A stretch of DNA of 64,000 bases, taken from assembly GCA_910890315.1 (NCBI GenBank), contig CAJVGD010000006.1, positions 496,001-560,000 on the forward strand. Direction: 5' to 3'. The DNA is from Serendipita indica DSM 11827 (lineage: Eukaryota > Basidiomycota > Agaricomycetes > Sebacinales > Serendipitaceae). Of this stretch, positions 1 to 64,000 are shown piece by piece. The notes under the pieces were generated by a model. The model searched no databases. It saw only the letters and a program-made list of their open reading frames with translations, and was not told the DNA's origin. The translations under genes and the position numbers were made by a program. Position 1 is the first letter of the stretch. Each line of letters starts with the position of its first letter.

Positions 1-1775
1 AAATATCGATGGTATCGAGGAACGTGCAGGCTTGAGCTTTGGATTACCACCCCCACGGGTGAGAATGTCGCCCAAGAAACGAAGAAGTAAAAAGGACGAC
101 GAGGACGCGGGCGCGACATCTTCGGAACGAGCGAGCGTCCCGGTGCAGGGCGAGAATGACGAGACCAAACCTGAGAGCGCGACTTCATCGAAACCGCCAT
201 CCACCTCGTCGAAATCAGCATCCAAACCGGCATTCACTTCGTCTTCACGTACCCCACCACTTGTCGACATGACCCCTCGGTGTATCCCGCTTCATGGCAC
301 CCTCAAGACGCTGCATTGTGCCTCATGTGGCAATACGTCGCCTCTACGCGAACACGTGTCGCGCTTTTCGACCGGCACGGCGCCGTCGTGCTCGCAGTGT
401 AGCGAGTTGGATCATACACGCCATTTGGTTGGTAAACGACTGCGAGGTGTAGGCGTGATGCGGCCTTCTATTGTACTCTACAATGAAGACCACCGGGAAG
501 GGGAGAAAGTCGGGGATGTGGTGAAGATGGATTTGACAGGAGGACGACAGCGTCGGGCGCCGCCTGATCTGTTGATCGTAGCCGGTACAAGTCTCAAAGT
601 ACCCGGCACGAAACGCATCGTAAAAGAATTTGCAAAAGCGGCACAGTGCCGTTCGGAGCGCAGAGGAGTGAAGAAGAGTAGTGACTCGGACGAGGAAGAA
701 GAAGAAGAGACCCCGTCGTCATCGTTGTCGTCGTCGGAAGAGGAGAGCGAGGACGAAGAAGAACGACCTATACGGACAATTTACCTAAACCTCGACTTTC
801 CGCAGCCGACAAGAGAATGGGAGACGACGTTTGACATGTGGATTCAAGGAGACGTACAGACTTTTGCCGGCATGGCGCATGCAGCCATGGAGAGCGAAGA
901 TGGAGCACGTCGAGAACGTGCTGCGACGCGTATGCGTGTCAAGTCGACAAGAGGAGCGAAAGGATTGAACGATTCTCCAGAAATGTCCGGCGTCGGAACG
1001 AGGACTCGCAAGCGCAAGCGGGAGATGGAGGCCGCAGAGGCCGTAGAAGCAGGTAGACATATGCATGCGGATGGGAGTGGAAGCGGGGTAGCCATCAAAC
1101 CGGGGGAGAAAGGGATTGGAACGACAGGACTCGTTGGGATTGGAAAAGCCAACCGCAAGTATGACCTTGGCGACAGTCACGACAGCAAGAAATACAAGTC
1201 GTCCAGACGACCGTCACTTGTCAATTCCATTGGATTGTTCACTTTCGATGAGCCACTCGCCGACAGAGAGTCGTTCTACAATGGCATCCTCATCACTCCA
1301 CTCGATTTTGGCTCAGGGAGTAGGACACTCTAGCTCAATTAATGGAAACCTGACAATGAAGAAACGGCGGGTAGACGAGTCGTCGTTTGTGGTTGGGGTG
1401 GCGGAGGCGTACAATCGGCTACACACCTCGTCGAATGTCTCGACATCGAGCTTTTCATCTTTACGACACGTTTCGACTGGCAGACCGTCGAATGGGACAT
1501 CCTCGGTTCATCTCTCGAGTCGGACGACATTGGCGGATGCATGGGTTCAGCGAGCGCCGATGATGGTTGATGGGCGGAAGACTGGGCATGGGCATGGACA
1601 TGATCGAGATGACTGGCGAGGCGCGACTGGTTATGTAGATGATTGGCGGCCGTCGCATGGTCCCACGTCGACATCGTCGGCGGTGGTTCCGCTACCACGA
1701 CTGCCGCCCATCTCTAGTCTGTTTGCGGTCGCGTCGCCGCAAAAGTATGGTCGAAGTAGCTTTACTATGTACTAA
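1..1775 (+). CDS. NAD-dependent protein deacetylase, sirtuin of Hst3/Hst4 type (5' partial)
   Basis: The frame is open from base 2 and starts with NIDGIEERAGL, the sirtuin NID motif, so the N-terminal half of the NAD-binding core lies outside the window. Downstream come the catalytic-His segment (CIPLHGTL), a four-Cys zinc module (CASC and CSQC), MRPSIVLYNED and VAGTSLKVPGTKRIVKEF, all standard Sir2 core elements. An acidic, Ser-rich insert (about 670-765) separates the core from TIYLNLDFPQP and a final helix, as in the Hst3/Hst4 branch, which deacetylates histone H3 K56 in yeasts. The first frame stops at 1333, but a neighbouring frame continues with Ser/Arg-rich coding-like sequence to 1775. 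A 40-nt intron (about 1088-1127, GTAGCC to GACAG) would join them in phase; a frameshift is the alternative. Family assignment is firm, the 3' end is not. Confidence 0.85.
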
Positions 1776-1921
1776 TTGTGTATGGATCGAGTGCTTTACG
1801 ACTAGGTGTATCTGGAAGTGTTCATGGTTGACTGAAAGGTGGCCTAAAGGTGAGAATGTTCACATCTAAGGCCACGTTACTTATAGGATCAATCAAGATT
1901 ATATTCCGCTCCACATTGCAA

Positions 1922-4085
1922 TCACTGCTTGAACAACAGACAATCCTCTGCGGAGTATCGAGAAACCTCTAGCAAGCCCCCAAAGCGTCCACAGTCGAAT
2001 TTTCGGTGAGAAAGATCGTACCCGGGATTATATATATGCTCAACCTGCACGTAGCGTATATCCCACGTTCTGAGTATCTCGTCGACTCCCGAGGGATAAT
2101 CGATGGTCGGCTCTGACCAGACAGGAGACGTATGAAGCACCTTCAGTTCGCAAGGATAAAGGTACCTGTGACACTCGACGCATCCGGGGCTAGAACAGGC
2201 TTCAGTATAGAGCCAAACCGTTTACTCCCACTCACATATCTGCATCTAGGAAGATACCCAGGTTACCCTGCATGGAAAGCTCGTAGTTTGACGGTCGAGA
2301 GACGACGTGTCCCGCGAGAAGCAAAGCAAGTGAATGCTTAATTCTCTTTGGAATCAGCCTATGAAATATCAAATTCTCGATAGGCTTGACCCCCTGTGTC
2401 TGCGTGAGTAGCCGCTTCTCCAGCAAAATAAAGAGGATATCCCATTCGGGACAGGTTTGCAAAATGAGCGTCTCGAGTAAAGGAAGCTCGTTGGGATGCA
2501 TCGCTAGATAGTGAATCATGTCTGTAACGAGGGGTTGGCGCGACAGTGATAGTTGCCTCAATGCATCGAGACCATATACCATGACAGAATTCATGTGCAA
2601 ACTCAGACTCCGTAAAGAAGGCCAATCACGTCCGGTGATTTCGATGATCGGCGAAGACTCCATCATTAGAGGTCCGTAATCCAGTTTACTTGTACTTGTA
2701 CTTCCCAATGAATTAAGAGCATCGATAGATCCTGCAATCCAAACCATCTCCAATTTCGGGCAGGCCAATATATGCCTAGTAGTGTTTGGTTCAAAAGTAG
2801 ACTCGCAACCGTCTAGTTGAAGTTTTCGCAAATCTTTGAGCTTATCGATCTCGGCAAAGTCGAGTTTGTTTGCACGACACCTGGTTAGCGATAGAGATTC
2901 TAGTCGTGGAGACATACGAAGGAGTAAAGGCAGGATATCGCCCGTGATTTCGACATTCGATATATCTGAAGTTAGACTCAAGTTTATTGTCCGGATCCTG
3001 GTTTTGTAGTTATCATGACCACTAGATATGGCCGACGTCTCCAGTGCCGTATGCCCGTATAAGTCTATGCTAAGGTCCTCAAGGAAAATAAGCCTCGATA
3101 GTATCTCGACCAGTTCTGGCGTTGCTGTCTTATCAATGTTCATAAGTGTCAACGAGACAAGCGCTGTACAACGACCAAGTATCCCTCGAACCCCCTTCCA
3201 GGGAAAGTTGCTAATGAAGAGCTTCTCCCAGCCCAAGAGGTGTCGTCTCTCTTCAATGATGATTGACGAATCCCCCGACGCTTCATACGGTCCGAAGATA
3301 CCAACATCCTGGAGCGTCATAATGTCTTCGAGACGCTGAACAGCCGCCATAGATAGCATATTTGAATGAAAAGAGACTAGGGATTCCTCTCTGACCTTCA
3401 AATTGATATAGAAACAGTCGCCTTCTATCACATAATTGTAGGGGGACCATGCCTTGTGATGCAAAAACCATAGAAGGATGCTCTCGGGAGGTATATAGTG
3501 TGTGGTAATCTCCCGTAGAGATGGAAATACGGTATGGGGGAAGAATGGGTCCGTTGTAAGGTTGCGTGCAGGATTATGGTACTGCCATAGAAGTTGTAAA
3601 TGCGCGACACGATGAATATGAGGCTGAATTAGATGAGCAACCTTACGGATAATATCAGATTCCGCACAATAAGTCAGATCCAGTGAGCAATCTCCCGAGA
3701 GCTCGAGTATAACGGCCGTCATTGCCTCGAGGTCTTCTGTATTCTCTTCCAAGGAGATACGAGACCAGAAGGATTGCGTCTGGAGAATCAATTGCGCCCA
3801 TCTATGATTGACCAAGGTAAGGACCAGTAGCTCTCGATGGTATCCACGGTATCCGACCCAAGCTGCCTTCTGGATGATGGCGATCAAGATTTCGTTTGGA
3901 AGACGTTCTATGCTTCTTCTTGGATCTTTATCACGAACACGGGCCAATGACTCGACGCCTAGATTATAATCTCTAAGGATGTCCGTGTCGACGCTGCTTG
4001 TATCTCCAGAGTAGTTGTAGAAACGGGCGATATGGCTTCTCGTGAAAAGTATCTGATCTCCGGTGAACTGTTCAGGGTGCTGCAT
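1922..4085 (-). CDS. F-box/LRR-like protein, array member A (intact)
   Basis: Predicted SCF ubiquitin-ligase adaptor. Two exons: 2236-4085 and 1922-2189, joined across a 46-nt phase-2 intron (GTGAGT to CTAG), giving about 705 aa. Residues 1-50 carry the family motif RFYNYSGDTSSVDTDILR. The F-box follows (RLPNEILIAIIQKAAW, then HRWAQLILQTQSFWSRI). The body is a degenerate leucine-rich-repeat-like region ending in CPEWDILFILLEKRLL and RPSNYELSMQGNLGIFLD. The last exon has PGCVECHRYLYPC, VDEILRTWDIRY and EVSRYS. The start codon is the ATG that aligns with MQ(H/R)PEQ in the other copies. It is the last gene of the leftward array, 448 bp from copy B. Substrate unknown; the F-box call rests on motif spacing, not on a profile search. 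Confidence 0.85.
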
Positions 4086-4533
4086 AATGAGGCTTGTGAT
4101 GGTGGGGTCAAAGGTTTGATGAACTCAAGTTGGACACACATTCTGTAATATGAGAGGATTCCGTGGATTCATGTTGACCGCTCCTCAAATTCTGCATCCG
4201 CAAGGGCGTAGTAAGGCAATCTCATTGTTATATCGTAAATCCGGAACGGCCGAGTGCTCGTGCCATAAATGATAACGAATACTTCAGTCTAATGGTGGTA
4301 GGTAGCCACGAATTAGTACGCAGTTTGTTACTCCGGGTCATGATGCAGAGGTCTCGACATTGACTCGGGTTGAATCCACGAATCAATGATAGTACATTCT
4401 ACATCACCCGCAGTCACATGTGCCACCAATGGTCTCCTTTGACGTGTTCACAAGAGGCCCAATAAGAGAGTTCACATCTTCCATGCTGCTTATAGCGATC
4501 AAACGGCATACCAAAGTAATTAATTTGGTAGAA
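4086..4533 (-). promoter_or_regulatory. Array spacer with the promoter of copy A; empty insertion site
   Basis: This 448-bp spacer between the 3' end of copy B and the ATG of copy A has no gene. Read on the minus strand it is clearly related to the Q-R and R-S spacers at 39.86-41.13 and 43.28-44.45 kb: shared blocks include ACATGTGCCACCAATGG inverted, the CCGTTCCGGATTTAC block and CATCAAACCTTTGACCC just before the ATG. The 13-mer CATCAAACCTTTG occurs once here (4109-4121 on the minus strand). In the other two spacers an insert of 0.7-0.8 kb sits exactly at this 13-mer. Conservation between paralogues suggests the promoter was duplicated with each gene. No TATA box or defined operator is claimed. 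Confidence 0.6.
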
Positions 4534-6667
4534 TTACACTATTGAATAACGGGAAACCTCTACGGAGCCGCGAAAGCGTTTACACTGTGCTTCTCGAGGA
4601 AGATCCATGGGAAAAAGAGGATGATGTATACTCCTCATTTGCCCATAGCGCATAGCTTGTGTTCTGAGTATCTCGTCGACACTCTCCGGGTATTCGTAAG
4701 AGGCTCTGGACAGATAGGATATGTACGAGGTACCGCCAAGTCGCAGGGATACAGGTAGAGGTGGCACTCGATACACCCTGGGCTAACGTAGTCTTTAGTA
4801 CACTGTCGGTAATCTCTTGATGCCACTCACATATTGGTGTCCAAGAAGATATCCAGGTTTCCTTGCATTGAAAGCTCGTAGTTTGACGGTCGCGGGAGGA
4901 TGTGTCCTGCGAGAAGTGATGCAAGCGAATTTTTATCGTCGCCGGGATTGCCCTATCAAATATTAAACTCTCAAGAGGCTTGATTCCATATTTTTGTGAG
5001 AATAGCCGCTTCTCCAGCATAATAAATAGGATATCCCATTCAGGACAGGCGCGCAGGCCGAGTGTATCCAGCAAAGGAAGCTCGCTGGGATGCATTGCTA
5101 GATAGAGAATCATGGTTGTGACTAAGGATTGGCTCCACAGTGATAGTTGTCTCAATGAATCGAGTCCACACAGCGTGGGAGTAGAATCCATAGACAACCT
5201 CAGACTCCGTAGAGAAGGCCAATCTCGTCCGGTGATTTCAATGATCGGTGAAGACTCCAGCGTTATATGTCCATAGTCCAGTTCACTTGCACTTGAACTT
5301 GCCAGTATATTCAGAGCGCCGATGGATCCTGAAATCCGCACCGTCTCCAATTTCGGGCAGGCCAGCATATGCCTGGTAGTGCTTGGTTCGAGAATAGACC
5401 CACAATTGAATAGGTACATTTTTCGCAACTCCTTGAGCTTGTCGATTTCAATGAAGTCGAGCTTGTTCACACGATACCCCGACAGCGACAGCGATTCTAG
5501 CCGTGGAGACATACGAAGGAGTAAAGGCAAGATATCGCTCGTGATTTCCATATTCGATATATCTGGACTCAGAGTCAAGTGTATTGACCGGATCCTTGTG
5601 TTGTAACCATCGTGATTACTAGATATGGCCGACGTCTCCAGTGCTGTATGCCCGTATAAGTGAATGCTAATGTGCTCGAGGGAAACAAGCCGTGGTATTA
5701 TTCGGGCTAATTCCAGCGCTGCTGTCTCATCGATACCCATAAGTGACAACGAGACAAGCGACGTACAGCGATCAAGTATCCCTTGGATCCTCTTCCAGGG
5801 AAAGGCGCTAATGAACAGCCTCTTCCAGCCCAATATTTTTCGTCTCTCTTTGACGGCGGTTGACAAATCTTCCAATGATCCGAAGATACTAACACTTTCG
5901 AGCGTCGGAATGTCTTCAAGGCGCTGAATAGTCGCCAGAGATATCACAGTTGACTGAAAAGAGACCAAATCTTCCTCTCTGGCTTTCAATTCGACAGAGA
6001 AACTGTCGCCTTCTATCAGATGTTTGTAAGGGGCCAAAACCTCGTGATGTGAGAGACATGTGACAATGCTCTTGGGAGGTATATAGTGCGTGGAAATACT
6101 TCGCAAGGATGGAAATACAGTATGAGGGAAGAATGGGTCTGTACCGTGGTCGCCTTGGCCATAATGCTGTAGAACCTCCAAATGCGTGACACGGTGAATT
6201 TGAGGCCGAATTAGGTGAGCAACCTTACGGATAACATCAGATTCCGCATAGTAAGTCAGCTCAAGGGGAGAATCTCCCGAGAGCTCGAGTATAACGGCCG
6301 TCACTGCCTCAAGGTCCTCGCTATTCTCTGTCAAGTCGACCCGATTCCAGAGGTATTGTGTTTGAAGTATCAATCTCGTCCATCTACGATTGATCAAGGT
6401 AAGAACCAGCAGGTCATGATGGTATCTAGTGGATCCGACCCAAGCTACTTTCTCGATGATAGCTATCAAGAGTTCGTTTGGAAGACGCTCTATACTCCTT
6501 TTTGGGTCTTTATCACGAGCATCAGCCAATGACTCGACGCCTAGATTATAATCTCTGAGGATGTCCGCGTCGACGCTGCTTGTATCTCCAGAGTAGTTGT
6601 AGGAACGGGCGATATGGCTTCTCATGAGAAGAATCTGATCGCTAGAGCGCTCTTCAGGGTGCTGCAT
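4534..6667 (-). pseudogene. F-box/LRR-like protein, array member B, frameshifted
   Basis: Nearly identical to copy D (9472-11607) throughout, including start, F-box (ERLPNELLIAIIEKVAW), CPEWDILFIMLEKRL and the 48-nt terminal intron (4783-4830). Compared with D it lacks one base at about 4935 (after a run of five T on the plus strand) and one at about 4695. The first gap moves exon 1 out of frame before RPSNYELSMQGN; the open frame then runs on as unrelated sequence through the intron to 4580. The second gap shifts the last exon before the VDEIL block. If both gaps are real the C-terminus is lost and this is a young pseudogene. If they are base-calling errors the gene is intact at about 695 aa. 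An upstream in-frame ATG lies at 6718. Confidence 0.7.
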
Positions 6668-6960
6668 ACTAAAAGGCATATGGTGGCGCGGGCCAAGTTT
6701 ATCATGTTGACATTCCACTAGGCCGTGAGGCCGAAGTAGAGTTTCCCCTATCGAACCAGTAATTGAAGCGGTTCAAGAGTCGTGTTCATGTCTTTACATC
6801 TTTTCATCTGAAGTTCATATGGCCTGTACCGCAACCTAAGCTGGACCGTATTTTTTTAGTACAAAATATTCTCTAGCCACTTAGTCTGCTTCCTATCCAA
6901 AACGGGTATAATCACTGCACCGGTCGATCATATTATCCCATGGAATATCGAGAGACTTCA
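4534..6960. repeat. Segmental duplication, unit 1 (partner 9472-11900)
   Basis: The block covers copy B, its whole 265-bp upstream spacer and the last few codons of the next gene (C). It is repeated with few differences at 9472-11900, where it covers copy D, its spacer and the last codons of E. Right of the block the two sites diverge: at unit 1 the C reading frame continues through its last exon, while at unit 2 sequence jumps straight to a later part of the C-like coding region. High identity in non-coding spacer as well as exons indicates a recent duplication or recent gene conversion rather than purifying selection alone. Confidence 0.85.
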
Positions 6961-9097
6961 ACCAGCCAGGGTGTCCCTCCGCATGCCGAATGTCTGTAGG
7001 ACCTCCCCCGAAAGCGAGAGGGAAAATATATATCTTCCAGTTGGATATACCGCGCAGCTTGCGTTCTCAGTATCTCGTCGGCACTTGCTGGGTAAATGCT
7101 GGTCGGGCGTGACTTTATTGTGGGCATAGTGTTCACAGGGCGATTGCAAGGGCGAAGGTAAAGATGACACTGGGTACATCCAGGACTGTCACGGGTCTTT
7201 AGTATTTCATTGCAAACAATCAAAATTACTCACAGGTCTGCATCCAAAAAGGCGTCTAGATTCCCTAGCATGGATAGCTCGTAATTTGATGGTCGTGAGA
7301 CGATATGTCCGGCTAGAAGCCGAGCAAGAGGCTGCTTGATTGTAGGTGGTGGATCTCGGTTAAATGTTATCCTTTCGATTGACTTGACGTTGCTCGTCTG
7401 TACAAGAAGCCTCTTCTCGAGCATGATAAAGAGAATGTCCCATTCGGGACAGGTATATAGCTCGAGTGTGTCGAGTAAAGGAAGCTCGGTGGGATGTATC
7501 GCCAGGTAGTGGATCGTTGCTGTGGCTATGGATCGGCTCGATAATGTCAGTCGCTCCAACGAATTTACCAAGCCGATATCATAAACTTTTGTGGTGGCAC
7601 CGGTCCCCAGACTGAAAACGCTGAGCGAGGGCCACTCCTGTTCACTGACTTTAATAGCCTCCGGTATATTCTCGGTCGTAGAGGGCATAAGTTCGCAGTA
7701 AAGCTCACTTGCAGTCGTGCTTCCAAGTGATTCAAAGATGTCTATAGACCCACGGAGTTCCACAATCTCCAAATTAGGCGAGGCCAGTATATGCCTGGTC
7801 TCGTTTGATGCGAGTTCATATTCGCACCCATTGAAGACAAGTTTTTGCAACCTCTTGAGCTTGTCAATCTCTGTAAGGGTAAGCTTACTTAGACGAGTAT
7901 TAGAGAGCCTCAGTGACTCCAGGTGTTGGGACATGCGAAGTAGGGGAAGTAGGATATCGGTAGTGATGTCCATTCTTGAGGTATGCGAGTCCAGAACGAG
8001 TCCTATTGTCCGAATCCTTGTTTCCTCCTTGGTATCCTCATTAGATATGACGAGCGTGTGTGGCGACGTGTCCCAGACTAATTCGATGACAATGTGCTCG
8101 AGGACGGCAAGCCGGGGGATCAGCTTGACCAATGCTGGTGTCTCTCTCCAATCAATCGTCAATGTCAACGAAACGAGACACGTACAGCGACTAAGGAGCT
8201 GACAGGTCACTCGCCACGGAACCTGACGAATCTCGAGCTCTTGCCAGCCCAAGGAGTGTCGCCTCGCCTCAAGCTCGGTCACCCAATCTCCCGACGCGCT
8301 ATGAAATCGATGCATGAAAACATGCTTGAGAGGTGTGATATCCACAATCTGGTTAACAGTCACCATCGTCGACACGGGCAAACCAATCGAGAGAAGTTGG
8401 TTCCCTTTGACTGCCAAGTTGAATCGGAAACTGGTGTCAGGTACCAGATTCGTGAAAGCTGCGAAGGCTTCGTGCTGCGAAAGAAGTGCGATGACGCTCT
8501 CGGAAGGCACGCCCGCTGTACTGATTTCCGTAATGAGGGAAATATGGTTCGGGGGAAGAATGGGTCCGTATCAAGAGTGCTTTCGCTATAATACTGTATG
8601 AGACGCAAATGCGCGACTCGGTGGAGATGAGGTTGAAGTAGATAGGCAACCTTGTGGATGATATCAGATTTTACCTGGTAAGCCAATTCAAGCGAACAAT
8701 CTCCCGAGAGCTCAAGGGCAACGGCTGTCATCGCCTCGAGATCCTCTAGATTGTCCCTCAAGGTGATCCGGGTCCAGAGAGATTGCGTTTTGAGAATCAG
8801 ATTTGCCCATTTACGGTTTACCAGGGTAAGGTCAAGTAACTTTTGATAGAGTCTACTGGACTCCAACCAACCGACGACTACATGCTGGATGATTGCAATC
8901 AGGAGTTCGTTTGGAAGACACTCTAGACTCCTTCTTGGATCTTTATCACGAGCATCAGCCAATAACCCGATGCTTAAATTATAGTCTCTGAGTATCTCCG
9001 CGTCGACGTCGCTCGTATCTCCAGAGTAGTTATAGAAGGAGCGATATGACTTCATGAGAAACATCTGACCATCGGCGCTCTGTTCAGGACGCTGCAT
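6933..9097 (-). pseudogene. F-box/LRR-like protein, array member C, single frameshift
   Basis: The N-terminal part reads in one frame from the ATG at 9097 (MQRPEQSADGQ, family motif SFYNYSGDTSDVDAEILR, F-box ECLPNELLIAIIQHV) to FPSLR near 8530. The LRR-like body and CPEWDILFIMLEKRLL continue in another frame from about 8527 to 7234. One extra base near 8525-8530 (beside TTTCC on the plus strand) would restore a continuous product, with REIST aligning to the other copies. Exon 1 ends at 7234, a 48-nt intron (7186-7233, GTGAGT to ACAG) follows, and the last exon is 6933-7185 with PGCTQCHLYLRPC, ADEILRTQAARY and EVSRYS. Except for the single indel every family feature is kept, so decay is very recent or only apparent. 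Confidence 0.7.
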
Positions 9098-9471
9098 AGC
9101 GAGGTTTATGGTGGTCAGGTCAAAGGTTTTATGACTCAAAGTTGCCCATTCCGTGATATTAGAGGACTCCGTGAATTCACGTTGATCACTCTTCGAATTC
9201 TGCATCCGCAAGGGCGTAGGCGAGCCCGGCACTCTCACCGTCATGTCTTATACTCGGGACGGCCGAATGCTCATTGTCAATGAAAGCGAACACATTTTTT
9301 CAATGGTAATAGGTTGGCACGCAGTTTGCCTGCATTCCATATTACTAGACTCATATTTGCCACCAATGGTTTCTTTGACATGTCGAGGAGAAGATCAATG
9401 AGAGTTCACATCTCCCGTGCTGCTTACAAATAACGATCAAACTGCATACCAAAATAGTCACTTTGGTGGCA
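9098..9471 (-). promoter_or_regulatory. Array spacer with the promoter of copy C
   Basis: A 374-bp spacer between the 3' end of copy D and the ATG of copy C, without a gene. Read on the minus strand it keeps blocks found before copies A, R and S: the CACCAATGGTTTCTTTGAC region, ACGGCCGAATGCTCA, GCATCCGCAAGGGCGTAG inverted, and AAAACCTTTGACC just upstream of the ATG. Like the A-B spacer it is an uninterrupted version of the site that carries a 0.7-0.8 kb insert before R and S. Confidence 0.5.
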
Positions 9472-11607
9472 TCACACTACTGAATAGCGAGAAACCTCTA
9501 CGGAGCCGCGAAAGCGTTCACACTGTGCTTCTCGAGGGAGATCCATGGGAAAAAGAGGATAATGTATACTCCTCATTTGCCCATAGCGTATAGCTTGTGT
9601 TCTAAGTATCTCGTCGACACTCTCCGGGTATTCCGTAAGAGGCTCTGGACAGATAGGATATGTACGAGGTACCGCCAAGTCGCAGGGATACAGGTAGAGG
9701 TGGCACTCGATACACCCTGGGCTAACGTAGTCTTTAGTACACTGTCGGTAATCTCTTGATGCCACTTACATATTGGTGTCCAAGAAGATATCCAGGTTTC
9801 CTTGCATTGAAAGCTCGTAGTTTGACGGTCGCGGGAGGATGTGTCCTGCGAGAAGTGATGCAAGCGAATTTTTGATCGTCGCCAGGATCGCCCTATCAAA
9901 TATTAAATTCTCAAGAGGCTTGATTCCATATGTTTGCGTGAGTAGCCGCTTCTCCAGCATAATGAATAGAATATCCCATTCAGGACAGGCGTACAGGCCG
10001 AGTGTATCCAGCAAAGGAAGCTCGCTGGGATGCATCGCTAGGTAGAGAATCATAGTTGAGACTAAGGATTGGCTCCACAGTGATAGTTGTCTCAATGAAT
10101 CGAGTCCACACAGCGTGGGAGTAGAATCCATAGACAACCTCAGACTCCGTAGAGAAGGCCAATCTCGTCCGGTGATTTCAATGATCGGTGAAGACTCCAG
10201 CGTTATATGTCCATAGTCCAGTTCACTTGTACTTGAACTTGCCAGTATATTCAGACTGGCGATGGATCCTGAAATCCGCACCGTCTCCAATTTCGGGCAG
10301 ACCAGCATATGCCTGGTAGTGTTTGGTTCGAAAATAGACCCACAATCGAATAGGTGCATTTTTCGCAACTCCTTGAGCTTGTCGATTTCAATGAAGTCGA
10401 GCTTGTTCACACGATACCTCGATAGCGACAGCGATTCTAGCCGTGGAGACATACGAAGGAGTAACGGCAGGATATCGCTCGTGATCGTCATATTCGGTAT
10501 ACCTGGACTCATACTCAAGTATATTATCCGGATCCTTGTGTTGTAGACATCGTGGTTACTAGATATGGCCGACGTCTCCAGTGCTGTATGTCCGTATAAG
10601 CCAATGATAATGTACTCGAGGGAAACAAGCCGTGGTATTATTCGGGCTAATTCCAGCGCTGCTGTCTCATCGATACCCATAAGTGAAAACGAGACAAGCG
10701 ACGTACAGCGATAAAGTATCCCCTGGATCCTCTTCCAGGGAAACCCGCTAATGAATAGACTCTTCCAGGCCAAGTGGTGTCGTCTCTCTTTGATGGCGGT
10801 TGACGAATCTTCCAATAATCCGAAAATACTTACACTTTCGAGCGTCGGAATGTCTTCAAGCCGACGAATAGTCGCCAGAGATGTCACAGTTGACTGAAAA
10901 GAGACCAAATATTCCTCCCTGGCTTTCAATTCGACAGAGAAACTGCCGCCTTCTATCAGATGTTTGTAAGGGGCCAAAACCTCGTGATGTGAGAGACATG
11001 TGACAATGCTCTTGGGAGGTATATAGTCCGTGGAAATACTTCGCAAGGATGGAAATACAGTATGAGGGAAGAATGGATCAGTACCGTGGTCGCCTTGGCC
11101 ATAATGCTGTAGAACCTCCAAATGCGTGACACGGTGAATTTGAGGCCGAATTAGATGAGCAACCTTACGGATAACATCAGATTCCGCATAGTAAGTCAGC
11201 TCAAGGGGAGAATCTCCCGAGAGCTCGAGTATAACGGCCGTCACTGCCTCAAGGTCCTCGCTATTCTCTGTCAAGTCGACCCGATTCCAGAGGTATTGTG
11301 TTTGAAGTATCAATCTCGTCCATCTACGATTGATCAAGGTAAGAACCAGCAGGTCATGATGGTATCTAGTGGATCCGACCCAAGCTACTTTCTCGATGAT
11401 AGCTATCAAGAGTTCGTTTGGAAGACGCTCTATACTCCTTTTTGGGTCTTTATCACGAGCATCAGCCAATGACTCGACGCCTAGATTATAATCTCTGAGG
11501 ATGCTCGCGTCGACGCTGCTTATATCTCCAGAGTAGTTGTAGGAACGGGCGATATGGCTTCTCATGAGAAACATCTGATCGCTAGAGCGCTCTTCAGGGT
11601 GCTGCAT
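9472..11607 (-). CDS. F-box/LRR-like protein, array member D (intact)
   Basis: Exons 9770-11607 and 9472-9721, joined over a 48-nt phase-2 intron with a consensus GTAAGT donor and GTTAG acceptor; together about 695 aa with no frame break. Order of elements: SYNYSGDISSVDASILR (residues about 25-45), F-box ERLPNELLIAIIEKVAW with RRWTRLILQTQYLWNRV, LRR-like repeats, CPEWDILFIMLEKRLL, RPSNYELSMQGNLDIFLD, then last exon PGCIECHLYLYPC, VDEILRTQAIRY, RGSVEVSRYS. The start is set by alignment to MQHPEE; an in-frame ATG 51 bp upstream (11658) is also present in B. It is the intact twin of B and the best reference for the family in this half of the window. Role as an SCF adaptor follows from the F-box only. 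Confidence 0.85.
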
Positions 11608-11900
11608 ACTAAAAGGCATGTGGTGGCGCGGGCCAAGTTTATCATGTTGACATTCCACTAGGCCGTGAGGCCGAAGTAGAGTTTCCCCTATCGAACCAGT
11701 AATTGAAGCAGTTCAAGAGTCGTGTTCATGTCTTTACATCTTTTCATCTGAAGTTCATATGGCCTGTACCGCAACCTAAGCTGGACTGTATTTTTCTAGT
11801 ACAAACTATTCTCTAGCCGCTTAGTCTGCTTCCTGTCCAAAACGGGTATAATCACTGCACCCGTCGATCATATTATCCCATGGAATATCGAGAGACTTCA
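9472..11900. repeat. Segmental duplication, unit 2 (partner 4534-6960)
   Basis: Second copy of the roughly 2.4-kb block holding an F-box gene plus its upstream spacer. The spacer part (11608-11895) matches 6668-6955 almost base for base, including AGGCCGTGAGGCCGAAGTAG and CCCATGGAATATCGAGAGAC. Just beyond, at about 11895-11905, the sequence joins to a segment equivalent to 7285 onward in copy C, so a stretch of about 330 bp present next to unit 1 is absent here. Confidence 0.85.
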
Positions 11901-13024
11901 GCCGGTCGTGAGACGATATGTCCCGCTAGAAGCCGAGCAAGAGGCTGCTTGATTTTAGGTGGTGGATCTCGGTTAAATGTTATCCTTTCGATTGACTTGA
12001 CGTTGCTCGTCTGTACAAGAAGCCTCTTCTCGAGCATGATAAAGAGAATGTCCCATTCGGGGCAGTCTCGCAGCTCGAGTGTGTCAAGCAGAGGGAGTTC
12101 ACCAGAATTTACCGCGAGATGATGGATCATCGTGACCACCAATGATCGGCCCATCAATTCCAAACAGCACAGCAACCTGGTCGAGATGACTTGGTCGATC
12201 TTTGTGGTCATAGGCATGGAGAGCGTCAACAAACTTGCAATCTGTAGGGATGGCCAATGTTCTTCGCACACCTCTATGGTCTCTGGTGGAGAGTCTGTCC
12301 CATGATAAGGACGTCCGTAGACCAGCGGCTTGCAAGTCAGACTACCAAGGGAGGTGAGAACATTGTGACAACCTTTAATGTCCACTACATCCAAACCCGG
12401 CGAGAGGAGTATATGCCTCTTGTCGTTTGGATTGAGTATGAAATCGCACGCACTCAATGTCAGTTCTCTCAAGTTTTCGAGTTTGTCAAAATCTGTAAAG
12501 TCACGCTGCGCGCCCTTGTATTCTTCCATTCGAAATGACTCGAGTCGATGAGCCATACGGAGGGGATATAGGACGGTGTCTGCCATTGAGCTAAAGGAGC
12601 TCAAGATGACATCTATTGACCTGACCCCAGTTCGGTCGCTCTTGCCAATCTTGGGGGCAGCCGGATGTACTCGTCGACTTTGCCAAGGCACAGCGCATTT
12701 GATGGAAATATGGTCAAGATATTCCAGACGTGGAATCATTTTTAGCAGTTCCGGCGTATCTTCCCACTTGGTTGCTACCGTCAGTGAAACGAGCAGCGTC
12801 TGTGGGTCGATGTGAGTTGTATCCCCAGAGTAGTCGTAGGAACGAGCAATCTGGCGTGTAAGAAGGAGAGAGCTTTGCATGACGATTGATGGTAACGGTT
12901 GAAGTTGTTCGGGTGGCTCAGATAGATTAATCAAGGCTTGATTTGATGCTAGTGTGGGTTGTTGAGTTCGGAGGTAATAGTCGCGGTCTGGAATCGCATT
13001 GAATGGGCGCGGGGGCCGTGGCAT
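11873..13024 (-). CDS. F-box-family derivative lacking the F-box (array member E)
   Basis: A single open frame that keeps pieces of the family but has lost two parts. The N-terminal motif IARSYDYSGDTTHIDPQT runs straight into LLVSLTVATKWEDTPELL, so the F-box and roughly the first third of the LRR-like body are missing. At the other end LLAGHIVSRP runs straight into AEVSRYSMG and the stop, so the RPSNYELSMQGN tail, the intron and the Cys-rich last exon are missing. Both junctions stay in frame. The central part is normal, with CPEWDILFIMLEKRLL. Start is uncertain: ATG at 13024 (MPRPPRPFNAIPDRDYY), 12880 (MQSSLLL, aligned with the family) or 13165. The motif SYDYSG..HIDP is shared with G, not with A-D. 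It may be a functional adaptor-less protein or a decaying gene. Confidence 0.7.
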   Translation of the reverse strand: MPRPPRPFNAIPDRDYYLRTQQPTLASNQALINLSEPPEQLQPLPSIVMQSSLLLTRQIARSYDYSGDTTHIDPQTLLVSLTVATKWEDTPELLKMIPRLEYLDHISIKCAVPWQSRRVHPAAPKIGKSDRTGVRSIDVILSSFSSMADTVLYPLRMAHRLESFRMEEYKGAQRDFTDFDKLENLRELTLSACDFILNPNDKRHILLSPGLDVVDIKGCHNVLTSLGSLTCKPLVYGRPYHGTDSPPETIEVCEEHWPSLQIASLLTLSMPMTTKIDQVISTRLLCCLELMGRSLVVTMIHHLAVNSGELPLLDTLELRDCPEWDILFIMLEKRLLVQTSNVKSIERITFNRDPPPKIKQPLARLLAGHIVSRPAEVSRYSMG

Positions 13025-13200
13025 GTGAATGGGGTGGTGGCTTATGTAATCTGATATTTGCAAATCCAAAATGAATGGGAATAGAGTAGTTGAAATCCGT
13101 TTACGAGTCCCGAGCCCGACCTTGTCCGATTTTGCAATGCGGGTTCCGAGACAACATATAGGCAACTGGGGATCAGAAAGTCGATTGCAACTTTGCCATT
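13025..13200. promoter_or_regulatory. Divergent intergenic region between E and the next gene
   Basis: Only 176 bp separate the chosen start of E (minus strand) from the ATG at 13201 on the plus strand, so the two share a promoter region. It is also the inversion axis of the first F-box locus: all paralogues to the left read leftward and those beyond the next gene read rightward. No specific binding site is recognised. Confidence 0.45.
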
Positions 13201-15778
13201 ATGCATCCCTCGTCGCCCTGCCTCCTTGTCCCCGCGACGTCCTCTCAACCCGTGGAGAGCTACCGTCCATCGACAGACACGGCATTTGGACGTCTTTTAC
13301 TCTCAAAATTTAACAACAATCAAGGCGCCGCACTCGAATCGCCAGCAGCGCACCAGTTGCACTCGATTCCACCGCGGACAAAGACAACTTCAGGTCTGGT
13401 AGTCGACCACTTGTTATGGCTACATGCACAAGCCCGTGTTGCTTCTGCCCGCGCGGCCATTGAAAAGGATGGCCCCCGCAAACGCGCTCAGGCGGCGCGT
13501 GCGGGTGGGTTGCACAAGGTCATCCACGCCCTCACAAATACTTCGACCGAAAAGGGAGACAAGTTTAGACTCGCATTTGGTACTCTTGTCGAACATCTCT
13601 TTGAGCCTCCGTCGACTGTGACAAAGCCAAAACGACCCAGAACAAAAGTCAACAAACGGTCCATTGTTCCCGACGAAATCTGTGCACTCTCAGCTACAAC
13701 TTCTCCCTCGTCCCAAAAGACTTTTGGACTCGGTCCATCGTGGGCACAACCATTGGGCATCGTCGGTACGTCTCTGCTTTCAACTCGAAAGGATAATACT
13801 CATAGCTTCCACAGGTGCACCATATCACAATACTCCCTCGTCTCCCTTTGACGCTGGATGCCCTCAGCAAGATCGCTGTATCCGCCACTTTACTACAGGA
13901 TGCACCCTCTGTAGTCCCTTTTCACCCTCTTCGTCGACCATTGGTGCTGGTTTGGACACACTCGACACATCTGCACCCCTATATGCCCTCCGACGACGGT
14001 CAGAGGAGTATGGTGCAGACCAAGCGTCTTCTTCCCCCAGTCTCGAGGCCCTCGCCTACTTTCTCCGCCTTTCCGCGTATATCCTCCTCTCCATGGACGA
14101 CGAATCTACCGATTTGAACATGGAGACTGTTTCTGCGTCGACATCAACAGACTCGCTGAACAGCACCCTCGAGAGTGGCACACCCCATGGCAGCAGTACC
14201 GATATCAGTATCAACGCCGACATGGATGTAGACGAGCAGGCAGAGAGGTCGTACCCTCTCCGCCCCGTTGATGTTCATCAGCGTCTCCGACGGTCGTTTG
14301 GGTTCCAATTTTCGTTTGCTAGGGACAAGCAAGAGTCTACACACTCGCAATCCACGACGGAATCGACCAGGTGCAAGCCCACACGCGAGTGGTACACCCT
14401 CCTCGCCGACCTCGTCACTCGCTCTGTGCTTGAAGGATACCTCGTCTGTCGGTGGAAGGGAATCGAACACGCTCGTGTCATCTTTGGACTTGGATCGCGA
14501 GTTCCCCCATCCCCCAACGCAGACAAGGACACCAAACGCCGTTCCATCTTTTCGCGCCGTTCAAAGGTCGATTCGGTCCCAGACGCTTCCCAACCCGAAC
14601 ACGACGAGGATGGTCTCCCCTCCCTCACAGAAGCTGCCGAGCTCTTCTTTGGCGTTGGTGCAGACACTGGTGCCCTTGCGACATATAGAGAGATGATGAA
14701 TCGACGACTTGAAGAGGTACGTTCTGGCTATATATATATATATATACACAAGAAGTGTTTATTCACCTGCATACAGTTTACGACGCTGCCCTCCAAGTCT
14801 CCGCTTGTCAAGCACCTCGAATCTCTTGCGCGCAAGTATGGCTTTATGGAAAACGCGGAAAAGTGCGTCGACAAGGGAGTTGTCGAATTTTGCGAAGCCG
14901 TCGTTCAGTGGAAAGGTCTTCCCGAGCTCGAACAGGTGAGCCCTCCTCTTCATTTTTTCCATTTCATATCGATTCCTCCGAACTCGTCCCGTCCGATTTT
15001 TGATAATCGCTATCCCGCGCACCCGAACACTTGTTGCGTTCCCGGGCACCCGTTTGGCTCTCGGGTCAAACCGCCTCGGTCGGTTACGTGTCCCACCCGC
15101 TACCGGCTAGGTGGACCATATGCCAGTTTCGGAAGCAAAAGTCGAATTAGACTCGTGTTTCCCCGTTTGCGACGGCACCGGCTTCTGCTTCCGAACAGGT
15201 CTCTTGCTCTAAATTGCACTCCTTCCGTTCCCCTCCTAATCCTTCTCTTCCACGTGTTTGATGAATTGTTGTGCTGATTGGATGCCAAATAGTACAAGCA
15301 AGCACGTACTGCTCCCGCTTCTGGCCCCACCACGGCCGCAAACACGGCTGCAACCCGATCAAGTCCGCGCATGTCCATTGCAGCCCTCATCCACCACACC
15401 TCTCCTCTTCCTTGCCCTCAACCCGAACCCATCACTCGCTTCTTTTTCGTTCCCCAGGTTGACAAAAAGGGAACGAGACGACCCGCGGAACTGCACCCTA
15501 TCACACCTTCTCTCTCGCCTGCGAGCGCGGTACGGGATATCCCCGTCGTCATCCGTGCGTCGACGTCGAGCCTTGATGGTCATGGCGTCGGTGGCGGTAT
15601 CCGGTTCGAACGAGAGGAATTGTCTGCTGTGTATGGGGCCACTACCGCCTTTGGGGCAAAGGCCATGGATAATACATTTGTCCTCGGATCCAAGCGTCCG
15701 CGTGAGGACGAGGATGAGGACCAAGGCATGCCGCTCAAGAAGCTCCTTGTTGTTAGTACAGGTGGCTTTAGTTCGTGA
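13201..15778 (+). CDS. Conserved-looking hypothetical protein, four exons
   Basis: Not recognised. Exons 13201-13765, 13815-14716, 14777-14935 and 15293-15778 join in phase to about 703 aa, with GTACGT, GTACGT and GTGAGC donors and CAG, CAG and AATAG acceptors. Visible features: an N-terminal helical, Ala/Arg-rich segment (about 75-110), a basic patch KPKRPRTKVNKRS, a Ser/Thr/Asp-rich linker, a helical block EWYTLLADLVTRSVLEGYL, a second basic patch (DTKRRSIFSRRSK), a helical block LVKHLESLARKYGFM, and a C-terminus with KRPRED followed by an acidic stretch. The basic clusters suggest a nuclear protein, which is inference. It is the only non-F-box gene between the two outward-facing arrays. 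An in-frame alternative intron inside exon 4 (pyrimidine-rich stretch ending CAG near 15460) is possible. Confidence 0.65.
14729..14746. repeat. (TA)9 microsatellite in intron 2 of the 13201-15778 gene
   Basis: Nine consecutive TA units lie between the GTACGT donor at 14717 and the ATACAG acceptor ending at 14776. Length variation here should be neutral for the protein. Confidence 0.9.
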
Positions 15779-15990
15779 TTCTCATCGTCCGTTTCTTCTA
15801 TGCATCATCTTTCTTCTTCGCATTTGCATCGCTTCTGCATTACATAACTTGTTGTACTTACCACCCGTGTGGGTCTATCCAAATACAAGCATACAGTGAA
15901 TCGATCAAAAGTTCAGTTAAGAGGAAGCACCCATTCTTGTGAACATTGGCCAGCAGTCCAAAGCTTGGACTCGGCCGTCACCACGATTCA

Positions 15991-18150
15991 ATGCAAGGTC
16001 TCATAGAGCGCTCTAACGAACAAAGTGTGCTTCTTACAAGCCGGATTGCTCGCTCCTATGACTACTCTGGAAATACAAGTCACATCGACCCAGAGATGCT
16101 GAGAGAATATAATGCATCTATACGTTCCAATGAACAAAAAAGAAAAGGGTATCTGGGAAATATCCCAAATGAACTCTTGATCGCCATCATCCAGGAAGCA
16201 GCCGTCGAGTGGGCCGGGACCATTGGACATCTCAAACGTCTACTCGTCTTTAGCCTGGTCAATCGTCGATGGGCAAACTTGATTCTCCAAACACAATCCC
16301 TCTGGACGCATATCATTTTGACAGAGAATATAGAGGACCTCGAGGCGACAACAGCCCTTCTTCTCGCGCTCTCAGGCGATTCACAATTGCACTTAGAGTA
16401 TCAGCTGGGGTCTCATCTCGTGCACAAAGTTGCTCACCTCCTTCAGCCTCACCTTCACCGAGTTACGTATTTACACCTTATGCACGGCGAAATTAGGGAT
16501 GGTCGGGATCCATTTCTTCCGCATACCATTTTCCCTTCGGTACGACAAATCAAGGCATTCCAGCTCGCCACCCCCGATAGGATCTCTTTTCTTTCACGGC
16601 AGGAAGCTTTTGCGCCTTACATAAATTTGGTGATCAATGCCGGTTTTGGATTTGATTTGAAGACTAGAGACAAAGGTCTTGTTTCGATAACTCTACCCTT
16701 TTCGTCAGCACCTATCATTGACAATCTCGTGGATATCCCAGCACTCCAGGAAGTCTGGCTGACCCGGGTCTATCTCCCACCCGGAGACTGGTCTCCTACT
16801 ATCAAGTGCCCCTTGAACTGGAAGACCCTCCAGATTGGTCAGATGCCTTGGGGAATCATGCAGAAGCTGCTTAGTAGCTGCGTGTCTCTCGTTTCCCTGA
16901 CTGTGACGATTGATTGGGAAGGAGCACAAGCTTTGATTAGTATGATCCCACGTATGATATACCTAGAGTATATTGCCATCCAAATCGGATTGTCGAGGTT
17001 TTCATCTCTAGAAACGATAGCCATATCTAGTGGTGAAAAGGATACCGAGACCAAGATCAGGTCGATAAAGCTCTATCTCTTTTCGCTCGTCTTTCGAGTG
17101 GAACCCCCGACTCGTTTCCTACACTCGCTATTTCGCATGTCTCCGAGGCTCGAGTCATTGGGGATCTATGAATATCATGGAAAGATTCTTGACTTTACCG
17201 AAATCGACAGACTCGAGGATTTGCGCAACCTCTCCTTGAAGAAGTGTCGATTTATTCTGGATTCGAACGTGGCTAGGCATATATTGGCCTCGCCATCGCT
17301 AGAGGTGGTTAATATTGAGGGCTCAATTGATATTCTCAATTCTCTGGGAAGTCGGACTGCAATTCGACTCCACTACGGACACGAAATTGACGAGCTTAAG
17401 CCTCGAATGGAGACGATTACGATCCGCCAACAAGATTGGCCTTCCCTACAGAAGTTAATGATGTGGACAAATGCCGGCCCAAAGATCCAGCATGTTATAT
17501 CAATGACATCGTTGAGACAACTGGTATTGTCGGAGCGGGCAATGGTCACAACCGTAATCCACTATCTTGCCTTGCATCCCGTCGAACTCCCTTTACTTGA
17601 TAATCTCGAACTGAGGGATTGCCCTGAGTGGGATATCCTATTTATCATGTTGGAAAAGCGACTTCTGGCACAAGAAAGTGGGGTCAAACCGATCCAAACA
17701 CTACTATTCCAGAGAGTCATACCAATCAACCTCAAGCGCGCTCTCGCTCAGCTTCTGGCAGGCCACCTCGTCTCGCGACCGCCCAATCTCGAGTTGTCAA
17801 TGCACGGAAACCTGCAGATCTTCTTGGACCCCGATATGTGAGTGATACAGAATCTTTGATGTAGGGTACTAAGGTCTTGTTCCAGCCGTGGATGCCTCGA
17901 ATGTCATTTATATCTTTATCCATGCAACACACCGGCAGAGAAAGGGATGTCTACAAACTCGCTACAACCGGACGCGGGTTATCCAACAAGCGTTGACGAA
18001 ATACTTGGAACACAAGCTATGAGATATAGCCAAATGGAAGGAATATATAATTCCAGAATCCAAGGTGGGTGGTGCCGTCGAATAGCAAAGTGCAATCAGT
18101 TCTGGGAGTTGACTGAGGTGTCCCGCTACTCCGTAGACGAATGGAGATAG
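15991..18150 (+). CDS. F-box/LRR-like protein, array member G (intact)
   Basis: Exons 15991-17837 and 17886-18150 with a 48-nt phase-2 intron (GTGAGT to TCCAG), about 703 aa. Motif IARSYDYSGNTSHIDPEMLR sits at about residues 20-40, then the F-box (NIPNELLIAIIQEAAVEWAG, then RRWANLILQTQSLWTHI), LRR-like repeats, CPEWDILFIMLEKRLL and RPPNLELSMHGNLQIFLD. The last exon has RGCLECHLYLYPC, VDEILGTQAMRY and EVSRYS. An in-frame ATG at 15946 would add 15 residues; the later ATG aligns with the other copies. The SYDYSG..HIDP form is shared with E on the opposite strand, making E and G the closest pair across the central gene. It opens the rightward part of the first locus. Confidence 0.85.
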
Positions 18151-18296
18151 CTATAAATATCTCTTAACACATGTGCATATCAGCTGTTAGACCATATGCG
18201 AGGATTTAGCAGATTAATGAAGTCGCGCGCAACTTGAACTCGTCCATCTCCAACTTTCCACGTCTACGCCGGGTTTGAGAAAACCTCACTTCTAGG

Positions 18297-20466
18297 ATGC
18301 ATCGGGGTTTATTTTATAAACCGGATTTCGCGCTGATCAATCGGATTCCTGGCTTGGACGACACTTGCGTTGATAAGATCGCCCAAAATATCCTTGAACA
18401 ATGCAACCTGGCCGACCAACCCTGCCTCAATTCTTTTGATCGGCGAGGCATTGACCTCCCAGCCGAGCTCTGGGTCATGATATTCGAGCATATCGTCCAT
18501 CCTCAGCATGTATCGGAAAGTCACCGGTTCCTTCTTGACCTCACACTGGTGTGTCAAAGTTGGGCACATCTCATACTTCATACTCCTTCCTTTTGGGTGG
18601 ATATTCGGATCGAGGAAGGGATGGAAGATTTGGAGGCGACGGTTGAAATGCTTCTGATCTTATCACGAGACTGTCTGCTTTCGCTCTATCATGTATTCGG
18701 CAGTCAATGTGTCCATCAAGTCGCACATCTTCTTCGTCCCCATCTGCATCGAGTTGACAGCCTCACCCTCTTGCCACCCACCGGCCTGGCAACCACAGAT
18801 GCTCTGATCCCACATCTCATATTTACACAACTTAGAGCACTACAATTTCCCCGTATAGCGACCCAGATCATGGCGAAGTTCTTGTCGAATCATTTTCCCT
18901 TCTCGCACTGGGCCGCCATGATTGACGATCCGAATTTGCCCACCAGGATTAACAATCCAGATTTGCCTACCTCCCTAATATCGGATGGGGAACAATTAAC
19001 TGAAATTGATTTACCCGTAGTAACCGAATCAACGCTTCGTCAACTAGGGCGGATGAACTCACTAAGAAGGGTGTCGATAGGCGAGGGACCCATGTCACCA
19101 ATTCACTGGAAGTTACATGGAGAAGACGTTACCTTGGGCTGGACAAGCTTGCACTCTTTCGATATCCCGTGGAGTGTCACCAGCCGTTTCGTCCGCGGGT
19201 GTACAGAGACGCTGGTCAGCCTTCTCGTTTCAATAGACTGTACAATTACACCAGCCCTCATTTCCACGCTCTCCGCAATCAGCAACCTTCTCTCCCTGGC
19301 AGTTGAGCTCAGATGGAACTGCGACACCAAGCAGATACTCAACGAGTACCCCAGTCTGCCGACTGCTCAGTTAAATCTCCGTGAGCTAGATATAGGTCGA
19401 TCGGTATGCTGCCCGAAATCCGGACACTGGCACCTATGTTCGATCTCTCCTTCACCTTTCCGTCAAGCTCTCCTCGTACAAGGTAAAATGCCCGTGCTAC
19501 AGAATACTTGAGTACTCCAAAACTGATCACCTGCCGGTTTTACGCAAACTCACGTTGCTACAAAGGGAGCTTCTACATTGGGTCAGTAAAGAACGCATTA
19601 TATGCTCTCCATTCTTAGAAGAAATCGCTTTGGATGGGTGCATGGATACACTCCGCTCGCTTGGCAGTGAGAGAGCACTCACGCTGAGATTTGGTCTCGT
19701 TATGCACCGATCTGCATATGACGTGCCACCAATATTATCAATCGGTATTCTGGGCGAGCGCTGGCCCGCACTCGAAACACTAAGACTCACGATACCTGCA
19801 GAATACCGATCTGGAGGATCAAGGCTGAACATCACCGTGACTACGCTCAAGTGGTTATGCCTCACCGGACGACCTATAGTGACCGCGATGGTGGGCTATA
19901 TGGCGCAGCATCCCGATGCCTTTCCATTCCTGCGGAGTCTCGAGCTTGAATCATGTCCAGAGTGGGACATTCTCATCATCATGCTCGAACAACGGCTACT
20001 CGCCAATGTCCAGCCACTCGAGAGGCTCATCTTCTCTCGAGCGATACCACCACTCCTAAAGAATGTACTGGCCCATAATCCATGGACACGTCAGAGAACG
20101 ATCGTCCAACTACGAGCTATCAATGCAGGGCAATTCTGCTATCTTTTTGGATGCGACGATGTGAGTGAACTATTGCTCACCGTTTTCCACCCTAACTATA
20201 TCCCAAGACCTGGTTGCGTGGAATGCCATCTATACTTGCATGAGTGTAGTGAACCATGCCCCGACCCGAGAGTCAAACCCCCAAAGATAGCAGAAGAAGA
20301 GCCTTATCCGGCATCCGTTCAGAGCATACTTGAAACGCGACAGGAGAGGTATAGCATTTATGACATCTTATACAAGCCCAGGAGCTCTACTGGAGAGTTT
20401 CGCATCGACGATTGTCAACGGCGCGGTGAACTCGTAGAAATTTCTCGTTATTCTATGATCTATTGA
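18297..20466 (+). pseudogene. Divergent F-box/LRR-like paralogue H, probably decayed
   Basis: The most divergent member. It lacks the SYNYSG motif and starts MHRGLFYKPDFALINR. The F-box is recognisable (DLPAELWVMIFEHIV, then QSWAHLILHTPSFW), as are CPEWDILIIMLEQRLL and the last exon (PGCVECHLYLHEC, VQSILETRQERY, EISRYS; 20208-20466). The frame opening at 18297 stops at 19511 and the rest is read in another frame from about 19468. Either a 64-nt intron (19404-19467) joins them, or there are frameshifts, since MLPEIRTLAPMFD inside that interval still resembles coding sequence. Near 20070 a second shift takes SSNYELSMQGN out of frame, and the downstream frame then reads through the ancestral intron (20161-20207) into the last exon. 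Decay is the simplest reading. Confidence 0.6.
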
Positions 20467-20673
20467 ATAAAGTCGCGAAACCCTCGTCCACTTCCAAGTC
20501 GCGGGTGGCTTTGGTCACCTGGACTTTTCCAGCTTGGCTTTTGTCATCTCAGATCTTCAGGACAGCCAGGCCTGGTCGATGAGCACGGTATTCAACAAGA
20601 AAATTACACTGAGCTCCCTTGCTTGCATCAAGTCGTGCAGTGATATCCGAGAGGACTCGGACCCGACCTTCAA

Positions 20674-23600
20674 ATGAGCTCATCTCAGCCTCCGAGCCCA
20701 TCCCTTCAACTGCGCACAGAAATATCACGAAATCACACTCTTGAGCACTCAGAAACCCCCAAATTAGTCCCCTCCGACAATGAGAGCGTATACAGTACGT
20801 ACAGCGTTTCCATAGATCGTCAAGTATTTGATCCAGTACCGAGATCTTTATGAACTAGATGCTCTCCAACGAGCAGCAGATGAAGATGACAAATCCTTCA
20901 TCGTTACATATGCTCGTGGCGAGTGGAATCCGTCCGCGATACCCGAAATACCTCTCGGACTGCATACGATCCTGGGGTTAAGGTCCAGCAACACTGGCAG
21001 TCGAGACTCACCGACGGTTCCAGACGGAAGTCACGTCAGTCCTCCCGACCTTCTGGAATCTGTAGAGGCAGTCTACAGATCATACTTGGAGGGCTATATC
21101 CAGTCTACTTCGGAAACTGCGATCGAAGAGCTCTCACCATTGCCAAGCAACAACCCTGGTCTTATCGAGGATGGTCTGATCTTTCCGCGACGTCCGGCCG
21201 ACCGGAGCTCGATAGCCAGTGCATCAAGCTCTGAGAACTTCTGCTCTCCGATTATGTCGCGTGAAGCCCTACGCAGATTCGAAAGAGTAAGTATGGATTT
21301 AACCCTGGCATTGTCTCACTAGGCCCCAGGTTGGGTATTTGGAATCCCCCATGCCACAAAATGAAATTGGGAGACGAGCTGCACTGAATCGGTGACTCAA
21401 TTCGATTTCAGCCATGTTGTCCCAGCTGATTTCACCGAAGGTTTCGACCGTTCACTAAGGCTCTCGAAGACAATTTGAACCGAATCCTTCACCTCGCAAA
21501 GCTTGTGTTCTCCGTGTACGCCCTATCTTCTGGCAGGTAATGCGATTAATAAGCTGGTTAGAGACAATGCCGCCATATCATTGGTCGACTCGGATTATAC
21601 TCACGTGACGGTCCCGGACGCGGATCCCATACTTGTTCCACGAGGAGAGTCTATGTGTAGTCACACTATACTTGTCAAAAAGTATATCCTTATGTGTTGT
21701 CGACTGGTCCGCTGATATTCGTCAGAGCACATGAACCAATGGTGATTAGAGATACGCTGGAAGATTGGAGATTCAAGAATAATGTAGGATTCGTCTTATT
21801 CTATGATCCTATTGCTCACCAGGCTAGCCCACCGTCACAGGGGCTTGGGCTATGCGTTTCTACGCCGGACAGCCACTACGAACAGAAGATGGGTATCATA
21901 TTGGGACAATATGTCTAATTCACAGCAGCCCAAGACCCGATCTGAGCTCCACTGAGCGAGCTACTCTCTTGGAACTGGCTGGTATGGTTCTTCGAGAGTT
22001 GGAAACACGGCGGATAGAGGTACATTGTTTCTGATATGTTTAAGCCCTCTGATCACAAGGACTAGTGGAATGAACGAGTTCGAGAGAGAGTACAGGAATC
22101 GGTCTGTCACCAAGCTAAATGTTCGCTTCGGCTAACACTCCATAAGGTTGAAAATTTCTCGAGGGAACTTGATACACAGGTTCTTTCCTTTCATCATCTC
22201 ATTGGTCGCCTCGCCCAGCAATTTGCGTCCACTCTATCCCTCGAGAAAGCGTTTTGGATAGACGTAAGAAGCGCTCCCAAGAACGAAACTCGTGAGGATT
22301 CTTCTGCCCGAGGTAGAGTCCCGCTAACATGAGACAGCGCATGGAGCGATCGCCTCAAGAGGGGCCGTAAACCGACTCAATACTCGATCAGTCGTCCAAG
22401 AAAGACAAACAGAAAATCCGGAGGATATCATTAATCAACTTCTTTCCGTCTCTAATGGGGCCGTGTTCAATCCCGGAGATCGTATTCCAGGATGTTTCTC
22501 AAGATTGCTTCGAAAGGAGGATAGCGCCTTAGCATGTGAGTTGATCGCTCTCGTCTCACCTAGTTGACAAAAAACTAGTCTTTTTATTATCTCGAAGCGC
22601 CAAAGAACCGTTGGCTATTGTTGTGGTTTCAACGTCGGACGAATCCTATCGTTTTACACTACCTCCACTCGTTCTTACTTACTTCCGATCCATGGGCGCT
22701 CTGGTTCTTCCTGCAATTGAGAGGTTATCTCTGTCCTTGGAAAACAAGGCAAAGATTGATTTCATTGCCAAGTGAGTTCTCGCAAGGTCTTATTTACCTT
22801 TCTGATATATCTACGCAGCATCTCACACGAGGTAAATATTATCCTTGATTGGGTATGGACGTATCTTATTCTTCAAGCTACGGACTCCATTGCACGGGGT
22901 GTTAGCATCTTGCGAACTGTTAAAGGAATCGTCTCTCTCTGCTGGACAACTTGCTCTCCTGAATACAGTTAAATCCTGCACTCTGGTCTGTCCCTTTCTT
23001 CTTCTAAAGTCCACGACTTAAACTCTCCAAGGGATTATCCGACACGCTAAATCATGTTCTTGACTTTACAAAGGTCAATGCCCAGGTCTCAGTGGAAATA
23101 CGCGATACGTGAGACTCCTCAAGCTCGAGAATTCTGAGCTCAATCTTTCTTAGGGTTGATCTTGCGCAATTAGTTGAAGAGACGATGGTCACGTCGTGGC
23201 TGGGTGCGAGTGCCAAATTTCGATCTCAAAACGAGATAGGCGAAATCTACGCTCCATCTCATGCGCAAGACAAGGAAAAGGATGTGGAACCTTTGATCGA
23301 AATTGAAGCACTGAAGGTAGGTTGAGGCGAATACAGAGATAACAGAGCTGACGCCCTGCAAGAACTGGACGGTTTCTGTGGACAAAGCTGGACTACGGCG
23401 TATAATCCTAAATTTGGTGTGTATTGTGACAAGTCATTGGCTCTTCTTTGACTGTCAAACAGATCGGCAATAGCCTCAAGGTTTGTACGAAGAAGCGTTA
23501 TGCACCGGCTGACAGTGATTTCTTCAGTTTACTGAGCAGGTCCGTAATTTTGGTATTCTATGCTCAATTTTAAAGTGTCGCAGGGAGGATATGTCAAGAT

Positions 23601-25023
23601 TGCGCTTCGAAAGACAATGTCCGTCGATGCCAACACCATAATGGTGAATATAATAGTGGAAGACTCTGGCTGTGTGAGTCAATACCTTGTTCTTAATGGA
23701 TTTATTCCTCATTGTGACATAGGGCATGTCGGAAACCTTCATTCGCGAAAAGCTGTTCCATCCATTCAGCCAGGAGCGTCCCTTAAGTCAAGGTACCGGC
23801 CTTGGGTTAGCGTTGGGTCAGTTAGTACTCCTAAGCTATATACATACTCAACTCTTATAGTTCGAACAATCTTGCGTTCGCCTGGAGTTGATGGCACAAT
23901 CGATGTCCACTCTAAAGTGGGCATTGGAACTCGGATGACGATACGATTAAAGCTTCCAGTCATCAGTTCAACGGTCTCCAGCTGGAACCGTGTACCCAAG
24001 CCTGGTACATTACCTCCCCTAGCAATATGCGGGTTCGAAGCTGGTTCTCCTGGTGTCGTTATGGCTGCCAAAAACCTCCGCAATCACCTGGAGGAGTGGT
24101 ATGGGACTATTCCAGAGGTTGATATCTCACAGGCAGAACTAGTCATCGTGGACCGTGATCATGTGGACAAGACGACCTTTTGCATGACAAACACTGGGAA
24201 TCCCAAATGCCTTGTACTTTGCTCTGCACCCGTCGACCCAACTGTCTTCCAGAGTGTGCGAGAGTATAACGAGACGAGGAACTTTTGCCAGATACTCATC
24301 AAACCCTTTGGGCCACATGCCCTTGCAGTAGCAATGTCTGCCGCCCTTGACGCACCTTCACGCAAGCCGCAGGGGGAACTCAAACCCAGCCTCTTTCCGA
24401 CAACAGCCGCCGTTGTTCCGGCGTCCGATACGATACAGAAAGCGCCGACGCCACACACAGGCGTAGAGACTGGATTGAAGAGTCTCAAGAATCTACGCAT
24501 CCTTGTTGTGGAGGATAACCCGGTGAGTGCTAATTGGGTATTCAATTATTCTGACAATGCTCAAAGGTTAATCTCAACGTCATATCCACCTTTTTGCGAA
24601 GACGAGGGTGCTATTTCGTAACAGCACATGATGGAGTCGAGAGCATCGAGCAATTCGAACAACATCGCGACGACCCGTTCCAGTGGGCTTGTCTTCCAGT
24701 CCTGCTTTTGGATTACTGAATCCTGATAGTGTGGTTCTTATGGATATACAAATGCCGAGAATGGATGGAGTCGAGGCCACTTTCAAGATTCGAGCACTGG
24801 AAAACTTGGAACAGCAAACAAGCCGAAGGCTCAAGATATACGCATTGACAGGTCAAGCATCACCTCGGGATAAGCAAATGGCGACAGAGGCTGGTTTCGA
24901 CGGATAGTACGCGTCACAGGATTGCATAACGTTGTATTGACCTCGAGTAGCCTCGTCAAGCCTTTCTCGTTCCAGAATCTGGAAGGAATACTGCAAGCCT
25001 GCCTAACGGAGCTGTCTCACTAA
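20674..25023 (+). CDS. Hybrid histidine kinase: GAF, HisKA, HATPase and receiver domains
   Basis: Two-component signalling protein split over many short exons. A Ser/Pro-rich N-terminus (MSSSQPPSPSLQLR) leads to YRDLYELDALQRAA and a GAF domain (EPMVIRDTLEDWRF, MRFYAGQPLRTEDGYHIGT). The dimerisation/phospho-acceptor domain is assembled as ANISHE, a 46-nt intron (22832-22877), then LRTPLHGVLASCELLK; the acceptor His codon is 22826-22828. The ATPase has an N-box region (AGLRRIILNL, IGNSLK), EDSGCGMS and QGTGLGLA. The C-terminal receiver has ILVVEDNP, the phospho-acceptor Asp in VVLMDIQMPRMDG (codon 24743-24745), ALTGQAS and LVKPFSFQ. It ends at ELSH. Splicing of the GAF-coding part (21300-22100) is not fully resolved. 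No transmembrane segment is seen, suggesting a cytosolic sensor. Ligand unknown. Confidence 0.85.
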
Positions 25024-25169
25024 TGGGGAATGTACTTTGGTACTCACATGTATTCATGCACAGTAACTCTCTTAAGAATGTGGCCCATAATACCCGGAAT
25101 TATTTTACTTTTAGTCAGGTGTAATTATTTGATATCATATATAAGTTGAAGACTGGAACTGGGAGTTTC

Positions 25170-25257
25170 GGTGCCGTGGCGCAATGGTAGCGTGTGCGCC
25201 TCCTATACAAGATAGGACGCGAGCGTGAGGTTCTGGGTTCGAGTCCCAGCGGTATCG
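25170..25257 (+). tRNA. tRNA-Arg(CCT) with a 16-nt intron
   Basis: A complete cloverleaf folds by eye. The acceptor stem GGTGCCG/CGGTATC has two G-U pairs. The D arm is GCGC-AATGGTA-GCGT. The anticodon stem TGCGC pairs with GCGTG (25223-25227). The T arm is CTGGG-TTCGAGT-CCCAG and the discriminator is G57. The anticodon CCT is at 25202-25204. The intron lies at the canonical place after position 37 and spans 25206-25221. It decodes AGG. G at the discriminator position agrees with fungal tRNA-Arg(CCT). Confidence 0.93.
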
Positions 25258-25261
25258 TTAA

Positions 25262-25266
25262 TTTTT
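25262..25266 (+). terminator. RNA polymerase III terminator (T5)
   Basis: Five T residues begin four bases after the discriminator base of the tRNA-Arg gene, as expected for Pol III termination on the non-template strand. Confidence 0.7.
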
Positions 25267-25417
25267 GGATGGACAGACGCTGATGTCGTTCGGTTCCGAT
25301 TGTCAAATGACTCGGCGTTTGTTTTTGCTTTTATACCCCGCTGTTCTGGGAATTCCCCGCGTCGAAGGCGGGTAGCGAGTGGATCGCCACTTCTGTCCCG
25401 ACCACGACTGTGCTTTG

Positions 25418-26632
25418 ATGCCCGAACCCGCTAATTCGCCCTTTGGGCGGAATTGGGACATATCAGCGTCGATAGGAACGTCCAACGCGTCGACAGTCCT
25501 CAGCGATGACGACTTGGATTCACTCGCGCTGGCCAGCGAGCTCGAGGACGGAATGTGGGATGATAGCGACGGAGATAACGACTCTTCGTTGCCACATCCA
25601 CTGGAGAGAAGCGTCGATGACTATCGCCAGAGCATAGCGGGAGCAGGAGCTATGGAACATGAACTAGAGGCGGCAAGCTCATCCCGCATCAGCGAGGGAG
25701 CAGCGCCAGATTTGACACTATCTGATGTCGCTGCTTCAGAGGATACAGCCTCCACTTCCACGTTCAGCTTTCATTTCCCTGATCCATTGCGAGCGCAACC
25801 AGAGGAGCATCCTCGATACAACGTCCCGCACGACGATGTCGACTCCCTCATAAGTCGTGACTCAGTGCGGGACTTCGGTACCGACTTTGCGGCTACCGTT
25901 GACGCCCTAGAACGCTCAGCGACGTTGAAACCTCCACCTTCAGACCCTCCGCTTGCCACACATTCTCATAGGCGCACATGGGTCGCAATGTACGCTAATG
26001 AGCTGCCTGTAAACAGGCTAAATGAAATGACGCTGACTCGTTTGCGTTTGTGTAGCTTCATCGCCGTCCTTGGTCTGCTTGCTGTAGCAGCTTTGAACCT
26101 GCACCCTTCATCCATATTGGTCCGTGATCATGGAGTATCAGAGTCATTTCTTTCCAAAGACTCGGTTCCGTACATGCCACCAGCAGCACCTGTCGACGTT
26201 TCTCAGGACGCTGATGAGCCAGCGAGGCCCGTAACCCTAGACACATCACCCAGATCGCATTTCCCAATCACAGCACTGCCTGTGGAGACGCGAGTGATCC
26301 TGCACACGAACCGTACAGTGATCATGTCGCTCTCCCTACGACCCATCTCTCGCGTCATGGGCACACTCACACACACGTATTCGACATTTACCAAGGCGTT
26401 TCTCAACGACCTTCGCAACGTTGCGCGGATCATTGAAGAGTTGCTGCTCTACCTCCGCGAGACGATGGTCATCGAGACTGCGCAAAGGCAATCGAAATCT
26501 ATACTGGAGTATCTGGCTGAGAAGATGGGTGACCGTCACCAACGCGCGAAGCGCAATGCGAAAGCTCTGACGGCCAAAGGCGTCGACTTTGTCAAAGGGA
26601 TCAGCGATGCAGTCAAAGCGATGGGCACATAG
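25418..26632 (+). CDS. Hypothetical single-pass membrane protein
   Basis: One intronless frame of about 404 aa from MPEPANSPFGRNWDIS. The first 200 residues are acidic, Ser/Asp-rich and probably disordered. One hydrophobic segment (LCSFIAVLGLLAVAALNL, about residues 212-230) is the only membrane span, with no signal peptide at the start, so an internal anchor is likely. The C-terminal 120 residues are helical and charged, with repeated Arg/Lys-Glu patterns that could form coiled coil or an amphipathic surface. No family is recognised. The ATG at 25418 is chosen because the frame extends upstream only to non-ATG codons. It starts 160 bp after the tRNA-Arg gene and ends about 200 bp before the Caf16-type gene on the same strand. 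Confidence 0.65.
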   Translation: MPEPANSPFGRNWDISASIGTSNASTVLSDDDLDSLALASELEDGMWDDSDGDNDSSLPHPLERSVDDYRQSIAGAGAMEHELEAASSSRISEGAAPDLTLSDVAASEDTASTSTFSFHFPDPLRAQPEEHPRYNVPHDDVDSLISRDSVRDFGTDFAATVDALERSATLKPPPSDPPLATHSHRRTWVAMYANELPVNRLNEMTLTRLRLCSFIAVLGLLAVAALNLHPSSILVRDHGVSESFLSKDSVPYMPPAAPVDVSQDADEPARPVTLDTSPRSHFPITALPVETRVILHTNRTVIMSLSLRPISRVMGTLTHTYSTFTKAFLNDLRNVARIIEELLLYLRETMVIETAQRQSKSILEYLAEKMGDRHQRAKRNAKALTAKGVDFVKGISDAVKAMGT

Positions 26633-26834
26633 ATTTCCTCACTCTCCTTTTCATTATCTATTGTCCGGACATGTTACGGATTTTCTGACTCTCGTGTATT
26701 CTGATCTCTTGCGCTATCACCCTTCCACAGTCTGCGAGTATCGTGCACTCATTGTACATCTATCGAGAATGAATGATACTTTTAATCACCTCCGAACAAC
26801 TTACCGTTTGGTCAAAGGTGAAGAACCATACTTC

Positions 26835-27848
26835 ATGTCGACCACTACATCCGACCCAGAAACGGTTTCGATCAAACACCTCTCATTCTCACATCAAAAT
26901 GGAACAAAGGCGCTAGTAGATGTAAACCTATCTGTACAACGAGGCTCTCGAGTGTTGTTGATTGGTTCGAATGGTGCTGGAAAAGTGGGTGTAAAGTTCA
27001 AATACAGACCTGGACTAACATGGTATTCGTAGTCTACACTCCTTCAGATCCTCGGTATGTGCATCGGCGAATCCTTTAGCTGTTGATGACGTCGTCGCCA
27101 CTCTGGTTTTCAAATCAAGCCGGCAAGCGTATGGTGCCCGCGGGGAGTGTCGAGCTACTCCAGCACGACGTCTTCCGACAGAGTCCACCAGGCGTAACGT
27201 TTCTAGGCACGGAATGGGCCATGAATGCGGTCGTACGAGGGGACATCAAGGTTTCCGTCTTTCTCGACAGCGTCGGCGGCTACCGACACAAAGCACGTCG
27301 GGATCTCTTGCTCGGAATCTTGGACGTTGATCTCGAGTGGCGGATGCATCAGATCTCGGATGGAGAACGACGGAGGGTGCAGCTCGTCATGGGCCTCATG
27401 GCGCCCTGGGATGTCCTGTTGTTGGATGAAGTCACGGTCGATTTGGATGTCCTGGTTAGACATGACTTGATCAGCTTTTTGATCAAGGAGACGGAGGAGC
27501 GGAATGCAACGATTCTTTGTGAGTACCTTTTGTGTTTCACCCAGATTGGATGACTGGGTATACCCAGATGCAACGCACATCTTTGACGGATTAGAGTCCT
27601 TTCCCACCCACGTCGTGCATATGAGGGACGGAACATTGGTGGATCAGCCAGTCCCATGGCCGATACGCAATGTGGAAGCAACACATACATCACTCTACAA
27701 TCTCGCGCTCACTTGGCTCAAGGAAGATAGAGCCATCCGACTCTCAGCCGAAGCAGCGGGCCAACGAACAAAGAGAGGAGCAAGGGATTCGGACCAGGTT
27801 CCTACAGATTCGGAGACATTTTATAAAAAGTATGATTACGCACACTGA
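26835..27848 (+). CDS. CAF16: Caf16-type soluble ABC ATPase
   Basis: A single-domain ABC protein without membrane segments, of the yeast Caf16 type (linked to the Ccr4-Not/Mediator complexes; its role is poorly defined). Exons 26835-26984, 27033-27054, 27120-27518 and 27568-27848 join exactly in phase to about 283 aa. Walker A is split by an intron: GSNGAGK before it and STLLQIL after. Then come GKRMVPAGSVEL, FLGTEWAMNAVVRGDI, the signature region (ISDGERRRVQLVMGL), Walker B WDVLLLDEVTVDLDVLVR and the H-loop in YATHIFDGLESFP, the last spanning an intron. The second exon is only 22 nt. An upstream in-frame ATG exists at 26769; the later one starts immediately before the ABC domain. Confidence 0.85.
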
Positions 27849-27920
27849 AAAGTTGTCGTAGCCATCTCGGGATATATAGACCATTCCATGCCACCCGGTA
27901 CTCGCGACACTGCGACATGA

Positions 27921-29067
27921 TTACTTGGCTAAACCAGCGCTCATGAGCGCCCTCTTTGTGACTTCATACACCCTCTTCTGGCCCGCGAATAGGATCGCAG
28001 CCGTCAAGACGCTCTGTACAAGCTTGGACCCAATACCCTTGTACAATCCCTCAATACCCTCCTTGCCGATAATGGCCTGAACACCAGCCCATGCAGAGGG
28101 GTACTGCGCCCTGCCGGCTTGGAGGCGGGACTTGACGACAATGTATGGATACGTCATGGTCGTCGCAATCAGTTTTGAAAGTGCACCGAGCACGAAATAG
28201 TCCCAATCGGACAAAGAGGCCGCACGGGTCGAGCCAGTTGCACGCAATTTTGCCGTCCGGCGTTGCATGATGAAATTCTTTAGCTGCTCAAAGGCAGTAT
28301 ACTACCAGAAATCAGTATCAGACTCTGTGAATACGAATGTGGTGGCATACTTGGATGATGGGGTTGATGACCAGGATCAACGCGGGTCCGATGCCTGCCC
28401 ACAATGCGCCAACGCCATCCTTCTGAATGATATTCTTGGCAGTCTCAATGATGCCGAGTTTCTTCACGACGACCTCCTTTGCGGAAGGATCTGTAGAGGA
28501 AGGGGCGATGGTTCGTACCGTCTGTCTCGTATTCAAAACCCAGATTGGATTTGAGATGATGGACGTTGCAGAGCCTAAGTACTGTTGAGAGTTTGAAATT
28601 ACGTGTAAGAGAGTGACAGACCTGCTATCAGGCCGTTGAGCATCGACTCGGCCACTGACAGACCCTTGGAGCCCGGCTTTGACCGTGCAGCCAATATCAT
28701 ACCCCTTCCTCGTTCATAAAAGTAGTAGTACACACTAATCGTCCAGCGTGAGGTTGTATTATGATACATGGCCAGGAAACTCACAAGTTTGTGACGGAGA
28801 TGCCGAGCAGACTAGAACTCAAGCCACTATAAAGTGCACTGACACCCTCTGCGGAGCGAATGACGTCTACAACGGCCTCGTATGTCGACTTTCGCTCCTT
28901 CTCCGACGCGACTGCTGCTCTCGTAGAGACAAAGATGAGAGGGCTTGACTAACGGTGAGTGAATGCCTTTATACTCGCAGAGAATCGATTGCTCACTATG
29001 TGAGGGTCATGGCTATCGAGCCGCCTGCCGCGCCGGCGATTGCGTTGATGAAGCTGTCGCTGGCCAT
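27921..29067 (-). CDS. Peroxisomal adenine nucleotide carrier, PMP47/Ant1 type (mitochondrial carrier family)
   Basis: Mitochondrial-carrier-family protein read from MASDSFINAIAGAAGGSIAM at 29067 through several short introns. The three carrier signatures are present in the form typical of the PMP47/Ant1 branch: TYPLIFVSTR (assembled over an intron), SNPIWVLNTRQTVRT, and TYPYIVVKSRLQ. Other family blocks are SALYSGLSSSLLGISVTN, VYYYFYERGRG, GVGALWAGIGPALILVINP and GIEGLYKGIGSKLVQSVL. Such carriers exchange ATP for AMP across the peroxisomal membrane to supply fatty-acid activation. The SNPIWV.NTRQ block is the main reason for choosing this branch over mitochondrial carriers. It is transcribed away from the small secreted-type gene at 29446 and converges with the Caf16 gene, 72 bp apart at the stop codons. 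Confidence 0.85.
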
Positions 29068-29445
29068 TTCTTAAGATGGATTGTAGCAATTAGGCAGAAG
29101 GGATTGTAAATGCTTGTCGAGGAGAGGTTCAAGTTTCGTCGTGCTTTCATGCACTCGCCGTCATGCCAATCGTCTCCGGGAACAAGAAAGCCGTAGCGGC
29201 TCGCCGTGTGGGATCTGGCCATTGCACGTGCTCCTTACTCTAACCTTGTTGGCAAAAAATCTGGCAAATATTCTTCATGGCGTCCAAGATAATCTTGGAA
29301 CGAAGTCGCTGTTTTTATTTATATCGAGACCCTTGAGCGAACCGCATGGCAGCCCCAGGGTCCCACATGGACCAACGGCCAATCGTGTCTACAGATATAT
29401 AAAGCGCCGTATTTGTGTCTAGTAACCCCCAGATTCCACCCAGAA
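29068..29445. promoter_or_regulatory. Divergent intergenic region, PMP47-type gene / GPI-type gene
   Basis: 378 bp between two divergently transcribed ATGs. No ORF of note and no recognised operator. A TATATAAAG-like stretch (about 29396-29404) lies about 45 bp upstream of the ATG at 29446 and could act as a TATA element for the small secreted-type gene. Confidence 0.4.
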
Positions 29446-29900
29446 ATGCGACCAATCTCCCTTTCCTCCATTCTGTTTGCTACTGGACTCGCAGTCTCGG
29501 TGTCGGGCTTTCCTCAGATGGGTCCAGGCCCAGTCGTCACCTCTAGGTAGAGTCTCTTCGTGCATGTAGATGCTCCATCTGATCATTCTCTAGTTTGGAC
29601 GAAGGCGTCCAGACCGTGGAATCGATGCCGCAAATTGCACCTTCGAGCACAGGAATTAGCATCATCATGGGACCAGGTCCAGTCATAACATCAGATTCCA
29701 GTATATCTGGATTAGACTCATCCTCTACAACGCTCGCAAATTCCACCACCACCTCTCGGTCGACAAATACCGGAACGTCCACCCGCTCGGCATCTACGAC
29801 CCTATCTCCTAGCACTCCTGGAGCTGGTTTTTCAGCTGCACAATCCTCGAGGGTATTGGTTACCTCTCTTTTCGCGCTGTGCGCCGTCGCCTTGTTCTAA
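29446..29900 (+). CDS. Small Ser/Thr-rich secreted protein, probably GPI-anchored
   Basis: Exons 29446-29546 and 29594-29900 (intron GTAGAG to TCTAG) join in phase to 135 aa. Residues 1-21 form a signal peptide (MRPISLSSILFATGLAVSVS). The middle is Ser/Thr-rich and lacks Cys, suitable for O-mannosylation. The last about 20 residues (SSRVLVTSLFALCAVALF) are hydrophobic and follow small residues, as in a GPI-attachment signal. MGPGPV(V/I)TS occurs twice, once on each side of the intron, suggesting an internal duplication. Function unknown; a cell-surface or wall protein is inferred from architecture only. Confidence 0.7.
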
Positions 29901-29983
29901 AGTTCAAGCTTGCTTCATTTTCGTGTAAGATGTGTACACAAATCATTAAATCGATCCTATGCTACGACTATGCTACCATCGTT

Positions 29984-32900
29984 CTATTGTCCCTCGTTTG
30001 CGAGATCTCGGAGAAGCGCCTTGAGTTCTGCAACGTCTTGTTGAAACGCCGCGCCAGCACTTCCACCATTGGTCGATAATCCACCATTATTGGCTCCTGA
30101 TGTCGCATTTCCATCGTCCATCTTGAGCCACCGGTCGAGTTGTTCGGTGATCGCCTTTGCCTTTAGACGGAAATGGGTGCGGATCACATCTTCAAAGGGT
30201 TCCGGCGGATTCTTCAAGTTCCCAAGCATCTGTGGCAGGTGAGATACTTGATATAGAGTTAATATTGACCTACGGCTGTATTGACGACCATTCGTCGGAC
30301 ATTTGCAGAGTCTACACCACGGATCAGTACAGGTTTACACCGCTTCCGAGACACTCACAAGCCTTCGAAGCAGGTGTACCGGCTTGACTCGCCCATCCAG
30401 GCTCATTTAGATCTAACAGGCGTCAGGGCCAGCATAGAAAGTAGAACGAGCGCACAAGGTTCTTCGCACAGAATCATCGACTGAATAGAGATGAGAACTT
30501 GCAGTAACGTCGACTTGCCGCTTATCCACCCGGGTCCTTCCCATGTTCCAAGCAGCGACAGGCAGACTTTTCCTTCCTACGCAAAGTGAGTAAAGCTTTG
30601 CCACCATTAAGGTGACCTTACCGCGTAGAGATTAGGGTTGAATCGGTAGGTTCCGTTATTTGTCTAGATTCCTTAGCCTCGAGTGAGCTCAGCAGCAGCG
30701 GCACTCACCGTCAAGTACTTGACGAGCGGCGGCGTATGATTATAACTCGCACCGAGGAAGATATCAAACAAGTAACACCCGTTTTCATACCTAAACCACG
30801 GTCAGAAACATTAAAAACAACAAAAAAGTACTCACGGAGTTCCATCTGGGCCAGTAATCAAAGCCTTGATGATATCCACTCGACTCTCATCCACTCTCAG
30901 GAAAACGGAAGAGTTCCACGATACTGGTAAATTGGTCGTCAACACTGCCAACTCCCTCGCAATCGCAAGGGACCGCTTCGGCATGTCCGAATTGACGAGC
31001 ATCCGCGCATCACTGTTGTAGCTAAACTTGTAGTTTGGTGGACTCGACGAGGCTCCATGCGCATTCTTCACCTCCAAGTCGCAGTACTCGAACCGGGCCT
31101 TGGTCGCCCATTGCTCGTAGACAGCACGCGCTTCCGCTTCAGACGCACCACTCTTCAAGACGGCCTTGTCGTCCAAGTCAAGCGACGTGCTTGTGTTGGC
31201 CTGCGATGCAGCACTGAGACGTGGGAGTGACTTGTACATTCGATCCATAAATGCATTGCCTTTGATTTCCGTCAACGAGCGGTCAATCGCCGCTGCAGTG
31301 TTGAGAATTCCAGAGCAAAATTTGAGGAGCTTGTCATTCTCTTCGTCGAACCCACTCAAAGGCTTCTTCCCCTTGTTCAAGTTGGTCATGCGCTTTTGCT
31401 CTTCGGTCATATTCTCCGGATCCCTCTTGGCTTCACGCGCTTTGATAATTCCTTCGAGACCCTTCAGCGCAGCCTCGGCTTGAATGACAATCGACTCTAA
31501 GAGCTCTCGTGGCCCAGAGGATCCCTCGTAGATGATCGTCCTTTCCTTGGTCGAACCAGCGTTGTTGGCACTCTTTCGAATGACAACGTCCTTGACAGAC
31601 GCAACGACCATAATCGGCATGCCCATGATGGACGCTAGAGCCTCGTGGTTGGAAATTGTCTCAAGCCACGAGAAGAGCTCCGAGTATAGCGCAGAGCGGT
31701 CGCTCATGTCTGACAACGAGTCATTCCGCAGTAGTGTACTGCAGAGAACATTGAAGCGTCGGCGGATATGGGCGAGTGTAGTGGGGTGAACCAAGAAATC
31801 ACTAGCGCGACCACCGCCTGCACGACGCACCGAGGGAAGGTACTCCCGTACGGCAGCAAGTAGCTCTGCCATGCTCGCATCTCGCGCCTTCTGAGAGGCG
31901 AGAGCTTCGAGTTGACCCGACATCTGGAAAGAAATGAGCCGACGAAAGGATGTACAGTGAGCAAACTCACGTCCTCTTTGACATTCCCCGCGTAGCCGAT
32001 GCCACTCTTCTTCTTTGCAGCCTCATCGTCCTCTGATGGACCGCTCAGGAAACCAGGTACAACCGACTTGAGCGACGTTCCCAGCTTTCGCTTCTTCTTC
32101 TCGGGCTCATCTGGTGAACTCGGCGTTTGGAGATCCTTTGAAGAGGCATCTTGCGAGTCGTGTTGCATCTGGACGATCGCGAGACCCATGCCAATCATCA
32201 AGCCTTGGAGATTTCCACAATGGAACAATGGGTCGTCAGCGCCGATGCCTGGACGAGCCTTTTCTGTTTGCGAATAGGATTCGCCACATGCGAGACAATA
32301 TGGCTTCGAACATCCAGTACAGACATGTCGGACCAACTTGCTCACGTGAGAGGTGTACTGTTTGAAATCTGGCTGCAAACAGAGTCGGAAATTGTAGACG
32401 AATCGAATCCATCACGTACGTAGAGGGTGAAGAAATCCTTTTTCTCCCGGATGCACACCTGCCCACACTGATATGGGCAGGGACACGGATCAGAGGACAG
32501 GTTTTGGTAGAGCGAGAACAAGAAACCTTGCTCCCCACCTTCGGGGCAGCCTCGCATCCACTCTCCCTGAGTCATCAACGGCACCCGCGTCTCGCCGTCT
32601 TCCAAGAGGACATACTCTGGTGTCTCCTCAATCTCGATGACTTCTTCTTTACGATCCTTGGAGAAGAAAATCCCGGCGTAAGGGTCGATATCTGTTGTCT
32701 TGCGTGCCGTCGCGGGTCCATCGCCAAAATCCGAGTCGTACTCTGCGTACTATTGAATCACACCAACGTCGTCAGACAGTCCAGAGCTGCCCATGGTAGC
32801 ATGACATATGACACATACCTCGCCTGTTGGGGTAGTTGAGTCGGCGGTATAGCACCAAGGCGGAAATACGCACCATCGTCCTCGTCCTCATCATCCTGCA

Positions 32901-33310
32901 TCTCCTCATCCTCATCATCGTCTTCACTCTCCTCTTTACGCGTCTAGAGCCGCGTCAGTCTACCACTGTTCCGACGGCACTTCGCCACAACTGGGGTTCA
33001 AAAAGGCGCCTAGGCCACACAAAACGCACCGTCTTACTGCCCGAAGCAACAGGCGCAGGTATCTCGTCGTCGTCTTCTACGACATGATCGTATTTCCCGT
33101 CAAAGATGTGTTCTGCCGCCGTCATCACGTCCTTGTGGTCCGCCAACGCCGCTTTGGCCTGAGCCACCGATGCGCCCTGCGATCAACAACCGTCGTGGTT
33201 AGCATTCGACATCTGGATACATACTCTCGACAAGAAATCACCATTTCGACTAGCTGTGAAATCTTGCCGTCCATCGCCAATCTCAAGTCTATAGTCGAGG
33301 AGCGGTCCAA
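29984..33310 (-). CDS. UBA-zinc finger-E2 (UBC) ubiquitin-conjugating protein
   Basis: A large intron-split protein. N-terminus [20 protein letters not shown] followed over an intron by [18 protein letters not shown] is a UBA-like ubiquitin-binding fold. Acidic linkers ([18 protein letters not shown]) come next. A Cys-rich region follows, with [11 protein letters not shown] and then [18 protein letters not shown], a likely zinc-binding module of RING/IBR type. The C-terminal E2 domain has [37 protein letters not shown] and the active-site Cys in [16 protein letters not shown]. It resembles the large E2-type proteins (UBE2O/BIRC6 class) known from fungi and animals, which can act as combined E2/E3. 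Exon limits are approximate. It converges with the GPI-type gene, 83 bp apart. Confidence 0.8.
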
Positions 33311-33725
33311 GTGTTTAGAGGTCAGGTGCGACTCGCACCAGTTTCAAACAACGACACGCACATGCACAAATAAAACATTTTTTGTAAAGAGTGTAAGGGG
33401 AAAAATACAGTTGAGCATCCACCCAAGGGAGAGAGGGTAGAAGACGAACAGCAGAGGCCAAGGTCAAATAAAACATCGGTACACCAGAATAGAGCGAAAG
33501 GACTGCGCAAAAAGCGAGTACTGGTGAGGGCTGTAGGTTGGGGTTCGGGAGCGAAAGCATGCCAAATCAATGATAGGGGTCGCCAGGCCCTAGTGGTCAT
33601 AGGTCTCGATTGCGAGACGAGTAAGCGCATTACGCAAAACAATGGGTCTAGAGTCTAAAATGGTATTTGGCGTCACACACTTAGCTGAAGGAGGAGGGTT
33701 GGGAATCTTGATGGAACTCTCCCGT
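33311..33725. other. Intergenic, no gene seen
   Basis: 415 bp between the 5' end of the UBA/E2 gene and the 3' end of the Opy2-like gene, both on the minus strand. It should hold the promoter of the former and the 3' UTR of the latter. Short overlapping frames on the minus strand (33315-33642) have no family features and are treated as chance. Confidence 0.5.
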
Positions 33726-35549
33726 CTAACCACGCTTCTGGTCTGGATGTGACGCAGTAGGAGTGTTGGGACCCGCAAAGGGTAGCGGGTATTCGGCCAC
33801 GTCGCGACTCAACACAACCGTATCAAGGCTCGCCCGTGCATCACGATCCGACGAGCCGCTTACGCTAGCACGATCAATCTGGAACGGGAACTGTCCGAGC
33901 CCAGAGGAGACGGCGGACGCAGTCGACATTCCGAGGGTTGCCCTTCCGGGACGGTGATCAGAAGGGACGTGTGTCGGGCCCGCTTGTTGTTGCTGTTGGA
34001 AACTCCGTTGCATCGGGGTATTAGGCTGGCTGTGATGCATCGAGATGGGCGAGGGAGGGACAAAGGGAAAGGCTTCGAGAATCGAGTCTGTTGTCGAGGT
34101 GCGGTTGGTAAGTGCGACAGACGATAGCGACATTCGTTGATCTTCGTCAAACGAGCGCGGGATTGCTTGCGCAGGAGGCGAAAGCTGTCCAGCAGAACGG
34201 AAATCTGCAGCTCTAGGTGTAGCCGTGGACGGACTAGGTGGTGCCAGCAGCGCGCGTGTCTCTGCCACACCTCGTGCCATTGGTCGAACCAATTGCACTC
34301 GTTGGGCGCTTGCAATGTTGGCAATCGACTCGGCGTTGGACATTGCACTCATTGGTCGGTCTGAGCTCCAGTCTACGGGCGAGCGCATGTCACTAAAGGT
34401 CGACATGACGTCCGAGTCCCTTTGGTCCACAAACGGATCAACAGAGCCCTGATCCAGCGCACCATTTGCGTCGCCGGCATCAAATGCTTGTTGGCTCAAC
34501 GGTGATCGTGTAGGTTTGCCCAACGTCGAGGTAGAAAGATGCGACTTGAGCGACGCGGTGGGGGATGACGGGCTTGAGGACAGTTTGACGACTTCGGCCT
34601 TTTGAACGCCGAGGACTTGTCGGAACGTGGCCTGTTTTGGTGTGACAATCTGCGGAGCCTCGTTGAGGAACGAGCTCGAGGTCGAGATTGTCGAGGCACG
34701 TGAGGAGACGCCAGAGACACCAGAAGCACCAGATCGTGAGCTGGGCGCATAAGGAATTTTGGGTGGCAGCAGCAGCTCGGAGGTAGGTCGTGATAAATCC
34801 AGGCGCATGTCAATTTCGGGGCCTCGCTGCGGACGGATGGGACCAGCAGGCCCTTGACGATAAGGGCTATCGGATGCTTGTTGAGCACTAAAGGTTGTAG
34901 TGGCGATGGAAGAAGGCGTGATGGCCGTCTGAGTGCTTTCGGCGTGTGAGAGTGCGACACTAGCAGAGCTTGGGGTGACGATGCCGATGGGTATAACGTT
35001 GGTTGCGCGGTCTGAAGCAGTCGCAATAGACGCGTGATCTGAGAATGGGTTCTCAGGCGGATATAGAGGGTCCATTGGCACTTCTTCAGTCTGGACGACC
35101 ACCTGAACTGGCGGTTTCTCCAATGGGTCAGGCCTGTTCAACACGAGATCTGGATTGGCAACCACATCTGGTTTAACTTCGACTTTTGGCATTCGATATG
35201 CTGCTGCCTGTGCTGCTGCAGCCTGCCGCCTTCTGTACCACAGGTACAAGAAGCCAAGGCCGACGACGACAAGTGACGCAACGACTCCTCCAGCAATAGC
35301 TCCAGTATTTGGTCCCTTTGGGCCTGACGAGGGCGAGTCAGCGCAGTAGGCCCGCGGACATTCTGTACACGATCTGCCAAGGCGGGCGAACGCACCCTGG
35401 ATCAGCACCGAGCGACTAGTAAAAAGCTGGAATAAATAACAAACGTACAGTACAGTGACCGCGCATCGTTGTGAAGCAGAACAACTATTACAGGCCGAGT
35501 AATCGACGGCGGTCGGGCAGGACACGCAGTCGCGGGCCACGAGGTGCAT
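33726..35549 (-). CDS. Opy2-like membrane anchor protein
   Basis: The start MHLVARDCVSCPTAVDYSAC opens a Cys-rich N-terminal module (CVSC, CNSCSASQRC, CTECPRAYC), the hallmark of the Opy2 N-terminal domain. One transmembrane helix follows (GAIAGGVVASLVVVGLGFLY, then WYRRRQ as stop-transfer). The remaining about 460 residues are a disordered Ser/Pro-rich cytosolic tail with a short polyQ run and many SP/TP sites. In yeast Opy2 anchors Ste50 at the membrane for the HOG and other MAPK pathways; the same role here is inference. A short in-frame intron of about 33 nt (near 35404-35445, GTACGT to CTAG) probably interrupts the Cys-rich part. The frame extends upstream to 35726, but that part has no domain features. 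Confidence 0.65.
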   Translation of the reverse strand: MHLVARDCVSCPTAVDYSACNSCSASQRCAVTVLYVCYLFQLFTSRSVLIQGAFARLGRSCTECPRAYCADSPSSGPKGPNTGAIAGGVVASLVVVGLGFLYLWYRRRQAAAAQAAAYRMPKVEVKPDVVANPDLVLNRPDPLEKPPVQVVVQTEEVPMDPLYPPENPFSDHASIATASDRATNVIPIGIVTPSSASVALSHAESTQTAITPSSIATTTFSAQQASDSPYRQGPAGPIRPQRGPEIDMRLDLSRPTSELLLPPKIPYAPSSRSGASGVSGVSSRASTISTSSSFLNEAPQIVTPKQATFRQVLGVQKAEVVKLSSSPSSPTASLKSHLSTSTLGKPTRSPLSQQAFDAGDANGALDQGSVDPFVDQRDSDVMSTFSDMRSPVDWSSDRPMSAMSNAESIANIASAQRVQLVRPMARGVAETRALLAPPSPSTATPRAADFRSAGQLSPPAQAIPRSFDEDQRMSLSSVALTNRTSTTDSILEAFPFVPPSPISMHHSQPNTPMQRSFQQQQQAGPTHVPSDHRPGRATLGMSTASAVSSGLGQFPFQIDRASVSGSSDRDARASLDTVVLSRDVAEYPLPFAGPNTPTASHPDQKRG

Positions 35550-35983
35550 TTTGGAATGAAATAACGAGTGTAAGAGCGATCTAGAATATCGCAGATAATA
35601 CTGAGAATTTATAAGGACGAGCAGAAGTGGCGGGCTCTGTCCTGGGCAAGTCGTGAGTGAAGTCCAAGGCGGTTGTACCACTGACCCAGCCTCTTCAATT
35701 GGGCACGATCGATGGCTGCTGTGCACAATTCTCAGACATATTCAGACATCTTTTTCATGATTTACTTTACATGTCTCAGATCTGGCCACTCACCGGAGCT
35801 TGTGGCGCTTCGGTCGGCTGAACAGCGCAGCTTTTCCGGATAGCCGTCTCCTTATTTTATTTTTTTTTGCTTTCGGAGTTGCTGTTGTCATGAATATATA
35901 TCAGCAGCCAGCACACTGACATATGCATAATGGCCCACTTGACTGGTGGGCGCGGGGGCTAAAAAAAAAGGTTGGCTGGCACC
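35550..35983. promoter_or_regulatory. Divergent intergenic region, Opy2-like gene / cytochrome P450
   Basis: 434 bp between divergent start codons. It contains a T-rich tract (about 35855-35870), TATATATCAG near 35895 and a run of nine A residues 14 bp before the P450 ATG. No binding site can be named. Confidence 0.4.
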
Positions 35984-37579
35984 ATGTCGATTACCTGGAA
36001 TACACCGCTGGTAGCCTCGACTGTTGGTGCCGTCGTCGTCGGTCTTGTCGTCAACCATTGGCTTCGACGTGACAACCTACGCCCAAATGAACCAGTGTTG
36101 CTTCCAGGAAGTTTACCCATATTCGGCCACGCGATCGAGTTCGGAAAAGATGCGAATAAACTATATCTACGCGTCAGGTGAGTCCCATGTACACACAGCA
36201 ACCTCTGATTGACGCAATTATGTCTGCAGGGACTTTGCAGACGACCTGCAACCAGTCTCCGTGTCTCTAATGGGTCAAAGAGTCTACATAATTCTAAAAC
36301 CACAAGATGTTGCTGCCATCTGGAAAGCCAAAGCTGTCAACTTTGATCCCATCGTAGAATGGGGCATGCACACCATTTTCGGCATGAGTTCCGACGGCAT
36401 CGAACGTTCGCATCTTGACGATGCACAAGGTACTGGAGACATGTTCGAGCAAGCGCACGGATTTATGCGCGACGCACTCGCTCCAGGCGAGCCTCTCGAT
36501 CTTATCACGAACAAATTCATCAGATACGTGACAAAAGACATAGAAATTACCAAGCAGGCTATCCGTAGCGCCCCGGTGGTCGTGTACACGTCAGTCTCCT
36601 AAGCTGGCTACGCGACCGCATCGGTATCCCCTCGACCAACGCCGTGGTTGGCGAAAATGTGCTACGGGCGGACCCAGGCATCTTGGAAGCGTTGATGAGG
36701 ATGGATTCAGATATGCCTCGTCTTTCCAGTGGCCTCCCACACTGGCTCGTCAAAGACGCAGTGGACAACGTAAAGCGATTGAATGACACATTCGAGCGCG
36801 AATTGGACAAGGAAAACGTTCTATACTGGATGAAGCAGCGGATGGATTTGATGGCTGCGCGAGGTATCTCCCATAGAGACCAAACCACGGCTTCGATGGC
36901 TATTTGGCAGGCGTATGCAATCTCTGATTCGACGCTGAACATTTACTAACCAGCGAGTAGTTTACAGACAAACTCGGTACCAACAGTGTGCTGGATCATT
37001 TACCAACTACTCCTTCACCCCCAAATCACCGCCGACATTCTCGAAGAGGTCAAGCCTGCCTTTAATAGCCACGGCAATCTCATCGACTTGGAGTATCTCA
37101 CCACCAAGACACCTAAACTCGCCGCATTCTACTGGGAAACCCTACGCTACGTCTCCGGCGTGGTCTCTGTGCGTAAAGTGATGGAAACATTCGAGCTAGG
37201 CGGGCGAGTATTGTACAAAGACGCGTTGATCATGATACCCACACGTCCGTATCACATGACACGCGAAATCTTTGGCGACGATTGCGAGCAATTCGTTCCA
37301 GACCGCTTCCTCCGAGACGGGACGCACCAACCCGGCAAATTGAACCCAGGTATTCGTGCCGTTCGTCCATTTGGCGGTGGGAGCACGCTCTGTCCTGGAC
37401 GCCATTTCGCGACAAACGAAATCTTCTTTACCGTCGCCACGATCCTCCGCACGTTTGACATTGCCCTTGTGGACCCCTCTCAAACGGATTTGTTCCCTCA
37501 ATCCGCAAGGGCGTCTGTCGCGACGTTGCCGCCAAACAAGGACGTTCAAGTGTACATCAAGCTTAAGGAGGGTGCATAG
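35984..37579 (+). CDS. Cytochrome P450 (CYP7/CYP8-like sterol-type fold)
   Basis: An N-terminal membrane helix (LVASTVGAVVVGLVVNHWL) and proline hinge (LLPGSLPIFGHAIEFG) are followed by the P450 core. The K-helix ExxR is in YWETLRY, the PERF-type segment is FVPDRFLRD, and the haem loop is FGGGSTLCPGRHFA with the ligand Cys. Exon 1 ends at 36177 and exon 2 starts at 36230. A later intron (GTATGC to GTAG, about 36919-36960) leads to LQTNSVPTVCWIIYQ. The I-helix reads NSVPT instead of (A/G)Gx(D/E)T, as in CYP7/CYP8-like enzymes such as oxysterol hydroxylases and prostacyclin synthase. Between QAIRS and SWLRDRIG (36560-36605) the frame changes. One more C in the CCCC run near 36571-36574 would give a smooth APGGRVHVSLL, so a base-calling error is likely. 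Substrate unknown. Confidence 0.8.
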
Positions 37580-37718
37580 AGGTACCTTAGAATGTAGAAA
37601 AAATTAAAACATATATTTCCAATTCTTGCATATTGCTCAATGTAGGAGTGTGGATAGCCCGTGTAATGGTTCAGTATTGACAAGTCAACTCTTCGACCCA
37701 ACCATTACAAGCCTTATT

Positions 37719-39857
37719 ATGCCGTGCCCTGAACAGTGCTCCGCCGATCAGATGCATCTTATGAGAAGCCATATCGCTTCCTCATACAACTACTCTGGAG
37801 ATCTCAACGGCGTTGACGCGGACATCCTCAGAGACTATAATCTAGGTGTCGAGTCATGGGCTCATGCTCGCGATAAAGACCCAAAAAGGAGTATAGAGCG
37901 CCTTCCAAACGAACTCTTGATCGTCATCATTCAGAAGGCAGCTTGGGTCGGATACCCTGGATACCATCGAGAGCTGCTCGTTCTTAGCTTGGTCAATCGA
38001 AGATGGGCGGGATTGATTCTTCGAACACAATACTTCTGGAATCGGGTCTACTTGAAAGACAATATCGAGGATCTCGAGCCAATGACGGCCGTTATACTCG
38101 AGCTCTCGGGAGATTCTCCCCTTGAGCTGACTTACTATGCGGAATCTGATGTTATCCGTAAGGTTGCGCACCTAATTCGGCCTCACCTCCACCGTATCAC
38201 GCGTTTGGAGGTTCTACAGCATTATGGCCAAAGCGACCACGGTACTGATCCATTCTTTCCCCATACTGTATTTCCGTCCCTGCGGAATATTTTAACACAG
38301 CATATACCTCCCAAGAGCATTGTAGCATGTCTCTCACATCACGAGGTTTTGGCCCCTTACAAACATCTGATAGAAGGCGACGGTTTCTTTGTTGAATTGA
38401 AAGTTACGGAGAAGAATCGGGTCTCGTTTCGGTCAACTGTGACATCTGTGGCGAATATTCAGCGTCTTGAAGACATTCCAACTCTAGAATGTGTTAGTAT
38501 CTACGGAGGTTATGAACTATCGAGGGATTTGTCGACCGCCGTCAAGGAGACACGACGTCACTTGGGCTGGAAGACGCTGTTCATTAGCAGATTTCCCTGG
38601 AAGAGGATCCGAGGAATACTTGGTCGCTGTACGTCGCTTATCTCGTTGGCACTTATGGATATCGATCAGATAGCAGCCCTGGAATTGACCCAAATGATAC
38701 CGCGGCTTACCTTCCTCGAGGACATCAGCATCCAGTTCATCGAGGTCCCGATGTCGGAGACGCCAGTTATGCCTGTTGGTGAAGACGTTAGCCACGAAAC
38801 AAAAATACAGACAATGCATTTGCGTCTGCGTCCAGGTATACCGAATATGACGATCACAGGCGATATCCTGCATTTACTCCTTCGTATGTCCCCCCGGCTA
38901 GAATCCCTGTCGCTATCGGGGTATCGTGTGAACAAGCTCGACTTCATTGAAATCGGCAAGCTCAAGGAGTTGCGAAAAATAGACCTATTCGATTGTGAGT
39001 TTATTTCCGAACCAAACACTACCAGGCATATGCTGGCCTGCCCGAAATTGGAGACGGTGCGGATTTCAGGATCCATCGACGCTCTTGATTCGCTGGCAAG
39101 TTCAAGTGCAAGTGAACTGGATTACAGACTTGAGATGAGGGCTTCACCGAGAATCGAAATCAACGGACGAGATTGGCCTTCTTTACGGAGTCTGAGGTTG
39201 TTTATGGATTCTACTCCCATAATGTGTGGTCTCAATTCATTGAGGCATCTATCATTATGGAGCCAGTCCCTAGTCACGACTACGATACCCTATCTAGCGA
39301 TGCATCCCAGCGAGCTTCCTGTGCTGGAGACGCTCGACCTGCACGCCTGTCCTGAATGGGATATCCTCTTTATTATGCTGGAGAAGCGGTTACTCACGCA
39401 AACATATGGAATCAAGCCTATCGAGAATTTAATATTTGATAGGGCGATCTCGACGAGGATTAAACATTCCCTTGCGTCACTCCTCGCAGGACATATCTTC
39501 CCGCGACCATCAAACTACGAGCTTTCAATGCAAGGAAACCTGGAACTCTTCTTGGACACCAATATGTGAGTGATATCAAGAGATTGCCGACTGCATGCTA
39601 AGGATTTGATTAGCCCTGGATGTGTAGATTGTCACCTCTACCTATATCCCTGCGACTTGGTGGTACTTCATACATCTCCTATCGGGTCAGTGTCTACCAT
39701 CGAATATCCAGAGAGTGTCGACGAGATACTGAGAACACAAGCTATGCGCTATGAGCAAATGAGGAGTATACATTATCCTCTTTTTCCCACAACTCGAGAG
39801 CCGCAGTGTAACCGCTTTCGCGGCTCCGTAGAGGTTTCTCGTTACTCATTGGCATGA
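37719..39857 (+). CDS. F-box/LRR-like protein, array member Q (intact)
   Basis: Exons 37719-39565 and 39614-39857 with a 48-nt phase-2 intron (GTGAGT to ATTAG), about 696 aa. Elements in order: IASSYNYSGDLNGVDADILR (about 24-44), F-box ERLPNELLIVIIQKAAW with RRWAGLILRTQYFWNRV, LRR-like body, CPEWDILFIMLEKRLL, RPSNYELSMQGNLELFLD. The last exon has PGCVDCHLYLYPC, VDEILRTQAMRYEQMRS and RGSVEVSRYS. The upstream in-frame ATG at 37626 is ignored because all relatives begin at the later ATG. It opens the second array, 140 bp after the P450. Its last 0.35 kb and terminal exon are nearly identical to those of S. Confidence 0.85.
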
Positions 39858-41131
39858 TGCCACATACTCAATGTGATTGCTTTGATATGCAGTTTGATCG
39901 TTATTTGTAAGCAGCGTGGAAAATGTGAACTCTCTTATTGGGCCTCTTGTGAACACATCAGAAGAGACCATTGATGGCACATGTGACTGTGGTTGATATA
40001 GAGTGTACTATTGTTGATTCGTGGATTCAACCCAAGTCCATATCAAAACCTCTGCATCATAACCCAGACTAGCAAACTGCTTGCTAATTCGTGGCTAAAT
40101 ACCACCACTGGATTGAAGTATTCGTTATCATTTGTGACCACGAGCACTGGGCCGTTCCGGATTTACGACATGATGAGGAGAGTGCGGGGCTTGCCTACGC
40201 CCCTGCAGATGCAGAATTTGAGGAATGATCAACGTGAACCCACGAAATTCTCTCGTATCACGGAATGTGTGTCTAACTTTGAGTCCATCAAACCTTTGTG
40301 AGAGAGAGAGATATCTCATTGGCCCTCGCTAGCAGGTACTACAAATAGAACCAAGGCGCGATCTAAGAAGACAAGGGGCACTACGTAGGTGATTCGGGTT
40401 GGTGGGACTAGGGTACGCTCTGTTGTGGAGGTGATGGATGTGTGCAGGGAGGTGTTGTTTGTGGTAGGTAGTAAAAGTATGTTCCTGAGCAATGAGAAAT
40501 GATCGCAATCCTAGAAACCTATGATTTGGCTCCGTGTCCTTTGGTCCTTGTGAACATGTGGAGGCAAGGCGTGGGGTTATTGCACGTTTGGTGGGCGGGT
40601 TGGATGGGCAGACGACAAGTTATTGTTGAGCTGTTGAGTTGCTGTAGTCGTGTAGTTGAGTTTGGGTTTAGTGTTGGCAGCAGCAGGCGGACGGGTGGAC
40701 GACAAGTTGGTGTGTAAGAGAGTAAGGTGGGCAGGCGCACGCTTTGCATAGTACCTGGGTTCGTCTGGATGATTCATGCTATCTACGCTGATTGATATGC
40801 GACGGACATCGTCTGTGTATCGCGACTGGTGTGAGCACCTACTCGCGCGGGATAGCGGAGGGATTCTTGGGACCACTTCCTAAATGTCTGCCCATTGGCT
40901 GACTACCTTTTCTAGGTTATTATCCCCCGGCGTAGGACATCTGGTTAGCGGACAAAGGTCTGGCCGCGGTGTTGTATGGTGCTGTGCTGTTAGTGCGGAT
41001 GTGGTCGGGTCCAAGAGCCCTCCATCAAACCTTTGAGAGAGAGAGAGATATCTTATTTGCCCTCGCTAGCAGGTACTACGTGGAACCAAGGCGCGCATCA
41101 AACCTTTGACCCACCCATTACAAGCGTTATT
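39858..41131 (+). promoter_or_regulatory. Array spacer Q-R carrying a 0.8-kb insert
   Basis: The first about 430 bp correspond to the short spacers before A and C (ACATGTGACTGTGG, CCGTTCCGGATTTACGAC, GCCCCTGCAGATGCAGAATT). The final 23 bp before the ATG correspond to the same short spacers again. Between them lies an insert absent from those spacers. No coding potential is seen. The whole spacer is repeated between R and S. Confidence 0.6.
40286..41108. mobile_element. Unclassified 0.8-kb insertion with 13-bp target duplication, copy 1
   Basis: The 13-mer CATCAAACCTTTG occurs at 40286-40298, 41023-41035 and 41096-41108; the two outer copies bound a stretch missing from the A-B spacer, where the 13-mer is single. 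The first two copies of the 13-mer are each followed by about 60 bp of related sequence containing AGAGAGAGATATCT, CCCTCGCTAGCAGGTACTAC and AACCAAGGCGCG, giving a direct repeat of about 73 bp at both ends of the insert. The interior is GT-rich on the plus strand, without ORF, tRNA-like box or obvious inverted repeat. A short non-autonomous retroelement, or insertion plus local tandem duplication, are possible origins. No family is recognised. Confidence 0.55.
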
Positions 41132-43276
41132 ATGCAGCGCCCCGAACAGTGCTTCGACGATCAGACGCTTCTCATGAGAAGCCATATTGCTCGCTCCTAT
41201 AACTACTCTGGAGATACCAGCGGCGTCGACGCGGAGATGCTCAGAGGCTATAATGCAGCCATCGATTTATTGGCTCATGCTCGTGAAAAAGATCCAAAAA
41301 GCAGCATAGAACGTCTTCCGAACGAGCTCTTGATCGCCATCATCGAGAAAGTAGCTGACCGTTGGGGGGGATGTTACCCTATTAATTACCAGCGGGACCT
41401 GCTCGTTCTTAGCTTGGTCAATTGTAGATGGGCGACATTGATTCTTCAAACGCAATACCTCTGGACACGAATCTATTTGACAGAGAATATTGAGGACCTC
41501 GAGGCAATGACGGCCATAATACTCGAGCTCTCAGGAGATTCTCCCCTCGAACTGGCTTACTATGCAGAATCTGATATTATCCGTAAGGTTGCTCACCTAA
41601 TTCAGCCTCATCTCCACCGTGTCACGCATTTGAAGCTTCTACAGTATCATGGCGAAAGCGACCACGGTACTGACCCATTCTTCCCTCATACTATATTTCC
41701 ATCTCTGCAGGATATTTCGACACAGTATATATCACCCAAGGACATTGTAGCATGTCTCTCACATCACGAGGTTCTGGCCCCTTACAAACATCTGATAGAA
41801 GGCGACGTTTTCTCTGTCGAATTGAAAGTCAAGGAGAAAAAATTGGTCTCATTTCAGTCAACTGTGATATCTCTGGCGACTATTCAGCGCCTTGAAGACA
41901 TTCCGACGCTCGAAAGTGTTAGTATCTTCGGATCATTGGAAGATTCGTCAACCACCGTCAAAGAGAGGCGACAACTATTGGGCTGGAAGAGGCTGTTCAT
42001 TAGCGCCTTTCCCTGGAAGAGGATCCAAGGGATACTTGATCGCTGTACGTCGCTCGTCTCGCTATCACTTATGGGTATCAATAGGATAGCAGCGCTGGAA
42101 TTAGCCCGAATAATACCACGACTTGTTTCCCTCGAGTACATTAGCATTGACTTATACGGGCATACAGCACTGGAGACGTCGGCCATATCTAGTAATCACG
42201 CTGGTTACAACACAAGGATCCAGACAATACACTTGAGTCTGAGTCCAAATATATCGAATATGGAAATTACGAGCGATATCTTGCCTTTACTCCTTCGTAT
42301 GTCTCCACGGCTAGAATCGCTGTCGCTATCGGGTTTTCATGTAAATGAACTCGACTTCACCGAAATTGACAAGCTCACGGAGTTGCGATATTTGGACCTA
42401 TTCAATTGTGAGTCTACTCTCGAGCCAAACACCACCATGCATATGCTGGCCTGCCCGAAATTGGAGACGGTGCGGATTTCAGGATCCATCGGCGGGCTGA
42501 ATATACTGGCAAGTTCAAGTGCAAGTGAACTGGACTATGGACATATAACGCTGGAGTCTACACCGATCATCATCACCGGACGAGATTGGTCTTCTCTACG
42601 CACTCTGACATTCTTTGGGGATTGCACTCCCATGTTGTGTGGTCTCGATTCATTGAGACAACTATCACTGTGGAGCCAATCCTTAGTCGCAACCATGATT
42701 CTCTATCTAGCGATGCATCCCAGCGAGCTTCCTTTGCTGGATACACTCGGCCTCCACGCCTGTCCTGAATGGGATATCCTATTTATTATGCTGGAGAAGC
42801 GGCTATTCGCACAAACATATGGAATCAAGCCTATCGAAAATTTAATATTTGCTAGGGCGATCCCGATGAGGATTAAACATTCACTTGCGTCACTCCTCGC
42901 AGGACACATCTTCCCGCGACCGTCAAACTACGAGCTTTCAATACAAGGAAACCTGGAACTCTTCTTAGACACCAATATGTGAGTGATATTAAGAGATTGC
43001 TGATTGCACGCTAAGGATTTGATTAGCCCTGGATGTGTAGATTGTCATCTCTACCTATATCCCTGCGACGTGGTGGTACTTCATACATCTCCTGTCGGGT
43101 CAGTGTCTACCATCGAATATCCAGACAGTGTCGACGAGATACTGCGAACACAAGCTATGCGCTATGAGCAAATGAGGAGTATATATTATCCTCTTTTCCC
43201 TACAAGTATTCCTCGAAAAGCAGAGTGTAACCGCTTTCGCGGCCCCGTAGAGGTTTCCCGTTGTTCAATAGTGTAA
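41132..43276 (+). CDS. F-box/LRR-like protein, array member R (intact)
   Basis: Exons 41132-42978 and 43027-43276, 48-nt phase-2 intron (GTGAGT to ATTAG), about 698 aa. Contains IARSYNYSGDTSGVDAEMLR, F-box ERLPNELLIAIIEKVADRWG with CRWATLILQTQYLWTRI, LRR-like body, CPEWDILFIMLEKRLF, RPSNYELSIQGNLELFLD, and last exon PGCVDCHLYLYPC, VDEILRTQAMRYEQMRS, RGPVEVSRCS. The final motif is SRCS instead of SRYS, the only such change among the copies. Its 5' half and upstream spacer are nearly identical to those of S. An in-frame ATG at 41033 lies inside the insert-derived sequence and is not used here. Confidence 0.85.
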
Positions 43277-44447
43277 ATTTCACCAAATTAATTACTTTGG
43301 TATGCAGTTCGACCGTTATCTGCAAGCAGCAGGGAAGATGTGAACTCTCCTATTGCGCCTTTTGTGAACACGTCAAAAGAGACCATTGGTGGCACATGTG
43401 GATGTGGGTGATATAGAATGTACCATCATTGATTCATGGATTCAACCCAAGTCCATATCAAAACCTCTGCATCATAACCCAGACTAGCAAACTGCTTGCT
43501 AATTCGTGGCTAAATACCACCACTGGATTGAAGTATTCGTTATCATTTGTGACCACGAGCACTGGGCCGTTCCGGATTTGCGACATGATGAGGAGAGTGC
43601 GGGGCTTGCCTACGCCCCTGCAGATGCAGAATTTGAGGAATGATTAACGTGAATCCACGAAATCCTCTCGTATCACGGAATGTGCGTCTAACTTTGAGTC
43701 CATCAAACCTTTGTGAGATAGAGATATCTCATTGGCTCTCGCTAGCAGGTACTACAAATAGAACCAAGGCGCGATCTAAGAAGACAAGGGGCACTACGTA
43801 GGTGATTCGGGTTGGTGGGACTAGGGTACGCTCTGTTGTGGAGGTGATGGATGTGTGCAGGGAGGTGTTGTTTGTGGTAGGTAGTAAAAGTATGTTCCTG
43901 AGCAATGGGAAATGATCACAATCCTAAAAACCTATGATTTGGCTCCGTGTCCTTTGGTCCTTGTGAACATGTGGAGGCAAGGCGTGGGGTTATTGCACGT
44001 TTGGTGGGCGGGTTGGATGGGCAGACGACAAGTTATTGTAAGGTGGGCAGGCGCACGCTTCGCATAGTACCTGGGTTCGTCTGGATGATCCATGCTGTCT
44101 ACGCTAATTGATATGCGACGGACATCGTCTGTGTATCGCGACTGGTGTGAGCACCTACTCGCGCGGGATAGCGGAGGGATTCTTGGGACCACTTCCTAAA
44201 TGTCTGCCCATTGGCTGACTACCTTTTCTAGGTTATTATCCCCCGGCGTAGGACATCTGGTTAGCGGACAAAGGTCTGGCCGCGGTGTTGTATGGTGCTG
44301 TGCTGTTAGTGCGGATGTGGTCGGGTCCAAGAGCCCTCCATCAAACCTTTGAGAGAGAGAGAGATATCTTATTTGCCCTCGCTAGCAGGTACTACATGGA
44401 ACCACGGCGTGCATCAAACCTTTGACCCACCCATTACAAGCGTTATT
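43277..44447 (+). promoter_or_regulatory. Array spacer R-S, near-identical to spacer Q-R
   Basis: 1171 bp without a gene. From about 43370 on it matches 39960-41131 almost base for base, including the inserted element, so spacer and gene were duplicated together after the insertion. Confidence 0.65.
43701..44424. mobile_element. Unclassified insertion with 13-bp target duplication, copy 2
   Basis: Second copy of the insert described at 40286-41108, with CATCAAACCTTTG at 43701-43713, 44339-44351 and 44412-44424 and the same terminal direct repeats. It is about 100 bp shorter: the stretch equivalent to 40626-40722 is absent. Otherwise the two copies are nearly the same. It sits in the same position relative to the next F-box gene, so it reached here by tandem duplication of the locus and not by a second insertion. 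Confidence 0.55.
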
Positions 44448-46597
44448 ATGCAGCGCCCCGAACAGTGCTTCGACGATCAGACGCTTCTCATGAGAAGCCA
44501 TATTGCTCGCTCCTATAACTACTCTGGAGATACCAGCGGCGTCGACGCGGAGATGCTCAGAGGCTATAATGCAGCCATCGATTTATTGGCTCATGCTCGT
44601 GAAAAAGATCCAAAAAGCAGCATAGAACGTCTTCCGAACGAGCTCTTGATCGCCATCATCGAGAAAGTAGCTGACCGTTGGGGGGGATATTACCCTATTA
44701 ATTACCAGCGGGACCTGCTCGTTCTTAGCTTGGTCAATTGTAGATGGGCGACATTGATTCTTCAAACGCAATACCTCTGGACTCGAATCTATTTGACAGA
44801 GAATATTGAGGACCTCGAGGCAATGACGGCCATAATACTCGAGCTCTCAGGAGATTCTCCCCTCGAACTGGCTTACTATGCAGAATCTGATATTATCCGT
44901 AAGGTTGCTCACCTAATTCAGCCTCATCTCCACCGTGTCACGCATTTGAAGCTTCTACAGTATCATGGCGAAAGCGACCACGGTACTGACCCATTCTTCC
45001 CTCATACTATATTTCCATCTCTGCAGGATATTTCGACACAGTATATATCACCCAAGGACATTGTAGCATGTCTCTCACATCACGAGGTTTTGGCCCCTTA
45101 CAAACATCTGATAGAAGGCGACGTTTTCTCTGTCGAATTGAAAATCAAGGAGAAAAATTGGTCTCATTTCAGTCAACTGTGATATCTATGGAGAATATTC
45201 AGCGTCTTGAAGACATTCCGACACTCGAGGGTGTTAGTATCTTCGGAGATTATGAACCATCGGGAGATCTATCACCCCCGGTCAAAGAGAGACAACACAA
45301 ATTGGGCTGGAAGAGTCTTTTTATTAGCAGATTTCCCTGGAAGAGGATCCAAGGGATACTTGGCCGCTGTACGTCGCTCGTCTCGTTGTCACTTATGGGT
45401 ATCGATGAGACAGCAGCGCTGGAATTAGCCCAAATGATACCGCAGTTGATTCTCCTCGAGGAAATTAGCGTTGAATTAGATGGGGACACGGCACTAGAGA
45501 CGCCAGCCATATCGAGTGGCCATGGTAGCGACCAAACAAGGATACGGACAATAAGCTTGGATCTGAGTCGAGTTGTATCGAATACGGAAATCACGGGCGA
45601 CATCCTGCGTTTACTCCTTCCCATATCTCCGCGACTAGAATGGCTGTCGCTAAGGGGGTGTCGTATGAACAAGCTTGACTTCACTGAAATCAATAAACTC
45701 AAGGAGTTGCGAACACTGGTCCTATCCATTTGGGGGTCTACTCTCGAACCAAAAACTACCAGGCTTATGCTAGCCTGCCCGAAATTAGAGATGGTGCAGA
45801 TTTCAGGACCCACCAACGCTCTTAATTCACTGGGAAGTTCAAGTGCACGTGAACTGGACTATGAGTTTGCAGCGATGGAGTCTTCACCGATCATTAAAAT
45901 CACCGGACAAGATTGGCCTTCTCTACGGAGTCTGACGTTGTCTATGGATTCTACTCCCACGTTGTGTGGTCTTGATTCATTGAGACAACTATCACTGTGG
46001 AGCCAATCCTTAGTCACAACCATGATTCTCTATCTAGCGATGCATCCCAGCGAGCTTCCTTTGCTGGAGACGCTCGACCTGCACGCCTGTCCTGAATGGG
46101 ATATCCTCTTTATTATGCTGGAGAAGCGGTTACTCACGCAAACATATGGAATCAAGCCTATCGAGAATTTAATATTTGATAGGGCGATCTCGACGAGGAT
46201 TAAACATTCCCTTGCGTCACTCCTCGCAGGACATATCCTCCCGCGACCATCAAACTACGAGCTTTCAATGCAAGGAAACCTGGAACTCTTCTTGGACACC
46301 AATATGTGAGTGATATCAAGAGATTGCCGACTGCATGCTAAGGATTTGATTAGCCCTGGATGTGTAGATTGTCACCTCTACCTATATCCCTGCGACTTGG
46401 TGGTACTTCATACATCTCCTATCGGGTCAGTGTCTACCATCGAATATCCAGAGAGTGTCGACGAGATACTGAGAACACAAGCTATGCGCTATGAGCAAAT
46501 GAGGAGTATACATTATCCTCTTTTTCCCACAACTCGAGAACCGCAGTGTAACCGCTTTCGCGGCTCCGTAGAGGTTTCTCGTTACTCATTAGCGTGA
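44448..46597 (+). pseudogene. F-box/LRR-like protein, array member S, one frameshift, mosaic
   Basis: From the ATG to about 45180 the sequence is nearly identical to R. The homopolymer after GGAG has five A (45153-45157) where R has six (41837-41842), which shifts the frame and ends it at 45182. The body resumes in the next frame (RLEDIPTLEGVSIFGDYE) and runs to 46305; a 48-nt phase-2 intron and last exon 46354-46597 follow (PGCVDCHLYLYPC, VDEILRTQAMRYEQMRS, EVSRYS). The middle (45190-45950) is private to S, while the 3' end from about 46050 matches Q, not R. With one more A the gene would be complete at about 695 aa, so the pseudogene status depends on a single homopolymer call. Confidence 0.65.
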
Positions 46598-47206
46598 TGC
46601 TACCTATTCAGTGATGTTGCTTTGATATGCAATTTGATCGTTATTTGTAAGCAGCACGGAAAATGTGAAAGGCTATCATTAGTCCTCTGAAGACGCCAGA
46701 GACCATTAGTGTCAAATGTGAGTTCGGATGATAGAGAATGCATTTTTCATCCATTCATAGATCCATCATCGAAATTCCTGCATCATAATCTGGAGTAGCG
46801 AACTGCGTGCTAATCAATTGATTCTCGGGCTAGTTCGTGACTACCTACGCCCATTGGACTAAGGTATTCGTGTTCGACCACACGGTCGTCCTTACCTACT
46901 TCCTTTGCGGATGCAGGATTTTGACAAGGGACCGATGCAGACCAATTGATATTCTCTTGTAAGGCATATAAGTCTCTATCTCTAGGTTCCTTATTAACCA
47001 AGATTTTGACCCGACCGCGACCAACATTATGCAAGAGACCATGATGGGAATTTATAACTGTTCGTCAATATACGATACCAAATCGCTGAACAGATGCGTC
47101 CTCGATCAAGAGTAGGCGACCATTTAATTCTTACTATCGCACGCAAATATATCCCTTGGATTGGGTCTTCATTATTCATGAGCGGCTGGCTCGTACAATC
47201 ATGGAT
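46598..47206. other. Spacer with a truncated relic of an F-box gene start
   Basis: 609 bp with no intact gene. Sequence from about 46600 to 47040 is a diverged version of the array spacer: TTGCTTTGATATGCAATTTGATCG inexact repeat, the CTGCATCATAAT block, GTATTCGT, and a GCGGATGCAGGATTTTG block. It ends in TTTTGACCCGACCGCGACCAACATTATGCA (46999-47034 region), which parallels the promoter end and ATGCA start of R and S. After the ATG the similarity stops within a few codons. This looks like a fourth promoter copy whose gene was lost. Confidence 0.5.
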
Positions 47207-48268
47207 TTACGACAATGCCTTGAGAATCGCCTCGCCAACGCCTTTTGCAGAGGCGGGATTTTGACCCGTGATTAGCTTTCCGTCCTGCTGGACACAAGCT
47301 CCCCACGCTTGGCTCGCCTTTTGATAGTTGCCTCCGAGTTCGACAATCTAAGCGTGTCAGTGGTGAACATATAAAGTGATGAGAAGATACGTACCCGATC
47401 TTCGAGCATGAATGGAATGGATTTAGGAGCCGTCTTGCCTGCTTGCTCTTCTTCTGCGTTGCTAAAGCCAGTCGCTTTGCGGCCTTTGAAGATGGGGTGA
47501 CCTTGCTCGTCTGATGCTCCAACAAGAGCCCTGTCCTGGTTCAGTGATACGATGGAATACTTGATTGGTTACTTGCCCTGGTCCGTGGCAAACGCTGCGC
47601 GGTCATCAGTATGAGTCGTACAGTGAAAGGACAAACTCACGCTGCGACAACTTTGCCACTGCGCCAAAACTAAACGTGGTTAGATAGAAAGGAGTGCGTG
47701 CCTAGGTCTCACCTCGTTGATCAGTTTGATGTTGAGTGGGTCAGTGGCCAGGTCAAGCATGGGCCCGTGTCTGCCAAAGTCAGGTTCATTGGTGGATATA
47801 TAGTGGCAGATACGAACCCTCCGACGTAGAAGATAGCGTCGTAACTAGCGTGGTGTTAGATTCGACACGGGGGGCGGTGGTATTACGCACTCAGCGGCAG
47901 AGACTTGGTTGAGGGACTTTGCAGTGTCCATCTTTGACTTGACTTCGGTGTCATTCAAAAACTTGGTACTATCCTCGTCCTCTTTGAATTGCTGTTGACC
48001 GTTAATTAGTGTGCCGGTGTGGAGGCTGGAGACCTACTTCTACGCTTTCCATGTCCAGCGGTGGGTTGGCACCCGCTGGGGAAGCAAAGTCGATGGTGAC
48101 ATGATCACGAAGGACATAGAATGGATGAGCGGCTGTAGCGAATCGTCAGATATACGTCGATGGCCTAGAGGCAGAGCAATAACCTTCGGGCAGGTACCAT
48201 CCGGTGGGACGACCGTCGAGCAGCTTGTCTGCGGACGTAAAAACGAATAGAACGCGCATCTGAGACAT
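47207..48268 (-). CDS. DJ-1/PfpI-type protein, Hsp31 class
   Basis: Reads from MSQMRVLFVFTSADK at 48268 through GRPTGWYLPE, HVTIDFASPAGANPPLDMES, FLNDTEVKSKM, YDAIFYVGG, GPMLDLATDPLNIKLIN, VVAAVCHGPG, IFKGRKATGFSNAEE, IPFMLED, KLITGQNPASAKGVGEAIL and the stop at 47207-47209, split by about seven short introns. VCHGP is the nucleophile elbow of the DJ-1/PfpI superfamily; the Cys is the catalytic residue. GRPTGWYLPE and FVDPASPKGG-like FASPAGANPP place it in the Hsp31 class, which in fungi has glutathione-independent glyoxalase or protein-deglycase-like and stress roles. The intron just after CHGPG uses a GC donor (GCAAGT). Gene-free DNA of 660 bp lies upstream. Confidence 0.85.
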
Positions 48269-48928
48269 GTTGGTTGGGTTTTGCTAGAGATGGAGGAGAC
48301 CAAGTTATAAGCTCCCTCTCTGGTCGATGTGCGCATGGTCAAGACGTCATCGCTGACCAAGGCCCAGCGTTTGAAATCTGTGAAAGAAAGGTCAACTGAT
48401 GCCAAAGAAGTATGGCGAAGCGTCGCTAAAGGGGATGCGTAGAGTCTGGGGCCCGGTGGGAACGATTTCGAGGCGTTGAGCGAATACGACGTCAGAGTGG
48501 CCTGGGAAAGTCTTACCAAACATGACATAGACCAATAATAGTGTTCTAATCTGGTTGAGCTCGCGAAATCGTTGATATTATTTAGCGACCGATAGCTAGT
48601 AGAATCATATAATTCAAGTCGCTAGATATCAATTATCACATTTTAAGGCTGATGGCTGGCTAATGGATTCATTTTCGAAATTCCGGTCGTTGGTGGCCAC
48701 GGCGTCCTTGATTAACAAAACAATCAAGGTCCTAGTGCTCAAATACGCGTGAATAAATCCAGAAATGCGCGTTTGACGCGTGCCCAACGCCGTAGACGCG
48801 TCCAAGGTCTAGTCCTCGGGGCAGAGTCCCTGGGGTCCCTTCTCCTCTTGACCCCCTCCAGCCCGCCGTCGTTGCCAATATTCTCTCCAAAATTTACTCT
48901 GCGGGTTTCTTGTGCTGACTAGACATTG
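48269..48928. promoter_or_regulatory. Divergent intergenic region, DJ-1-type gene / Rif1
   Basis: 660 bp between divergent start codons. Around 48750-48800 the hexamer ACGCGT appears several times (AAATACGCGTGAA, TGACGCGTGCC, TAGACGCGTCC). ACGCGT is the MluI cell-cycle box bound by MBF (Swi6/Mbp1) at G1/S genes in fungi. Its position about 130-180 bp upstream of Rif1, a replication-timing factor, suggests G1/S control. A minus-strand frame at 48040-48528 extends into this region but does not match the frame of the downstream gene. Confidence 0.5.
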
Positions 48929-51900
48929 ATGGCGCTCGTCTCAACTCCTAGCAATGCGTTTCAGCAGCGCTTGAACAAGGAGAATGGTCCCCACCAGCTC
49001 GAGACGCCTTCAACGGCGAGCTCAACGGCGTCAAGACAGCGTGTCGTGTTTTCAAATCGAAACCAGGAGCATTGGTTTGGCCCCGTGCTCTCTGTCTATC
49101 GCACGCCCTCGTCGTCACAAGAACCCTCAAAGTCCATCCTCAAAAAGCGCACCTATGAAGAGTTTCTTGCTGACGACCTTTTTCCTCCCGATCAACTCCA
49201 ACGACCGAGCACGCCAGAGCCAGAAAATCCGCCGGAACAGCCAACCTATTTGCTGTCGCCCATCAAGACGATTGTCCAGTCTGTCGCTCCTGGCTCTTTT
49301 GACGACGTTCCAGAGCCCACTCTGCTCAATCTCATCGAGGCTTACTGCGTCCTCAACGCCCGTATCCGCGCAAAGCTCCTGCCGGTGCCCACCCTTGGCG
49401 AACCAAAGCCAGCATCGACTGAGACATTGGTCATACCGGCCATACAGCCGCTGCGCCAGTATATCAACCAGATCGCTATCGCAATGACTCGAGATATCTC
49501 TCGGGCTCTCGAGGACCCGCTCAAAGGTAGTGAAACCCCCCAAGAGGACCTCCCTAGTCTGCCCTCGCCACCGCCTTCCTCACCCATGGCCTTCGACTCG
49601 TCGCCAATGGCGCTTAGCACTGCGTCGGACACGCCTGCAAAAAAGTCTGGCATGAACGAGCAGCAGGTCAAACACGCACGAGACCTGTGTACGGTCGCAC
49701 AGTCTGCCATGAAGTTCTTTTCGTGCCTACTCTCGTTTACGGGCTTGATACACAATGGCATCCTTTTCACAGGTGATTGTTTTGACTGCAATATAAACGA
49801 CTACTTACAGTTTCTTTCAGAGCAGCAGTTATCTGTCCTCGTTGGCGCTGTCCTCTCTGTCCCACAGGGCTCACCGTTACCAACGCCAAACTCTCGCAAG
49901 ACATGCGCACTTGCAGTTGGTATCCTCGCTAATTGCAGTCTGCCAGCAGCAGTCCTAGAGCCACACGCGACCGAGATTGCGACCGTGTTCAAGCGTGGCA
50001 TTGACGGCGAGCTGGGTAGAGAAGGCAAGAAGGGATCAGCAAGTGATGCAACGCGAGGCGTACTCTTGCTCAGCCTGGAGCATCGGGCATTTTCCTCTTC
50101 CCGTTTAGCATTCTTGTCCCCTCCCTTCTCCGCATTATCTCTGGACCCACAAACAATATGCATTCGCATTCTGGGTTTGCGCTCGGTGGTTTGGCGTGGG
50201 CATCCATTGAAGCACCCTCGACCCCAACCGCTATTCGGGACGCCGTGACCGAATGCCTCTCTTTGAAGCCAGCAAAGAAAAAGGATGGCAACCAGAAGGA
50301 TGTCCAACCTCCTCCAGTTCTTGTTTCCGTTACCAGATACTTTCACCATCTCTTGCAAACGACAACCGCAAAGGACTCTGGCGATGGCAAATCGGAGGTG
50401 GGATCCGCGGCAGCTAATGCGGCACATACTGTCGCCATGTGGGGGCTCATGGTTCTGAGTTCGCTCATTGTCCTTTCCCAGGGGGCATTCCATAATAGCA
50501 AGCTCCTCACTGGGACCATCACCCGAATTGCTCGTATCCTCCTCGCGAGCAAACGTGTGGCGATCCGTACCGCTGCATCCTGGTGCTGGCGATCCTATCT
50601 GTGGTCTGTCATGCGTCAATTTGACGAAATGGACGTCGAGCAGCATGATGACAAGGTCGAACTCATCCAACGAGTATTTGAGTTTCTGGACAAGGGAGTC
50701 GGAACCGGTCTTGTGTGTGCGTTGCTCGTTGGCAGTGCCGGTCGAGAGGATAGGGATTTGAGGATCGACTTGAGCTTGACCGCGCTCTCCGAGATGACCA
50801 ATCGACGGGCAAATGTGGACGAAGTTCTCCATGTTCTTTCACGTCTACTCGAGACGGAAAAATATGCGAGCCCCGAAGGACCAGCGCTTGGATGGGACTT
50901 GAATAAGCTCCTACCAATGCCGCTCTTTGATGGACAACTGGCGGATGCCGATCCCAAACAAGTGCTTGTTCTCATCAAGCAGCAAGCGTCGCTGGACGAA
51001 AACTGGGCAGAAGAAATCACGCCCCTCAGAAAAGAGGAATGTGATAGTCGATTGAGCAAGCTCTATGAAATTTGGCATGGTGCTGTCAGATCTCAAGGAA
51101 TTGACGAGCGTGGGCATCCATTTGTATGTATACCCGCTCTCTCTCTCGCTGCATTATTAACGCCTCCAAAGGAGAATATTCAAGAAGCTTGGAAGCTCCT
51201 GGTCAAGCTTCTTCCGACACCCCCATCGGAAACAGTCCTGTCGTTTATCACTGAGCCCACTCACACCTGGACAAATATTGCCGAGCCTACCAACTCTAGC
51301 TCCTTGATCCCACATCAGGTTGCCCAAATCCGTTTCCTCAAGTGTATCTGGAATGGTCTTGCCCAGCATTTCGGCCCCATTCCGGAAATGAAGCAGCTCG
51401 CGCTCGACATTTATGACCAAGGACTCCAAGTATTTCAACTCGAGGAGAAGAAGATTGAAGAAGTGTGTCTCGAGCTCTTCTTCCAACTCTCAGAGATTGA
51501 AAACTCGATCGTCTCCCTCATCACGGAACATGACGAGTGGTCTGCTTCGCTCAAGCACACATTCTGGACGCAGAGCATCAACCTTGCGACGGACGAGGAC
51601 CTCTTGCGAACTCTGTGCCGTGTTCCATTTGGGTAAGCGTCGCGTATCTACGACACTGATGGCTGACATTACCTAGCGAGCCACAACCATTTGAACTGTC
51701 TGAAGACGACTGGATCTTCTGGGAGATGACATGGCAACAGTATGCTTCGATTCGAGGAGAGGACCACGCCGATATCTGGATGTTGCATCAGCAGTTTGCG
51801 GACGAACTCTCTAGTCACCTCTTGTGAGTTTTTTCATCATAAGCGGCCACTCTTCTAACTTTGTTTCCAGGCCAGCTGAAGCGTGCAAGATTGTCACAGC

Positions 51901-53853
51901 GATTCTTCGAACTCTTCCAACGACCCCGGCCCCTCAAGATGTCGACTGCCATAGCTTTTACACTCTTCTCAACCAGACGTTGCTTCTTGCCTATAGCTGC
52001 GGCTCCAAGGAGTGCATGCATCTCGCCATCTCCATCCTGCGCGTCTTGACGCAGACGATGCCACTGTTGCATGAGACTTGCTTGGATGCCCTCACTCCTT
52101 GCTTAATCCACTGGATCCACGACGAAGAGCACCATTTGTCCGACTCTGAATACGACCTAATCGTTGGTTCGACATTTGAAGCAGCCCTCAATGTCCTCAA
52201 GCGCAAGGCAGTGTCTGGTGAGACGCTTGCGGCTCACAGTGAGTTGTTGGCATCCATCGAAGCTCGCTCGACGGAGGGCGGCGCGACGCGAACTGTCTTC
52301 CAACGCTTCTGGGATGGACAATATGCGGGTGTTATCAGTATGGATGATGTCCCCGAAGCACTGTATCCACTTTTGCAGATCACGGAATCAGTGGCCGAGA
52401 CAGAGGCCATGGAGGAAGAGGACGCGGCGGATAACTTGATGCAGAGCGACGATACTCCCTCGCAACCCTCTTCATCGCCCGGAATTCCGAATGTCCACGC
52501 CGCGTCCCCTCTTCGAGACCCACTTGCCCATGTCGCACCTGCGAGCGAGGCACCCGATGCCCTCGACGATTTACCACCAGAAGTCGCGGCCACGATCGGC
52601 CTAAGACGATGGACAGGCTCTTCCGATGATCTTAGCGCGTCCGTCTTTGGCAATGAATCTGTGCCTTCGCCCTTCTACCGCGTCTCGAGGCCTTCGCGAT
52701 CCATCTTCTTCTCGCCCGGAACGCCAGGCAGGAGCACCATCCCCAACTTTAATTATGTTCCCAGCCCTGCTTATCTTGGACACAGTCCCCGAAAGCCAAC
52801 TTCTCTTTCTTGCGAGCTTTCGGCTTCGTTGTTCGGCACTGAATCTCCTGCCTCTCCCAATAAGAAGAAGAGACGCATGGGCGATGACGATGATGGTATG
52901 TACATAAACTACTTGCTGGACGTGAAGCTGACAGGTCCTAGACATGACTCCGAGCAAGCGCAGACGGCACGCCGTGGACACCGACTCGGAATCAGACTCG
53001 GACGATGATAAAACGCCAAAGAGGCCGTGGCTCGACTTCGACCCAAGCTCAGACGATGAAGGGCCTCTGCGGTCAATGCCGTTCCGACCATTTTCGGCCC
53101 ACAATCTTCCAATGAGTCCCTTCAAGTTTGGAGCACTCTCGTCTGCGCCACCTTCGCCAGCTAAACCGGTGCCGACTGTCAAGCAGCTCAACGAGTGTCT
53201 CGCCGAAACCACGCTTGAGAGCCAACCCCGCTATGTCGAGAGCGGACAAATGGAAAAGGGAAACCCTATTGCTAAACGCCGCCGCCTCGAGAGTGAAGAC
53301 GATGTTTCGACTATCGAGCTTGTGCCCTTCTCTGATGATGCACTTCATAGTGGTGAGTTCAGACTGGGGTTTGGCTGGTCGGTACTTATAGGATTTCAGA
53401 TGATGTTACGTCTGACTCACTTCCTCCATCCGACTCGCCTGTTCTAAATTCGGATGACCTTGATCCTCATGCCATCGTATCTCCTCCCATGGCGGAGGGT
53501 GAGGCCGGCAGTGGTGCGTTTTCCAAGTCGTTACATGCACAGAGACTTATGCCAGTATAGACGATAGCAACGACAGTCCTCTCAAAGCCCTCGCTGACCG
53601 CAAGAAGCGCCAAAACGTGTCAAAGGTCCGCTCGTCGCCCTATTCTCCTCGAAGACTCCAGCCACCGACTCCGGTCAAACACGCACAATCGGAGCCATTC
53701 TCGGGCCCTGAATTCCAAAAGGCCATCAAGCAAGCGTTTTCACTTTTCCCGTCCATGGACAACAAGAGTTTGCAGCACATGTCGTCGCTCTTGGATCAAA
53801 TGCGGAGCAAGGTTGACACCGAGCTCGAGCGTCGGCGTTCGGAACCTTGTTGA
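48929..53853 (+). CDS. RIF1: Rif1-like telomere/replication-timing protein
   Basis: A long protein of at least seven exons. The N-terminus (about 1-80) carries RVVF at residues 38-41 (49040-49051) and SILK at 69-72 (49133-49144), matching the two PP1-docking motif classes found in Rif1. Next is a long alpha-helical HEAT-like domain (APGSFDDVPEPTLLNLIEAY through ASKRVAIRTAASWCWRSYLW to EVCLELFFQLSEI). The C-terminus is disordered, with Ser/Asp/Glu clusters and basic patches (TPSKRRRH, DKTPKRPWLDFD), and ends in a helix (SLQHMSSLLDQMRSKVDTEL). Introns are short; one near 49771-49818 (48 nt) is in frame. Rif1 recruits PP1 to oppose DDK at origins and acts at telomeres. Assignment rests on the N-terminal motif pair and the helical architecture. 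Confidence 0.75.
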
Positions 53854-54413
53854 AATCCCTTCTACTCGAGTAGTGTACAGTATACCTCGCGTCTCGTCAT
53901 GTCTGCCAACCATGTAGAATAACAGTCATTGAAAACATCGCAACGTTGCACTTAGTATGACATGTATGATGGGAAGGACAATGACTGATGCTATATTTTG
54001 CAGCGTATAGGCATGCAATTGATTGAGATACAAGAGAGGGTGCACTAGATCACGAACGCGTCTGTGGCCAGCGAGCGAGCGGAGACATGTATGCTAGGGC
54101 GTGCAAGCGGTGTAGCGTGAGGTAACCAAGGAGGGCTAGGAGGTATGCAAAAGTAAGGGGGTTGCGCGTAGCGAATGCGAGTGACCGGAAGAGTAATGTT
54201 GCTGGTACATGAGTGTCGTATAAAAGCGAACGAAGGACCATAGGACAGCACGTGTCCTATATAATACGCAGGTATCATGATAAATCGAATCAACCATCGG
54301 GTGCTGGTTGATGTTCACCTTTTGGCCGTTCACCTTTTGGCGTGGGGTCGTCGGGAGTGGGAACACTAGCCGAGTTCCTAGCCGTCGAAGAAGAGGAACA
54401 TCTGCATCTGCGT
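53854..54413. other. Intergenic between convergent genes, no gene seen
   Basis: 560 bp between the stop codons of the Rif1-like gene and the Ser-rich protein. It should hold both 3' UTRs. Short minus-strand frames at 54045-54366 show no family features. TTGATGTTCACCTTTTGGCCGTTCACCTTTTGG near 54308-54340 contains a perfect GTTCACCTTTTGG direct repeat of unknown meaning. Confidence 0.5.
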
Positions 54414-55945
54414 TTAGTAAAATTGGGGTTGGAAGATGGGAGAGACATACATCGAGGACGGGGCCCGCGTTTCCCGATCCGACGTTCGACTCGTTCTCAC
54501 CACGGCAGAACCAAAGACATCGACAGGAGAGCCAGTGCTGCCAATGACACCAAAGCAGGACATGCTCGTCAGGGACTCATCAATAGATAATTTTGTCGAG
54601 CTAGACGAGTTTGATGAGCCGAGACTGGGCTCTCGACTGGTGCGCTTGACGGGCACAGTGGTAAACTGATCCCACGAGTCATCTTCAACGTATCTAGAAT
54701 ACGATTTGACGCGTTTTTTCTTGTTCCGGCTGGTCAATCTAGTCGACGGCGTAATCTCGCTCACAGGCGAGCTCGGTTCACCTGCTGAATCGTGTACTTG
54801 ATCTTCACCCAATGAGGCAAGTGTAGACGTGTACGACAGGGTCCTACGCGCATAAGGTGGGCGGTCTGGTGGCGTCAAGGATTGACCTTCTGTAGCACTC
54901 GTTCGACCAGCGCGTGCTGCATTGACATAAAATTCGATACCGTGAGTTTGTAGCGATCGTTCGATAGGGTTGGATGAATCGGAAGAAAGGGACGATTGGA
55001 GCGGAATGTTCATCTGCGTGACGGTACTGGTTGAGCGACCCCGCGCTAATTGTTGAAACGGCGAGTCTTCAGAAATGGCGTGAACAGCACCCAGTGCATG
55101 CGCATGAATTTGCTGTGGAGTAAGCGTCGCTTTGGCCTCTGAGACAGGGGACGCCGGAGGCTGCTCGGGGGGAAGTGCTGGTGCGGTCGAGGGGTTGACT
55201 ATTCCTATCAGACGCTCACCCCAACGGCGCGATGTTGACGTGTTGAAGTGAACACAAACGAGTAGGTCCGACTCGTGTCTGCTGAGCCCGCCGAGGGCGT
55301 CGTAGGGGCACTATTGGATGCCGAGATGATGCGCTGGGACGTTGCAGACAGCTCCAGCGACTCCTGTTTGCCTGGGACAGTTGTAGACTATATCCGACAT
55401 TAGTAAGCCCCATCTGGGCACAATTTTTCCAAGATGCGCACCTGAGCAACGTCCAATGAGATGGGACCCTAGCAGGTGAATGATAAGGCCAAAACACGAA
55501 ATAAAGCCGCTCATACGTACCGGAGAATTGCGCTCACCGGCTCCAGATGAGCGACCTTCAGAAGCCGATCTGGGTCTGCCGGGCAAGTGGGACTGCGAGC
55601 GCAAACGGTTTGGGATGAAAGCAAAGGAGAATAGAGACGACGACGAACCTTTGGAGAGGGTCTGTCATCCTTGTAAATTGATAAATGTCAGCAGATGGCT
55701 CGTTCACAAAATAACAGGGCTCGCACTGAGAGATGATCGCTCCCGCTCGAGCCGTTTGAGGCACCACTGGTCTTGTCCTGATTCAAGCAGTCGTCTTTTG
55801 ACAATCGTGGACTTGGAAGAGTGTCGCGCAGGTCTGGTTTCGTCGTGCCATCGCCGCCGGGAGCTGCAGGGCGCTCGAGGGGCGTGGGCACGGATTCTGA
55901 AGCGTCCAAGCTAGCTGAATGTGCCTCATGCTGTGAACCGTGCAT
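54414..55945 (-). CDS. Ser-rich disordered protein of unknown function
   Basis: No family recognised. The exons can be followed from MHGSQHEAHSASLDASES (55945) through ERPAAPGGDGTTKPDLRDT, SLFSFAFIPNRLRSQSHLPG, GPISLDVAQ, SLELSATSQRIISASNSAPT, then NPSTAPALPPEQPP and a final open frame from about 55200 to 54414 (MNIPLQSSLSSDSSNPIERS, TPSTRLTSRNKKKRVKSYSR). Composition is dominated by Ser, Thr, Pro and Arg with many SP/TP sites and no hydrophobic core, so a disordered, phospho-regulated protein is likely. The same frame is open up to an ATG at 56128, which would lengthen the N-terminus. It ends convergent with Rif1 and starts shortly after the 3' end of the aldehyde dehydrogenase. Confidence 0.55.
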
Positions 55946-56206
55946 TGTTTTTGTCGCCGAGGGCGACCAGAGGCGTCGGAGCGGCCAAGTCGCAAAAGCG
56001 AGAACAGCGCACGCTGAAGAGCGCTGTAAACGCTGGGTATGAGCAGACGAAACGTGCTCTGGAATGGCAGAATGGCTGGCCAGACGTGGTTGCGGTTCAA
56101 GACGAGCCGTCGAGGCAAAATTGGCCAAGAAGGGCTACGATTCCCGTTGTTAATTCGAGACTGGATCGGACACGGCAGCATATGGCCCAGCGACGGCTAA
56201 ACTGAT

Positions 56207-58542
56207 TTACATTTCAAAGAGGCCAGTACGCACTCTCTCCGACATTCCACAACACAGACTTGACCGCCGTGTACTCAGCCAGCGCATACGACCCCAGTTC
56301 ACGCCCAATCCCGCTCATCTTATACCCTCCAAACGGACTCTGGTTGCTCAGCAGTCCGTATTGGTTGATCCACACCTACCCGTGGCGTTAGACACATAAC
56401 GGACACTCCGGCACAACCCCCACGCACCGTTCCAGCTTCTAGAGCAGACGAAACGCGAATGCATTGGCCCCCATCTTTGGAAAAGACTGCTGCAGCCAGT
56501 CCATATGCAGTGTCGTTGGCTAGCTCCACGGCTTCTTGCTCAGTGTCGAACCTTCCAATGCAAATGACAGGCCCAAATATCTGTCAAAATCCTATTCATG
56601 AACGACGTCGGAGCTTGCGTTTCAGAAACTACGGACCTCTTCTCGGACCTGGAACAAGTGCTTGGTCAATCATGGGCCCTGGGCCTCGGGTCTACTTACA
56701 ATCTCCATTTCCCTCTTGACGTCGGTAAAGACTGATAGCCCAGTGGGTCAGAGACATGCCACTTCCATCCTGTTTCACGCACCCACGGGGTCCACAAAGT
56801 ACCCTTTGGCCCTAGGCCGAGGGCTGTGAATAAAAGGAGTCGCACCGGCTGCAATTCCCTTGTCGATAAAGGTCAGGACTTTCTCGTGTTGCGCTTTCGA
56901 GATCTAACGAGATTAAGGCGCATCCCAGGACCTTGTGGGAGAAACCGACCAAGGGCCCCGCACTCGATTCGGGGTCAAAGCCCTCCCCAAGTTTGTACGC
57001 CGTAATCTTCTCCTTGATGATATCGATAAACTTTTCGTAGACGGAAGACTGTACGTAAACGCGGCTTCCGCACGTGCAGTCTTGTCCAGTATTATAAAGC
57101 CCCCCCATCAGCGCCCACGAAGCAGCTAAAGATAGTCAGCCAAAGATAACCGTGAGAGAGCTGCGTACTCTGCTCTAAATCTGCGCTCTCAAAGACGAGA
57201 CTGGCCGACTTTCCTGTCATTTTTGGGTGAGATGGCGGCTCGATTCAGTCGCCTTACCTCCCAACTCTAGCGAGACCTAGGGGTGGGCCGCTTAGTCGTG
57301 CCGAATACTCAGAAAGCTCCACACGCGCACCTTTTTCAAATTACTCCTTGCGGCTGCCTCCATGATTTTGCGTCCCGTAACTGTGCTACCCGTAAACGCA
57401 ATCTACCAAATTGGTGAATAACCGATGAATAGAAAACGGGTTAGATACCTTGTCGACCCCAGGATGAGCCGCTAGTGCGGCACCACCAACGGAGCCGAGG
57501 GCAGGTACGCAGTTGAATACCCCTGGGGAACCCCGCCTCTACGATGAGCTCACATAGTTTCTACCAATCCTCGGTTACTGGAATTTGATGAACTTAAGCA
57601 ATGGCGTACCAAAGCCGTTAGCGGCGTTAGCTCTGATGGTTTCTGTCTGGCTGGTCAGATGTGCATTTTATCCAATCAACACGACGTGCCATAACAACGG
57701 TGCAGCCCACAGCGAGTGCCGGACCAGTCTTCCAGGCCCACATCATGATAGGATAGTTCCAAGGAATACTAAAGGGTAATGGATGAGGAATTGGGGCACC
57801 AAACGCGATTGGCTCACATCTGGCCGCAAACACCAATGGGTTCTTCCCGCGTATACGCAAACTTGGTTGGGGGGTTACTGCCAATCTGCTGTCCCACGAC
57901 CTTGTCAGCAAATCCCGCGTAAAAGCGGAGACAGGCAACGGAATCTGCAATGTCACCATCCCTGTTTTTTTATATATTTGAGTGTGACCGTGATCATGGT
58001 AGAGAGTCCAAACCTGGCGATTCGTGCCGGCTTTCCGTTATCGAGAGACTCGAGTTCGGCGAGGACTTGCTGATCGCGTTCCATGAGATCGGCCAGCTTG
58101 TATAGCAATCTTCCACGTTCCGTTCCAGACACGTTCATTCCCCATGTCGTTTTGAATGCCTTTCTCGCAGACGCCACAGCTGCGTCGATATCTTCGCTCG
58201 TTGCTGGGGATGGCTCAGAATCTGCTTTTGTACGTTTCCAAATATACTTTACCTTCAGATACTGCACATATGACCTCTTCTGTAGCTGGATTGATTGTCC
58301 TTGAACTGGTATCAGTGGTCCCTGTTGACGAAGTTGGTGACGCCTCACTCAAATGTTCCACCATTCTTGGGTAGGACAAACTTGTTGTCGATAAAAAGTC
58401 CCGTATTGACATTGGCAGTCCCACTGGGCAACTGGATGGACACGGACGAAGCCATGATGATTGTACTCAAAGCACGAGTGCGGCAGAGTTCAAGACTGGC
58501 CCTATGATGAAAAGGAACTCTCAATCTGAGCCGAGCCAACAT
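56207..58542 (-). CDS. NAD(P)-dependent aldehyde dehydrogenase, probably mitochondrial
   Basis: ALDH-superfamily enzyme oxidising aldehydes to acids. From 58542 an Arg-rich, mostly uncharged-hydrophobic presequence ([19 protein letters not shown]) precedes the internal ATG at 58455 ([12 protein letters not shown]). The core then follows over many short exons: [85 protein letters not shown] (with the active-site Asn), [37 protein letters not shown] with the general-base Glu, [16 protein letters not shown] with the catalytic Cys, [11 protein letters not shown] and [16 protein letters not shown]. Near 57520-57528 the frame slips at adjoining CCCC and GGGG runs; GFPQGVFN would result if each were one base longer. 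A possible GC-AG intron follows GCTVVM. Divergent from the AspRS gene, 110 bp apart. Confidence 0.85.
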
Positions 58543-58652
58543 AATAGGGCACCGGTCCAGAATTTGAGCAAACAATCAGGGATTGGCGGAAATATCCGAG
58601 GCCAGAGTCATTACGCCCTTTTGGAAGCAACCACGATAATCCGACGAGCACG
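58543..58652. promoter_or_regulatory. Compact bidirectional promoter, aldehyde dehydrogenase / aspartyl-tRNA synthetase
   Basis: Only 110 bp separate the longest plausible ALDH start (58542, minus) from the AspRS ATG (58653, plus). If ALDH instead starts at 58455 the gap is 197 bp. The choice between the two ALDH starts would decide mitochondrial or cytosolic targeting, so start-site selection in this region could matter. No binding site is named. Confidence 0.5.
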
Positions 58653-60652
58653 ATGAGCGACGCTCAGGCCTCTGCATCTACTCAAGAACCGCTTGTAGAA
58701 GATCCAGCTGCACCATCAAAGAGTGCATTGAAGAAAAAGGCAAAAGAGGAGGAAAAGGCGCGCAAGGCAGAGGAACGAAAGCGCAAAGAGGAAGAAGCAA
58801 AAGCCGCAAAAGCTGCCGCTGATAGCGTGGTGAGTCCTTGATACGCTCCCTCTACTCCGATCACAACTGATTCGTCGCCACAGGACGTCGCCGCAGATAG
58901 CTATGGCAGGTTACCGCTTCATCAATCCCAGGACGATACACCAAAGGAACCCTTTAAGCGATTGGAAACGATCGGAAGTGAGGATGTTGGCAAAACTATC
59001 ACCTTTCGGGCACGTTTGGCGAATAGCAGACAGCAGGGAAACAAAATGCTATTTTGCGAATTCAGGCAAAGTCTGGTCAGCATCCAAGGTCTCCTGGAGC
59101 TCAATGAGAATAAGGAAGGAAAGCCACTCGTGAGTGTCATTTCTAACCCCCTTCTCAAACCTGCGATTCGAACAGTAGTAGGTTTCCAAGCAAATGATGA
59201 AATTCTGCGCTGCTATCACATTGGAATCGCTTGTTCTCGTCGAAGGAAAGGTTACGGCAGTCGACAAGCCGGTGGAATCCACGACGATCAAGAACTTTGA
59301 GGTTCATATCGGCAAGGTCAGCCAATCAATCACAATTTTACTCTTTACTCAGTGACACTAGATGTGGACGGTTATCGCAGTCAACCCGTTGCCAATTCAG
59401 ATCACCGCCGCCACTCAGCCTCCCCCAGCAGAGGATGCCTCGGTCAGTCGCCTAGACATTGTGAGGCACCCTTCTCATTAGATTACTAGGAAGAGGCCAA
59501 GCAAGCCACTATCGGTCTCGACACCCGTCTGAATTACCGCGTTATCGACTTGCGGACACGCACCAATCAAGCCATCTTCCGTATCCGTTCCGGCGTCAAA
59601 CACCTCTTCCGCGAATACCTTGATGCGCGCGGCTTCATCGAGTTTGAAACGCCAAAACTGCAAGGTGCAATGACAGAGTCTGGCGCAAGTGTGTTCAACG
59701 TCAAGTACTTTGAGCGCCCAGCCTTTCTCGCGCAATCGCCCCAACTCGCCAAGCAGATGATCGTCTCGGGTGACTTTGATCGCATGTACGAGATTGGACC
59801 CGTTTTCCGTGCTGAAAACTCGTGGGGCCCACGGCACATGACAGAGTTCACCGGGATGGATATTGAAATGGCTATTGAACACCATTATCATGAAGTCGTC
59901 TCACTTCTGGAAGACATGCTCATCTTTATCTTCCACGGTCTCAATAAGCGCTTCGGCCAACCGGGAGGAGAGATTGAATGGGTCCGTAAGCAATGGCCGT
60001 CTGAGCCATTTGTCGTCCCCGAAAAGGCAGTACGACTACGTTTCTCTGAAGGCATTCAAATGTTGCGCGAGGCAGGCCGCGACCTCGAAGAGCTAGAAGA
60101 TCTAGGGTAACTCTGGTTTTCAGCTAGCTTGCATGACGCTAATCATTTGGAAGCACGGAGGATGAAAAGATGCTCGGAAGACTTGTCAAGGAGCGTTACA
60201 ATACCGATTTCTTCGTCTTGGACAAGTTCCCTGCAAAGATTCGTCCATTCTACACAATGCCTGATCCGCATGATCCAGTGAGTCTCACCCACTCCTTTTC
60301 TTCGGAACTCACACGAGTTTAGAGGTACTCCAACAGCTACGACTTCTTCATGAGAGGTCAAGAGATTCTCTCTGGCGCGCAACGAGTTCACGATGCGGAA
60401 TTACTCAAACAGCAAATGGCAAAGGTTGTCCCTCCGATTGACCCCTCGATCATGAAGGATTATATCAATGCATTTGAGTATGGCGCGCCTCCTCATGCCG
60501 GAGCAGGTCTAGGTACACCTTAGTCTTATTTCTGGACACTTTCTAACTGAATCATCCTAGGTCTCGACCGTATTGTCCAGTTCTTCCTCAATCTGCCGAA
60601 CATTAGGCTAGCCGTTGCATTCCCTCGCGACCCAGGCCGCATTGAACCATAA
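58653..60652 (+). CDS. DPS1: Aspartyl-tRNA synthetase, cytoplasmic type
   Basis: Class IIb synthetase charging tRNA-Asp. The N-terminal Lys/Glu/Ala-rich helix ([20 protein letters not shown]) is the tRNA-binding extension of eukaryotic cytosolic AspRS. The OB-fold anticodon domain follows ([40 protein letters not shown]). The catalytic domain has [53 protein letters not shown], motif 2 around [10 protein letters not shown] and [13 protein letters not shown], then [31 protein letters not shown], and motif 3 [18 protein letters not shown]. About seven short introns. Motif 2 reads [12 protein letters not shown] where most AspRS have ENSNTHRH(L/M)TEF. The stop codon is 2 bp from that of the convergent EDEM gene. 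Confidence 0.9.
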
Positions 60653-60654
60653 AG

Positions 60655-63600
60655 TTAGATCATGATCTCTGTATTGATCATCGGTTGTCCGTTGATATAT
60701 AGAATACGACCTGGCTTGTGCTCTGTTTTGGTAGGCTGAGGTTTGAGCATTGGGTTTAGGTCGATCAACTCCTGTGGCCACTCGCGTTCGACGCGGACCA
60801 TTGCCGTATACTGTAGTGACTCCTTTTCCTCCATTGAGATGTATTCAAGGACAAGGTTGGCCGCGCTCTGAGGAATGACAACCATTGCACCTCGATTCAG
60901 CGAGTCGCCAAACATCTCTACGTCCTCAGGCAGCATCATTGGGTTAACATGGTCGTCCGAGTCGTTCGCCACGACCACTCCCAGTGCACCGACATCGATG
61001 GCATGGTGGAGCTTTGCGGCAAAGAGACAGCCGCCTCTTTCCACGTAGATTACCGTGCCCTTTAGCTTCCCTTCCGGATCGCTATAAGGCGAGCATCCGG
61101 CAACGTTGTCTTTGACTTTGACCAGATGCGCCCCTGAGAAACCAAATGTCGAATTGGATGAGGAATGTCGAGCGTCGTCCAAATCGACCCCAAAGTCTGC
61201 CGTATCGGCCTCGACAACAAACTCCCTCACCGGGAGGTCTTCTCCCAGACCAGCGTCAGTATTGAGTATCCCCTGTGCCCCCCACACGTAGAATCTGAGC
61301 GGAACTGATCTCGCCCTTTGTGGAGTTTCGTCCGTCTTGTTCTGTGGTTCGCCAAAGAGTAAAGTGTCGTTGAAAAAGACTTTTTCGCCTTGGCGAACAT
61401 TCATGTGTCCGACTGAGTAAATGTTAGATGCTGACGGTTCGTGACTGTTGTGCGCTTACTCTTGACAATATCATATCCTCGACCGTCAAATCGACTCCGG
61501 ATACGCACACGCAAGCCCATGACCTCCGTGACAACGACACCATTCTGGTATGGACGCATCTTCCGACTGAGGGACATCACATCCTCGTCTTCTGGGGAGC
61601 TGTGGCCATACCGGGAAAGAAGAACGTCGTGGGACTATGACGCGCCATGAGAACGGAACTAGGACATCCGATCTACTCACGAAGATTTCAACAGTGGGCA
61701 CCTCGCAGAGTCCATAAGGTTGTGACCAGAGCACGTCTGGATCAAATTCGGTGTCGGCTGGCACAAAATCAACGAGCGTCCGTGCATAATCATAATCTGG
61801 TCGGCTTCGGATGCCGTAGCTCAGAGGAGGCATCCGTACACCAGCGTTACCGACGTAGGGCTCCACGACCGGACACACTAGGTTCTCGTGCTAGAATTGT
61901 CAACTTATGAGGACCCTAATTTCCAAGATGACATACTTTGCGCGACTCCCTCCGGACCTCTGACATTGGCCGGAGGTGAGTGGTGTTCAAGGTCAAAACG
62001 TGACCCTCAGTTGTAAATACCATGTTCGAGTCGGACGATGCAAGGGGGTTGTTTTCGTCGAAGAGTAGGTATAGATATTTGAGCGTTTCAGAAAGCGCAA
62101 AGCTCTCCATGCGGTCATCTTGTCGGTTCTCGAGCACGTCTGCCAATGCTGCCAACCCGCACTCCGTCTTTGTTCGTGATTCTAGATCATGATAGACCTG
62201 TGCTCCGACATCTAGGTAGAATGGATCCTTTGTTGCCTATGCACATAAGCATAAAAGTACGTCGAATCAGGATGCTGCTCACCTGATATAAGAAGAATGT
62301 CGTCTCAATAAATTCTAAAAGAAAAGTTAGTGCTGCTCAAAGCTTTGCTCCTTAAATTACCTGGTCGTAGTGGATATGATGTAACTGTGAGTTTATGACT
62401 TGCAGTATTGAATAGTTCAGGTATAGCATGATATTTCCTCCATAAACTCCAATCTAGAATTGCTCAGAAAGATAATAATATGATTTGTTTACTCACAAAA
62501 TAGATGTGATTTGATGGCATTCTGAACATCTCCCGCCAGAACTTGCAGGCCTCCCCAGAAAGCAGAGAGCGAGTCAACATTGGAGGAGGACGTTCCCCCT
62601 TGATGCATATTAATGATACGATACTGGGATTCGCTATCAGAGAGGGATACATCTGTATATCGGAGGACTTGCCGAGTATCCATCTTTTGTGCGCGCATAG
62701 CGCATGATAGAATCGTATGCTTCGTTCCAGACATCGAGAAACTCGGGTTCACCTATTTTAAATGAGAGGAGTCCAGTCTGTGCGGGGACGAGCTACTGAC
62801 CACTGAGCACATACCTATCGGATATTAGATTGTGTTCATTTCCGGCTGAGAAAGAACCTACCACTTCAGCGCGTATTCGTAGAAGCTGTCTACGCCTGCT
62901 CCAATTGTTGTGGTCTCCATTCCACCCCATTTCTAGTTCGAGTTTAGCTCACATTACAGGTAAGAAATGTGATCCGCACCCCTGTGAAAACGTCGATGTT
63001 ATTCCCCAGCAAGCCAATATCGGAGCGCCTGTTCCACAGAGAGAAGAAGGCTTTATAGGCTGCACGCTCAAAGCGGTCATCTCCAGTCAAGCGGCTGAGC
63101 GTTGCGAACTCCAGTATAAGTGACCCTGCACCGGCGACGCCTCCAAATAAAGTCAGAAGGTTTCCATGTGACCTCGAGGCCTTACATGTCTCGGTAGACT
63201 CGTTCGAAGCAACGCCTCTTCGAAGGTTGATCTGTGAAGAATGTCAAGTATGAATCTGAGGCAAATTATGCGCCATACTCGAGCGAAAGGAAGCCCAGTT
63301 GGGGTGTTAAAGGCTGGAAGCAATCGCTCGCCGAGGTCTTTCGCCAAGTCAAGGAGTTCTCCGCGATACCAGTCCAGTTTGTGGCCCAAGTTCTCCTCGG
63401 ATGCAAGCTGGTATCATCAGCGACCTATTGACATATATTTAGGCCACTCACGATGTGACCCGACAATAAGCCTCCTAACATACGAATCGTGACCTCGAAG
63501 ACTTGCGGCTTGGTGTCGACATCGAATTGTACCCACTCTATGACATTTTTGACGGCCCTGGAAAATTCTTCCTGTTCCCTATGATTGCCAAAGTGTCCAG

Positions 63601-64000
63601 AACGTCCACTAGTGTCAGTGAATAGTTTCCAGCGACATCGTTTGTCCCTATATTCGCACTGGACAGCTTCTATTAGCAGAATAATTTGGTTTAGATGATA
63701 TAAATGCCTACGGGTCGTCCCAATCTGGTCCTCTGCCCGCACACGAGAGCGGCATCAATTCGTCCATTGGCCATGCTACGTGGCTGGTGAGCCTTCTGGC
63801 AGTCGTTAAAGCTGAATGAATAGTGTACCATAATCCATATACGCGTTATAACCATGCTTCCAGAGATCTCTCGTGGCCTCTCTGAGGTCAAGTAACCAGT
63901 CAGCTCATTCAGGTCTGCTCGTTCGGTGACTGACCTGTATTGTAACTTGCGTTCTGTAGTCCACAAGTGTCCCGGAGATCCAAAAACGCGCCCAAATTCA
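60655..64000 (-). CDS. EDEM/Htm1-type GH47 alpha-mannosidase-like protein with PA domain (5' partial)
   Basis: ER quality-control protein that trims mannose on misfolded glycoproteins for ERAD. The window edge cuts its N-terminus (signal peptide not seen). Assembled exon by exon: [144 protein letters not shown] and [17 protein letters not shown]. All are GH47/EDEM blocks. The C-terminal part (about 61150-60950) is a protease-associated domain ([33 protein letters not shown]), as in fungal and animal EDEM3-like proteins. No KDEL-type tail is present; it ends INTEIMI. Over ten short introns. Confidence 0.85.

Follow-up and report, generated by a model that had tools for sequence, protein, structure and literature searches.

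The window, by which we mean the whole 64,000-nucleotide stretch of Serendipita indica DNA analysed here, carries an array of F-box/LRR gene copies that end in a short, cysteine-bearing exon behind a small intron. A sequence-only reading of this DNA had singled out that exon and suggested metal binding by its Cys/His set. Here, we ask what kind of protein these copies encode and what the last exon would contribute to it.

Results

Nine F-box/LRR copies with a 3' end are found in the window (A, B, C, D, G, H, Q, R and S); the sequence-only reading spoke of eight, whereas its own list names nine. The interval it assigned to them, 1922-46597, runs exactly between the outer last-exon stops of copies A and S. 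An intron of 46-48 nt interrupts the same codon in phase 2, as it had also stated, and does so in all nine copies (46 nt in A, 47 nt in H and 48 nt in the other seven), each time with an AG acceptor. The donor is GTGAGT in eight of them and GTAAGT in D. This apparently two-exon gene structure with its phase-2 joint is visible in the DNA, and the intron would be spliced out in vivo. The following features were assigned:

1922..2189, minus strand, copy A last exon, four-Cys module
2190..2235, minus strand, copy A phase-2 intron, 46 nt
2236..4085, minus strand, copy A main exon (F-box-like plus LRR), open frame; Pfam F-box-like E 6.5e-6
4540..4782, minus strand, copy B last exon, frame-broken, one base fewer than D (by comparison with D)
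4783..4830, minus strand, copy B phase-2 intron, 48 nt
4831..6667, minus strand, copy B main exon, frame change near 4931; Pfam F-box-like E 1.1e-5
6933..7185, minus strand, copy C last exon, four-Cys module
7186..7233, minus strand, copy C phase-2 intron, 48 nt
7234..9145, minus strand, copy C main exon, frame changes around 8495-8564; F-box-like E 4e-6
9472..9721, minus strand, copy D last exon, four-Cys module
9722..9769, minus strand, copy D phase-2 intron, 48 nt, donor GTAAGT
9770..11607, minus strand, copy D main exon, open frame; F-box-like E 1.2e-5
11900..12751, minus strand, tenth copy, truncated to its LRR part, without last exon or F-box match
16012..17837, plus strand, copy G main exon, open frame; F-box-like E 9e-5, under the Pfam cut-off
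17838..17885, plus strand, copy G phase-2 intron, 48 nt
17886..18150, plus strand, copy G last exon, four-Cys module
18369..20160, plus strand, copy H main exon, pieces in three frames; F-box-like E 1.2e-5
20161..20207, plus strand, copy H phase-2 intron, 47 nt
20208..20466, plus strand, copy H last exon, four-Cys module
37626..39565, plus strand, copy Q main exon, open frame; Pfam match
39566..39613, plus strand, copy Q phase-2 intron, 48 nt
39614..39857, plus strand, copy Q last exon, four-Cys module
41033..42978, plus strand, copy R main exon, open frame, middle modelled as LRR solenoid
42979..43026, plus strand, copy R phase-2 intron, 48 nt
43027..43276, plus strand, copy R last exon, four-Cys module
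44415..46305, plus strand, copy S main exon, frame changes around 45125-45170
46306..46353, plus strand, copy S phase-2 intron, 48 nt, identical to the Q intron
46354..46597, plus strand, copy S last exon, protein identical to that of Q, three synonymous differences

The main exon matched the F-box-like domain (PF12937) in all nine module-bearing window copies, eight of them above the cut-off of 24.3 bits and copy G at 22.6 bits. Twelve main exons outside the window were examined in the same way (10 of the 46 relatives described below, plus L009 and L010); scores were weak in these distant members, with F-box-like E-values below 0.03 for nine and only four passing the cut-off. LRR_4 was matched by copy Q with 35.5 bits, over its cut-off of 27, and just under it by R (26.9) and S (26.4). 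AF2 modelled the R main exon as an LRR solenoid with pLDDT block means of 70-93 across most of residues 151-530, while residues 558-627, which adjoin the module, stayed below 50. The best Foldseek match of this model was the rice ASK1-D3 F-box/LRR ligase (E 3.9e-7), a loose fold match with a TM of 0.34-0.36, an rmsd of 8.8 and 12% identity, and the best sequence-profile match of the main exon was SKP2 (E 9.6e-4). Judged by homology of the F-box-like domain and the LRR, the family is of the F-box/LRR (FBXL) type.

Relatives were collected from the 24.7 Mb genome as loci outside the window matching the end of the LRR exon with E up to 1, yielding 46. The intron, its phase 2 and the module recurred at 40 of these compared with 0/920 shuffled controls, and in 40/40 the junction was followed by exactly three codons before Cys1. 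A 41st outside relative (L045) showed the same arrangement with a weak donor, and GC donors were seen at L032 and L043. These counts supersede an earlier scan that allowed any GT donor, demanded a strict CX2CX6C and was run without a control (39/46, all phase 2). At L009, a frame change lies just before the donor, so its phase is no independent evidence. Scanning both window strands for the joint pattern of acceptor, donor, CX2CX5-8C and R-x3-C returned only eight hits, all known copies; copy B, with its frame-broken last exon, was missed. The joint pattern was present at 34/46 family loci and at none of 20 F-box loci not matching the family's LRR end. The local array of the sequence-only reading is therefore real, yet the arrangement is a trait of a genome-wide family. 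Our tree holds 47 rows, ten from window copies and 37 from the 46 relatives, the others having matches that were too short. In total, the genome gave at least 150 F-box-like matches.

The C-terminal domain encoded by the last exon mostly measures 75-130 residues across the family and 80-88 in the nine window copies. Its pattern is G-C-x2-C-x6-C, often with a YP pair, a predicted helix with L-x-T-W-x2-R and then R-x3-C. Motifs earlier described as always present vary from copy to copy (RGC in G; CHRYLYPC and RTWDIRY in A; YLRPC in C; SILETRQERY and EISRYS in H; EVSRCS in R), and a fourth cysteine had been overlooked, Cys65 of Q. Although it was not a selection criterion, Cys4 is present in 44/49 exons and absent in five. 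The tail R-x3-C occurs in 43/49 exons, whereas 1000 shuffles gave 6.6 on average and never more than 14. Cysteines outside the four sites account for 42 of 4601 residues, and a histidine follows Cys2 in just 23/49 exons. We therefore dropped a CCHC set in favor of four cysteines: metal binding, as proposed before, is plausible, but the ligands would be the four cysteines and not a Cys/His set.

The sequence-only reading had recommended a profile search with the last exon alone and a prediction of its structure, and neither disclosed a known domain. No Pfam family was matched by any of the nine window last exons. With 42 exons, nine families were matched by one member each (best E 0.05), nothing convincing; two zinc-finger models were among these weak matches, with E-values of 0.066 and 0.11. 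PDB profile searches with the last exon gave best E-values of 0.11 and 0.47, again without a convincing match, and a tblastn search of plasmids with the Q last exon returned no match. Our alignment comprised 42 of the 49 exons, leaving out S, L014, L019, L045, L047, L052 and L054. Modelled alone from the window rows, the last exon reached a mean pLDDT of 49.8 in AF2, with a helix at residues 35-53 as the only element, no usable fold and no metal site.

Based on the conserved residues, the last exon probably encodes an undescribed, zinc-binding four-Cys domain. Observations that count against zinc are the AF2 model without a metal site, the five exons lacking Cys4, and a clade of three loci (L011, L015 and L016) in which Cys1 and Cys3 are lost and Cys2 and Cys4 kept while the later exon persists (frames read by eye).

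Retention of the exon in that clade would also fit a metal-free LRR cap or peptide switch, with buried or structural cysteines and a tail acting like the C-terminal helix of rice D3, which we regard as unlikely but as the strongest competitor. D3 is the best fold match of the R main exon, a helix is the sole modelled element of the module, and the conserved C-terminal helix of D3 is described, in excerpts of the source, as a switch that binds D14 (PMC11371169). However, cysteines are rare elsewhere in the exon yet near-invariant at four sites, which joint ligation explains better than packing.

Alternatively, the four cysteines may carry an iron-sulfur cluster, or some other redox-sensitive cofactor, and substrate capture may be gated by it, as at the C-terminal LRR end of human FBXL5 with its [2Fe-2S] cluster. 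Excerpts on human FBXL5 state that its LRR domain binds a 2Fe-2S cluster which assists substrate recruitment (PMC12475580, PMC7729025), and the family shares both the site, at the C-terminal end of an F-box/LRR protein, and four conserved cysteines. FBXL5 was nevertheless not among the PDB profile matches of either the last or the main exon, and the Pfam scans gave no hemerythrin match. Further, CX2CX6C followed by a distant cysteine is at least equally typical of zinc sites. We consider this alternative rather improbable. Slightly less probable still is its extension to the whole family, in which a new cofactor-binding domain would make some 50 paralogous adaptors metal- or redox-responsive, the four-Cys cluster having to be loaded (iron-sulfur or zinc) for substrate capture, as an independently evolved parallel to FBXL5 at gene-family scale.

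The junction itself was read both unspliced and spliced. ORF calling without splicing would, as claimed earlier, lose the last exon, which begins 42-60 nt past a stop that the splice donor creates in most copies. The methionine of the (D/N)xM motif is an artefact of the unspliced frame, where AT and the donor G read as ATG; after splicing, the codon specifies Ile (ATC or ATA) in eight window copies and Leu (CTT) in C, and we rejected Met as a conserved residue. The unspliced frame has its stop at the donor codon in 37/48 introns, and 6/48 introns are stop-free with a length that is a multiple of three, so that their retention would insert 15-17 residues. Both observations could speak for regulated splicing, by which a retained 3' intron yields a truncated adaptor without the module and each gene two proteins. 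We give this little credence. The stop is nothing special, since in phase 2 any GTRAGT donor is read as xxG-TRA. Apart from L024 and L026, which are near-copies, the six stop-free inserts do not resemble one another; L024, L026, L034 and L037, four of the six, fall in one tree clade, with L047 absent from the tree.

Of 28 last-exon pairs, eight were set aside for saturated dS, and the 20 with finite dS gave dN/dS values from 0 to 0.51. The main exon gave similar values (0.23-0.63, 21 pairs). Taken over its full length, however, the module is for the most part the less conserved of the two, with a higher dN than the main exon in 17 of 21 shared pairs. A dN/dS near 1 had been named as the result that would speak against coding constraint; the observed ratios fit purifying selection, and the exon looks coding. 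The last exons of Q and S differ by three synonymous and no other changes, which is partly due to gene conversion, and the S main exon is a mosaic with an R-like 5' part and a Q-like 3' part. A separate small gene was rejected as a candidate, given that the exon follows the same splice site in a constant phase and at a constant distance; most last exons inspected by eye share no Met near their start. Frame changes in the main exon or module of B, C, H and S and disturbed loci outside the window (L040, L048 and L009) would suit a non-functional remnant or separate small gene in a decaying family, a very improbable reading that is already contradicted by the low dN/dS where measurable, the absence of other than synonymous changes between Q and S, the fixed junction at most relatives and the retention of Cys4.

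Discussion

We hold it to be rather probable that the family consists of SCF substrate adaptors in which the LRR terminates in an undescribed four-Cys domain, one that probably binds zinc. Exon one would supply the F-box-like domain and the LRR solenoid, and the short phase-2 intron would join this LRR exon to the four-Cys last exon. F-box-like domains of such a family are expected to dock on Skp1, and we infer membership in SCF complexes. The four cysteines most likely hold one zinc ion, and the domain could close off the LRR horseshoe at its open end and assist in holding or orienting the substrate of the SCF ubiquitin ligase. Counting against such a cap is the pLDDT below 50 of residues 558-627, next to the module. 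Through such ligases, the family proteins probably target other proteins for degradation.

Mushrooms and related fungi have large F-box families, and to our knowledge hardly any of the substrates have been identified. For one such family, the four-Cys tail fixed in about 50 divergent paralogues is a part that can be defined and assayed, and it offers a means to recognise and correctly annotate the members. Should the tail bind a metal, a whole layer of protein turnover in a root symbiont could be under the control of metal or redox state.

Several known systems can be compared. The domains found to be expanded in P. indica include the F-box (PMC3192844), and 210 F-box genes are reported for Flammulina filiformis (PMC7567395). 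These Agaricomycetes expansions are likewise large, whereas the excerpts of both reports describe no C-terminal Cys module or shared phase-2 intron. D3 (Arabidopsis MAX2) and SKP2 also combine an F-box-like domain at the N terminus with an LRR solenoid behind it; in contrast, the four-Cys exon found no match of its own in the PDB profile searches and lay outside the model compared with D3. Human FBXL5 differs from the family by the lack of a sequence match and by its hemerythrin domain, none being found here. The likeness is one of placement, as excerpts on FBXL5 locate functional elements and its 2Fe-2S cofactor at the C-terminal end of the LRR, where the family carries its four-Cys domain.

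Results

The F-box/LRR gene is present in ten copies in the window, and nine of these (A, B, C, D, G, H, Q, R and S) have the last exon:

1922-12751, minus strand, five F-box/LRR copies
16012-20466 and 37626-46597, plus strand, five F-box/LRR copies

In eight of the nine module-bearing copies the local main-exon frame reaches AT/GTRAGT (slash, exon-intron border), with CT/GTGAGT in copy C. In all nine, the intron that follows is 46, 47 or 48 nt long and ends in AG, and the next exon is read in phase 2. This confirms at every module-bearing copy what had been proposed from a sequence-only reading, namely a 46-48 nt intron at the same codon and phase. The same reading had placed (D/N)xM before the intron; the spliced junction codon instead encodes Leu in C and Ile in the other eight copies, and the Met therefore belongs to the unspliced frame. 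Reading on through a GTRAGT donor in phase 2 necessarily gives NNG-TRA, so the unspliced frame stops there, as seen in 37 of 48 family introns (9 in the window, 39 elsewhere); a CTRA branch-like site is found in 33 of the same set. Six of the 48 (L024, L026, L032, L034, L037 and L047, all loci outside the window) lack an in-frame stop and are divisible by three in length; if retained, they would insert 15-17 residues and keep the module. In copy H (19555-20466), a frame change upstream of the intron results in one ORF that reads through the intron in frame with the module, apparently by coincidence.

The assembly (24.7 Mb, 55 contigs) was searched with the C-terminal 150 residues of the main exon of copy R at a threshold of E up to 1. 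Matches were obtained at no fewer than 60 places, a lower bound because the search scores the best candidates only. The ten window copies account for 12 match rows, and the other 48 rows fall at 46 loci outside the window. All 46 outside loci were scanned in any phase. The donor had to be of GTR/GCR type and no more than 25 nt from the expected codon, every AG that made the intron 36-75 nt long was accepted, and CX2CX5-8C (Cys1 to Cys3) was required within 8 codons of the junction. The intron and module arrangement was recovered at 40 of the 46 loci, in phase 2 at all 40 and in all 43 candidate solutions. The junction lay exactly at the expected codon in 33 of the 40 and was offset by multiples of three in the remaining seven, Cys1 was three codons past the junction in every case, and outside-locus introns measured 42-60 nt. 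When the DNA from 10 nt upstream of the expected codon onwards was dinucleotide-shuffled (20 trials per locus), none of 920 trials gave the arrangement. L032 and L043 have GC donors (GC-AG introns) at a splice site that is GT-AG elsewhere. At L009 (contig C40; L009:2965-5249), the frame changes a few codons ahead of the splice site and the main frame continues past the donor; since the change precedes the donor, the phase of this locus is not independent evidence.

Six loci failed the scan. L045 shows the usual arrangement but with a weak donor, L040 and L048 have degenerate modules, and L011, L015 and L016 (C6:1473620-1497279) retain the downstream portion of the last exon. Judged by their reading frames, the latter three appear to have lost Cys1 and Cys3 and kept Cys2 and Cys4. 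They form one clade in the tree (support 99/97), and this loss indicates that the exon can be kept when the Cys set is incomplete.

A stricter joint pattern was run on the 46 family loci, on 20 F-box loci without a match to the 150-residue query (3 kb per locus, starting at the F-box; picked from a genome-wide F-box search that scored 150 of 372 candidates), on reverse strands and on the window. It was present at 34 of 46 family loci compared with 0 of 20 F-box loci lacking a match to the family's LRR end, which ties the module to this F-box/LRR family and not to F-box genes in general. Reverse strands gave 0 of 46 and 0 of 20, respectively, and in the window the pattern matched eight of the nine module-bearing copies and nothing else.

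Pfam identified an F-box-like domain (PF12937) in all nine module-bearing window copies, eight of them above the curated cut-off, and LRR_4 above cut-off in Q and slightly under it in R and S. The main exon of copy R, aligned with 10 other window rows, was modeled with AF2 (mean pLDDT 64.1, pTM 0.61). Strands and helices form a predicted solenoid, in which block means of pLDDT lie at 70-93 over most of residues 151-530; pLDDT is below 50 in the F-box part and in the last 70 residues, which adjoin the module. Foldseek ranks the rice ASK1-D3 complex first for this model (E 3.9e-7, TM 0.34-0.36, rmsd 8.8), ahead of many further LRR proteins, and SKP2 is the top PDB sequence-profile match (E 9.6e-4).

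The module was characterized in 49 exons (8 from the window, 41 others), in which Cys1 to Cys3 are present by selection. Cys4, which lay outside the selection criteria, occurs in 44 of the 49 exons. It follows, at a distance of four residues, an Arg that 47 exons share; a second Arg is shared by 46. The tail motif R-x3-C occurs in 43 exons, compared with a mean of 6.6 and a maximum of 14 in 1000 shuffles, and all remaining positions combined hold Cys at 42 of 4601 residues. The Cys/His set originally suggested is thus better described by four cysteines, as His follows Cys2 in only 23 of 49 exons. The sole element modeled by AF2 in the last exon is a helix (35-53) containing the L-x-T-W-x2-R block, and searches with 9 or 42 last exons gave no convincing match in Pfam or PDB.

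For the last exon, dN/dS was calculated over the 28 pairs formed by the eight window copies in which this exon is intact, and ranged from 0 to 0.51 in the 20 pairs with finite dS, not near 1, in agreement with the proposed coding constraint. With dS saturated in eight pairs and above 1 in another eleven, the nine pairs with dS < 1 are the reliable ones, and these also span 0 to 0.51. In the main exon, 21 pairs gave values of 0.23 to 0.63. Of the 21 pairs shared by both exons, 17 show a higher dN for the full-length module than for the main exon, D-S, Q-R, Q-S and R-S being the exceptions. Invariance is confined to the cysteines and a few further positions.

Gene conversion makes these pairwise values less independent. 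Copy S (44038-46597) is a mosaic: its sequence matches R at 98-100% identity as far as about position 45120 and Q at 98-100% between about 46019 and 46500, with mostly 69-87% identity to either copy in between. A frame change in S (45125-45170) lies at the border of the R-like part. The intergenic DNA upstream of R (40299-41021) and S (43712-44337) is 98-99% identical and the coding middles 75-87%; the near-identical upstream DNA suggests recent conversion or unequal exchange.

Elsewhere in the window, ORF 35-1333 matches SIR2 (E 9.5e-9) and ORF 60655-61404 a PA domain (E 2e-9), and eight further large ORFs gave no Pfam match at 0.001.

Discussion

F-box is listed among the expanded domains of the P. 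indica genome, given as 24.98 Mb (PMC3192844), and 210 F-box genes are reported for a mushroom, Flammulina filiformis (PMC7567395). The former source describes DELD proteins as specific to P. indica and counts 25 that bear the signature; the signature by itself is found in some other fungal proteins as well. A degenerate pattern for this C-terminal signature had 18 matches in the assembly, ten of them on one contig (G000 contig C29:1858-128224), and none in either control; the DNA thus most likely comes from Serendipita (Piriformospora) indica or a close relative. Among paper titles and abstract openings we found no paper on a four-Cys last-exon module.

F-box/LRR proteins act in SCF ligases as substrate adaptors. 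The module may be a domain at the C-terminal end of the LRR, holding a single metal site built from the four cysteines, zinc being the most likely metal, and could assist substrate presentation. Metal, cap and role are what we would infer by analogy with the C-terminal LRR ends of D3 and FBXL5. Control or capture at this end is described for at least these two adaptors. In D3 it involves a C-terminal helix (PMC11371169). In FBXL5 it involves the distal end of the LRR, and a 2Fe-2S cluster is bound in the LRR domain as well (PMC7729025, PMC12475580).
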